Assembly (NCBI RefSeq): GCF_007644045.2
Contig: NZ_VMDW02000098.1
Coordinates: forward strand, 1 to 64,000
DNA: 64,000 nucleotides
Source of the DNA: Vogesella urethralis
Lineage (GTDB): Bacteria > Pseudomonadota > Gammaproteobacteria > Burkholderiales > Chromobacteriaceae
Direction of reading: 5' to 3'
Shown: positions 1 to 64,000 of the stretch, one piece after another
Position numbering within the stretch: the first letter of the stretch is position 1
Layout of the letters: each line of letters opens with the position of its first letter
Translations under genes and position numbers: made by a program
Notes under the pieces: model-generated
What the model saw: only the letters and a program-made list of their open reading frames with translations
What the model was told of the DNA's origin: nothing
Databases searched by the model: none

Positions 1-114
1 TACGGAGTGTGTCTACATGTCTTTCAGCAACAAACCCCTGGCCACCCTGGTGGCCCTGGCCTGTGCCCAGGCGGCCGTGGCCAAGCAGCCCGTTACCCTC
101 GATGAAGTGGTGGT
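1..114 (+). repeat. 114-bp perfect direct repeat, copy 1 (receptor leader)
   Basis: Identical base for base to 2412-2525. It covers the Shine-Dalgarno region, start codon, signal peptide and TonB box of the first receptor; identity stops at base 115 (c against g). The left end is cut by the window, so the true repeat may be longer. Confidence 0.95.
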
Positions 115-1996
115 CACTGCCTCCCGTGGCCAGGATAAAGTGCGTGAGCTGCCGGTGAATGTGTCTGTCATCACCGCCAAAGATATTGCTAGTAGCACGG
201 CGCGTACGGTGCAGGATGTGCTGTCCGGGCTGGCGGGTATCCAGATTCGTAACAGCAGCGGTGCTGCCGATACGGCAGCCGTAGACCTGCGTGGTTTTGG
301 TATCACCGGCCTGAGCAATACCCTGATTCTGGTAGATGGTGTGAAACAAAACACCAATGACCTGTCGGCGCCTAACCTGGGCGTGGTGCCGCTGAGCCAG
401 ATTGAACGGATTGAAGTAGTGCGCGGCAGTGGCGCCGTGGCCTATGGTGGCGGTGCGACCGGCGGGGTCATCAATATCATTACCCGCAGCGGTTTCAAGG
501 CGGCTGATGGCGTGCAGGCGACGTTGACTGCCGGTAGCTATAACCTGAAAAAAATCGACTTGTCCGGCCACGCCAGTAGCCAGCATGTGGCACTGGATGC
601 TTATGTGAAGTCGCTCACCACCGACAACTACCGGCAGAACAATGCCGAGCGCAACGATAGCGGCGGCCTGACCGCCACGCTACGCCACGAGGATGGCACG
701 CTGCGCTTCTACGCCCGCACCGCCAACCAGGATACGCGCTTGCCCGGTGTGCGTAGCGTGGACACGGCTAATGGCGTGGACGAGTTTGCCAGCAACCCGC
801 GCGGTACCAATAAGCCTAACGATTACATGAGCACCCAGACCGACACTTGGGGCGTACAGGCGAAGCAAGCTGCAGGCGAGGGCATGGTGCTGCTGGATGT
901 TTCGAGCGTGACCAAGAAGCTGCAAGCCGAAGATATCAGTGCCAGCTACAGCAGCAAGCGTCAGCAGAAAACCGATGAAATGACCGCCAGCTTGCGTTAT
1001 GAGCAGGATGTCGCGCGTCATCGCCTGGTATTGGGTGTAGACGCCATGTCCGGCGATGCCGACGTCGATAGCGTGGATACTTACGGCACTGCCAGCAAAA
1101 AGGTAAAGCAACGCCACGCCGGTGGCTTTGTGGATGTGTTGCTGCGGCCTGCAGAGGGCACATCGATCAATGCTGGTGTCCGCTCGCAGCACGTTGAAGA
1201 CAGTGCCAAGGTCAGCAGTGGTTATGAAAACAGCTACCGCAGTAATAAAGAGCTGCGTGCCTGGCAGCTGGGTATTCGTCAGGCGCTGCTGCCGCAACTC
1301 GATGGCTATGCCAAGCTGGGGCGTAGTTTCCGTCTGGCCAATGCCGACGAGCAGGCTTATGTCACTACCCCGCTTGTGCCGCAGACCTCTCACGATAAAG
1401 AACTGGGCTTGTCCTGGCAGCAAGCCGGGCGTGCCGTGCGTGCGGCCTGGTTCCGTTACGACCTGAACCGTGAAATTCATTACAACCCGCTCACATTTGC
1501 CAACGTCAACCTCGACCCCACCCGTCGCCAGGGCGTGGAACTGGAAGGCAAGACACCGCTTGCGGCCAACCTTGACCTGAGCGCCGCCGTGACATGGCAG
1601 CAAGCCACGTTCCGCAGTGGCGTGGCTAACAGCGTCAATCTGGCCGGCAAAACCGTGCCGCTGGTGCCGCGGCACATGGCTAGCCTGTCGCTGGGCTGGT
1701 CACCGTCCCAGGCAACGCGTGTGGGCGTGCAGTGGCAATACGTCGGCTCGCAGCGGCTGGATAACGACCAGGCCAACCAGTTTGCCCACAAGCTCGCGGC
1801 TTACAGCCTGATCAATGCCAAAGTCAGCCACGACTACAGCAAGACGGTGGGGGTGTCGCTGAGCGTCAATAACCTGCTGGATAAAAAGTATGCGTCCTAC
1901 GGTATCCGCTCGGGCTCTACTGGCGCGACCGGTAAATACAATCTGTACCCGGAAGCGGGCCGCAATATGCAGGCGTCCGTGACGATCAAGTATTGA
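17..1996 (+). CDS. TonB-dependent outer-membrane receptor (probable cobalamin/corrinoid receptor paralogue)
   Basis: A 659-residue TonB-dependent receptor, which imports a scarce ligand through a 22-strand barrel using TonB energy. The signal peptide is residues 1-22 (cleavage after AVA), followed by a TonB box (TLDEVVVTA, about 27-35), a plug domain to about 150 (LVDGVKQ, IERIEVVRGSGAVAYGGGATGG) and a barrel ending in an aromatic residue (IKY). The ATG at 17 is preceded by GGAG at 4-7. The first 114 bases of the window are identical to the leader and start of the next gene, a BtuB homologue under a cobalamin riboswitch, so a cobalamin-type ligand is the best guess, though an iron chelate is possible. 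Its own upstream control region lies outside the window. Confidence 0.85.
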   Translation: MSFSNKPLATLVALACAQAAVAKQPVTLDEVVVTASRGQDKVRELPVNVSVITAKDIASSTARTVQDVLSGLAGIQIRNSSGAADTAAVDLRGFGITGLSNTLILVDGVKQNTNDLSAPNLGVVPLSQIERIEVVRGSGAVAYGGGATGGVINIITRSGFKAADGVQATLTAGSYNLKKIDLSGHASSQHVALDAYVKSLTTDNYRQNNAERNDSGGLTATLRHEDGTLRFYARTANQDTRLPGVRSVDTANGVDEFASNPRGTNKPNDYMSTQTDTWGVQAKQAAGEGMVLLDVSSVTKKLQAEDISASYSSKRQQKTDEMTASLRYEQDVARHRLVLGVDAMSGDADVDSVDTYGTASKKVKQRHAGGFVDVLLRPAEGTSINAGVRSQHVEDSAKVSSGYENSYRSNKELRAWQLGIRQALLPQLDGYAKLGRSFRLANADEQAYVTTPLVPQTSHDKELGLSWQQAGRAVRAAWFRYDLNREIHYNPLTFANVNLDPTRRQGVELEGKTPLAANLDLSAAVTWQQATFRSGVANSVNLAGKTVPLVPRHMASLSLGWSPSQATRVGVQWQYVGSQRLDNDQANQFAHKLAAYSLINAKVSHDYSKTVGVSLSVNNLLDKKYASYGIRSGSTGATGKYNLYPEAGRNMQASVTIKY

Positions 1997-2104
1997 CCAG
2001 TTTGTACCGCGCCCCCGAGCAGACCGATTCTGTCTTGGGGGTGTATGTTCGATCCTAGTGCGCCAATGTATCAGGGCGGCATCCAGTCTGGATGCTGCCC
2101 GGTA

Positions 2105-2300
2105 TGAGGTGTGCTTGCAGGTGTCCGTCCTGCCATGGCTGCGACGGATGAAACGGGAAGCCGGTGCAAGACCGGCGCTGCCCCCGCAACGGTAAGGCCT
2201 GGGCGTATACGCCTCAGGCATCGCGATAACCACTGCCCATACGGCGGGAAGGTGCGATGCTGGCATGGCCAAGCCCGGAGACCGGCCTGCGACGAGCGCG
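2105..2300 (+). promoter_or_regulatory. Adenosylcobalamin riboswitch
   Basis: Contains the conserved cobalamin aptamer core: GAAACGGGAAGCCGGTGC near 2149-2166, GCTGCCCCCGCAACGGTAA near 2177-2195, and a B12 box (AAGCCCGGAGACCGGCCTGC, 2271-2290). It lies about 140 bases upstream of the btuB start. In this family ligand binding represses the downstream transporter gene. Ends are approximate because the P1 helix was not folded. Confidence 0.93.
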
Positions 2301-2394
2301 GCGGAATCGCGCTCAGCTGGAGTATCGCGGGGAGGCGATCTGACAGCCTGCTACCGGCACCTGCCGGCGGTATGCCGTGTCCTTTATTTCTCCG

Positions 2395-2420
2395 CACTCC
2401 CTTTTTGTCCTTACGGAGTG
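2395..2420 (+). promoter_or_regulatory. Probable riboswitch expression platform: Shine-Dalgarno-sequestering stem
   Basis: CACTCC at 2395-2400 is complementary to GGAGTG at 2415-2420, which holds the Shine-Dalgarno sequence of btuB (ATG at 2428). Closing this stem would hide the ribosome site, the usual translational output of cobalamin riboswitches in Proteobacteria. The link to the aptamer state is inferred. Confidence 0.6.
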
Positions 2421-2525
2421 TGTCTACATGTCTTTCAGCAACAAACCCCTGGCCACCCTGGTGGCCCTGGCCTGTGCCCAGGCGGCCGTGGCCAAGCAGC
2501 CCGTTACCCTCGATGAAGTGGTGGT
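2412..2525 (+). repeat. 114-bp perfect direct repeat, copy 2 (btuB leader)
   Basis: Second copy of the 5' segment seen at 1-114, covering GGAG, ATG, the signal peptide and the TonB box of btuB. Downstream the two receptor genes are clearly different, so the shared part looks like recent gene conversion or duplication of the 5' module. Confidence 0.95.
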
Positions 2526-4248
2526 GACCGCCACCCGTACTACCACCCCGGTAGCCAAAGTGTTGTCCGACGTGACCGTGCTGGGCCGCGAAGAAATCGC
2601 CCAGTCCGGCAGCCTCACCGTGGCCGAACTGCTCAGCCGCGAAGCGGGTGTGGAGTTCTACAGCAACGGCGGCGAGGGCAAGAGCAGCAGCTTGATGCTG
2701 CGCGGTGCCACCGCCAAGCAGACCGTGGTGCTGATCGATGGCGTGCGTATCGTGTCCGCCACGGCCGGTACCACCTCGCTGGAATACCTGAACCTGGACG
2801 CTATCGAGCGTATCGAAATCCTGCGCGGCCCGGCGTCCAGCCTGTACGGTGCCGACGCCATTGGTGGCGTGGTGCAGATCTTTACCAAGCGTGGTAGCGG
2901 CAAGCCGTCGCTCAGCGCCAACGTGGGCGTGGGCGCCGAAGGCAAACGCGTGATCGGCGCCGGCATCGCCGGCAAAGCCGACCGTACCGCGTTCAACCTG
3001 GCCTTCAGCCACAACCAGACGGATGGCATTTCTGCGCGCAGCAATCGCCTGTCCACGTACAACCCCGACCGCGACGGCTTCGAGAACACCACCTACAACG
3101 CCAGCGTGCAGCACCAGCTGGCCGAGGGCCACAGCCTGGACCTGAGCGCCTTCCAGTCGGAAAGCATCAACCAGTACGACAGCTCGGCCAAAGCCCAGGA
3201 CGAGGCCAAGTCCCGCCTGTCCGGCCAGAGCATAAAACTGCACAATCGCCTGGCACAAAACTGGAACAGTACGCTGGGGTACAACTACAGCACCGACAAG
3301 TCGCTGAACTACACCAACGGCAACTTCAACACCGCCAGCAGTTATATTGAAACCCGTCAGAACCAGTGGCAATGGCAAAACGAACTGGACCTGGCCAGCG
3401 CTGGCCAACTGGCACTGGGGCTGGAAAGCACCGAGCAGCATGTGCTGAGCAAAAACGTCTATGCCAAAACGCGTCGTACCAATGATGCAGCGTATGTTGG
3501 TTATCAGGGCGAGTTCGGCGTCCATCGCCTGCAGGGTAGCCTGCGTCAGGACGACAACTCGCAGTTTGGCGGCCACAGCACCGGCCAGATCGGTTACGGG
3601 TTCGTGCCGGCCGCGGGCTGGCTGTTGCGCGCGGCTTACGGTACCGCATTCCGTGCCCCGACCTTCAACGACCTGTACTGGCCGGCTGCAACCTATACCG
3701 GCAACCCGAATCTGAAGCCAGAGCAGGCGCATAACCGCGAGTTGGCGGCGCAATGGAAAGCCGGTAGCAGCAAAGTGACGCTGACCGCGTTTGATAACAA
3801 ACTGGACAACATGATCCAGGCATTGTCTAGCGGTGTAGTGAACATCGATCAGGCCCGCATCATCGGCCAGACGCTGGAAGGCAGCACCGTGATCGCCGGT
3901 ATCAACCTGTCTGCCAATATCACCTCGCAGCGTGCGCGCGACGAGAAAACCGGCAAGACGCTGCAGTACCGCAGCAAGCTGCACGGTGGTATTACCGCCA
4001 GCCTGGCGTTGGACCGCACCACGCTGAGTGCCGAGCTGCGTGCTGCCGGCAAGCGTCCGGCCAGTGCCGACAATGCCGAATACCTGCGCGGTTATGGTGT
4101 GGTGAACCTGGGCGCCGATTACCAGCTGGACAAGCAGTGGACGCTGAACACCAAGCTGACCAACGTGGGCGACAAGCGCTACGAAACGGTAAAAGACTAC
4201 AATCAGCCACGCCGTGGCTGGTTCGTCGGCGTCCGCTACGCGCAGTAA
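2428..4248 (+). CDS. btuB: TonB-dependent vitamin B12 receptor
   Basis: A 606-residue outer-membrane receptor of BtuB type, close to the usual 600-615 residues. Signal peptide 1-22, TonB box TLDEVVVTA at about 27-35, plug with VVLIDGVRI and ERIEILRGPASSLYGADAIGG, then a barrel ending WFVGVRYAQ. The start at 2428 matches the first receptor and has GGAG nine bases upstream. It is placed directly behind the adenosylcobalamin riboswitch and ahead of cobU and btuF, so it should import cobalamins or corrinoids and be repressed when adenosylcobalamin is plentiful. The barrel diverges from the upstream paralogue although the 5' 98 coding bases are identical. Confidence 0.93.
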   Translation: MSFSNKPLATLVALACAQAAVAKQPVTLDEVVVTATRTTTPVAKVLSDVTVLGREEIAQSGSLTVAELLSREAGVEFYSNGGEGKSSSLMLRGATAKQTVVLIDGVRIVSATAGTTSLEYLNLDAIERIEILRGPASSLYGADAIGGVVQIFTKRGSGKPSLSANVGVGAEGKRVIGAGIAGKADRTAFNLAFSHNQTDGISARSNRLSTYNPDRDGFENTTYNASVQHQLAEGHSLDLSAFQSESINQYDSSAKAQDEAKSRLSGQSIKLHNRLAQNWNSTLGYNYSTDKSLNYTNGNFNTASSYIETRQNQWQWQNELDLASAGQLALGLESTEQHVLSKNVYAKTRRTNDAAYVGYQGEFGVHRLQGSLRQDDNSQFGGHSTGQIGYGFVPAAGWLLRAAYGTAFRAPTFNDLYWPAATYTGNPNLKPEQAHNRELAAQWKAGSSKVTLTAFDNKLDNMIQALSSGVVNIDQARIIGQTLEGSTVIAGINLSANITSQRARDEKTGKTLQYRSKLHGGITASLALDRTTLSAELRAAGKRPASADNAEYLRGYGVVNLGADYQLDKQWTLNTKLTNVGDKRYETVKDYNQPRRGWFVGVRYAQ

Positions 4249-4315
4249 GCCAGGCCGCCGCGGCGCCTTGCCCCGGGCGCTGCAGCCCACCGGCCGCCAC
4301 CGTGCGGCCAACCCG

Positions 4316-4347
4316 CCCCGCTTGCCCTGGCCGCGGGGTTTGTCTTA
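4316..4347 (+). terminator. Possible terminator after btuB
   Basis: CCCCGC (4316-4321) pairs with GCGGGG (4333-4338), followed by TTTGTCTT. The stem is only six pairs, so partial read-through into cobU is likely. Confidence 0.4.
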
Positions 4348-4386
4348 CCTTGCCGGCCTCAAGCCGGTTTTGACAGGAAATCCACC

Positions 4387-4920
4387 ATGACCACCACGCA
4401 CCTGATTAGCGGCGGCGCCCGCAGCGGCAAGAGCCGTTACGCCGAAAGCCTGGCGCTACAGCACGCCGGCGCAGTGTGCTACGTGGCCACCGCCGAGCGT
4501 CGCCCCGACGCCGCCTTTGCCGAGCGCATCGCCCACCATCAGGCGCGGCGGCCGGCGCACTGGGGGCTGGCCGAGGCCGGCCGCGAGCTGGCCAGCGTGC
4601 TGCAACAGGCCGCCCCGGGCAGCTTACAGCTGGTGGATTGCCTGGGCATGTGGCTGATGCGCTTTTTTGATGCCGATGGCCGCTTTGACGCCGACGCCTG
4701 GCAGCAACAGCGCAGCGCGCTGCTGGCCTTATTGGCCGCGCCAGCGGCCAGCATCGTGCTGGTCAGCAACGAGGTGGGCTGGGGCGTGGTGCCCCTGGGG
4801 GCGGAAACCCGTCATTTTGTCGACGAGCTGGGCCGGCTCAACCAGGACGTGGCGGCGGTGTGCCAGCGCGTCAGCCTGGTGGCCTGCGGCCAACCGTTGC
4901 TGCTGAAAGGCCAGCCATGA
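4387..4920 (+). CDS. cobU: Adenosylcobinamide kinase / adenosylcobinamide-phosphate guanylyltransferase
   Basis: A 177-residue bifunctional CobU/CobP enzyme: phosphorylates adenosylcobinamide and then transfers GMP to give adenosyl-GDP-cobinamide during nucleotide-loop assembly of cobalamin. The P-loop GGARSGKS is at residues 9-16; the usual active-site histidine region (IAHHQARRPAHW) is at about 48-59; the conserved NEVGWGVVPLG segment is near 120-130. The start at 4387 follows GACAGGAAA. The stop overlaps the btuF start (ATGA). Location behind btuB and ahead of btuF fits salvage of imported corrinoids. No other nucleotide-loop genes (cobS, cobT, cobC) are in view. Confidence 0.93.
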   Translation: MTTTHLISGGARSGKSRYAESLALQHAGAVCYVATAERRPDAAFAERIAHHQARRPAHWGLAEAGRELASVLQQAAPGSLQLVDCLGMWLMRFFDADGRFDADAWQQQRSALLALLAAPAASIVLVSNEVGWGVVPLGAETRHFVDELGRLNQDVAAVCQRVSLVACGQPLLLKGQP

Positions 4921-5792
4921 TGCGGCGCGGGTTGGCCGCAGCCTGCCTGCTGCTGGCTACGACTGCTCAAGCCGGCGTGGCGGTACGTGACGGCATGGGC
5001 AATAGCGTGGTACTGCCGGCACCGGCCAAGCGCATCGTGGTACTGGTGCCGCACGCGGTGGAAACGCTCTACGCCATCGGCGCCGGCAAACAGCTGGTGG
5101 CGGCGGTGGATTACAGCGATTACCCGCCTGCGGCGCGCCAGTTGCCGCGCGTGGGCGGCTATAGCGGCCTGAACGTGGAGGCCATCCTGCAACAGCAGCC
5201 GGACCTGATCGTGGCTTGGCGCGACGGTGGCAACCTGCGCACGGTGCAGAAGCTGCGCGAGATGGGCATACCGGTTTACTACAGTGCGCCGGTGCTGCCG
5301 GCCGATATCCCGCGCGAGATGCGCGCCCTGGGTACCCTGAGCGGCCAGCAGGCCGGCGCCGAGGTCCAGGCCGCGCAGTTCGAGCAGCGCATGAGCCGGC
5401 TGCAACAGCGTTATCGCCACAGCGCCCCGGTGCGGGTGTTCATGCAAATCGGCGAGCAGCCCATTTTTACCGTCAGCGGGCAGAGCTTTCTGGGGGCGCT
5501 GATAACCCAGTGCGGCGGCCGCAACGTGTTTGCCGGCCTGGCGCTGCCGGCGCCGCAAGTGAGCACCGAAGCGGTGATCCTGGCCCGTCCGCAACTGATG
5601 CTGGCCTTCAGCCCGGCGCTGCACGCGGCGTGGCAACGTTGGCCGCAACTGCCGGCAGTGGCAAAAGGCTTGCAAGTTACCGTGGATCAGGACACGATTA
5701 GCCGGCCCGGCCCCCGTCTGGCCGGCGCTGCCGAACAACTCTGTACCACTCTGGATCTTGCCAGGCAAAAGCTGGGTTTGACGCCCCGGTAG
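4917..5792 (+). CDS. btuF: Periplasmic cobalamin-binding protein
   Basis: A 291-residue periplasmic binding protein of the BtuF/helical-backbone class, which delivers vitamin B12 from the receptor to the BtuCD importer. Signal peptide 1-19 (LLLATTAQA), then AKRIVVLVPHAVETLYAIGAG, VDYSDYPPAARQLPRVGGY and LQQQPDLIVAW, typical of the two-lobed class III fold. The double ATG at 4917/4920 overlaps the cobU stop, so translation is probably coupled. The membrane and ATPase partners (btuC, btuD) are not in the window, so they must lie elsewhere or be shared. Confidence 0.9.
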   Translation: MMRRGLAAACLLLATTAQAGVAVRDGMGNSVVLPAPAKRIVVLVPHAVETLYAIGAGKQLVAAVDYSDYPPAARQLPRVGGYSGLNVEAILQQQPDLIVAWRDGGNLRTVQKLREMGIPVYYSAPVLPADIPREMRALGTLSGQQAGAEVQAAQFEQRMSRLQQRYRHSAPVRVFMQIGEQPIFTVSGQSFLGALITQCGGRNVFAGLALPAPQVSTEAVILARPQLMLAFSPALHAAWQRWPQLPAVAKGLQVTVDQDTISRPGPRLAGAAEQLCTTLDLARQKLGLTPR

Positions 5793-5813
5793 CGCTTGGC
5801 TATGCTCGCCGCC

Positions 5814-6017
5814 ATGGAACACGAACTCGAATATCTGGAAGGCCGTGTCGCTGCGCTGATCGCACGCATTCACGAGCTGGAAACCCAAAACAGCCGCTTC
5901 GCCGCCGCCCTGGCCGAAGCGATGCGCGAGAACGCCGAAATGAAGTTCGGCCTGGAAGAAACGCGCCGCCGCGTGGCGCTGCTGGTAGAGCGCCTGCCCA
6001 AGGAGGAAGAAGCATGA
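5814..6017 (+). CDS. Small coiled-coil protein, ZapB-like (TIGR02449/DUF904 type)
   Basis: A 67-residue, almost entirely helical heptad protein (MEHELEYLEGRVAALIARIHELETQNSRFA) overlapping zapA by four bases (ATGA). Short coiled-coil proteins of this kind directly upstream of zapA are common in Betaproteobacteria and are annotated as TIGR02449, related to the divisome factor ZapB. An in-frame ATG at 5802 would add four residues; I chose 5814 because the coiled coil begins there. No clear Shine-Dalgarno is visible at either. A role in Z-ring organisation is inferred from the neighbour and the fold. Confidence 0.75.
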   Translation: MEHELEYLEGRVAALIARIHELETQNSRFAAALAEAMRENAEMKFGLEETRRRVALLVERLPKEEEA

Positions 6018-6331
6018 GTGACGTGGTTCAACTCGATATCACCTTGCTGGGGCGCCAGTTTTCCATCGCCACCCCGGTGGAAGAGCGCGAAACGCTGGAG
6101 CAGGCAGTGCGCTTGCTGGGCGAAAAAATCGATACCATTCAAGCCTCTGGCCGCGTGATGGACACCGACAAAGTGGCGATCATGGCGGCGCTGAACATTG
6201 CTCACGATCTGTTGAAAGTGAAAGTAGGCGATGGTGGCTTGGAGATGGCAATAATCCAGCGTAAAATACGCAGTATGAGCGAAGCCGCTGACCAGGTGCT
6301 CAACGCCGGTCAGCCAGGCCTCAGCGCTTAG
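6014..6331 (+). CDS. zapA: Cell division protein ZapA
   Basis: A 105-residue ZapA: binds FtsZ and bundles protofilaments at midcell. It matches the family in length and sequence: MSDVVQLDITLLGRQFSIATPVEE, LEQAVRLLGEKI, a central helix TDKVAIMAALNIAHDLLK and a C-terminal coiled coil. The start overlaps the preceding coiled-coil gene. Directly downstream is 6S RNA and then fau, the same order as zapA-ssrS-fau in Escherichia coli, which supports both calls. Confidence 0.93.
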   Translation: MSDVVQLDITLLGRQFSIATPVEERETLEQAVRLLGEKIDTIQASGRVMDTDKVAIMAALNIAHDLLKVKVGDGGLEMAIIQRKIRSMSEAADQVLNAGQPGLSA

Positions 6332-6342
6332 TACAGAACATC

Positions 6343-6528
6343 CGTCTACCCCCTGCGGTGTTCGAGAAGGCTCCCAAATTCCTTTGTACCAATGCGTTCG
6401 CTACGGTTGCTAGCCATGGTTGCAGGTGTGCCGCGTCCCTTAGCCGGATGTGCCCGAAGCAACGGGCGGGCGACCACCCTGGAAACAGGGTACAAGCGAA
6501 TTTTGCCCGATCGACACTCGCGGGGGAC
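6343..6528 (+). ncRNA. ssrS: 6S RNA
   Basis: The region between zapA and fau does not code but can fold into the long 6S hairpin. CCCCCTGCGGTGTTCGA near 6350-6366 pairs with TCGACACTCGCGGGGG near 6511-6526, with the familiar CACCCTGGAAACAGGGTACAAGCGAA arm on the 3' side (the parts between 6475 and 6500). 6S RNA imitates an open promoter and holds sigma70-RNA polymerase in stationary phase. The location between zapA and fau is conserved across Proteobacteria. Ends are estimated from the closing stem. Confidence 0.85.
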
Positions 6529-6550
6529 TCCCTCCCCCTGCTTTTCCCCT
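6522..6550 (+). terminator. Terminator-like hairpin after 6S RNA
   Basis: GGGGGA (6522-6527) can pair with TCCCCC (6533-6538), followed by TGCTTTTCCCC. The 6S transcript may end here or be processed from a zapA-ssrS-fau transcript. Confidence 0.4.
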
Positions 6551-6558
6551 GAACCCCG

Positions 6559-7152
6559 ATGACCGCTGCCGACCCGCTCCGCGACAAGGCCCAGCTGCGC
6601 AAAACCTTGCGTCGTGCGCGTATGGCTTTGCCGCGTGCCTATCGCCAGCAGGCTGCTCGCGCCATTGCCCGCCATGCCTCGCGCTTGTTGCGCCGTGGCA
6701 AGCACCTGGGTGCCTATATCGCCGCCGGTAGCGAGCTGGATATGGCGCCGCTGATGGCCGCCGCGCGCGGCCGTGGTGCGGCGCTGTACCTGCCGGTGAT
6801 CCCGCAGCGCGGGCGCCGGCTGTGGTTCGCCCGTCTGGGTGCGGCCAACCTTTGGTATACCCACCCGCGCTACGGCATTGCCGAGTACGCCGGCCCGCAG
6901 CTGCGTGCCGAGCGGCTGGACGTGCTGTTTGTGCCTTTGTTGGGTATTGATGCCGACGGCTACCGCATGGGGCAGGGCGGCGGTTTCTACGACAGCACGC
7001 TGGCTTTTCGTCGCCGTCACCCGCGTTACGGCAAACCGTTGCTGGTGGGTGTGGCCTACGACTGCCAGCGCGTGGCCCGTGTGCCGCGCGAACCGTGGGA
7101 CGTGCGTCTCGATTACCTGTTGACCGAGAGCGGCCTGCACCGCTTTGCCTGA
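6559..7152 (+). CDS. fau: 5-formyltetrahydrofolate cyclo-ligase
   Basis: A 197-residue 5-FTHF cyclo-ligase (methenyltetrahydrofolate synthetase), which converts 5-formyl-THF to 5,10-methenyl-THF with ATP. It shows the N-terminal basic segment (LRKTLRRARMALP), and the nucleotide/folate loop GYRMGQGGGFYDSTLAF at about 135-150. Family length is 180-200. The start at 6559 lies just beyond the 6S RNA. The ssrS-fau pairing is widespread. Confidence 0.9.
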   Translation: MTAADPLRDKAQLRKTLRRARMALPRAYRQQAARAIARHASRLLRRGKHLGAYIAAGSELDMAPLMAAARGRGAALYLPVIPQRGRRLWFARLGAANLWYTHPRYGIAEYAGPQLRAERLDVLFVPLLGIDADGYRMGQGGGFYDSTLAFRRRHPRYGKPLLVGVAYDCQRVARVPREPWDVRLDYLLTESGLHRFA

Positions 7153-7179
7153 TCGGCCCCATCCAGCAAAGGACGCGTT

Positions 7180-7638
7180 ATGGCCTACTGGCTGATGAAA
7201 TCCGAGCCCGACGACGTCGGTATCGACCACCTGCAAGCCGAGCCGCAGCGCCATTTCGTGTGGACCGGCGTGCGCAATTACCAGGCGCGCAACTTCATGC
7301 GCGACCAGATGCAGCCGGGCGACCTGCTGCTGTTCTGGCATTCCTCCTGCCCCGAGCCGGGCATTGCCGGCATTGCCGAAGTGGTGGCACCGGCGCACGA
7401 CGACCCCAGCCAGTTCGACCCGGCCAGCCCTTATTTCGACCCCAAGTCCCACCCCGACAAGCCGCGCTGGCAATGCGTGGACGTACGCTTCGTGCGCAAG
7501 ACGCGGCTGGTGTCGCCGGCAGAATTGCGCCAGCATGCGGCCTTGCTGGGCATGACCGTGCTGGCGCGCGGTAACCGGCTGTCCATTACCCCGGTCACGC
7601 CCGACGAGTGGGCCTATCTGCAGGAGCACGTACTCTGA
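7180..7638 (+). CDS. EVE-domain protein
   Basis: A 152-residue single EVE domain (PUA-like fold; thymocyte nuclear protein 1 family). Typical segments: YWLMKSEPDD at the N-terminus, WTGVRNYQARNFMRD, GDLLLFWHSSCPEPGIAGIAEVV and the ending WAYLQEHVL. EVE domains bind modified bases in DNA or RNA, and single-domain bacterial forms are linked to RNA modification, but the substrate here is unknown. Its TGA overlaps the ATG of the following permease (TGATG), so the two are probably translated together. Confidence 0.88.
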   Translation: MAYWLMKSEPDDVGIDHLQAEPQRHFVWTGVRNYQARNFMRDQMQPGDLLLFWHSSCPEPGIAGIAEVVAPAHDDPSQFDPASPYFDPKSHPDKPRWQCVDVRFVRKTRLVSPAELRQHAALLGMTVLARGNRLSITPVTPDEWAYLQEHVL

Positions 7639-8450
7639 TGCTGTCGCTGACGATGTTTGCCGTATTGCTGGGTTTTGGCGCACTGGCCGGTTTCCTGGCC
7701 GGTCTGCTGGGGGTAGGTGGTGGTCTGGTGATCGTGCCGGTGGTGGTGGGGGTGCTCGAAGCCGCCGGCCTGGGGGGCAACCACGTACAGCACCTGGCGG
7801 TGGGCACCTCGCTGGCGGTGATGGTGTTTACCAGTTTTGCCAGCGTGCGCGAGCACCACAAGAAAGGCGCGGTCAACTGGGCCATCGTGCGCGGCATGGC
7901 CCCGGCGATGGTGCTGGGCACTTTTGCCGGCAGCCTGCTGGCCGGCTTCATCCCCAGCAATGGCTTGAAATGGTTTTTCGTGGTGTATGCCTACGTGATC
8001 GGCGCCCAGATGTTTCTGGGTGCCAAGCCGCCAGCCAGTCGCAACCTGCCAGGCCGCATCGGGCAGGCAGGCGCTGGCAGCGTGATCGGCATGATCTCCA
8101 GCTGGGTGGGCATCGGTGGTGGCTCGATGAGCGTGCCGTTCATGAGCTGGTGCAATGTGCCGGTACATACCGCCATCGCTACCAGCGCCGCGCTGGGTTG
8201 GCCGATTGCGGTAGCCGGTGCTGCCGGTTACTTGTCCAGCGGCTGGGGCGTGGCCGGTTTGCCGTGGGGCAGCCTGGGCTTTATCTATCTGCCAGCCATG
8301 GGCGCCTTGATGCTGATGACCGTGCTGTGCGCCCCGCTGGGCGCGCGTGCCGCGCACCGCCTGCCGGTGCCGAAACTGAAAAAGGCCTTTGCCGTGCTGA
8401 TGACGGTGATGGCCAGCGAGATGCTGTGGTCGCTGCTGCGGCACGCCTAA
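7638..8450 (+). CDS. TauE/SafE-family sulfite exporter-like permease
   Basis: A 270-residue integral membrane protein with about eight hydrophobic segments and the duplicated TauE/SafE signature: GLLGVGGGLVIVPVVV near 25-40 and SSWVGIGGGSMSVPFM near 155-170. The family exports organosulfonates, sulfite or sulfoacetate, or takes up small anions; the substrate cannot be told here. The start ATG overlaps the stop of the EVE gene, which is more plausible than an upstream start inside that gene. Confidence 0.88.
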   Translation: MLSLTMFAVLLGFGALAGFLAGLLGVGGGLVIVPVVVGVLEAAGLGGNHVQHLAVGTSLAVMVFTSFASVREHHKKGAVNWAIVRGMAPAMVLGTFAGSLLAGFIPSNGLKWFFVVYAYVIGAQMFLGAKPPASRNLPGRIGQAGAGSVIGMISSWVGIGGGSMSVPFMSWCNVPVHTAIATSAALGWPIAVAGAAGYLSSGWGVAGLPWGSLGFIYLPAMGALMLMTVLCAPLGARAAHRLPVPKLKKAFAVLMTVMASEMLWSLLRHA

Positions 8451-8461
8451 AAGGAGTTGCC

Positions 8462-8842
8462 ATGAAGCGCACTATCGCCGGCTGGCTGCTGGCAGGGTTG
8501 GCCGCAGCTGTTCATGCTGCCGACAACGGGCCTTTGTACACCGGCCAGCCCGGCGAGCTGCCGGTGCAGGTGGCGCTGGCCTATCTGGCGCCCGATATGG
8601 GCCGCGACGGCCAGTTCGAGTACGCGCGCCTGCGCATCAGCCAGCGCAGCCAGCCGGAATCGTTCGACCGCGTCAGCGTCAGCATCCAGCAGGATGGCCT
8701 GCTGGACGACAGCGTGCGCGCCCGGCGCTGGACGCTGCAGCTGATCCGCGGCGGCGATGGCCGCTGGTACATCACCCGTCAGCTGGCAGAGCAGCGCTGC
8801 TACCGTGGTGCGCAGGGCTGGCAGCGCAAGCCCTGCCCCTGA
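8462..8842 (+). CDS. Hypothetical periplasmic protein
   Basis: A 126-residue protein I do not recognise. AAAAGGAG lies just upstream of the ATG at 8462. It has a clear signal peptide (MKRTIAGWLLAGLAAAVHA), then a soluble domain rich in Gln, Arg and Tyr (LRISQRSQPESFDRVSVSIQQDG, WTLQLIRGGDGRWYITRQL) and two late cysteines (C116 and C125 area, RCYRG and KPCP) that could form a disulfide. It follows the TauE-type permease by 11 bases and is probably in the same operon. Confidence 0.7.
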   Translation: MKRTIAGWLLAGLAAAVHAADNGPLYTGQPGELPVQVALAYLAPDMGRDGQFEYARLRISQRSQPESFDRVSVSIQQDGLLDDSVRARRWTLQLIRGGDGRWYITRQLAEQRCYRGAQGWQRKPCP

Positions 8843-8868
8843 GTGCAGGCCGGCCACGGTCTTTTTCG

Positions 8869-11576
<2,708 letters not shown>

Positions 11577-11594
11577 GGCGGCCGCCGCCTGCTT

Positions 11595-11617
11595 GCCCCG
11601 CTGCCAGGCAGCGGGGC
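11595..11617 (+). terminator. 11-bp hairpin between leuS and lptE
   Basis: GCCCCGCTGCC and GGCAGCGGGGC are perfect complements one base apart. No T-run follows, so it may stabilise or attenuate the operon mRNA rather than end it. Confidence 0.4.
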
Positions 11618-11669
11618 TGACCCACCAGGCGTGGCACCGGCCGCGCCTGTTTGCTATCGGAAACCCCCT

Positions 11670-12194
11670 ATGAAGCGAACCCTGCATTGCGCCGTTCTGG
11701 CATTGGGCCTTAGCCTGCTGGCCGGTTGCGGCTTTCACCTGCGCGGCATGTCGGCACCGCTGGCGCCGTTGTCCTTCACCAGCATCAGCCTGCAGGAAAC
11801 CGGCTCGCTGGACGAGGCGCTGAAAGTGGCGCTGCAACGCGACGGCCGCCTGAGCCAGCGCAGCCCGGCCGAGGCGGTGTTCCGTGTGACCGCCGAAGAA
11901 AGCCGCAAGGACATCCTGACCATCAACCGTGGCGGCAAGGTCAACGAGTACCTGCTGGTGTACCGCGTCGACGCGACGGTACAGCGCCGGCAGGACGATG
12001 CCCCGCAGCCGCTGAGCGTGGTGGTACGCCGCGAACTCAGCTATAGCGATGCAAACGTGCTGGGCAAGGAGCGCGAAGAGGCCATGCTGTGGGCCGATAT
12101 GCGCCGCGACGCGGCTGAACAGCTGATCCGTCGCCTGTCCTACCTGCCCAAACCTGGTACCGATGGCCATGCCAAGCCAGCATCTCAGCCCTGA
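11670..12194 (+). CDS. lptE: LPS-assembly lipoprotein LptE
   Basis: A 174-residue outer-membrane lipoprotein that plugs the LptD barrel and takes part in placing lipopolysaccharide at the cell surface. Signal peptide with lipobox LLAGC (Cys at about residue 21), followed by GFHLRG, the hallmark of the LptE/RlpB family. The start at 11670 (MKRTLHCAVLALG) gives a proper lipoprotein signal. The 3' end overlaps holA by 32 bases. Confidence 0.92.
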   Translation: MKRTLHCAVLALGLSLLAGCGFHLRGMSAPLAPLSFTSISLQETGSLDEALKVALQRDGRLSQRSPAEAVFRVTAEESRKDILTINRGGKVNEYLLVYRVDATVQRRQDDAPQPLSVVVRRELSYSDANVLGKEREEAMLWADMRRDAAEQLIRRLSYLPKPGTDGHAKPASQP

Positions 12195-13191
12195 GGTGCT
12201 GAAAGAGCAGCTGGCGCGCGGTGCGGCGCCGGCACCGCTGTACGTGGTGTTCGGTGACGAGGCACTGCTGGCGCTGGAAGCCGCCGATGCCATCCGTACG
12301 GCGGCACGGGCGGCCGGTTACGACGAGCGCGAGGTGCTCACCGTCGAGGGCGGCCACTTCGACTGGTCGCGCCTGCACGACGCCACCTGCAGCGTGTCGC
12401 TGTTTGCCAGCCTGAAGCTGCTGGAGATCCGCATTCCCGGCGGCAAGCCCGGCACGGAAGGCGGAGAGGCGCTGCAGCAGCTGGCGGCCAACCCGCCGCA
12501 GGACACGGTGACGCTGCTGCAACTGCCCAAGCTGGATAAAACCCAGCAGAAGGCCAAGTGGTTTGCCGCGCTGGAAAAGCACGCCGTGCTGGTCGAGGCG
12601 CGCCCGGTGGGCCGCAACGAGCTGCCGGCGTGGATCAGCCGCCGTCTGAAGGCGCAGGGCCAGCAGATCGGCAGCGAGGCGGCGTCGTTCTTTGCCGACC
12701 GCGTGGAAGGCAACCTGCTGGCCGCCCGCCAGGAAATCGACAAGCTGGCGCTGTTGTACCCCAAGGGCGAGCTGGGGCTGGACGCCATTCGCGAAGCGGT
12801 GGCCAACGTGGCGCGCTTTGACGTATTCCATTTGTCGGAAAGCTGGCTGGCCGGCGATACCGCCCGTGCCATGCGCATGCTGGACGGGCTGGAAGCGGAA
12901 GGCGAGGCGCCTGTGCTGGTGTTGTGGTCGTTTACCGAAGACGTGCGCATGCTGATCAAGCTGGGGCGTGGCCTGAAGGATGGCCGCCAGGTACGCGACA
13001 TGGCCGGCGAGCTGCGGCTGTGGGGCGACAAGCAAAGGTTGGCCGCACCGGCAGTGCAGCGCATCGGTGCCCGTCGTCTGACCGAGGCGTTGGCCGAGTG
13101 CGCGCGCATCGACCGCCAGATCAAGGGTGTCGAGCAAGGCGACGCCTGGCACAGCCTGAAACGGCTGGCCGCCAGCCTGGCGGTACGCTAA
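12163..13191 (+). CDS. holA: DNA polymerase III delta subunit
   Basis: A 342-residue delta subunit of the clamp loader, which opens the beta clamp. Family segments are PLYVVFGDEALLALEAADAIR (12-33 area), RPVGRNELPAWISRRLKAQGQQI, ANVARFDVFHLSESWLAGD and WSFTEDVRMLIKL. Length matches the usual 330-345. The start overlaps the end of lptE; a second in-frame ATG lies two codons further. A bidirectional terminator follows. Confidence 0.95.
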   Translation: MAMPSQHLSPEVLKEQLARGAAPAPLYVVFGDEALLALEAADAIRTAARAAGYDEREVLTVEGGHFDWSRLHDATCSVSLFASLKLLEIRIPGGKPGTEGGEALQQLAANPPQDTVTLLQLPKLDKTQQKAKWFAALEKHAVLVEARPVGRNELPAWISRRLKAQGQQIGSEAASFFADRVEGNLLAARQEIDKLALLYPKGELGLDAIREAVANVARFDVFHLSESWLAGDTARAMRMLDGLEAEGEAPVLVLWSFTEDVRMLIKLGRGLKDGRQVRDMAGELRLWGDKQRLAAPAVQRIGARRLTEALAECARIDRQIKGVEQGDAWHSLKRLAASLAVR

Positions 13192-13204
13192 GGGCAGCAG
13201 CATG

Positions 13205-13239
13205 AAAAAAAGGCCGGATCGTACGATCCGGCCTTTTTG
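13205..13239. terminator. Bidirectional rho-independent terminator
   Basis: AAAAAGGCCGGATC-GTAC-GATCCGGCCTTTTT: a perfect stem with A-run on one side and T-run on the other, placed between convergent holA (plus) and the transglycosylase (minus). Confidence 0.93.
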
Positions 13240-13263
13240 CTGCGCGGTGCGCAGGCGTCTGGC

Positions 13264-13983
13264 TTATAGCGGAGTATCCGCAGACAGGGTCACGCGTACC
13301 CGGCCATTCGGGGTGGCCGGTGCCGCCAGCAACAGGTTTTGACCTGTGCGCTTCTCGTAGGAAGCCAGCACCTTGGCCACGTACTTCCGGGTCTCCGGAT
13401 AGGGCGGGATGCTGTTGCGGTACTTGCTGACACTGCCTTCGCCGGCGTTGTAGGCGGCGATCACCAGGGGCATGTCATGTTTGAACTCGGTGAGCAGGAA
13501 GCGCAGATAGCGCGCGCCTGCCCGCAGGTTCTCCAGCGGGTCTGCCGGGTTGCTGGCGCCAAAGCGGGCAGCGGTTTGCGGCATCAGCTGCATCAGGCCC
13601 TGTGCACCCTTGGGCGACAGCGCTTCCGGGTCGTAACCCGACTCCACCGTGATGATGGAGTGCAGCAGTTGGGGATCGACTTTTTGCTCGCGGGCAACTT
13701 TTGCGATCAGTTTGTTGAAAGTGGCAGCCTGGCGCTTGTCGTAGGACGGCGCGGTAACTACCGGGATATCGAGCTTCCTGATGGCTGCGACGGCCGGGGG
13801 CTTACGGAAAGGCGGTACTGCTTCGGGGCTAAGCTTGCTGCCCAGACCCGGCGCAATGGCGTCATCCAGCTCGCGGTAAAGGCCCAGCGCATGATCGGTT
13901 TGGATATCGCTCCAGCTGTCTGCCCAAGCGGCAGAAACGGCAAAAGCGGCGATCAGGCCGGCCAGTATCGGTCGTTTCGTCAT
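13264..13983 (-). CDS. Lytic transglycosylase, SLT family
   Basis: A 239-residue periplasmic muramidase that cleaves peptidoglycan with 1,6-anhydro product. Signal peptide (MTKRPILAGLIAAFAVSAAWA), then a C-terminal SLT domain: catalytic Glu in ITVESGYDPEALSPKGAQGLMQLMP, NLRAGARYLRFLL, IAAYNAGEGSVSKY and PETRKYVAKV. The start at 13983 is chosen because the signal peptide begins there. A small stand-alone enzyme of the kind seen in secretion systems and general wall turnover; the specific role is unknown. Confidence 0.9.
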   Translation of the reverse strand: MTKRPILAGLIAAFAVSAAWADSWSDIQTDHALGLYRELDDAIAPGLGSKLSPEAVPPFRKPPAVAAIRKLDIPVVTAPSYDKRQAATFNKLIAKVAREQKVDPQLLHSIITVESGYDPEALSPKGAQGLMQLMPQTAARFGASNPADPLENLRAGARYLRFLLTEFKHDMPLVIAAYNAGEGSVSKYRNSIPPYPETRKYVAKVLASYEKRTGQNLLLAAPATPNGRVRVTLSADTPL

Positions 13984-14160
13984 GAGTAAAGAACCAATGC
14001 CCTTGCGGGCGGAACGCGCATGGTACTGATTCTTCGGAGAAATTTCCAGTTTTTGCCGGAATGTGTGGCGATGGCAGGTGGGGTTTTGCTGCATCCCCAT
14101 GGCTTAAAGCCTGCTATAGCTGGCTTTGCGGGGTGTTGGCCGCCAGAAAAAAATTTGCCT

Positions 14161-14197
14161 AAAAAAACGGCAAAAGGGCGCAGTCGCGCCCTTTTGC
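14161..14197 (-). terminator. Rho-independent terminator of the YcnI-like gene
   Basis: On the minus strand GCAAAAGGGCGC-GACT-GCGCCCTTTTGC is followed by CG and seven T; it lies 19 bases past the stop at 14216. Confidence 0.85.
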
Positions 14198-14215
14198 TGC
14201 CAGGAAAAACCGGCG

Positions 14216-14728
14216 TCAGTGGCTGTGCGCCCCCGCTGCGGGCGGCAGCAGTTTAACGCCGGCGGCCGGCTTGGCCGGGGCTTTGTTGCCGGCTGGGATC
14301 TCTTCCCAACGCGTTTCGCCGCGCACGCATTGCTGCACCACTTTAAACCATACGCTTTCACCTGCGCGCTCGGGCAGGGTGCCGCGGAACACGAACTCGT
14401 CATAAAAGTCGTCCGGCAGCATGCCGCCGCGCCACTCGATTTCGGTGACGTCTTCGGTGACTTGGGTGCCGTGGTTATCAAACGGCACCACACTGCGTTT
14501 GACGGTACTCAGCTGCCAGCCCGCCTTGGGCATCGGTTTGGCCAGACGGAAGCCCTCCGGCAGCAGCACGCGAATGCTGGTGGTGGGACTACCGTCGCAG
14601 CCGTGCGGCACGCGCAACACGGCCTTGTAACCGCTACCGGCGACGGCTTGCTGGGTTTCCAGGCTGACGTGGGCCAGGGCGGGCAGGGTGGTCAGCGCCA
14701 CCACGGCGCCAAGCAGCAGGGTTTTCAT
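14216..14728 (-). CDS. YcnI-family copper-binding protein (DUF1775)
   Basis: A 170-residue exported protein. The signal peptide ends ALA, leaving His as the first mature residue (HVSLETQQ), which fits the histidine-brace copper site described for YcnI. Other segments: LRVPHGCDGSPTTSIRVLLPEGF, KPMPKAGW, DFYDEFVFRGTLPE and VQQCVRGETRWEEIP. The C-terminus is Pro/Ala-rich and ends in His (AHSH). YcnI proteins are linked to copper trafficking or homeostasis, often beside CopCD; no such partner is visible here. Confidence 0.88.
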   Translation of the reverse strand: MKTLLLGAVVALTTLPALAHVSLETQQAVAGSGYKAVLRVPHGCDGSPTTSIRVLLPEGFRLAKPMPKAGWQLSTVKRSVVPFDNHGTQVTEDVTEIEWRGGMLPDDFYDEFVFRGTLPERAGESVWFKVVQQCVRGETRWEEIPAGNKAPAKPAAGVKLLPPAAGAHSH

Positions 14729-14816
14729 GGTATGAGCTCCAAACGGATGGGTTTGGGTTGGGAGTCTAGGCAGCTGCAGGCGCGCTGGCCATGCGGCAAA
14801 TTGCCGCAGTGGCCGC

Positions 14817-15287
14817 TTACTCGCGGTGGTAGGGATGGTTGTTCAGGATGGAGTAGGCGCGGTACAGCTGTTCGGCCAGCAGTACGCGCACCATGCCGTG
14901 CGGCAGCGTCATGGCCGACAGCTGCAGCATGATGTCGGCGCGCGCTTTCAGCGCTTGTGACAGGCCGTCGGCACCGCCGATAACGATGCAGATGTCGTCA
15001 CCGCCGGCCATCCAGTCTTTCATGGCGCCGGCCAGTTGCACCGAGGTCCAGTTCTTGCCGCGCTCGTCCAGGATGACGAGCTTGCTGCGCGGGGGGATGG
15101 CCGCCACGATGCGCTCGTGCTCGGCGGCAATGCCTTTTTCGGCGGTGACGCCGCCGCCGCGTTTTTCCGGCTTGATTTCTTTCAGCTCGAACTGGATGTC
15201 GCGACCGAAGCGCTTGCTGTAGTCGGCAAAGGCGTCGTCGACCCAGCGCGGCATTTTGCTGCCCACGGCCAGCAGGGTGATCTTCAT
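14817..15287 (-). CDS. rlmH: 23S rRNA (pseudouridine-1915 N3) methyltransferase RlmH
   Basis: A 156-residue SPOUT methyltransferase acting on pseudouridine 1915 of helix 69 in 70S ribosomes. MKITLLAVGSKMPRWVDDAF at the start, LDERGKNWTS, the SAM knot CIVIGGADGLSQ and the C-terminal HPYHRE are all characteristic. The start at 15287 is read from the family; a hairpin made from two copies of the GTTGGCCGC motif sits 18 bases upstream. Pairing with rsfS and nadD is conserved. Confidence 0.95.
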   Translation of the reverse strand: MKITLLAVGSKMPRWVDDAFADYSKRFGRDIQFELKEIKPEKRGGGVTAEKGIAAEHERIVAAIPPRSKLVILDERGKNWTSVQLAGAMKDWMAGGDDICIVIGGADGLSQALKARADIMLQLSAMTLPHGMVRVLLAEQLYRAYSILNNHPYHRE

Positions 15288-15304
15288 GCTTGCTCCTGAA
15301 ACGC

Positions 15305-15340
15305 GGTTGGCCGCAACGCCTTGCGGCATTGCGGCCAACC
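15305..15340. terminator. 12-bp hairpin made of two opposed GTTGGCCGC motifs
   Basis: GGTTGGCCGCAA (15305-15316) and TTGCGGCCAACC (15329-15340) are exact complements around a 12-base loop, between rsfS and rlmH. There is no T-run on either strand, so termination is uncertain; it may attenuate or serve as a paired uptake-type sequence. Confidence 0.5.
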
Positions 15341-15428
15341 TTGTGTGGCTACGGCTTGGTGTGTGTACGGCCCGCCCGGCGTTGTCGCCATGGCGCTGGC
15401 GCGCCCATGCCGGACCGTGACAACAGGC

Positions 15429-15800
15429 TTAAACGGCCGCGTTCCAGGGGCGACCGCCCACCGGCACGAAGGACGGCTTCTGGCCGCCCCACAGGGCTTC
15501 GATATCGTAGTAGTCGCGCACGGCCGGCAGCATCACGTGTACTACCACGTCACCGGCGTCGACCAGTACCCATTCGCCGCTTTCGTGGCCTTCGGTACCC
15601 ACCAGTTCAATGCCTTTTTCTTTCAGCGAGACGGCCACGTTGTTGGCCAGGGCTTTCACTTGGCGGTTGGAGTCGCCGGTGCAGACGATCAGGCGCGAAA
15701 ACAGCGAGGTCAGCTGGGTGGTATCCATCTCGACGATGTCTTTGCCTTTTACATCTTCGAGGGCTTCGATGGCCAGTTTGGCGATGTCTTGAACTTCCAT
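15429..15800 (-). CDS. rsfS: Ribosomal silencing factor RsfS
   Basis: A 123-residue RsfS (YbeB/Iojap), which binds L14 of the large subunit and blocks 50S-30S joining in stationary phase. Typical sequence: IAKLAIEALEDVKGKDIVEMD, CTGDSNRQVKALANNV, GEWVLVDAGDVVVHVM and RDYYDIEALWGG. Lies between nadD and rlmH as in most Proteobacteria. Confidence 0.95.
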   Translation of the reverse strand: MEVQDIAKLAIEALEDVKGKDIVEMDTTQLTSLFSRLIVCTGDSNRQVKALANNVAVSLKEKGIELVGTEGHESGEWVLVDAGDVVVHVMLPAVRDYYDIEALWGGQKPSFVPVGGRPWNAAV

Positions 15801-15920
15801 GGTATTCCTTGAGTCATTTTTCGGGGACGTAATGGCACGTCAGCGTCCGGTGTCGAAAGAGGTCCCGTAAAGAACGAACGGCCGCGGACAGCGGCGCGTG
15901 CGGGTGCTGCCTGCCACTGT

Positions 15921-16583
15921 CTACCGGTATAGCTGGTGCTGGCGGATATAGGCCAGAACCGGCTTGGCAATCTGCCCGCTGCAGTCTTCGCCCTGGGCCA
16001 GTTGCGTACGCAGCTGGGTGGCGGAGAGGGGGACGGGTGGCAAGGTCAGGGCGCGCATTGTACCGGAAGGCGCGCTGTTTGAAAAATCAGCCACTTGCGC
16101 CGCCTGCCAGCGGCGGGCGATGTCGGGGTGCAAGTGTGCGGGGTCGAAGCCGGGTCGCACGGCCACCGCCAGGTTGGCCACGTCGAACAACTCGCGCCAA
16201 CGGTGCCAGGTGTGCAGGTTTTGCAGCGAGTCGCCGCCTACCAGAAACCATAGTGCGCTGCCGGCGGGCAGCTCGGCGCGGATTTCTTCCAGTGTTTCGA
16301 TGGTGTAGGCGTGGCGCGGGCGGTGTACCTCGCGGTCGTCTGCCAGCCAGCCGGGGCGGCCGGCAATGGCCAGCTGCAGCATGGCCAGCCGCTGTTCGGC
16401 ACTGGCCTGCGGCCCTTGTGCGCGGTGGTAGGGTTGGCCGGCCGGCACCAGGTGCAGCTGTGTCAGCCGGCATTGCTGCCAGAAGGCGTCGGCCATGCGC
16501 AGGTGGGCAGCGTGCACCGGGTCGAAGGTGCCGCCGAACACGCCGACGCACGGCAAGCGGTTAGCCGGCGTAGCCATCCACAA
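15921..16583 (-). CDS. nadD: Nicotinate-mononucleotide adenylyltransferase
   Basis: A 220-residue NadD, which adenylates nicotinate mononucleotide in NAD synthesis. The nucleotidyltransferase motif GGTFDPVHAAHLRMA is at 17-31, with WFLVGGDSLQNLHTWHRW in the middle and the C-terminal SATQLRTQL equivalent of the ISxTxIR motif. The start at 16583 overlaps the end of the upstream carbonic anhydrase gene; an alternative ATG is at 16577. Confidence 0.93.
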   Translation of the reverse strand: MWMATPANRLPCVGVFGGTFDPVHAAHLRMADAFWQQCRLTQLHLVPAGQPYHRAQGPQASAEQRLAMLQLAIAGRPGWLADDREVHRPRHAYTIETLEEIRAELPAGSALWFLVGGDSLQNLHTWHRWRELFDVANLAVAVRPGFDPAHLHPDIARRWQAAQVADFSNSAPSGTMRALTLPPVPLSATQLRTQLAQGEDCSGQIAKPVLAYIRQHQLYR

Positions 16584-17124
16584 TCAGGTCGAGCTGGCCG
16601 GTAGCCGGGTGGATGACCAGGCCGTGTACCGGGATGTCTTTGGGCATCAGCGGGTGGCTGCGGATGGTACTGACGGTGTGGCGTACGCTGTCTTGCACGT
16701 TATCGAAGCCTTTCAGCCAGCCGTCCAGGTCGATGCCGGCACCGCGCAGCGTGCTGATGGTGTCGGCGCTGACGCCGCGTTCTTGTGCGTTGGCCAGAAT
16801 ACGAGCCGGGTCGATGGCGCGCATGCCGCAGTCGTGGTGGGCAACGACGCACACTTCTTCGGCGCGCAGTTCGTACACGGCCACCAGCAGGCTGCGCATC
16901 ACCGAGCCCCACTGGTGGGTCACCAGTGCGCCGGCGTTCTTGATCAGCTTGGCGTCGCCGTTCTTCAGGCCCATGGCCTTGGGCAGCAGCTCGACCAGGC
17001 GGGCGTCCATGCAGGCCAGTACCGCCAGGTTTTTGTCCGGAAACTTGTCGGTCTGGAATTGTTCGTACTCGCGCGCTTCCACGAAGGCGCGGTTATGTTC
17101 CAGCAGGGAATTCAGCAGTCCCAT
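16561..17124 (-). CDS. Beta-class carbonic anhydrase
   Basis: A 187-residue carbonic anhydrase (CO2 to bicarbonate). Zinc and catalytic residues are visible: CMDAR (Cys and the Asp-Arg dyad) and HHDCGM (His and Cys ligands). It is of the shorter type that lacks the N-terminal extension of plant-like enzymes. The start at 17124 has AAGGAGAA upstream. It overlaps nadD by 17-23 bases, so they probably share a transcript. Confidence 0.92.
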   Translation of the reverse strand: MGLLNSLLEHNRAFVEAREYEQFQTDKFPDKNLAVLACMDARLVELLPKAMGLKNGDAKLIKNAGALVTHQWGSVMRSLLVAVYELRAEEVCVVAHHDCGMRAIDPARILANAQERGVSADTISTLRGAGIDLDGWLKGFDNVQDSVRHTVSTIRSHPLMPKDIPVHGLVIHPATGQLDLIVDGYAG

Positions 17125-17308
17125 CGGGTTCTCCTTGTCGCCGCCGGCGGGGCACCGGGCTGGGTGGCCACCGGCAGGGGTAGCGTGGCCGCAGCCGGGT
17201 CTGGCCGGGCGGCACGGTTGGCAGGCCACGGGTGGTAGCCGCCGCTACGGGCTATTTGGTGTGTTTGCTCTATCGATAGCGGGCGCCATGCTACCACGCC
17301 GCTGCCAT

Positions 17309-17746
17309 TCATGGCGCAAGCGGCTTGCGCAGGCACAGCTGGCGTTTGGCGACGTGGTAGCCCTGGCGCTGGTAGAAACGGTGGGCATCGCTGCGTTGTT
17401 CGTGGCTGCGCAGGGTGATCAGCGTCAGCCCCTGTTGCCGTGCCCAGCTTTCGGCGGCATCGAGTAGCTGGCTACCGATACCCTGGCCGCGGGCGGCTTC
17501 TGCCACCACCAGGCCGCCGATTTCCAGCGCCGGGTCGGATTCCAACAGCGGGCGCACGTAGCCGTGCAGCCAGCCGCATACGCGGCCCTCGCTTTCTGCC
17601 ACCAAGATCAGGTGCACGTCCGGCCGGGCCAGCAGGGCGGCCAACCTGGGCGCCAGCTGTGCCGGCGTGGCCGGGTAGCCCAGTTGGCCGCATAGCGGCG
17701 CCAGGGCGGCGAGGTCGTCGGGGCGGGCGGGGCGCAGCGTTACCAT
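17309..17746 (-). CDS. GNAT-family N-acetyltransferase
   Basis: A 145-residue acetyltransferase fold: MVTLRPARPDDLAALAPL, core strand ALEIGGLVVAEAARGQGIGSQLLDAAESWARQQG with the acetyl-CoA loop (R/Q-x-x-G-x-G/A), and HRFYQRQGYHVAKRQL. The substrate is unknown. Its ATG overlaps the stop of the DUF2804 gene in ATGGTAA, which implies coupled translation. Confidence 0.88.
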   Translation of the reverse strand: MVTLRPARPDDLAALAPLCGQLGYPATPAQLAPRLAALLARPDVHLILVAESEGRVCGWLHGYVRPLLESDPALEIGGLVVAEAARGQGIGSQLLDAAESWARQQGLTLITLRSHEQRSDAHRFYQRQGYHVAKRQLCLRKPLAP

Positions 17747-18765
17747 CGCGAGTAGTGGTCTTCGGTGACGCCGGCCAGTTGCTGCACCGGATAGGCGCGG
17801 CCGGTCTCGGGGTGGATCAGGGTGCCGCTGAAGTGGCCTATGGGCTGGATATAGCGGCTGGCGGCGATGAACAGGTCCTTGTTTTCGGCGCGGGCGCCTT
17901 CGGGGTGGAATTGCAGGTCGACCGCGCCATCTTCGGTGTGGATGCGCCACGGTGCCAGCGGGTTGGCCGCATCGTACTCGAAATGGGCTGCCGCCACCGG
18001 CAGCAGCTGGCCGTCCAGCCACACTGCGTTTTCGGCGTCCCCCATATAACCGGCCTGCAGGTTGAAGCCTAGCCCCGGTGCGTGGGCGCTGGCCCAGCGC
18101 CAGCGGGTTTCGCGCGCCAGCAGGCCGTTTGAAGCGTCCAGGCTGGCGCTGGCGCCATCCAGCGCAAAGCGCTCCCCGCCTGCCTCGGCAAAGCCGCTCA
18201 CCGACAGGGCGCTGCTTTTATGGGTGGCGTGCGCTTGCCAGTTGGCGGGTGCGATCACCGCCAGCGTCTGGTCGGCTGCCGGCAGCGCGATATGCGCGGC
18301 CAGCTTGAAACCGTCGGTATTGATAGTGAGCTCCAGCCGCTGCTCGGCCCGACGGAAGGCAATGCGCTGGCCGCCGCGCTGGAAGGTGGCATCGCCGAAG
18401 GGGCGGTTTTCCAGCTGGGCCGAAAGCAGTGGCAGGCCATCGGCGCTGAAATCCGCCAGCAGGCAGCGCTGGCGGCGGTCAAACAGGTAGGCAAAAGCGG
18501 TGCTGATCCAGCCCACATCCACCACGGCCACGCCGATGAAATAGTGCTCGTGCGCCAGCGCCGCGTACTGCCAGCGCTTGTGATGCAGCGGCCGCAGCAG
18601 GCGTTGCCACGGCGATAGCTGCAACGCTTGCCACGATAAGTGGTCTATCTGGCCGCGGTAGGTACCGAAGGCCGGAATGCCGCGCTCGTGCACCAGCTTG
18701 GCAGGGGCCGGCGGAAGGACACTGGAAACCATGGCAGGGGCGGTGCGTACCGCAACAGTGGACAT
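17740..18765 (-). CDS. DUF2804-family protein
   Basis: A 341-residue protein of the DUF2804 family, whose members resemble lipocalin-like/AttH folds of two beta barrels and have no established reaction. Conserved-looking segments are HHKRWQYAALAHEHYFIGVAVVDVGW, FAYLFDRR, LGFNLQAGYMGDAENAVWLDG and GHFSGTLIHPETGRAYPVQQLAGVTEDHYSRW. No signal peptide. Operon with the GNAT gene. Confidence 0.82.
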   Translation of the reverse strand: MSTVAVRTAPAMVSSVLPPAPAKLVHERGIPAFGTYRGQIDHLSWQALQLSPWQRLLRPLHHKRWQYAALAHEHYFIGVAVVDVGWISTAFAYLFDRRQRCLLADFSADGLPLLSAQLENRPFGDATFQRGGQRIAFRRAEQRLELTINTDGFKLAAHIALPAADQTLAVIAPANWQAHATHKSSALSVSGFAEAGGERFALDGASASLDASNGLLARETRWRWASAHAPGLGFNLQAGYMGDAENAVWLDGQLLPVAAAHFEYDAANPLAPWRIHTEDGAVDLQFHPEGARAENKDLFIAASRYIQPIGHFSGTLIHPETGRAYPVQQLAGVTEDHYSRW

Positions 18766-19133
18766 GGCAGCAGTCTAGCGCACAATGGCCTGTTGGCGGG
18801 TGATGCCGGCATGTTGGCCACGTTAGGGTGTCAGATGACGGCAGCTTGTCTGGCCAGATGCGCTACGGCAACGTCATTGTGTTGTCATGCTGCGACACCG
18901 CCACTGGCCGTGTGCTCAGGCGCAAGCAGTGAGAGTCGTAATCAATCCTGCTACTATTTGTCAGGTTTTGTTACATTGGTGGCAGCTTTCACTCGGCGAT
19001 TAAGCCGGCTGGCCGCTTGGCCGGGTGGCATGTCATAGTGCTGGCATCGGCTTGGCTTTTACACTATCAATAAATGCATAATATCCACACCCTGCGGTGG
19101 ACCAAGACAGAGACAGATATAGAGGGTCATCAC
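18766..19133. other. 368-bp intergenic region between divergent genes
   Basis: Separates the divergent DUF2804 and ArsR genes. AT-rich part at 19055-19085 (ACACTATCAATAAATGCATA) is the likely promoter/operator of the ArsR regulator. No convincing ORF or RNA was found. Confidence 0.5.
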
Positions 19134-19466
19134 ATGGATTTGACTGTGTTGCACGATAACGCCAACCGCGCGGCCAGCCTGCTGAAGAGTCTGGCCAACC
19201 CCGACCGGTTGCTGTTGTTGTGCCAGCTGGTCGCTGGCGAGCGCACCGTGTCGGAGCTGGAAAAGCTCACCGGCATCCGCCAGCCTACCCTGTCGCAGCA
19301 ACTGGGCGTGCTGCGCAACGAAGCGCTGGTCAGCACCCGCCGCGAAGGCAAATGGATCTACTACCGCGTGGCCAGCCAGGAAGCGCTGTCCATTCTGGAG
19401 ACCCTGTACGGCCTGTATTGCGGTCAGCAGCCCGACGCCGTTTGCGACCTGGAACCGCGCGACTGA
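19134..19466 (+). CDS. ArsR-family regulator, BigR/SqrR (persulfide-sensor) type
   Basis: A 110-residue winged-helix repressor: LANPDRLLLLCQLVAGERTVSELEKLTGIRQPTLSQQLGVLRNEALVSTRREGKWIYYRV. It lacks the ArsR metal motif (ELCVCDL) but has Cys30 and Cys96, 66 residues apart, the same spacing as the two sensing cysteines of SqrR (41/107) and BigR (42/108), which form a polysulfide bridge. A third Cys is at 104. The start at 19134 is preferred over 19074 because it aligns with the family and follows GAGGG. No sulfide-oxidation gene is adjacent, so the targets are elsewhere. Confidence 0.85.
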   Translation: MDLTVLHDNANRAASLLKSLANPDRLLLLCQLVAGERTVSELEKLTGIRQPTLSQQLGVLRNEALVSTRREGKWIYYRVASQEALSILETLYGLYCGQQPDAVCDLEPRD

Positions 19467-19476
19467 CCCGGCCTGC

Positions 19477-19513
19477 CACATTCCGCCGCGCCGGTGCCGG
19501 GTGGCGGAATGTG
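19477..19513 (+). terminator. Perfect 11-bp hairpin after the ArsR gene
   Basis: CACATTCCGCC (19477-19487) and GGCGGAATGTG (19503-19513) are exact complements 11 bases past the stop; no T-run follows. Confidence 0.45.
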
Positions 19514-19530
19514 ACGATCAGCCCGACCAC

Positions 19531-19566
19531 AGCCCTGCTGGTGCAAGCCGGCAGGGCTGCAACTTT
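19531..19566 (+). terminator. Terminator-like hairpin before bepA-like gene
   Basis: AGCCCTGC (19531-19538) pairs with GCAGGGCT (19551-19558), followed by GCAACTTTT. Placed 26 bases before the next start codon. Confidence 0.5.
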
Positions 19567-19592
19567 TCCGCAGCCCCCTCTATCATACCGGC

Positions 19593-21032
19593 ATGACGCT
19601 ACCTTCCCGCCTGGTTGCCCTGGCAACCGCCTTGTCCCTGCTTGGGTCTGCCACCGCCAGCAGCGCGCACGAGCTGCCCAATCTGGGCACCGTCGCCGAG
19701 TCGGCGTTGTCGCAAGCCGACGAAAACCGCATTGGTCGTGACATCCTGCGCTCGCTGCGCGACGAAGGCGACGTCATCGACGATGCCGAAGTGGGCGATT
19801 ACTTGAACGATCTGGGCCGCACGCTGGCGGCCACCGCGCAGGCGCCGCAGCTGCAGTTCAACTTTTTCGCCGTCAACGATCGCAGCATCAACGCGTTTGC
19901 CTTGCCTGGCGGCGTCATTGGCGTCCACAGCGGCCTGTTGTTGAGCGCGCAAAGCGAAGCCGAGGTGGCCGCGGTGCTGGCGCACGAGATTGCCCACGTC
20001 ACCCAGCGCCACCTGGCGCGCATGCAGGAAAACCAGGGGCGCAGCCAGCTCTGGCTGTTGGCCGCCGTGCTGGCCGGCGCGCTGGCCGGTGCCCGCAGCA
20101 GCAATAGTGATGCGACCTTTGCCGCCATCAATGCCGGCGTCGGCTTGTCCGCCAGCCAGCAACTGGCCTATAGCCGCGATTTCGAGCGCGAGGCCGACCG
20201 CCTGGGCATGCAGTATCTGGTGGCAGCCGGCTACGACCCGCGCGCCATGCCCGCTTTTTTCCAGCGCCTGCAGCAGGACCAGCGCCACAACGACAACAAC
20301 AGTTTCGGTTTTCTGCGCACCCACCCGCTGACGGTGGAGCGCATCAGCGAAAGCCAGAGCCGCGCCCAGGCGTTCCCGCTGAAGATGCGGCCCAACAGTA
20401 CCGATTTCCTGCTGATGCGTGAAAAACTGCGCGTGGTCACGCTGGGGAATGCCGATGCGGCCAGCTACTACCAGCTGGCCCTGCGCGATGGCCGTTACCT
20501 GGACAAAGGCGCCACCTTGTACGGCCAGGCGCGTACCTGGCTGGCGCAGGGCGATGTGGCGGCTGCTGCGGCGGCGATGCCGGCGCTGCTGCAGGCGCTG
20601 GGCCAGCATCCATCCGTACTGTTACTGGGCGGCGACATCCAGCGCGCTAGCGGCCAGTTGGCCGCGGCAGTCCAGACTTACCAGCAGGCCATGCAAACGT
20701 GGCCGGCGCGACGCGGCTTGCGGCTGGCCCTGATCGATACCCTGTTGCAGGCCGGCCGTGCTGCCGAGGCGCGCCAGGCCATCGACCAGGCCTTGCAGCG
20801 TTACGGCGACGACCCGTTGCTGTGGCGGCTGGCGGCCCGCAGTTATGGCGAAGCCGACCCCTTGCGTTACCACGCTGCGCTGGGCAACGCGTTCTTTTTC
20901 GAACAAAAGTTCGATTCCGCACGCTTGCAATACCAGCTGGCCAGCCGCGCCAAGGGCGATGACTTCTACCTGCGCTCGGCCATCGAAGCCCGTTTGCGCG
21001 AGCTGGACGCCCAGCGCCAGAGCGCGCCCTGA
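19593..21032 (+). CDS. bepA: M48-family periplasmic metalloprotease with TPR domain, BepA-like
   Basis: A 479-residue exported protease. Signal peptide (MTLPSRLVALATALSLLGSATASSA), then an M48 domain with the zinc motif H131-E-I-A-H135 and the third ligand in FEREADRLG (E200), and a C-terminal half of helical repeats (TPR-like) from about 270. BepA/YfgC of this architecture degrades or chaperones stalled LptD and BAM substrates at the outer membrane. Length (BepA is 487) and layout agree. Confidence 0.9.
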   Translation: MTLPSRLVALATALSLLGSATASSAHELPNLGTVAESALSQADENRIGRDILRSLRDEGDVIDDAEVGDYLNDLGRTLAATAQAPQLQFNFFAVNDRSINAFALPGGVIGVHSGLLLSAQSEAEVAAVLAHEIAHVTQRHLARMQENQGRSQLWLLAAVLAGALAGARSSNSDATFAAINAGVGLSASQQLAYSRDFEREADRLGMQYLVAAGYDPRAMPAFFQRLQQDQRHNDNNSFGFLRTHPLTVERISESQSRAQAFPLKMRPNSTDFLLMREKLRVVTLGNADAASYYQLALRDGRYLDKGATLYGQARTWLAQGDVAAAAAAMPALLQALGQHPSVLLLGGDIQRASGQLAAAVQTYQQAMQTWPARRGLRLALIDTLLQAGRAAEARQAIDQALQRYGDDPLLWRLAARSYGEADPLRYHAALGNAFFFEQKFDSARLQYQLASRAKGDDFYLRSAIEARLRELDAQRQSAP

Positions 21033-21424
21033 GCTGCTTTCGCCCCGCAGGGTGGCAGCGGCTCGGCAACGGTTGGCCGCCCAGGCGCGATTCCGCGCCG
21101 ACGCCGTCTGGCCGCGCTTTGCGCGTAGTCGCGTCACAACAAGGTTACCTGCCTGTAGCAATCGCAAAAATACAACATGATGCGGCGCAATATCCCTGAT
21201 TTTAAAGCTGCTTTTCAGTGAAAACCCCAATAGCCTATTCCGCCTGATTGCAGGCACGATTTACACTCTGCACCGTGTAAGAAAGTTTTCGTTTCCGCAA
21301 ATTTTATTTGCGAAAATGTTCGCTTATAATCCGTGCTGTACCAAAGCGGCCCGTACCCCCGGGCCAGAAGCAAAATGCAGGGCGTCGCGACAAGGTGCCC
21401 CAAACAAGAATGTGAGGATGTGAG
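21033..21424. promoter_or_regulatory. 392-bp region with the pyruvate dehydrogenase promoter
   Basis: No ORF. It carries TATAAT at 21325-21330, a 7+7 inverted repeat CGCAAAT-TTT-ATTTGCG at 21296-21312, a 6+6 repeat TTACAC..GTGTAA at 21261-21280, and one GTTGGCCGC motif at 21072-21080. A-rich DNA from 21170 to 21320 stands out in this GC-rich genome. Confidence 0.6.
21296..21312. promoter_or_regulatory. Candidate operator at the aceE promoter
   Basis: Perfect inverted repeat CGCAAATTTTATTTGCG placed over the expected -35 position of the TATAAT at 21325-21330. It does not match the PdhR consensus I know, so the cognate regulator is unknown. Confidence 0.5.
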
Positions 21425-24088
21425 ATGGCAGCAATCTACCCTGACGATATCGATCCGGTTGAAACCCACGAATGGACCGATGCGCTGGAGTCCGTACTGG
21501 ACAACGACGGTGCGGAACGCGCCCATTTCCTGCTGGAAAAAATGGTTGAGCGCACCCGTCGTCGCGGCGCCCACCTGCCATTCGAAGCCACCACGGCTTA
21601 CCAGAACACCATCCCGGTAGGCAAAGAACAGAAGTCGCCGGGCAACCACGAGCTGGAACACCGCGTCCGCTCCATCAACCGCTGGAACGCGATGGCCATG
21701 GTGCTGCGCGCCGGCAAAAAAGACCTGGAACTGGGTGGCCACATTGCCTCCTTCCAGTCGTCCGCCACCCTGTACGACGTCGGCTTCAACCACTTCTGGC
21801 GCGCCCACAACGACGAGCAAGAAGGCGATCTGGTGTACTTCCAGGGCCACATTGCCCCGGGCGTGTACGCTCGTGCCTTCCTGGAAGGCCGCATCTCCGA
21901 AGAGCAGATGGACAGCTTCCGCCAGGAAGTGGACGGCAACGGTCTGTCTTCCTACCCGCACCCGTGGCTGATGGAAGATTTCTGGCAGTTCCCTACCGTA
22001 TCGATGGGCCTGGGCCCGTTGATGGCCATCTACCAAGCCCGTTTCCTGAAGTACCTGGAAAGCCGTGGCCTGGCCAAGACCCCGGGTCGCAAGGTGTGGT
22101 GCTTCTGCGGCGACGGCGAGATGGACGAACCGGAATCGCTGGGTGCCATCGCCCTGGCGGCGCGCGAAGGCCTGGACAACCTGGTATTCGTGATCAACTG
22201 CAACCTGCAGCGTCTGGACGGCCCGGTTCGCGGTAACGGCAAGATCATCCAGGAACTGGAAGGCGACTTCCGCGGTTCCGGCTGGAACGTGCTGAAAGTG
22301 ATCTGGGGCTCGCGTTGGGACCCGCTGCTGGCCATGGACACCAAAGGCCTGCTGAAGAAGCGCATGGACGAGTGCGTGGACGGCGATTACCAGACGTTCA
22401 AATCCAAAGACGGCGCCTACGTTCGCGAACACTTCTTCGGCAAGTACCCGGAGCTGCGCGAGATGGTGGCCAACATGTCGGATGAGGAGATCTTCAACCT
22501 CAACCGCGGCGGCCACGACCCGCACAAGGTGTACGCGGCGTACTACGAAGCCACCCACAACGCCAACGGTCGTCCGACCGTGATCCTGGCCAAGACCATC
22601 AAGGGTTACGGCATGGGTTCCAGCGGCGAAGCCCAGAACGTGGCGCACCAGGCCAAGAAAATGGCGCTGGAAAACCTGCGCAAGTTCCGCGACCGTTTTG
22701 CCATCCCGATCTCCGATGAAGATCTGGAAAAAGTACCGTACTACAAGCCGGCCGAAGACAGCCCGGAAATGCAGTACATGCGCGAGCGCCGCGCTGCGCT
22801 GGGCGGCTACCTGCCGGCCCGCAAGCCGGTGAAAACCCCGCTGGCGGTACCGGGCCTGCACGTGTTCGACAGCCAGTTCACCGATTCCGGCGAGCGCGAG
22901 TTCTCCACCACCATGGCCTTCGTGCGTCAGCTGGGCATCCTGCTGAAAGACAAGAACATCGGCAAACAGATCGTGCCGATCGTGCCGGACGAATCGCGTA
23001 CCTTCGGTATGGAAGGCATGTTCCGCCAGTACGGCATCTGGTCCACCCAAGGTCAGAACTACGTACCGCAGGATGCCGACCAGCTGATGTTCTACAAGGA
23101 ATCCAAAGACGGCCAGATGCTGCAGGAAGGCATCAACGAGCCGGGCGCGATGTCCTCGTGGATTGCGGCAGCGACCAGCTACGCCAACCACGGCATCCCG
23201 ATGATTCCGTTCTACATCTACTACTCGATGTTCGGCTTCCAGCGTATCGGCGACCTGGCCTGGGCAGCGGGCGACATGCGTGCCCGCGGCTTCATGCTGG
23301 GCGGCACTGCCGGCCGTACCACCCTGAACGGTGAAGGCCTGCAGCACGAAGACGGCCACAGCCACATCCAGGCCGGCCTGATCCCGAACTGCATCAGCTA
23401 CGATCCGACCTTCGCCTACGAGCTGGCCGTAATCCTGCAGGACGGTCTGCGCCGCATGTATGTGGAACAAGAGGACGTGTTCTACTACATCACCCTGATG
23501 AACGAGAACTACACCCACCCGGCCATGCCGCAGGGCGCCGAAGACGGCATCCTGAAAGGGATGTACCTGTTCAAGGACGGCGGCGACGCCGAGGTGAAAG
23601 TACAGCTGATGGGCTCCGGCACCATCCTGCGCGAAGTGATTGCCGCCGCCGACCTGTTGCGCAACGACTTCGGCATCGCGTCCGACATCTGGAGCGTCAC
23701 CTCCTTCAACCAGCTGCGTCGTGACGGCATGGAAGCCGCCCGCCACAACCTGCTGAACCCGGTTGGCGAGCAACGCGCGTCCTACGTGGAACAGCAGCTG
23801 GCCGGCCGCAGTGGCCCGGTGGTGGCAGCAACCGACTACATCCGCAACTACGCCGACCAGATCCGCGAATACGTACCGGGTCGCTACGTGGTGCTGGGTA
23901 CCGACGGTTTCGGCCGCTCCGACAGCCGCGCCAAGCTGCGCGAGTTCTTCGAAGTGAACCGTTACTACGTGGTGGTTGCCGCCCTGTCGGCACTGGCACG
24001 CGAGGGCAAGGTAGACGGCGCCCGCGTACAGGAAGCCATCACCAAGTACGGCATCAACGTGAACAAGCTGCCGAGCTGGAAGGTATAA
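21425..24088 (+). CDS. aceE: Pyruvate dehydrogenase E1 component (homodimeric)
   Basis: An 887-residue thiamine-diphosphate enzyme that decarboxylates pyruvate and acetylates the lipoyl groups of E2. Homodimeric AceE length; TPP motif GDGEMDEPESLGAIALAAREGLDNLVFVINCN (about residues 230-262), RWNAMAMVLRAGK, GHIASFQSSATLYDVGFNHFWRA and the C-terminal VLGTDGFGRSDSRAKLREFFEV. Start at 21425 follows GTGAGGATGTGAG. First gene of aceE-aceF-lpd. Confidence 0.98.
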   Translation: MAAIYPDDIDPVETHEWTDALESVLDNDGAERAHFLLEKMVERTRRRGAHLPFEATTAYQNTIPVGKEQKSPGNHELEHRVRSINRWNAMAMVLRAGKKDLELGGHIASFQSSATLYDVGFNHFWRAHNDEQEGDLVYFQGHIAPGVYARAFLEGRISEEQMDSFRQEVDGNGLSSYPHPWLMEDFWQFPTVSMGLGPLMAIYQARFLKYLESRGLAKTPGRKVWCFCGDGEMDEPESLGAIALAAREGLDNLVFVINCNLQRLDGPVRGNGKIIQELEGDFRGSGWNVLKVIWGSRWDPLLAMDTKGLLKKRMDECVDGDYQTFKSKDGAYVREHFFGKYPELREMVANMSDEEIFNLNRGGHDPHKVYAAYYEATHNANGRPTVILAKTIKGYGMGSSGEAQNVAHQAKKMALENLRKFRDRFAIPISDEDLEKVPYYKPAEDSPEMQYMRERRAALGGYLPARKPVKTPLAVPGLHVFDSQFTDSGEREFSTTMAFVRQLGILLKDKNIGKQIVPIVPDESRTFGMEGMFRQYGIWSTQGQNYVPQDADQLMFYKESKDGQMLQEGINEPGAMSSWIAAATSYANHGIPMIPFYIYYSMFGFQRIGDLAWAAGDMRARGFMLGGTAGRTTLNGEGLQHEDGHSHIQAGLIPNCISYDPTFAYELAVILQDGLRRMYVEQEDVFYYITLMNENYTHPAMPQGAEDGILKGMYLFKDGGDAEVKVQLMGSGTILREVIAAADLLRNDFGIASDIWSVTSFNQLRRDGMEAARHNLLNPVGEQRASYVEQQLAGRSGPVVAATDYIRNYADQIREYVPGRYVVLGTDGFGRSDSRAKLREFFEVNRYYVVVAALSALAREGKVDGARVQEAITKYGINVNKLPSWKV

Positions 24089-24198
24089 GCCGCCTGCGGC
24101 CAACCTTGGGGCAGGGCGCGCCGCACGGCGCCCCTGCACTAGCCGAATAGAGGCAGCCGGCGCCGTGGCGCCTGCTGCCCCACGATGTGGATAAAGCC

Positions 24199-25872
24199 AT
24201 GAGCAATCTGATCGAACTGAAAGTGCCCGACATCGGTGGGCACAGCAATGTAGACATCATCGAAGTATTCATCCAGCCGGGTCAGACCGTTGCCGTTGAC
24301 GACAGCCTGATCACGCTGGAAACCGACAAGGCCACCATGGAAGTGCCGGCCGAAGCCGCTGGTGTGGTGAAAGAAGTGCGCGCGGTACTGGGCGGCAAGA
24401 TCTCCGAAGGCGACGTCATCGCCATCATCGAAGTGGGCGCTGCGGCGGCCGCGCCGGCGCCGGCTGCTGCCGTGGCTGCCCCGGTGGCTGCTGCACCGGC
24501 TCCGGTAGCCGCCCCGGCACCGGCCCCTGCGGCTGCCCCGGCCGCTGCGGCCAACGTTGGCCGCAGCGAGATCCGCATTCCGGACATCGGCGGCCACAGC
24601 GGTGTGGACGTGATCGAGGTATCGGTCAAAGTAGGTGACGAGATCAAGGTGGACGACAGCCTGATCACGCTGGAAACCGACAAGGCCACCATGGAAGTGC
24701 CGGCTACCGCCGCCGGCCGCGTGGTGGAAGTGAAGGTGAAAGTAGGCGACAAGGCCAGCGAAGGCGACCTGATCGTGGTGGTAGAAGGTGCCGGCGCCGC
24801 CGCTGCACCGGCTACTGCCGCGCCGGCCCCCGTAGCCGCTGCGCCGGCCCCTGCCGCCGCCCCTGCCCCGGTAGCCGTGCCGGCCGCCGCCCCGGTAGTG
24901 GCCCCGGTGGCCGCTGCCGTGGCTGCCGCGTTCAACGAAGCCGGTTTTGCCAAGTCGCACGCCGGCCCGTCGGTACGCAAGCTGGCGCGCGAACTGGGCG
25001 TGGACCTGTCCAAGGTGAAGGGTTCCGGTCGCAAAGGCCGTATCGTTGAAGACGACGTGAAGGGCTTCGTGAAAGCCATCATGCAGAACCCGGCTGCCCT
25101 GGCACCGGCTGCCGCCGCACCGGCAGGCAGCGGCGTGGGCCTGGACCTGCTGCCGTGGCCGAAGGTGGACTTCGCCAAGTTCGGCCCGATCGAAACCAAG
25201 CCGCTGTCGCGCATCCAGAAGATTTCTGGCGCCAACCTCAGCCGCAACTGGGTGATGATCCCGCACGTCACGTTCAACGACGAGTGCGACATTACCGAGC
25301 TGGAAGACTTCCGCAAGACCATCGGCAAGGAATGGGAAAAGTCCGGCCTGAAGATCAGCCCGCTGGCCTTCATCATCAAGGCTGCCGCCGAAGCGCTGAA
25401 GGCGTTCCCCACCTTCAACAGCTCGCTGGACGGTGACAACCTGGTGCTGAAGCAGTACTACCACATCGGCTTTGCTGCCGACACGCCGAACGGCCTGGTG
25501 GTACCGGTGATCAAGAACGTGGACCAGAAGGGCATCAAGCAGATCGCCAAGGAGCTGACCGAGCTGTCCGCGCTGGCGCGCGACGGCAAGCTGAAGCCGA
25601 CCGATATGCAAGGCGCTACCTTCACCATCTCGTCCTTGGGCGGCATTGGCGGCACCAGCTTCACCCCGATCGTGAATGCGCCGGAAGTGGCCATCCTCGG
25701 CGTGTGCAAGAGCCAGATCAAGCCGGTATGGAACGGCAAGGAGTTTGCACCGCGCCTGATGTGCCCGCTGAGCTTGTCCTTCGACCACCGCGTGATCGAC
25801 GGCGCCGCTGCGGCCCGCTTCACCGTGTACCTGGGCAAGCTGCTGTCCGACGTACGTCGCCTGATCCTGTAA
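24199..25872 (+). CDS. aceF: Dihydrolipoamide acetyltransferase (pyruvate dehydrogenase E2)
   Basis: A 557-residue E2 core. Two lipoyl domains with lipoylated lysines K44 and K162, each in [10 protein letters not shown], separated and followed by Ala/Pro linkers; a peripheral-subunit-binding domain ([28 protein letters not shown], about 254-281); and a catalytic domain with the HxxxDG motif in [15 protein letters not shown]. The ATG at 24199 is preferred to a GTG at 24187 by family alignment. The linker after the first domain holds the 20-base palindrome described separately. Confidence 0.97.
24546..24565. repeat. 20-bp palindrome: two head-to-head GTTGGCCGC motifs inside aceF
   Basis: TGCGGCCAACGTTGGCCGCA reads the same on both strands and encodes part of the flexible linker (AAANVGRS). 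Identical to the palindrome at 27768-27787 downstream of lpd. Confidence 0.9.
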
Positions 25873-25882
25873 TCACCGGTAG

Positions 25883-25948
25883 GGTGGGCAAAGGCCCATG
25901 GCCGTGCCCACCACACAGTAATGGCGGGCAGGCGATGCCTTGCCCGCC
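25883..25948. repeat. Two tandem REP-like inverted repeats between aceF and lpd
   Basis: GGTGGGCA (25883-25890) pairs with TGCCCACC (25905-25912), and GGCGGGCA (25923-25930) with TGCCCGCC (25941-25948). They resemble the short GC-rich extragenic palindromes found in many Proteobacteria and may adjust the E2:E3 ratio by stabilising mRNA. Confidence 0.65.
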
Positions 25949-25969
25949 CTATATTGCGGATGGAAAACC

Positions 25970-27757
25970 ATGAGCAATCTGATTGAACTGAAAGTGCCGG
26001 ACATCGGCGGCCACAGCAATGTGGACGTGATCGAAGTGTTCGTGAAAGTGGGCGACACCGTTGCCAAGGACGACAGCCTGATCACGCTGGAAACCGACAA
26101 GGCCACCATGGAAGTGCCGGCCGAACACGCTGGCGTGGTGAAAGAGCTGCGTACCGCCGTGGGCGGCAAGATTTCCGAAGGCGACGTCATTGCCGTGATC
26201 GAAGCCGCTGGCGCCGCTGCGGCCGCCAGCCCGGCACCGGCAGCTGCGCCGGCAGCCGAGGCACCGAAAGCTGCCCCGGCCCCGGTTGCTGCGCCGCAAG
26301 CGGCCAGCCACGCCGGTGCTGCCGACATCGAATGCGACGTGCTGGTACTGGGCGCCGGCCCTGGCGGTTACTCCGCCGCCTTCCGCGCGGCCGACCTGGG
26401 CCTGAAAGTGGTCCTGGTCGAGCGTTACGCCACCCTGGGCGGCGTGTGCCTGAACGTGGGCTGCATCCCGTCCAAGGCGCTGCTGCACAACGCGGCGGTG
26501 ATCGACGAGGTGAAACACCTGGCCGCCAACGGCATCAAGTTTGCCGCGCCGGAAATCGACATCGACATGCTGCGTGGCTACAAGGAAAAAGTCATCGGCA
26601 AACTCACCGGTGGCCTGGCCGGCATGGCCAAGGCACGCAAGGTGCAAGTGGTGCGTGGTGTTGGCCAGTTCCTGGACCCGTACCACCTGCAGGTGGAAAC
26701 CACCGAAGGCAGCGGTCAGGACAAGACCGGCGCCAAGCAGGTGATCAAGTTCAAGAACGCCATCATCGCCGCCGGTAGCCGCGTGGTGAATCTGCCGTTC
26801 ATTCCGCAAGACCCGCGCATCGTGGATTCCACCGGCGCGCTGGAGCTGAAAACCGTCCCCGGCAAGATGCTGGTGATCGGTGGCGGTATCATCGGTCTGG
26901 AAATGGGCACCGTGTACTCCACGCTGGGCGCGCGCCTGGACGTGGTGGAAATGATGGACGGCCTGATGCAAGGCCCGGACCGTGATCTGGTGAAGGTATG
27001 GGAAAAGTACAACGCCCATCGCTTCGACAACATCATGACCGGCACCAAAACCGTGGCGGTAGAAGCCAAGGAAGACGGCATCTACGTGACCTTTGAAGGC
27101 GCCAAGGCCCCGAAAGAGCCGCAGCGTTACGACCTGGTACTGGTGGCTGCCGGCCGTGCACCGAACGGGAAGCTGATCGGCGCCGAAAACGCCGGCGTGG
27201 CCGTGACCGACCGCGGCTTCATCGAAGTGGACAAACAGCAGCGCACCAACGTGCCGCACATCTACGCCATCGGCGACATCGTTGGCCAGCCGATGCTGGC
27301 ACACAAGGCGGTGCACGAGGCGCACGTGGCAGCCGAAAACTGCGCCGGCGGCAAATCCTACTTCGACGCCCGCGTGATTCCGGGCGTGGCCTACACCGAC
27401 CCGGAAGTGGCCTGGGTAGGCGTGACCGAAGAGATCGCCAAGCGTGACGGCATCAAGATCGAAAAAGCGGTGTTCCCGTGGGCTGCCTCTGGCCGCGCGA
27501 TCGCCAACGGTCGTGACGAAGGCTTCACCAAGCTGATTTTCGACGCCGAGACCCATCAGGTGATCGGCGGTGCCATCGTGGGTACCCACGCCGGCGACAT
27601 GCTGGGCGAAATCTGCCTGGCGATCGAAATGGGCTGCGACGCCACCGACATCGGCAAGACCATCCATGCGCACCCGACCCTGGGCGAGAGCATCGGCATG
27701 GCCGCCGAAGTGGCACACGGCAGCTGCACCGACCTGCCGCCGCAACGCAAGAAGTAA
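25970..27757 (+). CDS. lpd: Dihydrolipoamide dehydrogenase (E3) with N-terminal lipoyl domain
   Basis: A 595-residue E3: reoxidises dihydrolipoamide with NAD+. Residues 1-80 form a lipoyl domain (K44 in [10 protein letters not shown]) nearly identical to that of aceF, then an Ala/Pro linker, then the flavoprotein: [17 protein letters not shown], redox-active [16 protein letters not shown] loop [17 protein letters not shown] and the catalytic His in HAHPTLGES. Lipoyl-bearing E3 is known from Neisseria and several Betaproteobacteria; ordinary E3 is about 470 residues. The start at 25970 (MSNLIELK) matches aceF. Confidence 0.97.
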
Positions 27758-27767
27758 ACCCCGCGCC

Positions 27768-27787
27768 TGCGGCCAACGTTGGCCGCA
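27768..27787. repeat. 20-bp palindrome: two head-to-head GTTGGCCGC motifs after lpd
   Basis: TGCGGCCAACGTTGGCCGCA, 11 bases after the lpd stop, followed at 27802 by a proper terminator. Same palindrome as at 24546. Confidence 0.9.
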
Positions 27788-27801
27788 CGGCAAGGTAGCA
27801 A

Positions 27802-27828
27802 GGGCAAGCCCACGGGCTTGCCCTTTTT
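27802..27828 (+). terminator. Rho-independent terminator of the pyruvate dehydrogenase operon
   Basis: GGGCAAGCCC-AC-GGGCTTGCCC followed by TTTTT. Confidence 0.9.
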
Positions 27829-27850
27829 GCGTGCTGACGGCCGCGAGCGA

Positions 27851-28144
27851 TCAGCCGTGCTGGCGGTAGCGCTGGATCATGGCCGGAGTAACGTCTTCGA
27901 CGTAGCACAGCGGGGCCTGGCCGCCCGGGCGGCTGTAGGCGCTGCGTTTGCCGCACGCCCGGCCATTGGCTGTGCTGTTGTAGGGGCAGGGGCAGTTACC
28001 CGGGTAGCGGCGGATGGACTGCTGGATCAGTTGCTCGGCGATCTGCTGGTCGCTCAGTGTGGTAAGCGGGGCCTTGGCCAGGCTGGCTGTGCAGAGCAGG
28101 CAGCCTAGTGCGGCCAGCATCAGGTCGCGTGGGAGGGCGATCAT
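27851..28144 (-). CDS. Small exported cysteine-containing protein, function unknown
   Basis: A 97-residue protein. Signal peptide MIALPRDLMLAALGCLLCTASLAKA, then LSDQQIAEQLIQQSIRRYPGNCPCPYNSTANGRACGKRSAYSRPGGQAPLCY. The mature part has four cysteines (CPC, ACG, LCY) and the segment NCPCPYN..G..CG.RSAYS.PGG recurs in many small secreted proteobacterial proteins of unknown role. Start chosen at the signal peptide. Confidence 0.75.
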   Translation of the reverse strand: MIALPRDLMLAALGCLLCTASLAKAPLTTLSDQQIAEQLIQQSIRRYPGNCPCPYNSTANGRACGKRSAYSRPGGQAPLCYVEDVTPAMIQRYRQHG

Positions 28145-28340
28145 GGTAAGTGCTCGTGGCTGGATTTGGCAGAGTATTTTATCGCCAATGAATAAATGCC
28201 GAATGATTTCTGATTTCAAATGTCAGTCTGATTGCCTTCGCTTGCCGCCAGGTGCTAGCCGCTGTGGCTGTTGCCTGTTGCTACCTTGTTAACGAAATTG
28301 ACGTACCGCCCTGCTGTTTTTATCGTTGCGCTGGCATTTC

Positions 28341-28356
28341 TTGGTATGTCTACCAA
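28341..28356. promoter_or_regulatory. Candidate TetR operator
   Basis: TTGGTA-TGTC-TACCAA is a perfect 6+6 palindrome 32 bases before the TetR start codon, the usual position for an autoregulatory site. Confidence 0.6.
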
Positions 28357-28388
28357 TACTGTGTCCATGTCGCAGACAGGGGCAAGAC

Positions 28389-28922
28389 ATGGACGTGAAG
28401 CAACGCATTCTGCAGGCCGGTGTGGCCCTGCTGTACGACGAGGGCTACCCGGCGCTCAGCCAGCCGCGCATCGCCAAGGCGGCCGGCGTCAGCCAGAGCC
28501 ATCTCACTTACTACTTTCCTACCCGTGCCGACCTGTTGCTGGCGCTGGCCGAGCACTCGCTGGCGCAGGTACGTCAGGCCGACGCTACGCCGCAGGCGGG
28601 GCTGGTGGCCGGGGTCAGCTTTCTGCCGCGGGTGCGCATGCTGCTATCGCTGGTGCTGGCTGCCGATCAGGACCCGGCCTTGCGGCCAACCCTGGTGCAA
28701 CTGGCCAGCCAGGTCCGCGCCATGCTGCGGCAATGGTTGCTCGCCGCCGGCTACGCGCCCAGCGACGCGCAACTGGCGGCGCTGCACGGCAGCCTGATCG
28801 GCCTGGGTCTGTTGAACCTGGGGCGGCAGAACGACGACAGCGCCGCCGAGATCGACGCCGGCCTGCAAGCCATGCTGGCATTGCTGCCGCGGGCGCAAGC
28901 AAACGGGGAGGGGCAAGCATGA
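28389..28922 (+). CDS. TetR-family transcriptional regulator of the adjacent exporter
   Basis: A 177-residue repressor. The N-terminal helix-turn-helix is VKQRILQAGVALLYDEGYPALSQPRIAKAAGVSQSHLTYYFPTRADLLLALAEHSL; the rest is a helical ligand-binding domain. First gene of a four-gene operon (regulator, HlyD lipoprotein, ABC ATPase, ABC permease); the stop overlaps the next ATG. Likely represses its own operon through the palindrome at 28341 and responds to an exporter substrate. Confidence 0.88.
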   Translation: MDVKQRILQAGVALLYDEGYPALSQPRIAKAAGVSQSHLTYYFPTRADLLLALAEHSLAQVRQADATPQAGLVAGVSFLPRVRMLLSLVLAADQDPALRPTLVQLASQVRAMLRQWLLAAGYAPSDAQLAALHGSLIGLGLLNLGRQNDDSAAEIDAGLQAMLALLPRAQANGEGQA

Positions 28923-29878
28923 AACAGATCCTGCTGGTGAGCCTGGCGCTGGGGCTGGCGGCGTGCCAGCCGGCGCCGTCGCAGACTTACGGCGGCTACG
29001 TGGAGGGCGAGTACGTTTATCTGTCGGCCCCGCAGGCCGGTTATCTGACGACGTTGGCCGCGCCGCGCGGCAGCACGGTGCAGGCCGGGCAGGCGCTGTT
29101 TACCGTGGAAGCGCAAAGCGACCGCTACGCAGTAGACGAGGCGGCGGCACGGCAACGCGCGGCCAGCGCCCGTGCCGGCAACCTGCAGCAAGGCCGCCGC
29201 AGCGAGGAGGTGGCCAGCTTGCAGGCCAGCCTGGCGGCGGCCGAGGCGGCACTGGTGCAGGCGACACGCCAATTGGCGCGCGAGCAGCAACTGGCGGCCA
29301 GCGGTTTTGTGTCCACGGCGCGGGTGGACGACGCCCGCAACGCACAGTCGCAAGCGCTAGCGCAGCGCGACAGCCTGCGCGCGCAGCTGCAACTGGCGCG
29401 CCAACCGCTCGGCCGCCAGGCCGAAGCCCAGGCGGCGCAGGCCGATGCCAGCGCGGCGGGTGCGCAGCTGGCGCAAAAAGCATGGCTGCTGGCGCGGCAG
29501 CAGGTGCAGGCACCGCAGGGCGGCGTGATCAGCGATACCTACTACCGCCCCGGCGAGTGGGTACCGGCGGGCAAAGCGGTTGCCAGCCTGTTACCCGCCA
29601 ACGGGCGCCGCTTGCGCTTCTTCGTGCCGCAGCCGGTGCTGGCGCAACTGGCCGTTGGCAGCGAGATCGAGGCGCTGTGCGATGGTTGTGCAGCGCCGGT
29701 ACGCGGGCGCATCGATTTCATCGCCAACCAGGCCGAATACACGCCGCCGGTGATCTATAGCGAAGGCCGCCGCGACAAGCTGCTGTTCCGCGTGGAGGCG
29801 TTACCGTTGCCCGGCCAGCCGGCTTTGCCACCAGGGCTGCCGCTAAGCGTACGCCTGCCGGCGAAGGGGGCCGCATGA
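28919..29878 (+). CDS. HlyD/YbhG-type membrane-fusion lipoprotein
   Basis: A 319-residue periplasmic adaptor for the ABC exporter. The N-terminus is a lipoprotein signal (MKQILLVSLALGLAAC, Cys16). Then a biotinyl/lipoyl-like half (YLTTLAAPRGSTVQAGQALFTVE), a long coiled-coil hairpin from about 60 to 165 rich in Ala, Gln and Arg, the second half (VQAPQGGVISDTYYRPGEWVPAGKAVASLLP) and a beta-barrel domain. Overlaps TetR and ATPase genes by four bases at each end. Confidence 0.88.
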   Translation: MKQILLVSLALGLAACQPAPSQTYGGYVEGEYVYLSAPQAGYLTTLAAPRGSTVQAGQALFTVEAQSDRYAVDEAAARQRAASARAGNLQQGRRSEEVASLQASLAAAEAALVQATRQLAREQQLAASGFVSTARVDDARNAQSQALAQRDSLRAQLQLARQPLGRQAEAQAAQADASAAGAQLAQKAWLLARQQVQAPQGGVISDTYYRPGEWVPAGKAVASLLPANGRRLRFFVPQPVLAQLAVGSEIEALCDGCAAPVRGRIDFIANQAEYTPPVIYSEGRRDKLLFRVEALPLPGQPALPPGLPLSVRLPAKGAA

Positions 29879-30810
29879 ACACCGCCGACCTCGCCATCGA
29901 CGTGCGTGGCCTCAACAAGCACTTCGGCGACAAGCACGTGGTGTGCGACCTGACGCTGCAGGTTGGCCGCGGCCAGATTTTCGGCTTTCTCGGCCCCAAT
30001 GGCAGCGGCAAGACCACGGCCATCCGCCTGCTGTGCGGCCTGCTGACGCCGGACAGCGGCGAGGGGCACTGCCTGGGGCTGGACGTACGCCGCGACAGCG
30101 CCGCCATCAAGCGGCAAGTGGGCTACATGACGCAGAAGTTCTCGCTGTGGGACGACCTGTCCATCGAGGAGAACCTGGACTTCGTGGCGCGCATGTTTTC
30201 GCTGCCGCAGCGGCGCGAGCGGGTACGGCAGGCGCTGCACGACCTGGGCCTGAGCGGCCGGCGCGGCCAACTGGCCGGCACGCTGTCCGGCGGCTGGAAG
30301 CAGCGGCTGGCCTTGGCCGCCTGCCTGCTGCATCAGCCCCGGCTGTTGCTGCTGGACGAGCCGACCGCCGGCGTGGACCCGCAGGCGCGGCGCGATTTCT
30401 GGGAGGAAATCCACCGCCTGTCGGCGCAGGGCATGACGGTGCTGGTGTCCACCCATTACATGGACGAGGCCGAACGCTGCCACCAACTGGCCTACATCGC
30501 CTACGGCAAGCTGCTGGCCACCGGCACCGCCGCCGAGATCGTGGCCGCGCAGCAGCTGCACACCTGGCTGCTCAGCGGCAACCATGCCGCCGCCACACTG
30601 GCGCAGTTGCGGCAGTTGCCCGGGGTGGAGCAGGTGGCCAGCTTTGGCCAGACGCTGCACATCAGCGGCCGCGATGGCGAAGCGCTGCAGCGCAGCTTGG
30701 GCGCGTTTGCCGCGCAGCACGGCCTGCAACTGCAAGCGGGCGAGGCCACGCTGGAAGACGCCTTCATGCACCTGATGCAAGGGGTGCAGGACCAGTTTGC
30801 GGGGGCATGA
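29875..30810 (+). CDS. ABC exporter ATP-binding protein (YbhF/CcmA-like)
   Basis: A 311-residue single nucleotide-binding domain: Walker A GPNGSGKTTA (about 43-52), Q-loop MTQKFSLWDDL, signature LSGGWKQRLALAACLLH, Walker B LLLLDEPTAGVDPQ and H-loop STHYMDEAERC. The signature is LSGGWKQ rather than LSGGQ. The C-terminal 80 residues are the regulatory extension of ABC-2 exporters. Unlike E. coli YbhF, which has two NBDs, only one is present. Confidence 0.92.
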   Translation: MNTADLAIDVRGLNKHFGDKHVVCDLTLQVGRGQIFGFLGPNGSGKTTAIRLLCGLLTPDSGEGHCLGLDVRRDSAAIKRQVGYMTQKFSLWDDLSIEENLDFVARMFSLPQRRERVRQALHDLGLSGRRGQLAGTLSGGWKQRLALAACLLHQPRLLLLDEPTAGVDPQARRDFWEEIHRLSAQGMTVLVSTHYMDEAERCHQLAYIAYGKLLATGTAAEIVAAQQLHTWLLSGNHAAATLAQLRQLPGVEQVASFGQTLHISGRDGEALQRSLGAFAAQHGLQLQAGEATLEDAFMHLMQGVQDQFAGA

Positions 30811-30811
30811 C

Positions 30812-31930
30812 ATGAACGGATTTTCCTTCGGCCGCTGGCTGGGCATCCTGCTGAAAGAGCTGACTCAGCTGCGCCGCGACCGCCTTACCTTCGGCATGAT
30901 CGTGGTGTTGCCCATCGTGCAGCTGCTGCTGTTCGGCTACGCCATCAACAGCGACCCGCGCCAGTTACCTACCGCCGTGGTGATGGCCGACGGCGGGCCG
31001 TTTGCCCGCGCCTACGTGGCGGCGATGCGCAACAGCGACTACTTCGCCATCGGCCCGGCGCTGAGCGCCGACGAGGCCGAGCAGCAGCTGCAGCGCGGCC
31101 AGGTACAGTTTGTGGTGACCTTTCCGCCCGGCTTCAACCGCAGCGCACTGCGCGGCGAGCCGGCCAGCCTGCTGGTGGAAGCTGACGCCACAGACCCCAG
31201 CGCCACCGGCGGCGCCATCAACGTACTGAACCGCCTGGGCGCCGAGGTGCTGGCGGCCGATCTGCCAGGTTATGTGGCGGGTACGCCGCCGTTCGACCTG
31301 CGCGTGCACCGCCGCTACAACCCGGAAGGGCTGACCGCCTACAACGTGGTGCCCGGCCTGCTGGGGGTGATCCTCACCATGACCATGGTGCTGATGACGG
31401 CGCTGGCGATGACGCGCGAGCGCGAACGCGGCACCTTCGAAAACCTGATGGCCACGCCGGCCACGCCGCTGGAGATCATCAGCGGCAAGATGGTGCCCTA
31501 CGTGATGATCGGCCTGCTGCAGGTGACGCTGACCTTGGCCGCGGCGCGCTGGCTGTTTGCGGTACCGATGCAGGGCAGCCTGCTGCTGCTGTACGGCGTG
31601 ATCCTGGTCTTCATTGTGGCCAACCTGACGCTGGGCATTACCTTCAGCTCGCTGGCGCGCAACCAGCTGCAGGCCATGCAGCTGACGTTCTTTTTCTTTC
31701 TGCCGTCCATGCTGCTGTCCGGTTTCATGTTCCCGTTTCGCGGCATGCCGGCGTGGGCGCAGGCCATCGGCGAGCTGCTGCCGCTGACCCACTTCCTGAT
31801 CCTGGTGCGCGGCATCCTGCTCAAGGGCAACGGCCTGCCGCTGCTGTGGCCGGCAATCTGGCCGCTGTTGCTGTTCATCGCGCTGGTACTGGCGGTGTGC
31901 CTGAAAACGTTCCGCCGCACGCTGGATTGA
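30812..31930 (+). CDS. ABC-2 type exporter permease (YbhR/YbhS-like)
   Basis: A 372-residue membrane subunit: first transmembrane helix after RRDRLTFGMIVVLPIVQLLLFGYAIN, a large periplasmic domain to about 180, and five C-terminal helices with the ABC-2 signature (ERERGTFENLMATPATPLEIISGKMVPY, then SGFMFPFRGMPAWAQAIGELLPLTHFLILVRGILLKG). Only one permease is encoded, so it probably works as a homodimer with the ATPase and the HlyD lipoprotein to export a drug or lipophilic compound. ATG at 30812 is one base after the ATPase stop. Confidence 0.9.
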   Translation: MNGFSFGRWLGILLKELTQLRRDRLTFGMIVVLPIVQLLLFGYAINSDPRQLPTAVVMADGGPFARAYVAAMRNSDYFAIGPALSADEAEQQLQRGQVQFVVTFPPGFNRSALRGEPASLLVEADATDPSATGGAINVLNRLGAEVLAADLPGYVAGTPPFDLRVHRRYNPEGLTAYNVVPGLLGVILTMTMVLMTALAMTRERERGTFENLMATPATPLEIISGKMVPYVMIGLLQVTLTLAAARWLFAVPMQGSLLLLYGVILVFIVANLTLGITFSSLARNQLQAMQLTFFFFLPSMLLSGFMFPFRGMPAWAQAIGELLPLTHFLILVRGILLKGNGLPLLWPAIWPLLLFIALVLAVCLKTFRRTLD

Positions 31931-31963
31931 TGCGCGCCGGCAAGGCGGCGCTGCCGTATTCGC

Positions 31964-31969
31964 TATAAT
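31964..31969 (+). promoter_or_regulatory. Candidate -10 box (TATAAT) of the EAL gene
   Basis: Consensus TATAAT 41 bases before the start at 32010; no clear -35. Confidence 0.45.
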
Positions 31970-32009
31970 GCAGTGTCCTAGCCAACCGCCCGCCGAGGCC
32001 CGCCTGCCA

Positions 32010-32813
32010 ATGAACAAGCTCAACCTGGTTTCCCTGGACGGTACCCGCCCGCTGCAGTGTGGCGACTGCCGCGACGGTGGCGCGCTGGATTTCGCCTTCA
32101 GTTACGCCTACCACCCCATCATCGACGTGCGCTCGCGTACCGTGTTTGCGCATGAGGCGCTGGTGCGCGGGCCGGCTGGCGAGGGCGCGATGAGCGTGTT
32201 GGCACGGGTCAACAACAGCAACCGCTACCGCTTCGACCAGGCCTGCCGCGTCAAGGCCATCGAGATCGCTGCGCGGCTGGGTATGCAGAGCCGGCTGTCG
32301 ATCAACTTTCTGCCCAACGCCATCTACCGGCCGGAGGTGTGCATCCGTACCACCTTGCAGGCGGCGCGTGAGCATGGTTTTCCTATCGAACAGATCATTT
32401 TCGAAACGGTGGAAAGCGAGCAGGTAAACGACGGCCACTGGCTGTCGCAGGTGTTCCGCGAGTACCGCCGCATCGGCTTCATGACTGCCATCGACGATTT
32501 TGGCGCCGGTTACGCCGGCCTGACGCTGCTGGCAGACTTCCAGCCCGACATCGTCAAGCTGGATATGGCGCTGGTGCGCGGTATCGAGCAAAAGCGCGCC
32601 AGCCGCATCATCGTGGCCAACGTGGCGCGCCTGTGCGACGAGCTGGGGGTGAAGGTGATTGCCGAAGGGGTGGAAACTGCCGCCGAGCTGGCCTGCCTGC
32701 AGGACATGGGCGTGCACCTGGTGCAGGGCTATCTGTTTGGCCAGCCGCGCTTCGAGCAATGCGTGCACGATATCGCCGAGGTGTGGCCGGCCGGGGTAGC
32801 TTTCAGCTCTTGA
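32010..32813 (+). CDS. EAL-domain protein, probable cyclic-di-GMP phosphodiesterase
   Basis: A 267-residue protein that is almost only an EAL domain. Catalytic motifs are kept: HEALVRG (EAL), NFLPNAIY, the ETVES segment, IDDFGAGYAGLTLL (DDFGxG loop), DIVKLDMALV and VIAEGVET. It should hydrolyse c-di-GMP to pGpG. An N-terminal LQCGDCRDGG with two cysteines precedes the domain and might bind a metal or sense redox. No membrane segment. The 3' end overlaps the convergent membrane-protein gene by 11 bases. Confidence 0.9.
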   Translation: MNKLNLVSLDGTRPLQCGDCRDGGALDFAFSYAYHPIIDVRSRTVFAHEALVRGPAGEGAMSVLARVNNSNRYRFDQACRVKAIEIAARLGMQSRLSINFLPNAIYRPEVCIRTTLQAAREHGFPIEQIIFETVESEQVNDGHWLSQVFREYRRIGFMTAIDDFGAGYAGLTLLADFQPDIVKLDMALVRGIEQKRASRIIVANVARLCDELGVKVIAEGVETAAELACLQDMGVHLVQGYLFGQPRFEQCVHDIAEVWPAGVAFSS

Positions 32814-33129
32814 CGATGGGCGTCTTGCGGATGAAGGCCTCGATGGCGTCGGTACCGGCGTAACCGATACCCATCAGGCTGTACACCATATCTCGGCTTA
32901 TCGGTTGTGTCAGGTTGATATCCATCAGCAGAAAGCCGCTGCAGCCGGCGATGAAGCCGATCAGCAAACTGGTAAGCAGCCGGCCGGGCTCCAGTTCGCT
33001 GCGTACGCTTTTCTGGCTGGCTGCCAGATCGTCGTTCATCTTCTTCAGGCCGGCAATGACCCGTAAGCCCTGCCCCAGCATGCCCAGCAAGCCGGCCAGA
33101 GTCAGGCCGATCAACCAATCGTGCAGCAT
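32803..33129 (-). CDS. Small membrane protein, function unknown
   Basis: A 108-residue protein with an N-terminal membrane helix (WLIGLTLAGLLGMLGQGLRVIAGL), a charged middle (KKMNDDLAASQKSVRSELEPGRL) and a second hydrophobic stretch (LLTSLLIGFIAGCSGFLLM), then ISRDMVYSLMGIGYAGTDAIEAFIRK. I do not recognise the family. The start at 33129 has AAGGAGTA upstream. Confidence 0.7.
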   Translation of the reverse strand: MLHDWLIGLTLAGLLGMLGQGLRVIAGLKKMNDDLAASQKSVRSELEPGRLLTSLLIGFIAGCSGFLLMDINLTQPISRDMVYSLMGIGYAGTDAIEAFIRKTPIVKS

Positions 33130-33399
33130 GGTGTACTCCTTGCATCGTGGACGACGCAGCCAAGATTGCCGTATCTGCTCAAGCATGGCATTTCCCGTGC
33201 AACACGTTGGCCGCGAGAGGTGGCTGCCGTGTCATCCCGCCTTGATATCCAACCGCTATTTATTGAAATTTCCGTAGCGGGAGGCGGTTGATGGCCTATT
33301 GCTGCGGCATGGCCGCAACAATTGTCTGCTGCTGCGAGGTGGGGTTCACCGGCAATGTCGCACAGGGTGATGGGCAGGCGGTCTCATCTCACAACACGC

Positions 33400-33846
33400 T
33401 CACGCTTGCTGTAGCGCACCCATCACCCAGCGCTGAATGCTGGCGGTGTCCATGGCGCCGGCCTGGCGTTTCACTTCGCGGCCGTTCACGAACAGCACCA
33501 GCGTGGGAATGCTGCGAATGTTGAAGCGCTGCCCCAGCGTGGTTTCGGTTTGGGTGTCGATCTTGGCAAAGCGTAGTTGCGGCAGCGCGGCGGCGGCCTG
33601 GGCGAAGGCGGGGCCCATCATCTGGCACGGGCCGCACCATGGCGCCCAGAAGTCCACCAGTACCGGGATGTCGTTACGGCTGAGGTGGCGTTCTGCGTTG
33701 TCCACGGTCAGGTTCACCGGCTTGCCATGCAGCAGCGGCTGGTGGCACTGGCCGCAATTGGGCTGGTCTTGCAGGCGGCTGGCGGGCACACGGTTGATGG
33801 CGTCGCAGTGCGGGCACACCAGATGGCGGGCGTCAGGGGTGGTCAT
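33400..33846 (-). CDS. trxC: Thioredoxin 2 (zinc-containing)
   Basis: A 148-residue TrxC. The N-terminal zinc module has C11-x2-C14 and C31-x2-C34; the active site is W-C71-G-P-C74 in DFWAPWCGPCQMMGP; cis-Pro in RSIPTLVLFVNG. Reduces disulfides in the cytoplasm, mainly under oxidative stress. Start at 33846 follows AAGGAGAA. Confidence 0.95.
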   Translation of the reverse strand: MTTPDARHLVCPHCDAINRVPASRLQDQPNCGQCHQPLLHGKPVNLTVDNAERHLSRNDIPVLVDFWAPWCGPCQMMGPAFAQAAAALPQLRFAKIDTQTETTLGQRFNIRSIPTLVLFVNGREVKRQAGAMDTASIQRWVMGALQQA

Positions 33847-33914
33847 CGGCGTTCTCCTTGAGGTACCCGGCGCACATGGTGGTGCCGACCAATCGTTTCA
33901 AGTGATTGATAGTG

Positions 33915-34244
33915 TCACCGCGCCGGCAGCCATTTCGGCACCCGTGCCAGCAGCCGCTCGACCAGGGCCGGGTCCATGTAGCGGTAGTCGTCGGGGATGT
34001 CGAGGCAGACAATGCGCGCGTGGCGCAGGTGGGCGCGGAACTGGCGCGACAGCTTGCGCTGGTGGGCCCTTTCCATCACGAAAATCAGCTCGGCCCAGGC
34101 CAGCAGCTCGGGCGTGACCGGGTTTTCGGCTTCGTTGAGCAGGCCGGCGGACGCGGTTTCCACGCCGGGCCAGTCGGCAAATACCTGCTCGGCGGTGGGG
34201 CTGCGCAGCCGGTTCTGGCTGCAGATGAACAATATCCGCTTCAT
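33915..34244 (-). CDS. Low-molecular-weight protein tyrosine phosphatase-like protein
   Basis: A 109-residue short member of the LMW-PTP fold. The phosphate loop C8-x5-R14-S15 (FICSQNRLRSPTAEQVF) is intact. The C-terminal DPYR motif of typical phosphatases is altered to DDYRYMDP, which still offers Asp residues. Proteins of this 105-110 residue subgroup are widespread and uncharacterised. The ATG overlaps the stop of the TetR gene (ATGA), so it is likely co-regulated with it. Confidence 0.8.
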   Translation of the reverse strand: MKRILFICSQNRLRSPTAEQVFADWPGVETASAGLLNEAENPVTPELLAWAELIFVMERAHQRKLSRQFRAHLRHARIVCLDIPDDYRYMDPALVERLLARVPKWLPAR

Positions 34245-34855
34245 GGCGCGTCCTGTGTCGCCGCCTCTGCCAAGGCCTTATCCAGCAATAGCAGCAGCTC
34301 TGCTGCCACCTCGTCCAGCGCCGTGGTGTCGCCTTGTGCCCGGCATAGCAGGATGGCGCCTTCCACCGCGGCAATCAGCAAGGTGGCCAGCCGGGTGGCC
34401 CGCGCCGCCGGCAGGCCGGCCTGCTGCAGGCTGGCTACCAGCGGTTGCTGCCAGGCACGGATGGCAGCCGCCACCGCGGCCAACATCGGCGCGTCGTCGT
34501 CGGCCGCGCTGTCATCGGCGGCCACGGCCATGACCGGGCAACCGGCGCGGCAGGCTTTGTCTTGCAACAGCTGCCGCCACAGCGCGACAAACGCCAGCAG
34601 CCCGTCGCGCGGGCCGGCGGCGAAGGTGCGCGTCAGGTAGCGGGCCACCTGTTCGCCGCTCAGCTGCACCGCTTCGCTGATCAGCTGCGGCTTGCCGCCA
34701 GGAAAGTAATGGTAGGTAGAGCCCAGCGGCGCCTGCGCCAGCTTGGCTACTTCGCGCACGCTGGTGGCGTTCAGGCCGCGATGGCGCAGCATGTCGGCGG
34801 CGGCCAGTACCAGGCGTTGACGGGGATCGGCAGCGGAATCGTTCATCGGTGTCAT
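34241..34855 (-). CDS. TetR-family regulator (divergent from a hydrolase)
   Basis: A 204-residue repressor with the N-terminal HTH DPRQRLVLAAADMLRHRGLNATSVREVAKLAQAPLGSTYHYFPGGKPQLI and a C-terminal TetR_C domain that includes KACRAGCPVMAVAAD, as in the LmrA/YxaF subgroup. A second ATG at 34846 would shorten it by three residues; neither start has a strong Shine-Dalgarno. Two copies of a palindromic operator lie between it and the divergent hydrolase. Confidence 0.87.
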   Translation of the reverse strand: MTPMNDSAADPRQRLVLAAADMLRHRGLNATSVREVAKLAQAPLGSTYHYFPGGKPQLISEAVQLSGEQVARYLTRTFAAGPRDGLLAFVALWRQLLQDKACRAGCPVMAVAADDSAADDDAPMLAAVAAAIRAWQQPLVASLQQAGLPAARATRLATLLIAAVEGAILLCRAQGDTTALDEVAAELLLLLDKALAEAATQDAP

Positions 34856-34859
34856 CTTG

Positions 34860-34877
34860 CTATAACAGTCGTCATAG
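34860..34877. promoter_or_regulatory. TetR operator site 1
   Basis: CTATAACAGTCGTCATAG, an imperfect palindrome (outer half sites CTATAAC/GTCATAG). It is a near-inverted copy of site 2, with centres 34 bases apart, about three helical turns. Confidence 0.7.
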
Positions 34878-34893
34878 TCTAGCATCGAAATCT

Positions 34894-34911
34894 CTATAAC
34901 GACTGTCATAG
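34894..34911. promoter_or_regulatory. TetR operator site 2
   Basis: CTATAACGACTGTCATAG; its reverse complement CTATGACAGTCGTTATAG matches site 1 at all but two positions. Located 32 bases before the hydrolase start. Confidence 0.7.
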
Positions 34912-34942
34912 CGCAAGTATGGCAACGCACGAGAGGCCCACC

Positions 34943-35839
34943 ATGACCCTACCCCAGACGGCACCCGGTACGGTGCACGCGTTTACCTTGCCGGCACGCG
35001 ATGGCTACCCGTTGGCCGCAACGCTATTCCAGGCTGCCGGCAGGCCGCGCGGCCGCATCATTGTGGCCGCTGCCACCGGTGTACCGCAGCGCTTCTACCG
35101 CCGTTTTGCCGAGCATGCGCAGCAGGCCGGCTTTAGCGTGCTGACGCTGGACTATCGCGGTATTGGCCAGTCGCGGCCGGCCAGCCTGCGCGGCTTTGAC
35201 ATGCAGTACACCGATTGGGGCAAGCTGGACCTGGCCGCCGCGGTGGACGCGATGGCGGACGGGCCGCTGCCGCTGTACTGGGTGGGGCACTCGTACGGCG
35301 GCCACGCGCTGGGCATGCTGCCCAATCACCAGCGGGTAACCGCTGCGTACGCGCTGGGGGTGGGCGCAGGCTGGCATGGCTGGATGCCGTGGTACGAGAG
35401 TTTGCGCGTGCGCTTCATGTGGGCCACGGTGCTGCCGTGGCTGACGCGCTGGAAAGGCTATTCGCCGTGGGCGATGCTGGGGATAGGCGAAGACCTGCCG
35501 GCAGGGGTGTTCTGGCAATGGCGGCACTGGTGCCGCTTTCCGCGCTATTTCTTTGACGACCCGGCCAGTGCCTGGGTACACGACGCCTTTGCCAGCGTGC
35601 GGACCCCGCTGGTCGCTGCCACCGCGCTGGACGATCTGTGGGCGATGCCACGTTCGCGCGACGCGTTTTTTGACGGTTACCGCCAGGCGCCGCAACAGCG
35701 TCGCAACCTCGACCCGGCGCAGTACGGCAAGTTGGGGCACATGGGCTACTTCCGCGCCCACGCGCAGCCGTTGTGGCAGGAGATGCTGGACTGGTTCGAT
35801 ACGCAGGCCCCGCGCAGCACGGCGGCGCAGCCAGCGTGA
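34943..35839 (+). CDS. Alpha/beta hydrolase
   Basis: A 298-residue hydrolase. Nucleophile elbow GHSYGG (about residues 113-118), oxyanion/early strand GRIIVAAATGVPQRFYRRFAEHAQQAGFSVLTLDYRGIGQS, and candidate acid and histidine residues in ATALDDLWA and KLGHMGYFR. Many members are esterases, but the substrate is unknown. The ATG at 34943 has GAGAGG upstream and is preferred over one at 34919 that lies close to operator 2. Probably the main target of the divergent TetR. Confidence 0.87.
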   Translation: MTLPQTAPGTVHAFTLPARDGYPLAATLFQAAGRPRGRIIVAAATGVPQRFYRRFAEHAQQAGFSVLTLDYRGIGQSRPASLRGFDMQYTDWGKLDLAAAVDAMADGPLPLYWVGHSYGGHALGMLPNHQRVTAAYALGVGAGWHGWMPWYESLRVRFMWATVLPWLTRWKGYSPWAMLGIGEDLPAGVFWQWRHWCRFPRYFFDDPASAWVHDAFASVRTPLVAATALDDLWAMPRSRDAFFDGYRQAPQQRRNLDPAQYGKLGHMGYFRAHAQPLWQEMLDWFDTQAPRSTAAQPA

Positions 35840-35872
35840 GGGCGACGCCAGGTCGCGACTGCGCTACGATGA

Positions 35873-35890
35873 TGCATTATCGATAATGCA
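35873..35890. promoter_or_regulatory. 18-bp perfect palindrome upstream of fliB-like gene
   Basis: TGCATTATCGATAATGCA, 23 bases before the start codon. Could be an operator or a start-proximal hairpin. Confidence 0.55.
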
Positions 35891-35913
35891 CAGCACGGCA
35901 AGGGGCGACCTTC

Positions 35914-37146
35914 ATGGCAATCGACGAGCAGGCCAGTTTTCTGGCACCGGCCTACCTGGCTGACTTTGCCTGTAACGGGCCGGTGTGCCCCGATACCTGC
36001 TGTACCACCAGCTGGACCATCGAACTGGACCAGCCTACCTACGCCCGTTACCAGGCCTGCACCGATCGCGAGCTGCAGCCCTTGTTCCGGCAGCATCTGC
36101 AGCGTTTGCCGGCCGGCCAGCGTAGGTTGGCGTATGGGCGTATTGCCGCGGCGGGCCACAGCGGCGATTGCCCGATGCTGGACAGCAGCCGGCTGTGCCG
36201 CATCCAGTCGCGGCTGGGCGAGGCGGCCTTGTCGCACACCTGTTTTGCCTACCCCCGCCACCACTACCGGCTGAACGGCGTGCTGCATCAGGTGGCGTCG
36301 CTATCGTGTCCGGAAACCGCCCGTCTGGCACTGGCCAGCCCGGACGCGATGGCGTTTACCGAATTGCAGCGCCCGTTGCGGCCCGACGTGTTGCATCAAC
36401 CGCTGGCGGCGCAGCCGGATGCCGCGCAGCAGGCTGCGCAAGAGCTGCATTACCTGTGCCTGCAACTGATGGCCGAGCCGGCGTTGGCGCTGTGGCAAGC
36501 ACTGGCGGTGTGCGGTGTACTGTGCCAGTGCGTGCAGGACCTGCCGGCCGGTCACGATCCTGCCCAGCAGCTGGCTTTGCTGGACGATATCCGGACTTCG
36601 CTGGCCGCTGAGGACGGGTTGTTGGCCGATTTGGCCGCCGTGCGGCCGGACTACGCAGGCCAGGCCCGGCTGCTGCACCTGTTCGCCACCATGCCGCGTA
36701 CGCAGGCCAGGGCCGACGCGCAGCCGCGCTTTGGCAGCGTCATGCAACGGGTACGGCGGGTGATGGGCGACAGCGCCGAACAGTACGCCCGCAGCTACCC
36801 GGCGCTATTGGCCGCGTGGCAGATGCGGCTGGAAGACCTGGAGCTGGATTACGTGCTGCGCAATTACCTGCTGAACCTGATGCAGGTACGCACCTTTCCG
36901 CTGGATGACGGCATGCCGCCAGCGCAAGCGTACGCGTCGCTGGTGGTGGCGTATCTGTGGGTGCGCGGTTTCTGCGCGGCACTGGCGGCCGAGCGCGGCG
37001 GCGTGACGCTCGACGACATGGTGCTGGTGATCCAGACGCTGGAGCGCACCTGCGAGCACGACCGCAGCTTCCTGCTGGCCATGGCCGGCAGCCTGCAACG
37101 CAGCGGTCTGACCCGGCTGGAAGCGCTGTTGCCGCTACTGCCCTGA
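35914..37146 (+). CDS. FliB-family protein (flagellin lysine-N-methylase-like)
   Basis: A 410-residue member of the FliB family. The diagnostic N-terminal cysteine cluster is present: DFAC20NGPVC25PDTC29C30TTSW, followed by GDCPML and SHTCFAYPR. FliB uses SAM to methylate lysines of flagellin and the Cys cluster suggests an Fe-S or metal centre. No flagellin or flagellar gene is near, so the target is open. The 3' end overlaps the convergent VOC gene by 12 bases. Confidence 0.85.
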   Translation: MAIDEQASFLAPAYLADFACNGPVCPDTCCTTSWTIELDQPTYARYQACTDRELQPLFRQHLQRLPAGQRRLAYGRIAAAGHSGDCPMLDSSRLCRIQSRLGEAALSHTCFAYPRHHYRLNGVLHQVASLSCPETARLALASPDAMAFTELQRPLRPDVLHQPLAAQPDAAQQAAQELHYLCLQLMAEPALALWQALAVCGVLCQCVQDLPAGHDPAQQLALLDDIRTSLAAEDGLLADLAAVRPDYAGQARLLHLFATMPRTQARADAQPRFGSVMQRVRRVMGDSAEQYARSYPALLAAWQMRLEDLELDYVLRNYLLNLMQVRTFPLDDGMPPAQAYASLVVAYLWVRGFCAALAAERGGVTLDDMVLVIQTLERTCEHDRSFLLAMAGSLQRSGLTRLEALLPLLP

Positions 37147-37539
37147 CGTTGCCGGCGGCAGCCGCTGCAGTAGGTCCCAGCGGTTGCCGTACAGGTCTTC
37201 GAACACCACCACCCAGCCGTAGTCTTCGTGGCGCGGCTGCTCGCAAAAGCTCACGCCGGCGGCCAGCATGCGCTGGTAGTCGGCCTGGAAGTCGTCGCTT
37301 TCCAGAAACAGCCACACGCGCCCGCCGGCTTGGTTGCCGATGAAGGCGGCTTGCTCGGGGTTGGCCGCGCGCGCCAGCAGCAGCGCGGCGTTGCCGCCGG
37401 GTGGGGCCACCACCACCCAGCGCTTGTGGCCTTGCGGGGTGTCTTCCAGCAGGTGAAAGCCCAGCTTGTCGCGGTACCAGGCAATGGCTTCGTCGTAGTC
37501 GCGCACCACCAGGGCCACGCGGGATAGCTGTGTTGGCAT
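37135..37539 (-). CDS. VOC-superfamily (glyoxalase/bleomycin resistance-like) protein
   Basis: A 134-residue single-chain VOC domain pair: LSRVALVVRDYDEAIAWYRDKLGFHLLEDT and VSFCEQPRHEDYGWVVVFEDLYGNRWDLLQ. The VFEDLYGNRWDL ending is typical of glyoxalase-like proteins of unknown substrate. Start at 37539 follows GGGGAGAA. Confidence 0.87.
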   Translation of the reverse strand: MPTQLSRVALVVRDYDEAIAWYRDKLGFHLLEDTPQGHKRWVVVAPPGGNAALLLARAANPEQAAFIGNQAGGRVWLFLESDDFQADYQRMLAAGVSFCEQPRHEDYGWVVVFEDLYGNRWDLLQRLPPATSGQ

Positions 37540-37727
37540 CGGTTTTCTCCCCAAACCGGCAAGTATGACCGCTTTGGCTGCAGTGGGCCAAACTGATGGC
37601 AAAGCTTGCCAAACATGCGTCATTTTATGGCAGAAACTTATCGAAATTGACACTGTCTTGCGCTGGTGTTTTGCTTTGCCGGCTTCTGCTCTAACATGGA
37701 GCGTCCACCCCGCCTTGCCCTTTCATC

Positions 37728-39452
37728 ATGCGCCGTTGCCTGCTGTTCATTGCCCTGTTGCCGTTGACCGCCCACGCTGCCCTCGACTACCGCGTCGACA
37801 TCGTGGCGCCGGACAACCTGAAAGCCTTGCTGGAGGCCAACCTCGACCTCACCCAGCTGCGCGAGGACGAGGCGCTGCGCGACAGCGACCTGCAAGCGAT
37901 GGTGGGCAGCACGCCGGACGAGGTGAAAAAGCTGCTGGAAACCGAGGGTTATTTCTCGCCGCAAGTGAGCGTGCAGCAGGACGGCAATACGGTACGGGTC
38001 AGCGTGGTGCCGGGCGAGCCGGTGATGGTGTTCGACGTCAACGTCACCTTCACCGGCCCGGTGCGGCAGGAGGCCGATTACAGCCAGTTCATCCGCACCG
38101 CGCTGGAAGAGTGGCTGCTGCCGATTGGCGGCCAGTTCCGCCAGGACGACTGGGACAGCAGCAAGAAGGGCGTGCTGCGCCCCTTGCTGTTGCAGCGTTT
38201 TCCGCTGGCGCGCATTACCGAGGCGCGAGCCGATATCGACCCGGTGGCGCGGCGCGCCGAACTGAACGTCACGGTAGACAGCGGCCCACGCATCAGCTTT
38301 GGCCCCATCCGTGTCGAAGGGGCGCAGCGTTACCCCGAATCCGTCATCCTGGGGCAGGCCAACTTCCGCCAGGGCAGCCCCTACAAGCAGGCCGACCTGC
38401 TGGCCTACCAATCCAGCCTGGAAGCCGACAGCCACTACAGCAACGTGGTGGTGGCACCGCAATGGGAAGCGCGTGACGGCGAACAGGTGCCGATCCAGGT
38501 GATCGTCAACGAGGTGAAGCGGCAAAAGCTGGATGCCGGTTTCAACTTCAGCACCGGCGACGGCCCCGGCGTGCGCCTGGGTTACGAGCACTACAACATT
38601 TTCAAGCGCGGCTATACCGGCTCGGTGGTTTACGACTGGAAAAAGTCGCGCCAGCAGCTGGACCTCGGCCTGGGCTTTCCGCGTACCGCCAGCGGCTACT
38701 CGCATGCCATCAACTTGCGCCGCAGCCATAGCGAAGAAGACAATACCGTCACCGACGCCAGCGAGCTGGGCGGCTTCCGTATCCGCAAGGACGGCAATAT
38801 CGAGGCGCGCATCGGCCTGGAGTACCTGATCGAACGCGAATCGCTGGCGCAAAAGCTCACCCGCAATAACAAGGCGGTGGTGCTGTCTTACGGCTGGACC
38901 CAGCGCGCCATCGACAACGCGCTGCGCCCCGGCCGCGGCTACCTGATCGAAGCCCAGGCCGCCACCACAGTGGGCAACCTCGCCAGCGATACCCGTTTCA
39001 GCCGCGGTTACCTGCGCTTGGCCAATTACTGGACACCATCGTTCATGACCCGCAGCACGCTGGTGTCGCGGCTGGAAGCCGGCCAGGTGTGGGCCCAGGA
39101 CAGCTCCGAAGTGCCCGCCTCGCGTCTGTTCAAGGCCGGTGGCGTCAACAGCGTACGCGGCTACAACTACCAAAGCCTGGGGGTGATCGACACCGACGGC
39201 ACCGTCACCGGCGGCCGTGTGCTGGCCACGGCCAGCCTGGAGTACCAGTACGCCGTGACGCGTGACTGGCGCGCCGCGCTGTTCTACGACGCCGGCGACG
39301 CGGCCAACAGCTGGCAAGACCTGCGCGTGGCCAAGGGCTGGGGCGCCGGCGTGCGCTGGCTCAGCCCCATCGCCCCGCTGGCTTTCGACATTGCGCGCGG
39401 TGAACGCGATCACCGCTGGCGCTGGAACCTTAACCTGGGATTGGCATTTTGA
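37728..39452 (+). CDS. tamA: Translocation and assembly module outer-membrane protein TamA
   Basis: A 574-residue Omp85-family protein. Signal peptide MRRCLLFIALLPLTAHA, periplasmic POTRA repeats to about 250 (LLETEGYFSPQVSVQQDGNTVRVSVVPGEPV is one) and a C-terminal 16-strand barrel with the Omp85 motif region VNSVRGYNYQSLG and ending WNLNLGLAF. With TamB it assists assembly of autotransporters and other outer-membrane proteins and phospholipid movement. Length matches E. coli TamA (577). Overlaps tamB by four bases. Confidence 0.94.
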   Translation: MRRCLLFIALLPLTAHAALDYRVDIVAPDNLKALLEANLDLTQLREDEALRDSDLQAMVGSTPDEVKKLLETEGYFSPQVSVQQDGNTVRVSVVPGEPVMVFDVNVTFTGPVRQEADYSQFIRTALEEWLLPIGGQFRQDDWDSSKKGVLRPLLLQRFPLARITEARADIDPVARRAELNVTVDSGPRISFGPIRVEGAQRYPESVILGQANFRQGSPYKQADLLAYQSSLEADSHYSNVVVAPQWEARDGEQVPIQVIVNEVKRQKLDAGFNFSTGDGPGVRLGYEHYNIFKRGYTGSVVYDWKKSRQQLDLGLGFPRTASGYSHAINLRRSHSEEDNTVTDASELGGFRIRKDGNIEARIGLEYLIERESLAQKLTRNNKAVVLSYGWTQRAIDNALRPGRGYLIEAQAATTVGNLASDTRFSRGYLRLANYWTPSFMTRSTLVSRLEAGQVWAQDSSEVPASRLFKAGGVNSVRGYNYQSLGVIDTDGTVTGGRVLATASLEYQYAVTRDWRAALFYDAGDAANSWQDLRVAKGWGAGVRWLSPIAPLAFDIARGERDHRWRWNLNLGLAF

Positions 39453-42400
39453 CCTCGCACGCCCCGATGACCCCGCCTACCCCCGACCCGACGCCGGAAG
39501 ACACCATGCCGGCGCTGCCGCGCCGCCGCCGGCTGGGCCGCGTGTTCTGGCTGCTGTTCCTGCTGCCGCTGTTGTTGCTCGGCGGCAGCGGCTGGTGGCT
39601 TACCGCCACGCCGACCGGCTTTGCCACCCTGTGGCAATGGGCCGGCCAGCTCAGCGGCGGCCAACTCAAGGTTGGCCGCGTGCAGGGCACGCTGTGGCAG
39701 GGCTTTACGCTGCAGCGCCTGCACTGGCAAACGCCCGACAGCCAGCTGGCACTCAGCCAGCTGGTGCTGGACTGGGACGCCCAGGCGCTGTGGCAGCGCC
39801 AGCTGCACATCCGCAGCTTGCAACTGGGGCCGGTGAGCTGGCGTAGCCGGCCCGACCCGCAGCCCAAGCCGCTGCAGGCACCGTCCGATCTCAGCCTGCC
39901 GCTGACGCTACGTGTCGATGCCCTGCGCGTGGCCAGCCTCAGCCTACCGGACAGCCAGCTGCAGCTGGGGTCGCTGCAGGCCAGCTATCGCTACGACAGC
40001 GGCCGCCACCAGCTGCAGCTGACGCAGCTGGACACGCCGTGGGGCCGTTTGCAGAGCGAGGTCGCGCTGGGCGATGCTGCGCCGTTTGCCTTGCACGGCA
40101 GCAGCCGGTTCCAGGGCGATATCGATGGCCTGGCCACCCGCGGCCAACTGGCTTACAGCGGCAGCCTGCTGTTTCCGCAGCTGCGTGGCGACGTCAGTGC
40201 CAAAGGCCTGTTGCTGGCGCTGCAGGGCAAGCTGGCGCCATTCGACGTGACACCGTTGCGCCGCCTGCGCCAGCTGGACCTGCGCGTGGGCGGCGTCAAC
40301 CCGCAAGCGCTGCAGCCGCACTGGCCGCAGGCCAGCCTGGCGCTGGCGCTGCAACTGACGCCGCAAAACGCCGACACCATCCAGGGCGGTATCAGCGTGG
40401 TCAACAACCAGCCCGGCACGCTGGCGGCCAAACGGCTACCGCTGTCGCTGGCCTGGGGCGAGTTCCGCATCCAGCGCGATACGCTGTACCTGCCCGGCCT
40501 GCAAGCTTTGCTGGCCGACGGCCAGCTCAGCCTGAAGGGGCAGGCCAGTGCCGACAAGCTGGCCCTGCAACTGGGGCTGGATCGCCTGGCTAGCCAGGCG
40601 CTGGACCCGGCGCTGCCGGCGCATCGCGTGTCCGGCAGCGTGGCGCTGGGCGGTAGCCCGCGCCAGCCGGACATGCTGGTCAAACTGGCCAGTGGCCAAC
40701 TGGCGCTGGACAGCCGGGTGGCACTGCGCGACGCGCCCCGCCGCCTGCTGCTGGACGATCTGCTGCTCCGTACCGGCGCCGGCCGCTTCCAGGGCAAGGG
40801 CCAGTTCGGGCTGGATAGCCAGCAACTGGGCTTTGATGGCCGTTTCGAGCGCTTCGACCCGGCGGTGCTGGACCCGCGCCTGCCGCGCGGCAACGTCAAC
40901 GGCCAGCTGCAAGCCCGGGCCAGCCTGGGCGCCAAGCCGCAAGGCGACGTCAGCCTGCGTTTTGCCGCCAGCCAGCTCGGTGGCGAAGCGCTGGGCGGCC
41001 AGCTGGCGCTGGCCTGGCAGCCGCAGCGCGTCAGTGCCGTCAACGCCAACCTGACGCTGGGCCGTAACCGCTTGCAGGCGCAGGGCGCCTACGGCGTGGC
41101 CGGCGACGTGCTGAAGCTGCAGTTGGCCGCACCCGACCTCAGCCCGCTGGGCGCAGCGTTTGCCGGTGAGCTGAACGCCCAGCTGGCGCTGGCCGGCACC
41201 CCGTCGCGGCCCGACATCAGCGCCCAGCTGCAGGCCAATCGCCTGGCACTGCCCGGCGGCGTACAGGTGGCCAGCCTGAACGCCGACGGCCGCAGCGGCA
41301 TCACGCCGGACAGCCCGTTCCGCCTGAACCTGCAAGGCCGTGGCCTGCAGGCCGGCGGCCAACGTCTGGACGAAATCAGCCTGCTTACCAGCGGCACGCG
41401 CCAGGCGCACCAGCTCAACCTGGCCTTGCGTGGCGAACTGCAGGCCAAGCCGCAAACGCTGAACCTGGCACTGCAAGGCGGCCTGGACAGCGAGCAGATG
41501 CGCTGGCGCGGCACGCTGGCCAGCTTGCAAGCCGGCGGCGCGCTGCCGTTACGGCTGGAAGCACCAGTGGCGTTGCAGCTGGCCGCAGACAGCGTGCAGC
41601 TGGCACCCAGCCGCTGGCAGGCGCTGGGCACCGGCTGGCAGCTGGGCGACACCGTGTGGCAGCAGGCCAGCGGCTGGCGCAGCCAGGGCCAGGTACGGTC
41701 GCTGGCGCTGGACGCGCTGGCGCCGTGGTGGACGCCGCCGTTACAGCAAAACCTGGTGTTGGCCGCGCAGTGGTCGCTGGCCGGGCAGCATGGCCTGCCG
41801 CAGGGCAGCCTCAGCCTGCAGCGCATCAGTGGCGACCTGATGCTGCCGGCGCAAGGCGCCCATCCGGCCGAGCCTGTGGGCCTCAGCCGAGCCCAGCTGC
41901 AACTGGGGTTGGGCGACGCCGCGCCGTTCAGCCTGCAGCTCGATACCCGTTTCGGCCGCGTCAGCGGCGACGGCACGTTGAACCTGCCCGCCGCGGCGCC
42001 GCTGGATACCGCCACCATCAGCGGCCGGCTGCAAGCCAGCGTGCCGGCGTTGTCGGTATTGCAAAGCCGCATGCCGGCCGGTACCGAGCTGGACGGCAGC
42101 CTGGCGGCCAACCTTACCTTGAACGGGCCGCTGCTGGCGCCGCAGCTGGGCGGTACACTGAGCGGGCAGAAGCTGCGCTTTGTCGAGCGCCGCAACGGCA
42201 TCCGGCTGGAGCAGGGCGTGCTGGCCGCGCGCTTGCTGGGCCGTAGCCTGCAGATCGACACCTTGCAGTTCGGCAAAGATGGCGAAATCGGCGCCAACGG
42301 CCAGCTGGCGCTGGACGGCGACATCCCGCTGGCGGCGGTGACGCTGACGCTGAAACGCTTTGCGGTACTGGACCGCCCGGGGCGCCGCCTGCTGGTGTCC

Positions 42401-43270
42401 GGCAGCAGCCGCATCACGCTGGAGCAGGGCCGTGCCATGGTGCGCGGTGCCTTCAGCGTGGATCATGGCCGCTTCGACCTGCCGCGCTTGGGCGGCCCGA
42501 AACTGTCCGATGACGTGTTCGTGGCCGGGCGCGTGTACGACGAGGGCGGCAAGGCGCTGCCGCTGGGGCTGGACATCACCGTCACGCTGTCCGACGACGT
42601 GCGCTTTGCCGGTAACGGCCTGGACGCCTGGCTGGGCGGCAGCGTCCGCCTGCTGGCCGAACCCGGCGGCCAACTGCAGGCGCGCGGCCAGATCCGTGTC
42701 GACAAGGGGCGCTTCAAGGCCTACGGCCAGGACCTGGACATCAACCGTGGCGTGGTCAGCTTTACCGGCCCGTTGGACAACCCGGTGCTGGACATCCGCG
42801 CCAAGCGCCGTTTCTCGCAAGTGGGCGCCGGCGTGGAAATCAGCGGCTCGGTGCTGAACCCGGCGATCAAGCTGGTGGCCGACGAGGCGATGTCGGAAAA
42901 AGACAAACTGTCGTGGCTGGTGCTGAACCGCGCCGCCACCAGCGACGAGCGCGATAGCGACATCGCCGGCGCGTCGGCCGGAGGCTTGCTGGCCGGCATG
43001 GTCAACGACAAGATCGGCCTGTTCGACGATGTGGGGGTGGTGTCGCGCGCCGAAAGCACCAGCGCCAGCGGCACGGTGAACCCGGCCGAGCAGGTGGTGA
43101 TGCTGGGCAAACAGCTGACGCGCGAGCTGTACGTGGGCTACGAGTACGGCCTGCGCAGCGCCGAGCAGGCCATCCGCATCAATTACCAGTTGTCGCAAAA
43201 GCTGTCGCTGGTAGGCCGCGCCGGGCGCGAGGCGTCGTCGGAATTGCGTTACACGCTGCGTTTTGACTAG
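39449..43270 (+). CDS. tamB: Translocation and assembly module inner-membrane protein TamB
   Basis: A 1273-residue AsmA-like protein: one N-terminal membrane helix (LGRVFWLLFLLPLLLLGGSGWWL, about 27-50), a very long beta-groove of repeats, and the conserved C-terminal TamB (DUF490) domain with ISGSVLNPAIKLVADEAMSEKDKLSWLVLNRA. The reading begins with TTG at 39449 overlapping the tamA stop (TTGA); an ATG at 39467 is an alternative. It bridges the inner membrane to TamA. The gene has eight copies of the GTTGGCCGC motif, twice the window density. Confidence 0.93.
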   Translation: MTSHAPMTPPTPDPTPEDTMPALPRRRRLGRVFWLLFLLPLLLLGGSGWWLTATPTGFATLWQWAGQLSGGQLKVGRVQGTLWQGFTLQRLHWQTPDSQLALSQLVLDWDAQALWQRQLHIRSLQLGPVSWRSRPDPQPKPLQAPSDLSLPLTLRVDALRVASLSLPDSQLQLGSLQASYRYDSGRHQLQLTQLDTPWGRLQSEVALGDAAPFALHGSSRFQGDIDGLATRGQLAYSGSLLFPQLRGDVSAKGLLLALQGKLAPFDVTPLRRLRQLDLRVGGVNPQALQPHWPQASLALALQLTPQNADTIQGGISVVNNQPGTLAAKRLPLSLAWGEFRIQRDTLYLPGLQALLADGQLSLKGQASADKLALQLGLDRLASQALDPALPAHRVSGSVALGGSPRQPDMLVKLASGQLALDSRVALRDAPRRLLLDDLLLRTGAGRFQGKGQFGLDSQQLGFDGRFERFDPAVLDPRLPRGNVNGQLQARASLGAKPQGDVSLRFAASQLGGEALGGQLALAWQPQRVSAVNANLTLGRNRLQAQGAYGVAGDVLKLQLAAPDLSPLGAAFAGELNAQLALAGTPSRPDISAQLQANRLALPGGVQVASLNADGRSGITPDSPFRLNLQGRGLQAGGQRLDEISLLTSGTRQAHQLNLALRGELQAKPQTLNLALQGGLDSEQMRWRGTLASLQAGGALPLRLEAPVALQLAADSVQLAPSRWQALGTGWQLGDTVWQQASGWRSQGQVRSLALDALAPWWTPPLQQNLVLAAQWSLAGQHGLPQGSLSLQRISGDLMLPAQGAHPAEPVGLSRAQLQLGLGDAAPFSLQLDTRFGRVSGDGTLNLPAAAPLDTATISGRLQASVPALSVLQSRMPAGTELDGSLAANLTLNGPLLAPQLGGTLSGQKLRFVERRNGIRLEQGVLAARLLGRSLQIDTLQFGKDGEIGANGQLALDGDIPLAAVTLTLKRFAVLDRPGRRLLVSGSSRITLEQGRAMVRGAFSVDHGRFDLPRLGGPKLSDDVFVAGRVYDEGGKALPLGLDITVTLSDDVRFAGNGLDAWLGGSVRLLAEPGGQLQARGQIRVDKGRFKAYGQDLDINRGVVSFTGPLDNPVLDIRAKRRFSQVGAGVEISGSVLNPAIKLVADEAMSEKDKLSWLVLNRAATSDERDSDIAGASAGGLLAGMVNDKIGLFDDVGVVSRAESTSASGTVNPAEQVVMLGKQLTRELYVGYEYGLRSAEQAIRINYQLSQKLSLVGRAGREASSELRYTLRFD

Positions 43271-43311
43271 GGCAGGTCCGACAAGCTTCCCGCTGCGGCG
43301 TTGTCGGGCGT

Positions 43312-43332
43312 GCGCTGGGCACCACCCAGCGC
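43312..43332. terminator. Hairpin between convergent tamB and GGDEF-EAL genes
   Basis: GCGCTGGG-CACCA-CCCAGCGC; no clear T-run, possible terminator in either direction. Confidence 0.4.
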
Positions 43333-43435
43333 ATCGCCCTGCGCCTGGCATGGCAAAACTTCTCGAGCCTGCGCCGCAGCAAGAAATAGTATTAACAGCC
43401 CCTCGCCGCAGCTGGCCAGCAAGCGGCGGGCGCCG

Positions 43436-46400
43436 CTACAGGATAACCGCCGTGTTGGCCGCCACCAGCTTGGCGGCGGCACCCAGCGTCAGCGGGCGGC
43501 CGGTGAGGTAACCCTGTACCGCCTCGCAGCCCAGCCGCGCCAGCGCGGCCAGCTCTTCTTCGGTTTCCACCCCTTCGGCCAGCGCTTCCATTTTCAGGCT
43601 CTTGGCCAGCGTGATGATGGCCAGCACGATGGCGGCGTTGTCGTCGCGGTGCTGCAGGTCGGTGACGAAGCAGCGGTCGATCTTCACGGTGTCCGGAGCA
43701 AAGTCCTTCAGGTAGGCCAGGCTGGAATAACCGGTACCGAAGTCGTCTACCGCCAGCCGTACCCCCAGCGCCTTCAGGCCGTCCAGCGCCGCCTTGACGT
43801 GGCCGGTGCGCTCCAGCAGCGCGCTTTCGGTAACCTCGATCTCCAGCTGTGCCGGTGCCAGACCGGTTTCCTGCAAGATGCCGGCCACCAGCCCGGCAAA
43901 ATCGGGCTGCGCCAGCTGGCGTGGTGACACGTTCACCGCCATGGTCAGCGCGTCCTCGCCGTGTTGTGGCCAGGCGGCGGCCAGGCGGCAGGCTTCGCGC
44001 AGCACCCAGCTGCCGATATCGATGATCAGCCCCGACTCCTCGGCCACCGGGATGAACTGCGCCGGCGGTACCGACACGCCGTGATCGTCGGTCCAGCGTA
44101 GCAGCGCCTCGAAGCCCGACAGGCGGCGGTCTGCCACCCAGAATTTGGGCTGCAGCATCAGGTGCAGCTCCTGCCGCCCCAGCGCGCCGCGCAGGCGGTT
44201 TTCCAGCAGCAGGCGCTGGCGGACCTCGGCGGTCATGCGTTCGGTGAAGAAGCGGTAGTTGTTGCGGCCCTGGGCCTTGGCTTCGTACATCGCCATGTCG
44301 GCGTTTTTCAGCAGCAGCTGCGCGTCGCGGCCATCGTCGGGGCTGACCGAGATGCCGATGCTGGCGGTAATCACCAGCTGGTGGCCGTCCAGCTGGAACG
44401 GCTGGCGCAGCGCGTCCAGCACGCGTTCGGCGATCAGCGCCGCCTGCGCGTTGTCGGCCAGCTCCGGCAGGATCATCACGAACTCGTCGCCGCCGGTGCG
44501 GCCAACGGTGTCCATGTCGCGTACCACGTGGCGGGTGCGGCGCGCCACTTCCTGCAGCAGGGTGTCGCCGGTGGCGTGGCCCAGGGTGTCGTTGATGTTC
44601 TTGAAGCGGTCGAGGTCGAGGAACAGCACCGCCACCTTGTGGCGGCTGCGTTCGGCCACGCGCAGCGCCTGCTGCAGGCGGTCCATCAGCAGCAGGCGGT
44701 TGGGCAGGTCGGTCAGGTAATCGTACTCGGCCAGGTGCTGCACCCGCGCTTCGGCTTCCTTGCGTTCGCTGATGTCGGAGAACAGCGCGATGTAGTTGCT
44801 GAGCTTGCCGTGGCTGTCGCGCAGTGCGTTGATGCTGAGCCACTCGGGGTAGATTTCGCCGCTTTTGCGCCGGTTCCAGATCTCGCCGGACCACTGGCCG
44901 CGCAGCTGCAGCTGTTGCCACATGTCGCGGAAGAAGGCAGCGTCGTGTTTGCCGGAGCTGAGCAGGGCAGGGGTCTGCCCCAGCGCTTCGGCCTCGCTGT
45001 AGCCGGTGATGGCGGTAAACGACTGGTTGGCCGCCACGATGCGGCTGTTGGCGTCGGTGATCAGGATGGCCTCTGTGCTGGCTTCGAACACCTTGGACGC
45101 CAGCCGCAGCGCACGCTCTTGTTCCAGGCGCTGGCTGATGTCGCGCGCGGTGGCGCACAGGTAGTGCTCGCCACGGTAGTGCACGCTGCTGTGGCGGATT
45201 TCCAGGGTGCGCGGCCCGTGGCAGCACTGGATTTGCCGCTCGCTGCATTCGCCGTCGTCCAGGCGCAGCGCAAACAGCTGTTGTTCGCTGCCGTCACTGC
45301 AGCCGTCAAAGCATTCGCGGGCGCGCTGGTTGCGGTAGGCGATGTTGCCGCGTGCGTCGCGCAGCACGATGATGTCGGCCGCGCTGTCGCTCATGTAGCG
45401 GGTCAGCTCGATTTCGGGGGCGTTCTGTTCCAGCGCGGCTTGTTTTTCCTCGATCTGGCGCTGGTAGGCGTCGGCCAACTGCCGCAGCCAGCGCGCAAAC
45501 AGCAGCGAGAACATCACCGCCAGCATCAGCGCGGTGACAAATATGGCCAGCGTGGCCAGCACCCGTTGCTCGGTCTGCTCGCCCAGCAGTTGTTGCTGGG
45601 CGGCGTCGTCGGTTTGCAGCAGGCTGGCGGGCGACACGGCAATCACCTGCCACTGCCACGCGGTCATGCGGCCAACGTAGGCGGTGTAGGCACGCGTGCC
45701 GTGGCTGCCGGGCAGCTGGAAGTCGAGCACGCTACCGGCCGGGGCGTGCCACAGCCGCTGCCGCAGCGCGTCGGGGAGCGGGCGCTGCTGCCCGTCCAGC
45801 CCCAGCAGCACGCGGCCCTGGCCGTCCAATACGATAAAGCCGCCGCGTTTGTCGCTGCGCATCTGCGCCAGCAGGGCCAGGCCTTGCTTTTGCAGGTCGG
45901 CCGCCACGTTGCTGACGTATTCGCCGCCGCCGATCAGCCAGCCGAACGGTTCGAAGCGGCGTGCGTACGCCACTTTTTCTGCCATCTTTTTCTCGCCCGG
46001 CCGGTACCAGCGGTAGCTGGTAAAGCCGGCGCCCAGCGGGTTTTGTGTGGCGGTGATCAGGTTGCGCATGATGTAGGCGCCGGTATCGTCGCGGTTGTTC
46101 AGCAGCGAGCTGCCTTCCAGCTTGGGCTGGGTCGGCAGCAGCACGCAGTCGCCTTGCAGGGTATCGACAAAGAAATAGCCGCGGCCGTCAAAGTAGCGCA
46201 GCGGGCGCAGTGCCTCGATGATCTCGTGGCGGGCGCGGGCATCCGGTTGCCCGGAGCCGGCATGGGTCTGGTACAGCGCAGTGGCCAGCGCGTGCGCCTG
46301 GTCCACGTGTTCGTGGATGCGCTGGCGCAGGATGTCCTGCGTCTGCCGGTGCAGCGTGTCCAGCGTGATGATGGCGTCTTCGCTCCAGGTGCGCAGGAAG

Positions 46401-46594
46401 GTCAGGCCGTGCTGGCGCGACTGCTGCTGCAGCGTGGCGCGGCTTTGCTGGTAGTCCTGCCATTGCTGGTAGAAGAAGTAGCTGGCCAGCAGCACCACGA
46501 CGGTAATCACCAGGCTCAGCATGCCGGCGCGCTGGATGCGGATGAGCCTGTTCTGGTCCGGTAAGCGGGACACGGCGGTACCTGTAGCAAACAC
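43436..46594 (-). CDS. Cache-PAS-GGDEF-EAL cyclic-di-GMP signalling protein
   Basis: A 1052-residue membrane sensor. Helix 1 at 25-42; periplasmic Cache domain 46-340 (RYFDGRGYFFVDTLQGD, GWLIGGGEYVSNV); helix 2 at 345-368; two PAS-like domains (400-490 and 497-612, with LFSDISERKEAEAR linker); GGDEF at 701-705 preceded by an RxxD inhibitory site (RDMD); EAL at 829-831 with DDFGTGYSSLAYL and EGVET. Both catalytic motifs are intact, so it may make and degrade c-di-GMP according to a ligand bound outside. The gene stands alone, convergent to tamB. Confidence 0.93.
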   Translation of the reverse strand: MFATGTAVSRLPDQNRLIRIQRAGMLSLVITVVVLLASYFFYQQWQDYQQSRATLQQQSRQHGLTFLRTWSEDAIITLDTLHRQTQDILRQRIHEHVDQAHALATALYQTHAGSGQPDARARHEIIEALRPLRYFDGRGYFFVDTLQGDCVLLPTQPKLEGSSLLNNRDDTGAYIMRNLITATQNPLGAGFTSYRWYRPGEKKMAEKVAYARRFEPFGWLIGGGEYVSNVAADLQKQGLALLAQMRSDKRGGFIVLDGQGRVLLGLDGQQRPLPDALRQRLWHAPAGSVLDFQLPGSHGTRAYTAYVGRMTAWQWQVIAVSPASLLQTDDAAQQQLLGEQTEQRVLATLAIFVTALMLAVMFSLLFARWLRQLADAYQRQIEEKQAALEQNAPEIELTRYMSDSAADIIVLRDARGNIAYRNQRARECFDGCSDGSEQQLFALRLDDGECSERQIQCCHGPRTLEIRHSSVHYRGEHYLCATARDISQRLEQERALRLASKVFEASTEAILITDANSRIVAANQSFTAITGYSEAEALGQTPALLSSGKHDAAFFRDMWQQLQLRGQWSGEIWNRRKSGEIYPEWLSINALRDSHGKLSNYIALFSDISERKEAEARVQHLAEYDYLTDLPNRLLLMDRLQQALRVAERSRHKVAVLFLDLDRFKNINDTLGHATGDTLLQEVARRTRHVVRDMDTVGRTGGDEFVMILPELADNAQAALIAERVLDALRQPFQLDGHQLVITASIGISVSPDDGRDAQLLLKNADMAMYEAKAQGRNNYRFFTERMTAEVRQRLLLENRLRGALGRQELHLMLQPKFWVADRRLSGFEALLRWTDDHGVSVPPAQFIPVAEESGLIIDIGSWVLREACRLAAAWPQHGEDALTMAVNVSPRQLAQPDFAGLVAGILQETGLAPAQLEIEVTESALLERTGHVKAALDGLKALGVRLAVDDFGTGYSSLAYLKDFAPDTVKIDRCFVTDLQHRDDNAAIVLAIITLAKSLKMEALAEGVETEEELAALARLGCEAVQGYLTGRPLTLGAAAKLVAANTAVIL

Positions 46595-46679
46595 GATGGG
46601 GGAGCGTGGATTATAAGAATCCCTGCTGTCGCGACTTTGATATTTGTCAGTGGCGCGGGCGTTATGACAGCGTTTGCGT

Positions 46680-46685
46680 TACAAT
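46680..46685 (+). promoter_or_regulatory. Candidate -10 box (TACAAT) of rnpB
   Basis: TACAAT nine bases before the predicted 5' end of RNase P RNA. The -35 region is poor. Confidence 0.45.
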
Positions 46686-46694
46686 CCGCGCCGG

Positions 46695-47100
46695 GAAGTT
46701 GGACAGACAGCCGCCGCGTGCTTGCACGGGGAGGAAAGTCCGGGCTCCACAGGGCAGGATGCTGGCTAACGGCCAGGCGTCGCGAGGCGACGGAAAGTGG
46801 AACAGAGAGCAGAACCGCCGATGGCCGGCCGGGGCGCCCGCAAGGGTAGCCGGTGGCACAGGCAAGGGTGAAAAGGTGGACTCCTTCGGGAGCCGCCGGG
46901 GGGAACCCCGGCGCGGTAAGAGCGCACCGCGGACGCAGTGATGCGGACGGCAGGCTAAACCCCATCCGGAGCAAGACCAAATAGGGGTACATTGGCGTGG
47001 CCCGCGCTGTACCCGGGTAGGTTGCTTGAGCTTGTCGGTAACGGCAAGACTAGAGGAATGGCTGTCCAACGACAGAACCCGGCTTACCGGCCAACTTCCC
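46695..47100 (+). ncRNA. rnpB: RNase P RNA (class A)
   Basis: About 400 bases with all main conserved blocks: GAAGTTGGACAGACAG at the 5' end; GAGGAAAGTCCGGGCTCC (CR-I region) at 46732-46749; CAGGGCAGGATGCTGGCTAACG; GGAAAGTGGAACAGAGAGCA; GGTAAGAGCGCACCG; and the 3' CAAGACTAGAGGAATG and GACAGAACCCGGCTTACCGG. It is the catalytic RNA that trims the 5' ends of tRNAs. Ends are estimated by comparison with the E. coli RNA. Confidence 0.96.
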
Positions 47101-47113
47101 CCCCATTCTATTG

Positions 47114-47166
47114 CCCGGCATACCCATGCCGGGTATCTGACAATGCCCCGCCACGGGGCATTTCTT
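47114..47166 (+). terminator. Two hairpins after rnpB, the second a rho-independent terminator
   Basis: CCCGGCAT-ACCC-ATGCCGGG (47114-47133), then AATGCCCC-GCCAC-GGGGCATT (47142-47162) followed by TTCTTT. Confidence 0.75.
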
Positions 47167-47205
47167 TCGGCTATCGATATCGCTTAAAAAATAGGCAAAA
47201 AGCTT

Positions 47206-47234
47206 TTTACCCGCCGCGTAAAAGGCAGTACAAT
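47206..47234 (+). promoter_or_regulatory. Probable sigma70 promoter of dusB-fis
   Basis: TTTACC (47206-47211), 17-base spacer, TACAAT (47229-47234), then a GC-rich GGCGACC discriminator, as expected for a growth-rate and stringent-controlled fis promoter. Confidence 0.55.
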
Positions 47235-47269
47235 GGCGACCCTTTTCACCCCATGTCCTTCTTTTTGCG

Positions 47270-48313
47270 ATGCAAATCGGCCCCTACGTCCTCAAGAACC
47301 GTCTGATCGTCGCCCCCATGGCCGGCGTCACGGACCGGCCGTTCCGCATGCTGTGCAAGAAGCTGGGCGCGGGGATGGCGGTATCGGAAATGATCACCGC
47401 CAACAAGGCGCTGTGGACCACGCCGAAGACGCTGCGCCGCGCCAACCATGAAGGCGAGGTAGAGCCCATCGTGGTGCAGATCGCCGGCGGCGACCCGCAG
47501 ATGCTGGCCGACGCCGCCCGTCTGAACGTGGAGCACGGCGCGCAGATCATCGATATCAACATGGGTTGCCCGGCCAAGAAGGTGTGCAATGTGGCCGCCG
47601 GTAGCGCGCTGCTGCGCGACCTGGACAACGTTGGCCGCATCCTGGAAGCGGTAGTGAAAGCAGTGGACGTGCCGGTGACGCTGAAAACCCGCACCGGCTG
47701 GAGCAGCGAGGTGAAAACCGCGCTGCAGGTGGCACGCATGGCCGAAGACGCCGGCATTGCCGCGCTGGCCCTGCACGGCCGCACCCGCGAGGACATGTAC
47801 CGCGGCGCGGCAGAGTACGACACCATCGCCGCGGTAAAGCAGGCGCTGCGCATTCCGGTGGTGGCCAACGGCGACATCGACAGCCCGCAAAAAGCCAAGT
47901 ACGTGCTGGATTACACCGGCGCCGACGCCATCATGATCGGCCGTGCCGCGCAGGGCCGGCCGTGGATCTTCCGCGAAATCCAGCATTACCTGGATAGCGG
48001 CGAGCTGTTGCCGCCGCCGCGCATTGCTGAGATCGACGCCATCATGCAGGCGCATCTGGCCGAGCTGTACGACTTTTACGGCGAATACAGCGGCTGCCGC
48101 ATCGCCCGCAAGCACATCGCCTGGTACACCAAGGGGCTGCGCGGCAGCAACGAGTTCCGCCAGGCCATGTACAAGCTGGAAAGCACCGCCGCGCAGCAAG
48201 TGGCGGTGGCCGATTACTTTGCCGGCCTGGCGCAGCATTCGGACCGGCTGCAATACGTAGAACAAGACGCAGAACAAGGCAGTGCGGACGCCGACGCGGC
48301 CGCGCTGGCATAA
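47270..48313 (+). CDS. dusB: tRNA-dihydrouridine synthase B
   Basis: A 347-residue FMN enzyme that reduces uridine 17 (DusB site) in the tRNA D-loop. LIVAPMAGVTDRPFRMLCKKLG near the N-terminus, INMGCPAKKVCNVAAGSALL with the catalytic Cys, LHGRTREDMYRG and VVANGDIDSPQKA are all family motifs. The start at 47270 (MQIGPY) has no clear Shine-Dalgarno. dusB-fis is a conserved operon. Confidence 0.95.
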   Translation: MQIGPYVLKNRLIVAPMAGVTDRPFRMLCKKLGAGMAVSEMITANKALWTTPKTLRRANHEGEVEPIVVQIAGGDPQMLADAARLNVEHGAQIIDINMGCPAKKVCNVAAGSALLRDLDNVGRILEAVVKAVDVPVTLKTRTGWSSEVKTALQVARMAEDAGIAALALHGRTREDMYRGAAEYDTIAAVKQALRIPVVANGDIDSPQKAKYVLDYTGADAIMIGRAAQGRPWIFREIQHYLDSGELLPPPRIAEIDAIMQAHLAELYDFYGEYSGCRIARKHIAWYTKGLRGSNEFRQAMYKLESTAAQQVAVADYFAGLAQHSDRLQYVEQDAEQGSADADAAALA

Positions 48314-48337
48314 GCCACTCGACACAACAATAACATC

Positions 48338-48574
48338 ATGCAAAACAACGACGACATTTCCCTCAGCGTGCGCCTGGCCATGGAGCAATACTTCCGCGAC
48401 CTGGACGGCGAAGCGCCGGCAGCCATCTACGATATGGTTCTGGCCTGTGTCGAAAAGCCGCTGCTGGAAGTCGTGCTGAACCATACCCAGGGTAACCAGA
48501 CGCGTGCGGCCGAACTGCTCGGCCTTAACCGCAATACCCTGCGCAAGAAGATGAAGGCCTACGACCTGATCTGA
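48338..48574 (+). CDS. fis: DNA-binding protein Fis
   Basis: A 78-residue Fis: bends DNA, activates rRNA promoters and organises the nucleoid in fast growth. The C-terminal helix-turn-helix NQTRAAELLGLNRNTLRKKMKAYDL is intact. Slightly shorter at the N-terminus than the 98-residue E. coli protein, as usual for Betaproteobacteria. Follows dusB by 24 bases. Confidence 0.96.
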   Translation: MQNNDDISLSVRLAMEQYFRDLDGEAPAAIYDMVLACVEKPLLEVVLNHTQGNQTRAAELLGLNRNTLRKKMKAYDLI

Positions 48575-48581
48575 CAGCCAA

Positions 48582-48611
48582 GCCACCCGTGCCACGGGTG
48601 GCTTTTGTTTT
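48582..48611 (+). terminator. Rho-independent terminator of dusB-fis
   Basis: GCCACCCGT-GCC-ACGGGTGGC followed by TTTTGTTTT. Confidence 0.92.
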
Positions 48612-48798
48612 ACTGGCCGCCTGCCAGGCGGCCTATACCAACACCACAGGCAGCCACGGCTGCCGCGAACTCCCCTGCAAGGCAGGGGCGGGGGACGGGA
48701 TCATTGAGAGCGGTGGCGCTGCCTGGCAGCCTGCCCGTGTTTTTTTGAATTGGCAAAGCATCGTGCCTTGCCAGTGTTTTGATGAGCGGTAGAGAACC

Positions 48799-50376
48799 AT
48801 GACCAAGATCGAACGTGCGCTGATCAGCGTGTCTGACAAAACCGGTGTACTGGCATTTGCCCAGGCCCTGGCAGGTTTCGGCGTAGAAATCCTGTCCACT
48901 GGCGGTACGGCCAAATTGCTGCGTGATGCCGGTGTGCCGGTAATCGACGTATCCGATTACACCGGCTTCCCGGAAATGCTGGACGGCCGTGTCAAAACCC
49001 TGCACCCGAAAGTGCACGGCGGCATTCTGGGCCGTCGCGACCTGCCGGAACACGTGGCCACCATGCAGGAACACGGCATCGGCAACATCGACCTGGTGTG
49101 CGTCAACCTCTACCCGTTCGAAGCCACCATCGCCAAGGCAGACTGCACGCTGGAAGACGCCATCGAGAACATCGATATCGGCGGCCCGACCATGGTGCGC
49201 TCCGCAGCCAAGAACTGGCAGCACGTGGCTATCGTTACCGACGCCGAAGACTACGACGCGCTGGTAGGTGAAATGCAGGCCAACGCCGGCCAGCTATCCA
49301 AGCTGACCCGCCTGAACCTGTCCAAGAAAGCGTTCACCCACACCGCGGCCTACGACGGCGCCATCTCCAACTACCTGACCAGCCTGGCCGAAGGCGTGGA
49401 CGCCGGCGTGCCGGACCGTGCCGCGTTCCCGAACCGCCTGAACATGCAGTTCGTCAAAGTGCAGGACATGCGCTACGGCGAAAACCCGCACCAGGCCGCC
49501 GCCTTCTACCGCGACCTGCACCCGGCTGCCGGTTCCATCGCCGGTTACCGCCAGCTGCAGGGCAAAGAGCTGTCGTACAACAACATCGCCGACGCCGATG
49601 CCGCCTGGGAAGCCGTCAAAACCTTCGACGCCCCGGCCTGCGTCATCGTCAAGCACGCCAACCCGTGTGGCGTGGCCGTGGCTGCTGACACCCTCAGCGC
49701 CTACCGCCTGGCGTTCGCTACCGATACCACCAGCGCTTTCGGCGGCATCATCGCTTTCAACCGCCCGGTAGACGCGGAAACCGTGGAAGCGGTAACCGGT
49801 CAATTCCTGGAAGTGCTGCTGGCGCCGTCGTTTACCGACGAAGCCAAGGCCATCATCGCCGCCAAGAAAAACGTGCGCGTGCTGGAGATTCCGCTGCTGG
49901 CCGGTGCCAACCACTTCGAGCTGAAGCGCGTGGGTGGCGGCGTACTGGTGCAAACCCCGGACATCCGCAACGTGGGCCTGGACGAGCTGCGCGTGGTGAC
50001 CAAGCGTGCCCCGACCGAACAGGAAATGGCCGACCTGCTGTTCGCCTGGCGCGTGGCCAAGTACGTGAAATCCAACGCCATCGTGTTCTGCAAGAACGGC
50101 CAGACCGCCGGTATCGGCGCCGGCCAGATGAGCCGTGTGGATTCCACCCGCATCGCTGCCCGCAAGGCGCAGGACGCCGGCCTGAGCCTGCAAGGCGCTG
50201 TGGCCTCCAGCGACGCGTTCTTCCCGTTCCGTGACGGTATCGACGTGATTGCCGAGCAAGGCATCAAGGCCATCATCCAGCCGGGTGGCTCCATGCGTGA
50301 CGAAGAAGTGTTTGCCGCTGCCGACGAGCACGGCATCGCCATGGTACTGACCGGCGTACGTCACTTCCGTCACTAA
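48799..50376 (+). CDS. purH: Bifunctional AICAR transformylase / IMP cyclohydrolase
   Basis: A 525-residue enzyme for the last two steps of IMP synthesis. The N-terminal MGS-like cyclohydrolase domain has [18 protein letters not shown] and [14 protein letters not shown]; the transformylase half holds [13 protein letters not shown] and [10 protein letters not shown], and the C-terminus [20 protein letters not shown]. Start at 48799 with GAGAACC just upstream. Another purine gene, purD, lies just beyond pagP. Confidence 0.97.
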
Positions 50377-50390
50377 GCAATTTGCCGCAG

Positions 50391-50421
50391 GGTTGGCCGC
50401 CTTCCTTGCGGCCAACCTTTT
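50391..50421 (+). terminator. purH terminator built from two opposed GTTGGCCGC motifs
   Basis: GGTTGGCCGC (50391-50400), loop CTTCCTT, GCGGCCAACC (50408-50417), then TTTTG. A 10-bp perfect stem 15 bases after the stop. Confidence 0.8.
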
Positions 50422-50434
50422 GAGGGCAGTTGTT

Positions 50435-50983
50435 TTGATAAAAAACAGTTTGATAGTAAGCGGTCTGTTGCTGGCTTCCAGCGCGCAGGCCATCACCTGT
50501 GGTAACAGCGACAGCTGGCTGGACAAAGGCTGTCGCCGTGCCGAACAGGTAATGCAGCAGGGTGAAACCGACGTCTACGTTACCGGTTACGCCTACCACC
50601 TGCGCAGCATGTACAGTGAAGAAAAGATCAAGTCGTTCAACGAACGCGCCTGGGGCGGCGGTATCGGCAAGAGCCTGTACGACGAAGACGGTGACTGGCA
50701 CGGCATGTACGCCATGGTGTTCCTCGACTCGCACAAGGACCCGGAGCCTACCGCCGGTTACGGCTACCAGAAGCTGGTGCCGCTGGCGGGCGAGCTGAAA
50801 GCCGGGCTGGGCTTTACCGCCTTCCTGACCAGCCGCTCCGACACGCTGAAGGGCGTGCCGGTACCGGTGGTGCTGCCGCTGGCGTCGTTACAGTACCGCA
50901 AGAGCGCGGTGATGGCTTCCTTCATGCCGGGCCCGAAGGGCAACGGCAACGTGCTGTTCCTGTTTGGCCGCATTGCTTACTGA
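50435..50983 (+). CDS. pagP: Lipid A palmitoyltransferase PagP
   Basis: A 182-residue outer-membrane enzyme that moves palmitate from phospholipid to lipid A. Signal peptide MIKNSLIVSGLLLASSAQA. Recognised by FNERAWGGGIGKSLYDEDGDWHGMYAMVFLDSH, AGYGYQKLVPLAGELKAGLGFTAFLTSR, VPVPVVLPLASLQY and PKGNGNVLFLFGRI. Catalytic residues correspond to H55 (YAYHLR), D98 and S99. The likely start is TTG at 50435 with GAGGG eight bases before it, since no ATG precedes the signal peptide with a proper site. An N-terminal Cys pair (C22, C33) is unusual. Confidence 0.9.
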   Translation: MIKNSLIVSGLLLASSAQAITCGNSDSWLDKGCRRAEQVMQQGETDVYVTGYAYHLRSMYSEEKIKSFNERAWGGGIGKSLYDEDGDWHGMYAMVFLDSHKDPEPTAGYGYQKLVPLAGELKAGLGFTAFLTSRSDTLKGVPVPVVLPLASLQYRKSAVMASFMPGPKGNGNVLFLFGRIAY

Positions 50984-51044
50984 GTGCCGCCGGCGTGGCC
51001 GGTGGTGCCCCCTACCCGACGAACACCCTGTTTGAGGAATGCAG

Positions 51045-52322
51045 ATGAAAATCCTGGTAATCGGCTCTGGTGGCCGCGAGCACGCCCTGGCCTGGCGCAT
51101 TGCCCAGTCGCGCCGTGTATCCAAAGTGTTTGTGGCACCGGGTAACGCCGGGACCGAACTGGACCCGAACCTGACCAACGTGGCCATCACCGCCATTCCC
51201 GAGCTGGTGGCCTTTGCCCGCGACGAGAAAATCGAACTGACCGTGGTCGGCCCGGAAGCGCCGCTGGCTGCCGGGGTGGTAGACGCCTTCCGCGCCGCCG
51301 GCCTGAAAATTTTCGGCCCCACCCAGTACGCCGCACAGCTGGAAAGCTCCAAGGATTTTGCCAAGGCCTTCATGCAGCGCCACGGCATTCCCACCGCCGG
51401 TTACGAAACCTTCAGCGACGCCGCTGCCGCCCACGACTACGTTGGCCGCAAGGGCGCGCCGATCGTGATCAAGGCCGACGGCCTGGCCGCCGGCAAGGGC
51501 GTGGTGGTGGCGATGACGCTGGACGAAGCGCACGCTGCCATCGACGACATGCTGGTGGGCAACAAGATGGGCGACGCCGGTGCCCGCGTGGTTATCGAGG
51601 ACTTCCTGCAAGGCGAAGAAGCCAGCTTCATCGTGATGGTAGACGGCGAGCACGTGCTGGCCATGGCCACCAGCCAGGACCACAAGCGCCTGCTGGACGG
51701 CGACATGGGCCCCAACACCGGCGGCATGGGCGCGTACAGCCCGGCACCGGTGGTGACGCCGGAAATCCACGCCCGCGTGATGCGCGAGATCATCCTGCCG
51801 ACGGTACGCGGCATGAAAGCCGACGGCCACACCTACACCGGCTTCCTGTACGCCGGCCTGATGATCGACGCCGACGGCAACCCGTTCACCATCGAGTTCA
51901 ACTGCCGCTTTGGCGACCCGGAAACCCAGCCCATCATGGCGCGTTTGAAGTCTGACTTCACCGTGCTGCTGGAAGCCGGCGTCAACGGCAAGCTGGATAC
52001 GGTGGAAGCCGACTGGGACCGTCGCGTGGCACTGGGCGTGGTACTGGCCGCCGAAGGCTACCCGGAAGCGCCGCGCAAGGGCGACCTGATCAGCGGCATT
52101 CCGGCACATACCGACGACACCATGACCTTCCACGCCGGCAGCACCTTTGACGCCGACAAGCAGCTGGTAACCAACGGTGGCCGCGTGCTGTGCGTGGTAG
52201 GCCTGGGCGACAGCGTGAAAATGGCGCAGCAGAAAGCCTACGCCGTGGCCGACCAGATCCAGTTTGCCGGCAAGCAGCTGCGCCGCGATATCGGCGGCAA
52301 GGCGCTGAACCGCAACAAGTAA
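51045..52322 (+). CDS. purD: Phosphoribosylamine-glycine ligase
   Basis: A 425-residue GAR synthetase (second step of purine synthesis). MKILVIGSGGREHALAWRIAQS, VVGPEAPLAAGVVDAFRAAG, ATP-grasp segments VIKADGLAAGKGVVVAMTLDEA and GFLYAGLMIDADGNPFTIEFNCRFGDPETQ. Start at 51045 has GAGG seven bases upstream; an ATG at 51039 would add two residues. Confidence 0.97.
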   Translation: MKILVIGSGGREHALAWRIAQSRRVSKVFVAPGNAGTELDPNLTNVAITAIPELVAFARDEKIELTVVGPEAPLAAGVVDAFRAAGLKIFGPTQYAAQLESSKDFAKAFMQRHGIPTAGYETFSDAAAAHDYVGRKGAPIVIKADGLAAGKGVVVAMTLDEAHAAIDDMLVGNKMGDAGARVVIEDFLQGEEASFIVMVDGEHVLAMATSQDHKRLLDGDMGPNTGGMGAYSPAPVVTPEIHARVMREIILPTVRGMKADGHTYTGFLYAGLMIDADGNPFTIEFNCRFGDPETQPIMARLKSDFTVLLEAGVNGKLDTVEADWDRRVALGVVLAAEGYPEAPRKGDLISGIPAHTDDTMTFHAGSTFDADKQLVTNGGRVLCVVGLGDSVKMAQQKAYAVADQIQFAGKQLRRDIGGKALNRNK

Positions 52323-52360
52323 GCCGTGTGCTGCCGCCCATGCGGGCGGCCCCGCCATCG

Positions 52361-52396
52361 ACACCCTGTTTGCCTGGCAAGCAGGGTGTTTTCTTT
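52361..52396 (+). terminator. Rho-independent terminator of purD
   Basis: ACACCCTGTTTGCC and GGCAAGCAGGGTGT form a stem with one G-U pair around a minimal loop, then TTTTCTTT. The core CCTGTTTGCNTGGCAARCAGG recurs at 55602-55625. Confidence 0.88.
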
Positions 52397-52511
52397 GGCG
52401 GCCACTGGCGGCGCGTTTTACACCCTGCTGATACCCGCGACCTGTTTTTTTGGCCCGTGTTGATAGCGGCCAGCCTAGGCTGACGGCGTGATCGACAAAC
52501 GGAGCAAGACG

Positions 52512-52715
52512 ATGGGCTTATCCTGGTGGCAGGCTTGCCGGCGCAGCTGGTGCCGTTGGTGGCGTCGTGAACGGCGCAGTTGGTGCCGGGTGGCGTACTG
52601 GTGGCGGCAGCCACCGCGCTACGACCGCTGCTGCGCCTGGCAGCAGCAAACGCCCAGCCCCACGCCGGCGGTAAAACTTTACCGGACAGCGCGGCCACAG
52701 CGCCTACACTGGTAA
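52512..52715 (+). CDS. Very small Trp/Arg/Cys-rich ORF, possible peptide gene
   Basis: A 67-codon ORF with GGAG seven bases before the ATG. The first 40 residues are extreme in composition (SWWQACRRSWCRWWRRERR), with an internal repeat RRSWCR, about nine Trp, twelve Arg and six Cys, then a low-complexity tail. No signal peptide. It resembles no family I know; cationic Trp-rich peptides often bind membranes or nucleic acids. It could equally be a chance ORF in the 420-base gap between purD and the binding-protein gene. Confidence 0.3.
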   Translation: MGLSWWQACRRSWCRWWRRERRSWCRVAYWWRQPPRYDRCCAWQQQTPSPTPAVKLYRTARPQRLHW

Positions 52716-52742
52716 AGGACACCGGTTTGGGGAGGGCGTGGA

Positions 52743-53465
52743 ATGAAGACGCTGATGCTGACGCTGCTGTGTTGTTCTGCCAGCGCCATGGCCGCCGATG
52801 CGGCACACCTGAAACTGCTGACCGAAGACTACCCGCCGTTCAATATGGCCGACAGCGGCGGCCGCGTCATCGGCCTGTCTACCGATATCGTGCGCCAGCT
52901 GCTGCAGCGCGCCGGTATCAGTTACGACGTGGAGCTGCTGCCGTGGGTACGCGCCTTCAACCGCGCGGTGCTGGAGCCGAACACCTGCGTGTACTCCACC
53001 ACCCGCACCGAGCAGCGCGAGCACCAGTTCAAGTGGATAGGCCCGGTGGTGGAAAACCCGTGGGTGCTGTACGCCCGCAACGATAACAAAACGCCGGTAC
53101 CGGCACTGGAAGCGGTGCGCCCCTACCGCCTGGGGGGCTACAGCGGTGACGCCATCGCCCAGTTCCTGATCGGCAAGAACTTCGAGGTGGACCTGGCCAG
53201 TGCCGACGTGCAGAACGTACGCAAGCTGGTGGCGGGCCGTATCGATTTCTGGGCCACCGGCAAATACAGCGGCGCCCTGCTGGCCGAACGCGAAAAAGCC
53301 AGCGCCAGCATCCGCCCGGTGCTCACCTTCAATACCACGCTGATGTACTTGGCCTGCAACCCGCGCATGGAAGACCGCATGGTGAGCCTGCTCAACGAGA
53401 CGCTGGAACGCATGCGGCGCGACGGCAGTGTGGCGCGCATCAGTGCCAAGTACCATCAGGATTGA
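52743..53465 (+). CDS. Periplasmic solute-binding protein family 3 (stand-alone), copy 1
   Basis: A 240-residue SBP_bac_3-type protein. Signal peptide MKTLMLTLLCCSASAMA, then LKLLTEDYPPFNMADSGGRVIGLSTDIVRQLLQRAGISYDVELLPWVRAFNRAVLE, typical of the amino-acid binding fold. GGGGAGGG precedes the ATG. The protein is about 50-60 % identical by eye to the next gene. No permease or ATPase adjoins; such orphan proteins may sense rather than transport. Confidence 0.87.
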   Translation: MKTLMLTLLCCSASAMAADAAHLKLLTEDYPPFNMADSGGRVIGLSTDIVRQLLQRAGISYDVELLPWVRAFNRAVLEPNTCVYSTTRTEQREHQFKWIGPVVENPWVLYARNDNKTPVPALEAVRPYRLGGYSGDAIAQFLIGKNFEVDLASADVQNVRKLVAGRIDFWATGKYSGALLAEREKASASIRPVLTFNTTLMYLACNPRMEDRMVSLLNETLERMRRDGSVARISAKYHQD

Positions 53466-53477
53466 GAGGCGGTGGTC

Positions 53478-54203
53478 ATGCGGCGTTTACTGGCGGCAGT
53501 GTGTTGCAGCGTGCTGACAGGCCCGGCACTGGGCGCCGACCCGGCACACCTCAAGCTGTTTACCGAGGAATACCCGCCGTTCAACATGGTCGATGGCAGC
53601 GGTCGCATCGTGGGCATGTCTACCGAGGTGGTGCAGCAGGTACTGCAGCGCGCCGGCATCAGCCACGATATCGAACTGTTGCCGTGGGTACGTGCCTACA
53701 ACCGTGCCATTCTGGAGCGCGACAGCTGCGTGTATGCCACCACCCGCACCGAGCAGCGCGAAAGCCAGTTCAAGTGGATAGGGCCGATCAGTGAAACCGC
53801 CTGGGTGCTGTTTGCCCGCCACGACACCCCCCGCCCGGTGAACAGCCTGGAAGACGTACGTGCCTACCGCATTGGCGGCTACAGTGGCGATGCGCTGGCG
53901 CAGTACCTGATTGCGCGCAATTTCGATGTGGACCTGGCGCGCACCGACGAGCAGAACGTGCGCAAGCTGCTGGCCGGCCGCATCGACTACTGGGCCAGCG
54001 GCCGCTACAGCGGCGCCATCCTGCTGCAGCGCGAAGGCGTGCGCAACGTGCGCCCGGTGCTCACCTTCAACACCACCTTCCTGTACCTGGCCTGCAACCC
54101 GTCGCTGAGCGACCAGACCGTGGCAAAGCTGAACGATCTGCTGGCCAGGATGCGCAAGGACGGCACAGTCGCTAGAATCAGCAGCCGTTACCATGTGGAC
54201 TGA
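53478..54203 (+). CDS. Periplasmic solute-binding protein family 3 (stand-alone), copy 2
   Basis: A 241-residue tandem paralogue of the preceding gene: signal peptide MRRLLAAVCCSVLTGPALG, LKLFTEEYPPFNMVDGSGRIVGMSTEVVQQVLQRAGISHDIELLPWVRAYNRAILE, and a shared ending DGTVARISSRYHVD. Both keep a Cys pair (SCVYATTRTEQRE and LACNPS) that could form a disulfide. GAGGCGG precedes the ATG at 53478. The substrate is unknown. Confidence 0.87.
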   Translation: MRRLLAAVCCSVLTGPALGADPAHLKLFTEEYPPFNMVDGSGRIVGMSTEVVQQVLQRAGISHDIELLPWVRAYNRAILERDSCVYATTRTEQRESQFKWIGPISETAWVLFARHDTPRPVNSLEDVRAYRIGGYSGDALAQYLIARNFDVDLARTDEQNVRKLLAGRIDYWASGRYSGAILLQREGVRNVRPVLTFNTTFLYLACNPSLSDQTVAKLNDLLARMRKDGTVARISSRYHVD

Positions 54204-54264
54204 CCGGAACCTCGCCGCGCGCGGCCGGTCTGTTGCCCACGCCCTGTAGATTGCCGCTCTTATC

Positions 54265-54840
54265 GTGAAGACACCGTTTCCCCGTTTGCCCGCCCGGGCG
54301 CAGGTAGACGCCGCCCGTGGCCGCTTGCGCGCCGGCGGCGTGCTGGCCTACGCCACCGAGTCCTGCTTCGGCCTGGGCTGCAACCCGTTCGACGTGCGTG
54401 CCATCCGCCGCATCCTGGCCATCAAGGGCCGGCCCACGCACAAGGGCCTGATCGTGATTGCGGCCAACCTGCAGCAGCTGCGGCCGCTGATCCGCCCGCT
54501 CACGCCGGCGCAGCTGGCCACCGTGCAACGCTACTGGCCCGGCCCGTACACCTTTTTATTGCCGGCGTCGCGCCGCGTGCCCACGCTGCTGCGCGGGCGG
54601 CATGATAAAATTGCCGTTCGCATCAGCGCCCACGGCGAAGCCGCCGCGCTGTGCCGCGCGCTGGGGTCGCCGCTGGTGTCCACCTCGGCCAACCGGGCCG
54701 GGCAGAAGTCGCTGAAAACCGCCCGCGGCTGTCGCCAGGCCTTCAGCCGCCAGCAGGTGCTGACCCTGCAGGGCCGCATCGGCAAACGCCGCAAACCGTC
54801 TACCATTATCGATCTCGACAGCGGGCGCGTACTGCGCTGA
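54265..54840 (+). CDS. tsaC: Threonylcarbamoyl-AMP synthase-type protein (YrdC/Sua5 family)
   Basis: A 191-residue YrdC-domain protein, which makes L-threonylcarbamoyl-AMP for the t6A37 modification of tRNA. GGVLAYATESCFGLGCNPFD, KGRPTHKGLIVIAANLQQL, YWPGPYTFLLPA, IAVRISAH, SPLVSTSANRAGQ and STIIDLDSGRVLR are diagnostic. The YATESCFGLGC segment takes the place of the more common YPTETVYGLG, the TsaC (rather than Sua5) form. GTG start at 54265. Confidence 0.92.
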   Translation: MKTPFPRLPARAQVDAARGRLRAGGVLAYATESCFGLGCNPFDVRAIRRILAIKGRPTHKGLIVIAANLQQLRPLIRPLTPAQLATVQRYWPGPYTFLLPASRRVPTLLRGRHDKIAVRISAHGEAAALCRALGSPLVSTSANRAGQKSLKTARGCRQAFSRQQVLTLQGRIGKRRKPSTIIDLDSGRVLR

Positions 54841-54858
54841 CGCTGCAAGGAGCCACGA

Positions 54859-55527
54859 GTGCAGGAAATTTCCATCCTCAGCCTGATCATGCACGCCAGC
54901 CTGCCGGTACAACTGGTGATGGCCGGCCTGGTGCTGTTGTCCCTGGTGTCGTGGGGCATCATCTTCAACAAGGTAGCGGTTATCGGGCGTGCCCGTCGTC
55001 ACACCCAGGACTTCGAGCAGCAGTTCTGGAGCGGCACCGACCTGAACAGCCTGTACGAAAAAACCCGTGGCAACAGCGACGCCCAGGGCGCCGAGAAACT
55101 GTTCCAGGCCGGTTTTGCCGAGTTCCTGAAGCTGCGCCGCCAGCCGGGCGTCGATAGCTCCGACCAGCTGGACGGCGCCCGCCGCGCCATGCGCGCCGCC
55201 GCCCAGCGCGAGCTGGACGCGCTGGACCACCACAACAGCTTTCTGGCTACCGTCGGTTCGGTCAGCCCCTACATCGGCCTGTTCGGCACCGTGTGGGGGA
55301 TCATGCACGCCTTCATCGGCCTGGGTAACGCCGGCCAGGCCACGCTGGCTACCGTGGCGCCAGGCATTGCCGAAGCGCTGATCGCCACCGCCATCGGCCT
55401 GTTTGCCGCCATCCCCGCCGTGGTGGCCTACAACCGCTTTGCTGCCGATGTCGACCGCCTGGCGGGCCGCTTTGACTCGTTCATGGAAGAGTTTTCCAAC
55501 ATCCTGCAGCGTCTGGCCGCCAAATAA
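54859..55527 (+). CDS. tolQ: TolQ/ExbB-type proton channel subunit
   Basis: A 222-residue MotA/TolQ/ExbB protein: first membrane helix LPVQLVMAGLVLLSLVSWGIIF, cytoplasmic loop, then two helices in SVSPYIGLFGTVWGIMHAFIGL and VAPGIAEALIATAIGLFAAIPAVVAYNRF. With TolR it uses the proton gradient to energise TolA for outer-membrane constriction. The GTG at 54859 has AAGGAG upstream. tolR does not follow, which is odd: the partner must lie elsewhere. Confidence 0.9.
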   Translation: MQEISILSLIMHASLPVQLVMAGLVLLSLVSWGIIFNKVAVIGRARRHTQDFEQQFWSGTDLNSLYEKTRGNSDAQGAEKLFQAGFAEFLKLRRQPGVDSSDQLDGARRAMRAAAQRELDALDHHNSFLATVGSVSPYIGLFGTVWGIMHAFIGLGNAGQATLATVAPGIAEALIATAIGLFAAIPAVVAYNRFAADVDRLAGRFDSFMEEFSNILQRLAAK

Positions 55528-55563
55528 AGCGCCAGATAAGCCGGGCAGCCGCCACGCAAAAAG

Positions 55564-55583
55564 CCGCTATCGATGGATAGCGG
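55564..55583. repeat. 20-bp hairpin repeat, copy 1
   Basis: CCGCTATCGATGGATAGCGG, an imperfect palindrome 37 bases after tolQ, repeated exactly at 55731-55750. Here it is followed by CGTGAG, not by T. Confidence 0.8.
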
Positions 55584-55595
55584 CGTGAGATTGAA

Positions 55596-55636
55596 GACAA
55601 AGCCTGTTTGCATGGCAAACAGGCTTTGTCTTGTAA
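55596..55636 (+). terminator. Strong 16-bp hairpin after tolQ
   Basis: GACAAAGCCTGTTTGC-ATG-GCAAACAGGCTTTGTC, then TTGTAA. Perfect 16-bp stem; shares its core with the purD terminator. Confidence 0.75.
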
Positions 55637-55730
55637 ACAGCAAGGCTGCCGATTCACGTACGGAAGTGACGCGGCCCGGCTTTGCCGGGGCCGGTAAAAC
55701 CGTAGCCGGAGCCTTGTTCGCAGCCTGATG

Positions 55731-55759
55731 CCGCTATCGATGGATAGCGGCTTTTTGTT
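55731..55759 (+). terminator. 20-bp hairpin repeat, copy 2, with T-run
   Basis: CCGCTATCGATGGATAGCGG followed by CTTTTTGTTT. Same stem as copy 1 but with a terminator tail. Confidence 0.75.
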
Positions 55760-55793
55760 TGCCAGGCGGCACAAGGTTGGCCGCAACGGCCGC

Positions 55794-56390
55794 TCAGGTT
55801 GCCTGCAGCTGGTCGATCAGCCGGTGCAGCGCGTCGGTCAGCGCGCGTACCGAGCCGGGCAGGTCCCAGTTGTCGTCGCCCGGCTGCACCACGTTGGAGA
55901 TGGCGCGCAGCTGCAGGAAGCGCTGCTGCTCCTGCAGGCAGACGTGGAAGAACGCCGCGCCCTCCATGTTTTCGATGTCCACCGCGCTGCTATCGATAAA
56001 CGGCGCCATCGCCACGTTCAACGACGCGCTGCGCGCAGTGCGCCAGCCGCCGTCTGCCGGCAAGTGCGGGCAGGCCAGCGTGTGGCGGCGCTCGAAATCC
56101 ATGTCCAGCGGCAAGTGCGCCAGATGCACAAAGCCGTCCGGCGTGTGAAAGCCCAAATCGGCCTCCACTTCGCTTTCCACCAGCACCACGTCGCCGATGG
56201 CGAGGTCGGCGTGCGGGTAGTAGCCGGCCACCCCGGCCAGAATCAGCCAGTCCGGCCGCCCGGCGTGCAGCGTTTTCAGTGTCTGGTAGGCGGTGGCGGT
56301 CAGCCCCACGCCGCTGACCAGGGTGGTAACGCCGTCGCGCTGGAACAGGCTGGCTTCGGTGGCAGTGGGAAACAGTACGGTGATCTGCAT
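55794..56390 (-). CDS. Nucleosidase of the PNP/UDP family (futalosine hydrolase/MTAN-like)
   Basis: A 198-residue nucleoside-cleaving enzyme: ITVLFPTATEASLF, VSGVGLTATAYQTLKTLHAGRPDWLILAGVAGYYPHADLAIGDVVLVESEVEADLG, and the purine-site segment VDIENMEGAAFFHVC with RAISNVV. Layout resembles MqnB futalosine hydrolase and MTA/SAH nucleosidase. No other futalosine-pathway gene is nearby, so I do not assign MqnB. Start at 56390, 5 bases from a GTTGGCCGC motif. Confidence 0.82.
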   Translation of the reverse strand: MQITVLFPTATEASLFQRDGVTTLVSGVGLTATAYQTLKTLHAGRPDWLILAGVAGYYPHADLAIGDVVLVESEVEADLGFHTPDGFVHLAHLPLDMDFERRHTLACPHLPADGGWRTARSASLNVAMAPFIDSSAVDIENMEGAAFFHVCLQEQQRFLQLRAISNVVQPGDDNWDLPGSVRALTDALHRLIDQLQAT

Positions 56391-56463
56391 ACAGGTTGGC
56401 CGCAATAAAAGGAGATGACCGATTCTAGCGCCCCCGCGCTGCGGCCAACAGCCACCGCCGCGC

Positions 56464-56469
56464 TACAAT
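56464..56469 (+). promoter_or_regulatory. Candidate -10 box (TACAAT) very close to start codon
   Basis: TACAAT ends six bases before the ATG at 56475, so a transcript from it would be leaderless. Confidence 0.35.
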
Positions 56470-56474
56470 GCCGC

Positions 56475-56969
56475 ATGGCAGACATCAAATACCTGGCGGG
56501 CTACCCGCCGCACCTCATCGAACAAGTGGCCGGCCTGCTGCAGGCCGGCAAGCTGGGCGCCTGGGTGGCCAGCCGCTACCCCGACAGCCACGACATCCAG
56601 ACCGACCGCGCGCTGTACGATTACGTCACCGAGCTGAAGCAGCGCTACATGAAAAACGCCGGCGCGCTGGCCAAGGTGGTGTACGACAACAACCTGCACC
56701 CGATGCGCGGCACCCTGGGCACTAACGCCTTTGTATCGCGGGTGCAGGGCGGCAAGCTCAAAAGCAAGAATGAAATCCGCATCGGCAGCCTGTTCCGCGA
56801 CGCACCGGAAGCCTTCCTGCGCATGATCGTGGTACACGAGCTGGCGCACCTGAAGGTGAAAGACCACGACAAGGCGTTTTACCAGCTGTGCTGCCACATG
56901 GAGCCGCACTATCACCAGCTGGAATTCGACATGCGGCTATGGCTGCTGGCGCGCGAGGCGGAGGCGTAG
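56475..56969 (+). CDS. YgjP/M48-like metallopeptidase domain protein
   Basis: A 164-residue zinc-peptidase-like protein (YgjP, DUF45 group). Zinc motif HELAHLKVKDHDKAFY (H-E-x-x-H plus a distal His), preceded by LFRDAPEAFLRMIVV. The N-terminus MADIKYLAGYPPHLIEQV aligns with the family start at 56475; an in-frame ATG at 56415 has AAAGGAG too close to serve. The function is unproven; related SprT-type proteins act on DNA-protein links. Confidence 0.85.
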   Translation: MADIKYLAGYPPHLIEQVAGLLQAGKLGAWVASRYPDSHDIQTDRALYDYVTELKQRYMKNAGALAKVVYDNNLHPMRGTLGTNAFVSRVQGGKLKSKNEIRIGSLFRDAPEAFLRMIVVHELAHLKVKDHDKAFYQLCCHMEPHYHQLEFDMRLWLLAREAEA

Positions 56970-57052
56970 CCGTTTGGTGGCTTATCCGGGCTACGGCTCG
57001 GGTGTGCACCTCGTGCGCCGTTGCCCAAGCGCCAGCGTCAGCGCCCAAACAA

Positions 57053-57080
57053 AAAACGCCCCGTCTCGACGGGGCGTTTT
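57053..57080. terminator. Bidirectional rho-independent terminator
   Basis: AAAACGCCCCGTC-TC-GACGGGGCGTTTT between the plus-strand metallopeptidase gene and the minus-strand pgi. Confidence 0.92.
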
Positions 57081-57109
57081 GCTGTGGCAGGGCCAGGTTG
57101 GCCGCAGGC

Positions 57110-58759
57110 TTAGTGGCCGGCGTTGGCGCGGCGGTAGCGTTCGATCAGCGCGGTGGTGGAGCTGTCGTGCGGCGCGCTCTTGAGTTTGCCGGCCAGCTCG
57201 GCGTGGATGGTTTTGGCCAGCTGTTTGCCCAGCTCCACGCCCCATTGGTCGAAGCTGTTGATGCCCCAGATCACGCCTTGCACGAAGATTTTGTGTTCGT
57301 ACAGCGCAATCAGGCTGCCCAGGTTGCGCGGGTCGAGGCGGTCCATCAGCAGTGCGTTGGTGGGGCGGTTGCCGCCAAACACCTTGTGCGGCACCAGCGC
57401 TTCCAGCGCGTCGCCTTTCAGGCCTTGTGCGGTCAGCTCCTCGCGCACTTCGTCGGCGGTTTTGCCGCGCATGAAGGCTTCGGCCTGGGCAAACACGTTG
57501 GCCAGCAGGATTTCGTGGTGGCCCGGCAGGCTGGAGCTGTTTTTCAGCGAGCAGATCAGGTCGATCGGCGAGATGTGGGTGCCCTGGTGCAGCAGCTGGA
57601 AGAAAGCATGCTGGCCGTTGATGCCGGTTTCGCCCCAGATGATGGGCGCGGTTTCAAAGTCGACCGGGCTGCCGTCCAGGCAGGTTTGCTTGCCGTTGGA
57701 TTCCATGTCCAGTTGCTGGATGAAAGCCGGCAGGCGGTGCAGGTACTGGTCGTACGGGGCGATGACGTGGCTGCCGCCGCCGTAGTAGTTGATGTACCAG
57801 ATGCCGATCATGGCCAGCAGCACCGGCATGTTCTGTTCGAACGAGGCGTTGGCGAAGTGCTGGTCCATGATGTGGGCGCCGTTCAGCAGCTCGGTGAAGT
57901 TTTCTTCGCCCAGGTACAGCATGATGGGCAGGCCGATGGCCGACCACAGGCTATAGCGGCCGCCGACCCAGTCCCAGAATTCGAACATATTGGCCGGGTC
58001 GATGCCGAACTCGGCCACGGCTTTCTTGTTGGTGGAGACCGCCACGAAGTGCTTGGCCACCGCTTTTTCGTCACGCGCGCGCGCGACGAACCATTCGCGG
58101 GCGGTCAGCGCGTTGGTCAGCGTTTCCTGGGTGGTGAAGGTTTTGGATTCCACCACGAACAGGGTGGTTTCCGGGTGTACCTTTTTCAGCGTTTCCTTCA
58201 GCTGGGCGCCGTCCACGTTGGACACGAAGTGCATGTTCATGCGCGGGTGGCCAAACGGCTTGAGCGCGCTGCACACCATCAGCGGGCCGAGGTCGCTGCC
58301 GCCGATGCCGATGTTGACGATGTCGGTAATCGGCTGGTGGGTGTAGCCCAGCCATTCGCCGCTACGCACCGCATGACAGAACTTGCCCATGCGCGCCAGC
58401 ACCGAGTTCACCTTGGGCATCACGTCTTCGCCGTCCACCAGAATGGGCGAGTTGGTGCGGTTGCGCAGCGCCACGTGCAGCACGGCGCGGTTCTCGGTGC
58501 GGTTGATCTTCTCGCCCTTGAACATGGCTTTCAGCTTGGCCGGCAGGCCGGCTTCGCGCGCCAGCTGCATCAGGCCGGCGAGTGTGTCGTCGGTGATGCG
58601 GTTTTTCGAGTAGTCCAGGAACAGGCCGCCCACTTCCAGCGAATAGCGCTCGGCGCGCTGCGGGTCGCTGGCAAACAGGTCGCGCATGTGCACGTTTTTG
58701 GCTTCGGCAAAATGGTCCCACAGGGCGTGCCAGGCGGGGAGCTGGGTGAGGGCGCTCAT
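57110..58759 (-). CDS. pgi: Glucose-6-phosphate isomerase
   Basis: A 549-residue Pgi converting glucose 6-phosphate to fructose 6-phosphate. Typical segments: [81 protein letters not shown] and GVELGKQLA. Full length. Last gene of the zwf-pgl-glk-hexR-pgi cluster, 45 bases after hexR. Confidence 0.97.
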
Positions 58760-58804
58760 GTTTTCTCCATCTTCTGTGTGTCTGCTGCCAACCCGTGGCG
58801 CAGC

Positions 58805-59656
58805 TTATTCGTCGTCGTTGTCGTTGCGCAGCCGTTTTTGCCTCAGGCTGCGTTTGGCTTTTTCCAGTTGCGTGGCGAGGCCAGGGCCGCGTTTGAGCGC
58901 CACGCCCACGGTGAGGATGTCGATCAGCACCAGGTGCAGGATGCGGCTGAGCATCGGGCTGTAGGTTTCGTTGTCTTCCGGTGAGTCCACTTCCAGCGTC
59001 ACGGTGGCGCGTTCGGCCAGCGGCGTGCCCGGCACGGTGATGGCAATCACCTTGGCGCCGCTTTCCAGCGCGGCGTTGACGGCGTCCATCAGCTCGCGCG
59101 AGCGGCCGGAGCTGGAAATGGCCACCAGCACGTCGTCCGGCGTCAGCAGCGTGGCGGCCATGATCTGGATGTGGCTGTCGGCATACGCCACGGTGGGGAT
59201 GCCGAAGCGGAAGAACTTGTGCTGAGCGTCGGCGGCGATGATGCCGGAGTTGCCCAGGCCGTAAAACTCGATGCGGCGGGCGTGCGACAGCAGGTTGACG
59301 GCGGCGTCCACCGCTTGCGGGTTGACGTCGTTACGGCACTTCAGCAGCGCGGTGACGGTGTTGTCGAACACCTTGGCGGTGATCTCCGACACCGGGTCTT
59401 CCGGGCGCACGCTGGAGTGCACGTAGGGTACGCCGCCTACCAGGGTGCCGGCCAGCTTCAGCTTGAAGTCGGACAGGCCGGAAAAACCCATGCTGCGGCA
59501 GAAGCGGATCACCGTCGGCTGGCTGACGCCGGCGCTGGCGGCGATGTCGGACACCGCCGATTGCATGACGGTATACGGTTGCGCCAGTACCTGCTCGGCC
59601 ACCCGGCGCTCGGCGCCGGACAGCTTGTCCAGCTCGCTGCGGATTTTCTCAAGCAT
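58805..59656 (-). CDS. hexR: RpiR-family regulator HexR
   Basis: A 283-residue regulator: N-terminal HTH (AVSDIAASAGVSQPTVIRFCRSMGFSGLSDFKLKL, about 34-68) and C-terminal SIS sugar-phosphate domain (RIEFYGLGNSGIIAADAQHKFFRFG, DVLVAISSSGRSREL). HexR binds 2-keto-3-deoxy-6-phosphogluconate, which releases it from operators of central-carbon genes. Sits inside the operon it most likely controls; TGTAGT-N3-AYTACC sites at zwf and edd fit its known motif. Overlaps glk by eight bases. Confidence 0.93.
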   Translation of the reverse strand: MLEKIRSELDKLSGAERRVAEQVLAQPYTVMQSAVSDIAASAGVSQPTVIRFCRSMGFSGLSDFKLKLAGTLVGGVPYVHSSVRPEDPVSEITAKVFDNTVTALLKCRNDVNPQAVDAAVNLLSHARRIEFYGLGNSGIIAADAQHKFFRFGIPTVAYADSHIQIMAATLLTPDDVLVAISSSGRSRELMDAVNAALESGAKVIAITVPGTPLAERATVTLEVDSPEDNETYSPMLSRILHLVLIDILTVGVALKRGPGLATQLEKAKRSLRQKRLRNDNDDE

Positions 59657-60635
59657 CGTGCTCTCCCAGATGGCTGCGCAGCGCGGCGCGCACGCCAACC
59701 AGCGCAGGGTAGGGGCTGTGAATCACGTATACCGGCATGGCGCCGGTGTAGCCGGCAAAGCGGCCGGTGGCTTCGAAGCGGGCGCGGAAGGCGGAGCGGG
59801 CAAAGAAGTCGCCCAGGCGCGGTACCACGCCGCCGCCGATGTACACGCCACCGACAGCGCCCAGCGTCAGCGCCAGGTTGGCCGCCGCGGTGCCCAGCAT
59901 GGCGCAGAACAGTTCCAGCACGCGCACGCAGCGCGCATCGCGGCCGGACAGGCCGCGTTCGCTGATCTGCGCTGCCGACAGCTGGCCTGCGGCTTCGCCA
60001 GCCTGCACGCTCAGTGCGTCGTGGATCAGCTCCAGGCCGGGGCCGGACAGCAAACGCTCGGCCGAGACATGCTCGCCAAAGCGGGTTTGCGCGTAGCGCA
60101 GTAGCGCGGCTTCGTCGTCGTCCAGCGGCGAAAACGCCACGTGGCCGCCTTCGCCGGCGATGGCCACCCAGTCGCCGCCTGCCGGCAGCAGGCCGGACAC
60201 GCCCAGGCCGGTGCCGGCACCGATCAGCGCCTTGGCGCCCGGCTTGGCGTCGCCGCCGCCCACTTGTACCAGCTCGTCGGCCGGCAGGTGCGGTAGCGAC
60301 AGCGCCAGCGCGGTGAAGTCGTTCAGCACCAGCAGGGTGTGGAAGCCCAGCGCCTGGCGCGTTTCCTCGATCGAGAACGACCAGTGGTGGTTGGTCATCT
60401 GCACGCGGTCGCCGTTAACCGGGTTGGCAATACCAATGGCGGCGTGGTGCACGGCGCGGGTGTGCGCGTTTTCCAGGTAGCTGCGCATGGCGTCGGCCAG
60501 CGTGGCGTAGTCCTTGCACGGCAGCACGTCGATGTCTTCGATGACGCCCGGCGCGGTTTCCAGGGCAAAACGGGCGTTGGTGCCGCCGATGTCGGCCAGC
60601 AGGCGCGGGAAGGGATTAGGCTGCCCAGTAGACAT
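59649..60635 (-). CDS. glk: Glucokinase
   Basis: A 328-residue bacterial glucokinase: FPRLLADIGGTNARFALE (phosphate loop), IGIANPVNGDRVQMTNHHWSFS, LVLNDFTALALSLPHLP, the GAGTGLGVSGLLPAG loop and EGGHVAFSP. Produces glucose 6-phosphate for zwf. Start at 60635 lies inside the 3' end of pgl (20-base overlap). Confidence 0.95.
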   Translation of the reverse strand: MSTGQPNPFPRLLADIGGTNARFALETAPGVIEDIDVLPCKDYATLADAMRSYLENAHTRAVHHAAIGIANPVNGDRVQMTNHHWSFSIEETRQALGFHTLLVLNDFTALALSLPHLPADELVQVGGGDAKPGAKALIGAGTGLGVSGLLPAGGDWVAIAGEGGHVAFSPLDDDEAALLRYAQTRFGEHVSAERLLSGPGLELIHDALSVQAGEAAGQLSAAQISERGLSGRDARCVRVLELFCAMLGTAAANLALTLGAVGGVYIGGGVVPRLGDFFARSAFRARFEATGRFAGYTGAMPVYVIHSPYPALVGVRAALRSHLGEHDA

Positions 60636-61308
60636 GAAGCGGTTTCTCCGAAGGCTGCAGCAGGTAGCTGATGGGGTAGGTGGCGTCCACGGCTTGCGCG
60701 GCGGTGTCGAGCACGGTGCGTTTGCCGGCGCCGGCAATGGCCAGGTACAGCTTGCCGCTGCGTTGCAGTTCGGCCAGCGTCATGCTGATGCGGCGGTGCG
60801 GTGCCGCCGGCGGCACGATGCCGATCAGCGCCTGCGGGTTGGCCGCATCCAGGCCTTCCGCCAGGTTATCGGCAGCCGGGAACAGCGACGCAGTGTGGCC
60901 GTCGTCGCCCATGCCCAGCACCACCACGTCCGGCGTTTGCCACAGCGTTTGTGCCGTGGCCAGCTCTTGCTCGGGGTTGGCCGCGGTGTTCACCAGCGGC
61001 AGGAAGGCGGCGGCGGCGGCCGGGCCTTGCAGCAGGTACTGGCGTACCAGGCCGGCGTTGCTGTCGGCGTGCTCGGGCGGCACCACGCGCTCGTCTACCA
61101 GCGTGATGGTCACGCGCTGCCAGTCCAGCGCCGTCTGCGCCAGCGCCTGGAAGAACGGTACCGGCGAGCGGCCGCCGGACACGGCCAGCGTGGCGCGGCC
61201 GCGGCTGTCGATGGCGGCGGCCAGGTCGGCAGCTACCGCTTGGGCCAGGGCCGCGCTCGCGTCGGCGGCCTGGGAAAATTCATTCAGATGCATCTCTGTA
61301 TCGTCCAT
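60616..61308 (-). CDS. pgl: 6-phosphogluconolactonase
   Basis: A 230-residue DevB/SOL-type lactonase: AVSGGRSPVPFFQALAQTALDW, ITLVDERVVPPEHADSNAGLVRQYLL, DVVVLGMGDDGHTASLFPAADNL and SMTLAELQRSGKLYLAIAGAGKRTVL. Hydrolyses the zwf product. An ATG at 61293 (MHLNEF) is an alternative start. Follows zwf after 168 bases that hold one GTTGGCCGC motif. Confidence 0.95.
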   Translation of the reverse strand: MDDTEMHLNEFSQAADASAALAQAVAADLAAAIDSRGRATLAVSGGRSPVPFFQALAQTALDWQRVTITLVDERVVPPEHADSNAGLVRQYLLQGPAAAAAFLPLVNTAANPEQELATAQTLWQTPDVVVLGMGDDGHTASLFPAADNLAEGLDAANPQALIGIVPPAAPHRRISMTLAELQRSGKLYLAIAGAGKRTVLDTAAQAVDATYPISYLLQPSEKPLHVYWAA

Positions 61309-61476
61309 GCAGGGGTCGTCTTGCGGCGACCTGATCGGCCCGGTGGGCCGGGCTCGACAGTGTTGTCGGCCACCGCCCTGCGCAAAGGTGGGGCAGGGTG
61401 GTGGCCGCGTTGCTACCCGGTGCTGCCGGGTGCCAGGTTGGCCGCAACGCGGGGGCGGGCCAGCCTTATATCGTGA

Positions 61477-62949
61477 TTAACACTCTTCGTGCCAGCTGAT
61501 GCCGTCACGGCTGAGCAGCGCACTGGAGGCGGCGGGGCCCCAGGTACCGGCGGTGTACTGCTTGGGTGGAATGGTGCTGCGCGCCCAATTGTCCATGATG
61601 GGTTCTACCCAGCGCCAGGCTTCCACCAGCTCGTCGCGGCGCATGAACAGCGCCAGCTTGCCACGGATCACGTCCAGCAGCAGGCGCTCGTAAGCGTCGG
61701 CACGGCGGGCTTTGAACGATTCGTGGAAGTCCAGGTTCAGGTGTACCGGCTGCAGGCGCTGGGTGTCGCCCGGCTCCTTGGACAGGAAGTACAAGCGGAT
61801 GCTTTCTTCCGGTTGCAGGCGGATCACCATGCGGTTGGCGATGTTCTGGCCGGTGGGGTTGGCGTACAGGTGGTGCGGCACGTCGCGGAAATTGATGACG
61901 ATCTCGGCCAGACGTTCCTGCATGCGCTTGCCGGTGCGCAGGAAGAACGGCACGCCGGACCAGCGCCAGTTGTCGATCTCGGCCTTGATGGCGACGAAGG
62001 TTTCGGTCTGGCTGCCGGCCGGAATGCCCTGCTCCTGCAGGTAGCCGATCACCGGCTGGCCAGCTACGGCGCCGGCCTTGTACTGGCCGCGCACGGTCTT
62101 GTTGGCCACGTCCTGCTCGCCGAACGGGCGCAGCGCTTTCAGTACCTTGAGTTTTTCGTCGCGGACCGCGTCGGCGCCCAGGTTGGCCGGCGGCTCCATC
62201 GCCACGATACAGAGCAGCTGCAGCAGGTGGTTTTGCACCATGTCGCGCAGCGCGCCGGTGCTGTCGTAAAAGTCGCCACGGGTGCCGACGCCCAGGTCTT
62301 CCGAGATGGTGATCTGCACGTCGTGAATCCACTCGCGGCGCCACAGCGGCTCGAACAGCGCGTTGGCAAAGCGGATGGCCAGCAGGTTCTGTACCGACTC
62401 CTTACCCAGGTAGTGGTCGATACGGTACAGCTGCTCTTCCTTGAAGTGGCGGGCGACGGCTTCGTTGATCTCGTTGGACGATTCCAGGTCGTGGCCCAGC
62501 GGTTTTTCCAGCACCACACGCACCTTGTCGTGGTTCAGGCCGACGGCGGCGAGGTTGTCGCAGATGCCTTCAAACAGGTCGGGCGCGGTGGCCAGGTAGC
62601 AGACGGTGACGCGGTCGCCGCCGGCTTTTACCGCCTCGGCCAGCGCCGGGTAGTGTTCCGGGGTGGCAGCGTCTACCTTGAGGTATTGCACCCGTGCCAG
62701 GAAGCTGTTCCAGTGTTCGGTGGAGAAGTGCTCCTTCACGTGTACGCGCGCGTTCTTTTCTACCATGGCCAAGTAGTCTTCCCGGCTCATGTCGCGGCGG
62801 CCCAGCGCCAGGATACGGCCTTCTTCGTGCAGCAGGCCGGCGGCGTGGGCCTGGTAAAGCGACGGCAGCAGCTTGCGCATCACCAAGTCGCCGGTGCCCC
62901 CGAACAGCACCATATCGAAGGCCGGGGTGTGCAGGTTTGCGTTCTCCAT
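61477..62949 (-). CDS. zwf: Glucose-6-phosphate 1-dehydrogenase
   Basis: A 490-residue G6PDH: coenzyme motif FDMVLFGGTGDLVMRKLLPSLY at 10-31, active site YRIDHYLGKESVQNL (about 175-189), and EKPLGHDLESS. Feeds the pentose phosphate and Entner-Doudoroff routes. The start at 62949 (MENANLH) is chosen over 62997, which lies across the promoter and HexR site. Confidence 0.97.
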   Translation of the reverse strand: MENANLHTPAFDMVLFGGTGDLVMRKLLPSLYQAHAAGLLHEEGRILALGRRDMSREDYLAMVEKNARVHVKEHFSTEHWNSFLARVQYLKVDAATPEHYPALAEAVKAGGDRVTVCYLATAPDLFEGICDNLAAVGLNHDKVRVVLEKPLGHDLESSNEINEAVARHFKEEQLYRIDHYLGKESVQNLLAIRFANALFEPLWRREWIHDVQITISEDLGVGTRGDFYDSTGALRDMVQNHLLQLLCIVAMEPPANLGADAVRDEKLKVLKALRPFGEQDVANKTVRGQYKAGAVAGQPVIGYLQEQGIPAGSQTETFVAIKAEIDNWRWSGVPFFLRTGKRMQERLAEIVINFRDVPHHLYANPTGQNIANRMVIRLQPEESIRLYFLSKEPGDTQRLQPVHLNLDFHESFKARRADAYERLLLDVIRGKLALFMRRDELVEAWRWVEPIMDNWARSTIPPKQYTAGTWGPAASSALLSRDGISWHEEC

Positions 62950-62976
62950 CCTGATTGTTCTCGCACAAGGTTGTGA

Positions 62977-62991
62977 TGTAGTTATATTACC
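62977..62991. promoter_or_regulatory. HexR operator at zwf
   Basis: TGTAGT-TAT-ATTACC, a near palindrome matching the HexR motif (TGTARTNNNAYTACA type). It overlaps the proposed -10 of zwf. Confidence 0.75.
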
Positions 62992-63011
62992 AAACAAGCC
63001 CCACTTGTCTA
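62984..63011 (-). promoter_or_regulatory. Probable zwf promoter
   Basis: On the minus strand TAGACA (63011-63006), a 16-base spacer and TAATAT (62989-62984), 35 bases from the start codon. HexR bound at 62977-62991 would cover the -10. Confidence 0.55.
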
Positions 63012-63141
63012 TGTCGATTATTCAGGCCATGCCGTTGCCTGGTGGCGTGTTGTTGGCGGCCAACAAACCTTCAAATAATTGATTTGTAATGTTTTTTTGG
63101 CAAATTTTGCCATTGGCGTCAGCTTTTTGTGGTGTAGCGCC

Positions 63142-63170
63142 TTGCAAACAGACTGTAGTAAAACTACCAT
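63142..63170 (+). promoter_or_regulatory. Probable edd promoter
   Basis: TTGCAA (63142-63147), 17-base spacer, TACCAT (63165-63170), 29 bases before the start codon. The HexR site lies in the spacer and -10. Confidence 0.55.
63154..63168. promoter_or_regulatory. HexR operator at edd
   Basis: TGTAGT-AAA-ACTACC, same form as the site at 62977. The two sites are 177 bases apart between divergent genes. Confidence 0.78.
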
Positions 63171-63198
63171 TCGATCACCTCCATCAGGGTCGATACCA

Positions 63199-64000
63199 AT
63201 GAGTCTGCATCCCGTACTGCACGCTGTTACCCAGCGCATCATCGAACGCAGCCGCGACACCCGCGCGGCCTACCTGGCGACGGCCCGCGCTGCGATGCGC
63301 CAGGGCAAGGTCGAGCGTTCCCAGCTGTCCTGTACCAACCTGGCCCACGCGTTCGCCGCCATGCCGGACGGGATCAAGATCCACCTGAAAGAGGCGGCCC
63401 GCCCCAACCTGGCCATCGTGTCCGCTTACAACGACATGTTGTCGGCGCACCAGCCGCTGGAAACCTTCCCCGCCATCATCAAGGCCGAGGCCTTGAAAGT
63501 GGGCGCTACCGCCCAGTTTGCCGGCGGCGTGCCGGCGATGTGCGACGGCGTGACCCAGGGCTTCGAGGGCATGGAGCTCAGTTTGTTCTCGCGCGACGTG
63601 ATTGCCATGAGCACCGCCATCGCGCTGAGCCACCAGATGTTCGACGCCGCGCTGTACCTGGGCGTGTGCGACAAGATCGTGCCCGGCCTGTTGATCGGCG
63701 CGCTGGCTTTCGGCCACCTGCCGGCGGTGTTTGTACCGGCCGGCCCGATGACCACCGGCATCGCCAACGACGAAAAAGCCAAGGTGCGCCAGCTGTACGC
63801 CGAAGGCAAGGTTGGCCGCGACGCGCTGCTGGAGTCCGAAATGGCCTCCTATCACGGCCCGGGCACCTGCACCTTCTACGGCACCGCCAACAGTAACCAG
63901 ATGCTGATGGAAGTGATGGGCCTGCACCTGCCGGGCGCCGCCTTCGTCAACCCGAATACCCCGCTGCGCGACGCGCTGACGCGCCGCGCCGCCCGTGTGG
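63199..64000 (+). CDS. edd: 6-phosphogluconate dehydratase, 5' part
   Basis: The first 267 codons of Edd; the gene runs off the window. It makes 2-keto-3-deoxy-6-phosphogluconate, the HexR effector. [101 protein letters not shown] and [27 protein letters not shown] are diagnostic for the dihydroxyacid/phosphogluconate dehydratase family and Edd in particular; the Cys in MCDGVTQG and in GTC are iron-sulfur ligands. Start by family alignment; Shine-Dalgarno weak. eda is expected next. Confidence 0.95.

Follow-up and report, generated by a model that had tools for sequence, protein, structure and literature searches.

An abundant nine-letter word, GTTGGCCGC, as the probable DNA uptake sequence of Vogesella

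Why does GTTGGCCGC recur so often in the 64,000 nucleotides of Vogesella urethralis DNA analysed here (the window), and what maintains it? The original prediction put the number of copies at about 60, where base composition alone would give one or two, and ascribed them to a DUS-like system with a motif unlike that of the GTCTGAA-core dialects. Counting exact matches, we find 62 copies in the 64-kb window, 35 on the plus and 27 on the minus strand, while 100 dinucleotide-preserving shuffles give a mean of 2.79 and a largest count of 8, confirming that the over-representation is real. All 18 coordinates named earlier are exact copies in the list below. The flank is likewise non-random, as had been claimed: there are 11 window copies of the extended form AGGTTGGCCGCA, and they include, within a base or two, all nine places that had been singled out.

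1562..1570, minus, motif GTTGGCCGC, context AAGGTTGGCCGCAA
4304..4312, minus, motif copy, intergenic
4886..4894, minus, motif copy, inverted pair with 4931
4931..4939, plus, motif copy, intergenic, inverted pair with 4886
5638..5646, plus, motif copy
6841..6849, minus, motif copy, context AAGGTTGGCCGCA
8497..8505, plus, motif copy, intergenic
9789..9797, minus, motif copy
10542..10550, minus, motif copy
11229..11237, plus, motif copy
12484..12492, minus, motif copy
13038..13046, plus, motif copy, context AAGGTTGGCCGCA
14135..14143, plus, motif copy, intergenic
15306..15314, plus, motif copy, intergenic inverted pair with 15331
15331..15339, minus, motif copy, intergenic inverted pair with 15306
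17637..17645, minus, motif copy, inverted pair with 17683
17683..17691, plus, motif copy, inverted pair with 17637
17962..17970, plus, motif copy
20057..20065, plus, motif copy
20657..20665, plus, motif copy
21072..21080, plus, motif copy, intergenic
24096..24104, minus, motif copy, intergenic, context AAGGTTGGCCGCA
24547..24555, minus, motif copy, left half of abutting 18-bp palindrome
24556..24564, plus, motif copy, right half of abutting 18-bp palindrome
27769..27777, minus, motif copy, intergenic, left half of abutting 18-bp palindrome
27778..27786, plus, motif copy, intergenic, right half of abutting 18-bp palindrome
28682..28690, minus, motif copy
29053..29061, plus, motif copy
29962..29970, plus, motif copy
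30263..30271, minus, motif copy
33206..33214, plus, motif copy, intergenic
34476..34484, minus, motif copy
35011..35019, plus, motif copy, intergenic
37360..37368, plus, motif copy
39300..39308, minus, motif copy
39657..39665, minus, motif copy, inverted pair with 39671
39671..39679, plus, motif copy, inverted pair with 39657
40140..40148, minus, motif copy
41122..41130, plus, motif copy
41355..41363, minus, motif copy
41758..41766, plus, motif copy
42104..42112, minus, motif copy
42666..42674, minus, motif copy
43454..43462, plus, motif copy
44498..44506, minus, motif copy
45026..45034, plus, motif copy
45668..45676, minus, motif copy
47630..47638, plus, motif copy
50392..50400, plus, motif copy, intergenic inverted pair with 50408, then TTTT
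50408..50416, minus, motif copy, intergenic inverted pair with 50392
51441..51449, plus, motif copy
54460..54468, minus, motif copy, context CAGGTTGGCCGCAA
55776..55784, plus, motif copy, intergenic, context AAGGTTGGCCGCAA
56395..56403, plus, motif copy, intergenic inverted pair with 56441
56441..56449, minus, motif copy, intergenic inverted pair with 56395
57097..57105, plus, motif copy, intergenic
59877..59885, plus, motif copy
60838..60846, plus, motif copy
60976..60984, plus, motif copy
61437..61445, plus, motif copy, intergenic, context CAGGTTGGCCGCAA
63056..63064, minus, motif copy, intergenic
63811..63819, plus, motif copy

The 4.03-Mb genome holds 3461 copies of GTTGGCCGC, and GTTGGCCGCA occurs at 1871-2895 copies per genome in all 13 genomes of the Vogesella group, the source genome included, so the enrichment in relatives on which the original prediction depended is present. 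Individual sites are also conserved in relatives above control words, counting ungapped aligned sites only (for example 66/72 in G444 and 49/62 in the window) in orthologous regions placed by full-length matches of a GGDEF-EAL anchor protein. Related genera carry the dialects GTTGGCCGAA or GTTGGCCGAG and other genera are without the motif; 23 of the 61 genomes examined bear it. The three dialects, spread over seven genus groups of Chromobacteriaceae, consist of AGGTTGGCCG followed by CA, AA or AG, with CCG at positions +6 to +8 in all three and, at +10, A in two and G in one. GTTGGCCGAA is present in g164 genomes and in P. ferrooxidans 2002, which we take to be the Lutiella nitroferrum 2002 that the DUS survey lists among genomes with no obvious DUS. 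The Vogesella motif is one dialect of a family that is new here, and we found no published description of it as an uptake sequence in the open-licence PubMed Central literature.

A ComP ortholog is encoded in each of the 23 motif-bearing genomes, ComP being the DUS receptor of Neisseria. In Vogesella this is a type IV pilin with a prepilin signal and a WP.LP stretch after helix 1, its structure model has five strands, and its best match, in sequence and in fold, is Neisseria ComP. The source genome also encodes PilM, PilN, PilO, PilP, PilQ, ComEC and DprA, and the search for a ComP-like minor pilin and com/pil genes proposed at the outset is thus answered. Genus-wide abundance, sister dialects and the ComP ortholog, further supported by ComEC and DprA, inverted pairs and site conservation, bear out the idea of a DUS-like system. 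Our conclusion is that GTTGGCCGC (full form AGGTTGGCCGCA) is very probably the DNA uptake sequence of Vogesella, an instance of DUS-ComP uptake outside Neisseriaceae.

The presence of ComP does not explain which genera carry the motif, given that orthologs scoring 97-146 bits are found in all 19 g2 genomes and in the nine motif-less g3 genomes. A loop signature does track it, occurring in 22 of 23 motif-bearing and 0 of 27 motif-less genomes; this comparison covers the 50 of 61 genomes in which ComP was read, leaving out 7 of 19 g2 and all four g159 genomes (best ComP-profile match in g159 no higher than 72 bits, the level of a paralog) together with the second ComP copy of G436, and including six g162 rows that, at 81-118 bits, are near paralog level too. 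At the place of Arg90 in the beta1-beta2 loop, assigned by HMMER alignment, the residue is R in all 13 Vogesella-group genomes and K or R in 19 of the 23 motif-bearing ones. Only a C-terminal cysteine pair is conserved, with a short stretch between its members; the four-cysteine, double-disulfide DD region is absent from Vogesella ComP, and the alignment of 50 ComPs contains no beta1 cysteine, the extra cysteines of some rows lying elsewhere.

Might the motif be an uptake sequence read by another minor pilin, such as a FimT or the PilE-like pilin in L092 that PF16732 detects? The missing DD region and the ComP orthologs of 28 motif-less g2 and g3 genomes lend this some weight, as does Pfam PF16732, which marks one to four pilins per genome and whose best match among the four in the source genome is a PilE-like paralog rather than the ComP ortholog. 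(As PF16732 matches all 61 genomes, we rejected it as a marker of ComP.) However, the ortholog is the protein that best matches Neisseria ComP, its loop signature follows the motif, the L092 pilin is closest to P. aeruginosa PilE and has no ComP chain among its matches with E of 0.1 or less, and each of the two g161 genomes with the motif has a single PF16732 match, the ComP ortholog. We therefore regard a different receptor as unlikely, and ComP as the preferred one.

Less likely still, and in our view quite improbable, is that the motif is kept by a protein that binds or modifies DNA but has no part in uptake, whether the word is HIP1-like and linked to a methyltransferase, serves the nucleoid or segregation, or is a recombination hotspot of the Chi type. 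The palindrome GGCC lies inside the motif core, seven pairs of copies abut as palindromes, and spacing along the sequence is even (46 blocks of 10 kb, minus two for the ribosomal operon), all of which would suit such a protein. Against this, GTTGGCCGC itself is non-palindromic, palindromes arising only from paired copies, and the strands are about equally used within contigs (170 plus and 160 minus in 340 kb of one contig). Chi and KOPS are strand-biased motifs; with 35/27 in the window and 22/18 in 60 kb of a third contig, there is no orientation bias within contigs, origin and terminus being unplaced, and we discarded a Chi- or KOPS-like polarity. HIP1 of cyanobacteria is a very abundant short palindromic word found genome-wide, and ours resembles it in being frequent throughout the genome, but is not palindromic and has dialects at its 3' end. 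Such differences between genera, together with enrichment between convergent genes, are DUS-like.

One long motif-poor stretch was seen (C9, about 17.8-30 kb, 55% G+C). It is not a prophage: PHROGs matched 2 of 10 proteins, both of unknown function, and Pfam identifies ribosomal S3, L16, L5, L15, S11, S4 and S5, SecY and RpoA, as well as a chemotaxis receptor.

Close motif pairs are inverted in 29 of 32 cases, and 23 of those inverted pairs are intergenic. The pairing expected of inverted-pair terminators is thus present, while their terminator role is weakly borne out, since a T-run adjoins only 9 of 25 inverted pairs (copies at most 40 bp apart); the terminator association is weaker than the pairing itself.

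That codon usage, protein repeats or base composition produced the count is refuted and has a negligible chance of being right: although the region is 65% G+C and the related word CTGGCGCTG is common (208 copies in 464 kb), the same 464 kb hold 432 copies of GTTGGCCGC against an average of 15 and a maximum of 208 for 1259 permuted 9-mers, 296 of them coding against a mean of 46 and a maximum of 59 in 40 synonymous-codon shuffles, the density is about threefold higher between genes (2.16/kb) than within them (0.74/kb), and seven genomes from three further genera in the family contain 79-144 copies, compared with 3461. Codon- and dinucleotide-aware backgrounds and intergenic density, named beforehand as points on which the uptake reading could fail, thus leave it standing. 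The coding copies read most often as Ala-Ala-Asn on the opposite strand (120/296) or in the frame x-Leu-Ala-Ala (78/296). GTT is indeed rare for valine, as had been noted (of the 1318 valine codons in genes called in the window, 60 are GTT), yet Val-Gly-Arg, put forward as a frequent reading, is a minority frame (44/296) and is ruled out as the reading that drives the motif.

We infer that ComP reads GTTGGCCGC, that the cells can be transformed and that the motif is maintained through biased uptake. On the type IV pilus, the minor pilin ComP would bind free DNA, with a preference for DNA bearing the motif; the pilus would draw the bound DNA through the PilQ secretin, ComEC would move one strand inward, and DprA and RecA would recombine that strand. 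Import and recombination would favour motif-bearing DNA, and the motif would therefore build up wherever proteins and RNAs tolerate it; this would account for its genus specificity, its even spread and its greatest density in intergenic DNA.

We also lean, with considerable reserve, towards a broader view: that uptake of tagged self-DNA is both older and wider than Neisseriaceae, with a DD-less ComP reading CTG-less 12-mers (AGGTTGGCCG plus CA, AA or AG) in seven Chromobacteriaceae genus groups, mainly through the short beta1-beta2 loop (R/K-N-T-D-x-G), and that lineages with a changed loop lost the uptake sequence and kept ComP. According to a 2025 article, discrimination of self from foreign DNA at uptake by a short motif is still known from two families only, Neisseriaceae and Pasteurellaceae (PMC12616744). 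As a third such family, Chromobacteriaceae would bring three dialects, a smaller receptor and related species lacking the motif, a natural series for reading the code between ComP and motif and for testing it in environmental laboratory strains. Adding the right 12-mer to DNA should ease transformation of Vogesella-type bacteria, a practical handle.

The 9-letter core of USS occurs about once per kb and, like ours, is not a palindrome; that the complement of the Vogesella form begins TGCGG is a coincidence. PMC12616744 gives the Pasteurellaceae core as AAGTGCGGT or ACAAGCGGT, followed downstream by AT-rich stretches, whereas the Vogesella core is unlike either, the -AA and -AG dialects lack GCGG, and no such AT-rich stretch lies within 45 bases either side of 432 sites. 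On the different core and the missing AT tracts, we rejected a USS-type motif.

The likeness to DUS, as the cited accounts portray it, is far-reaching: non-palindromic 10-12-mers by the thousand per genome, on both strands, with one dialect per lineage, inverted pairs and a ComP ortholog, and the same 12-mer frame, AGG......GAA. The change from -AA to -CA even has its counterpart at +9, in the A/C difference that separates kingDUS from king3DUS (PMC3630211). A further contrast, in one-mismatch copies, was dropped, as the published Neisseria figures may count exact copies too. Here the motif is carried by genera of the Chromobacteriaceae group, not Neisseriaceae. Of the five genomes that Frye et al. 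(2013, PMC3630211) list as having no obvious DUS, one is Lutiella nitroferrum 2002 and another a Pseudogulbenkiania. In DUS dialects of the Neisseriaceae type, positions +6 to +8 (CTG) and +10 (A) are reported not to vary, and the CTG core is given as common to all eight described dialects (PMC12061091), in contrast to the CCG of Vogesella-type motifs. With Neisseria ComP (2m3k, 2nba, 5hz7), as depicted in PMC4906244 and PMC12061091, the Vogesella-type protein shares the prepilin signal, the WP.LP stretch, five modelled strands and, in 19 of 23, K/R at the Arg90 place; it differs in missing the C76-C125 staple of the DD region, there being no cysteine at the aligned beta1 position. Without the CTG core and the DD region, the Vogesella system would therefore be DUS-like in its working, yet probably a variant of its own.

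The original prediction put about 60 copies of the 9-mer GTTGGCCGC in the window, and an exact count gives 62, with 35 on the forward strand and 27 on the reverse; 100 shuffles yield 2.79 on average and never more than 8. Of the copy positions named in the prediction, 18/18 are exact matches. The window belongs to contig C81 of a genome of 4,028,666 bases, in which 3461 copies occur (1745 + 1716), compared with 86 of the 9-mer spelled in reverse order. Across 399 genomes of the order, more than 254 copies are found in only six, all of the window's genus. We examined a 464-kb sample of the genome, made up of the window, 340 kb of contig C70 and 60 kb of contig C9; a simple gene-calling script predicted 440 genes in it. 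This sample contains 432 copies (0.93 per kb). By comparison, 9-mers made by permuting the motif's letters (1259 words) have a mean count of 15 and a top count of 208. The predicted enrichment withstands a codon-aware background, with 296 coding copies against an average of 46 and a maximum of 59 when synonymous codons were shuffled inside each gene (40 rounds), and it extends to intergenic DNA, where 136 copies give 2.16 per kb, compared with 0.74 in genes.

That the flanks of the 9-mer are not random was also borne out, the logo from this sample widening the motif to A-G-GTTGGCCGC-A. Intergenic copies have A, A and G before the core, each at a frequency of 0.62, and A after it at 0.76; T directly after the core is almost missing (9/432 copies). 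Single-mismatch copies, counted over the core positions (91, compared with 236 exact 10-mers), show no excess over Markov expectation, and no AT-rich tract was found within 45 bases of motif sites.

Neighbouring copies no more than 60 bases apart form 32 pairs, of which 29 are inverted and three tandem. Intergenic DNA holds 23 of the 29 inverted pairs, and seven abut to give the 18-mer GCGGCCAACGTTGGCCGC. Among inverted pairs no more than 40 bases apart, a T-run adjoins 9/25, making a terminator role plausible for only part of them. Density is 4.6 per kb in convergent, 2.2 in co-directional and 1.1 in divergent intergenic regions. Spacing is too regular for a Poisson process, with a variance/mean of 0.41 (P 0.0002) for counts per 10 kb in 44 of 46 blocks and of 0.43 (P 0.0004) after pairs were merged; the two excluded blocks contain a ribosomal protein operon. 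This operon, with secY and rpoA (contig C9, about 17800-30000; loci L220 and L221), is nearly motif-free and is the sole long motif-poor stretch; its G+C is ∼55%, compared with 65% in the window. Its poverty in the motif fits exclusion from strongly constrained genes.

The window itself contains these other features:

17-1996, first tandem gene, a TonB-dependent receptor by Pfam
2102-2304, cobalamin riboswitch, between the tandem genes
2428-4248, second tandem gene, its first 30 residues the same as those of the first
6347-6530, 6S RNA, over the Rfam gathering score
46695-47102, class A RNase P RNA, over the Rfam gathering score

CobU comes after the tandem genes, whose arrangement suggests a duplication within a vitamin B12 locus.

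Conservation was assessed in the window's orthologous regions in relatives, comparing exact copies with permuted control 9-mers. As predicted for close relatives, the motif is kept above control words: 58/66 against 67% between genomes G444 and G440 (94.8% DNA identity), 33/49 against 36% from the window to G444 (86.9%) and 14/35 against 24% from the window to G027 (80.6%). The weakest comparison is with G392 (5/14 against 22%), where mean identity inside the motif is lower than that of control words. These regions carry 58-72 copies in 64-72 kb in five Vogesella-group genomes and 36 in 72 kb in G392; such variation implies a turnover of sites among species, by gain as well as by loss.

Vogesella belongs to the Chromobacteriaceae, Neisseriales (NCBI taxonomy), and samples of 80 kb from ten relatives in nine other genera, scored for enrichment with an order-5 Markov model, revealed the word again but with a changed 3' end, strong in genus groups g160 (including Crenobacter luteus), g161 (Crenobacter oryzisoli and strain JH1-16), g4 (Gulbenkiania mobilis) and g163, and weaker in g164 (including Pseudogulbenkiania subflava). 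In whole-genome counts over 61 genomes of the family, GTTGGCCGCA (-CA) has 1871-2895 copies in 13/13 Vogesella-group genomes and at most 58 elsewhere; GTTGGCCGAG (-AG) has 1940 and 1590 in the two g160 genomes; and GTTGGCCGAA (-AA) has 2168 and 579 in g161, 1245 in g4, 1851 in g163, and 1104, 893 and 183 in g164. One g3 genome of ten, G117 (locus L120), has 1368 copies of GTTGGCCGAA, the other nine being without excess; across the 399 genomes of the order, more than 47 occur only in G117 and G312. Named 20-kb loci agree with these counts. We took 23 genomes as DUS+, the weakest being G438 (183 copies). The remaining 38/61 (19 g2, 9 g3, 4 g159 and 6 g162) gave no clear dialect signal, g2 and g3 perhaps being Chromobacterium and Aquitalea; the g162 genomes G431 and G434 are slightly raised (-AA 62 and 45, -AG 92 and 85). 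C. oryzisoli (G428) has fewer copies than its relative G429 and a mixed dialect (-AA 579 and -AG 165, against 2168 and 55). In 80 kb of the g2 genome G416 (samples L036-L039), the 12-mers TGCTCATGTACC and CGAGACAAGGCG are conspicuous, with 9 and 10 copies respectively, and perhaps form a local repeat family.

The predicted uptake machinery is present, with a ComP ortholog, pilMNOPQ, ComEC and DprA. Our verdict is that the motif probably works like a DUS: cells would be competent for transformation, ComP would bind the motif, and biased uptake would maintain it. The mere presence of ComP was rejected as an explanation of which genera carry the motif, given that orthologs at 97-146 bits also occur in 19/19 g2 and 10/10 g3 genomes. 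ComP of Vogesella margarita LYT5W is the same as that of one congeneric genome, those of three further congeners are identical to those of V. indigofera, V. alkaliphila and V. fluminis, and that of one g160 genome is identical to that of C. luteus.

In the excerpted text of PMC12616744 and PMC4906244, the Neisseria ComP loop centred on Lys/Arg90 is the one that shifts most on DUS binding. Among 50 ComPs, which are related rows, a signature found by inspection, N[TAV]D in the strand 1-strand 2 loop, is present in 22/23 DUS+ and 0/27 DUS- genomes, and K or R, at a position that HMMER aligns with the Neisseria loop's basic residue, stands just before it in 19/23 against 1/27. A ComP tree computed with the loop columns removed requires only two changes of DUS label, which leaves few effectively independent contrasts. 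G117 has the loop ANTDAG, compared with GNAR[ADN]D in its nine g3 relatives, and its ComP lies outside their clade (98/95). Its branch is long, however, and starts from a fork that the tree does not resolve, so comP may have been transferred; this lone species possibly switched its uptake system or acquired it by transfer. The DUS+ exception to the signature is G436, which has two tandem ComP-like genes (C3:1518672-1519606; L225), both without the N[TAV]D loop. Its ComEC match is also split in two, although the genome, 80% complete, carries 1851 motif copies; its uptake system is possibly in decay. G445 and G446, of the Vogesella group, gave no ComEC match over the cut-off at more than 2000 motif copies each, which could be due to assembly gaps.

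We found no earlier description of these motifs among the open-licence PubMed Central papers searched. Frye et al. (PMC3630211) report no obvious DUS in one Laribacter, one Lutiella, one Pseudogulbenkiania and two Chromobacterium genomes; here, the motif has a density of about 0.2-0.26 per kb in two of three Pseudogulbenkiania-group genomes and of 0.06 in the remaining one. Vogesella ComP differs from Neisseria ComP in lacking the cysteine pair by which the DD region is held in place. The eight DUS dialects have CTG at +6 to +8 in common, according to parts of PMC3630211 and PMC12061091. Set in that 12-letter frame, the dialects described here are AG-GTTGG-CCG-AA/CA/AG, keeping the C and G of this core with C for T, and are thus distinct from the GTCTGAA-core dialects, as had been proposed. 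Compared with AG-simDUS, AGGTTGGCCGAA has 9/12 letters in common (P 0.003 in frame; 0.009 with shifts of up to three on either strand) and the Vogesella form 8/12 (P 0.016 and 0.08, respectively), a likeness between sequences that suggests common descent of the present dialects and the Neisseriaceae DUS.
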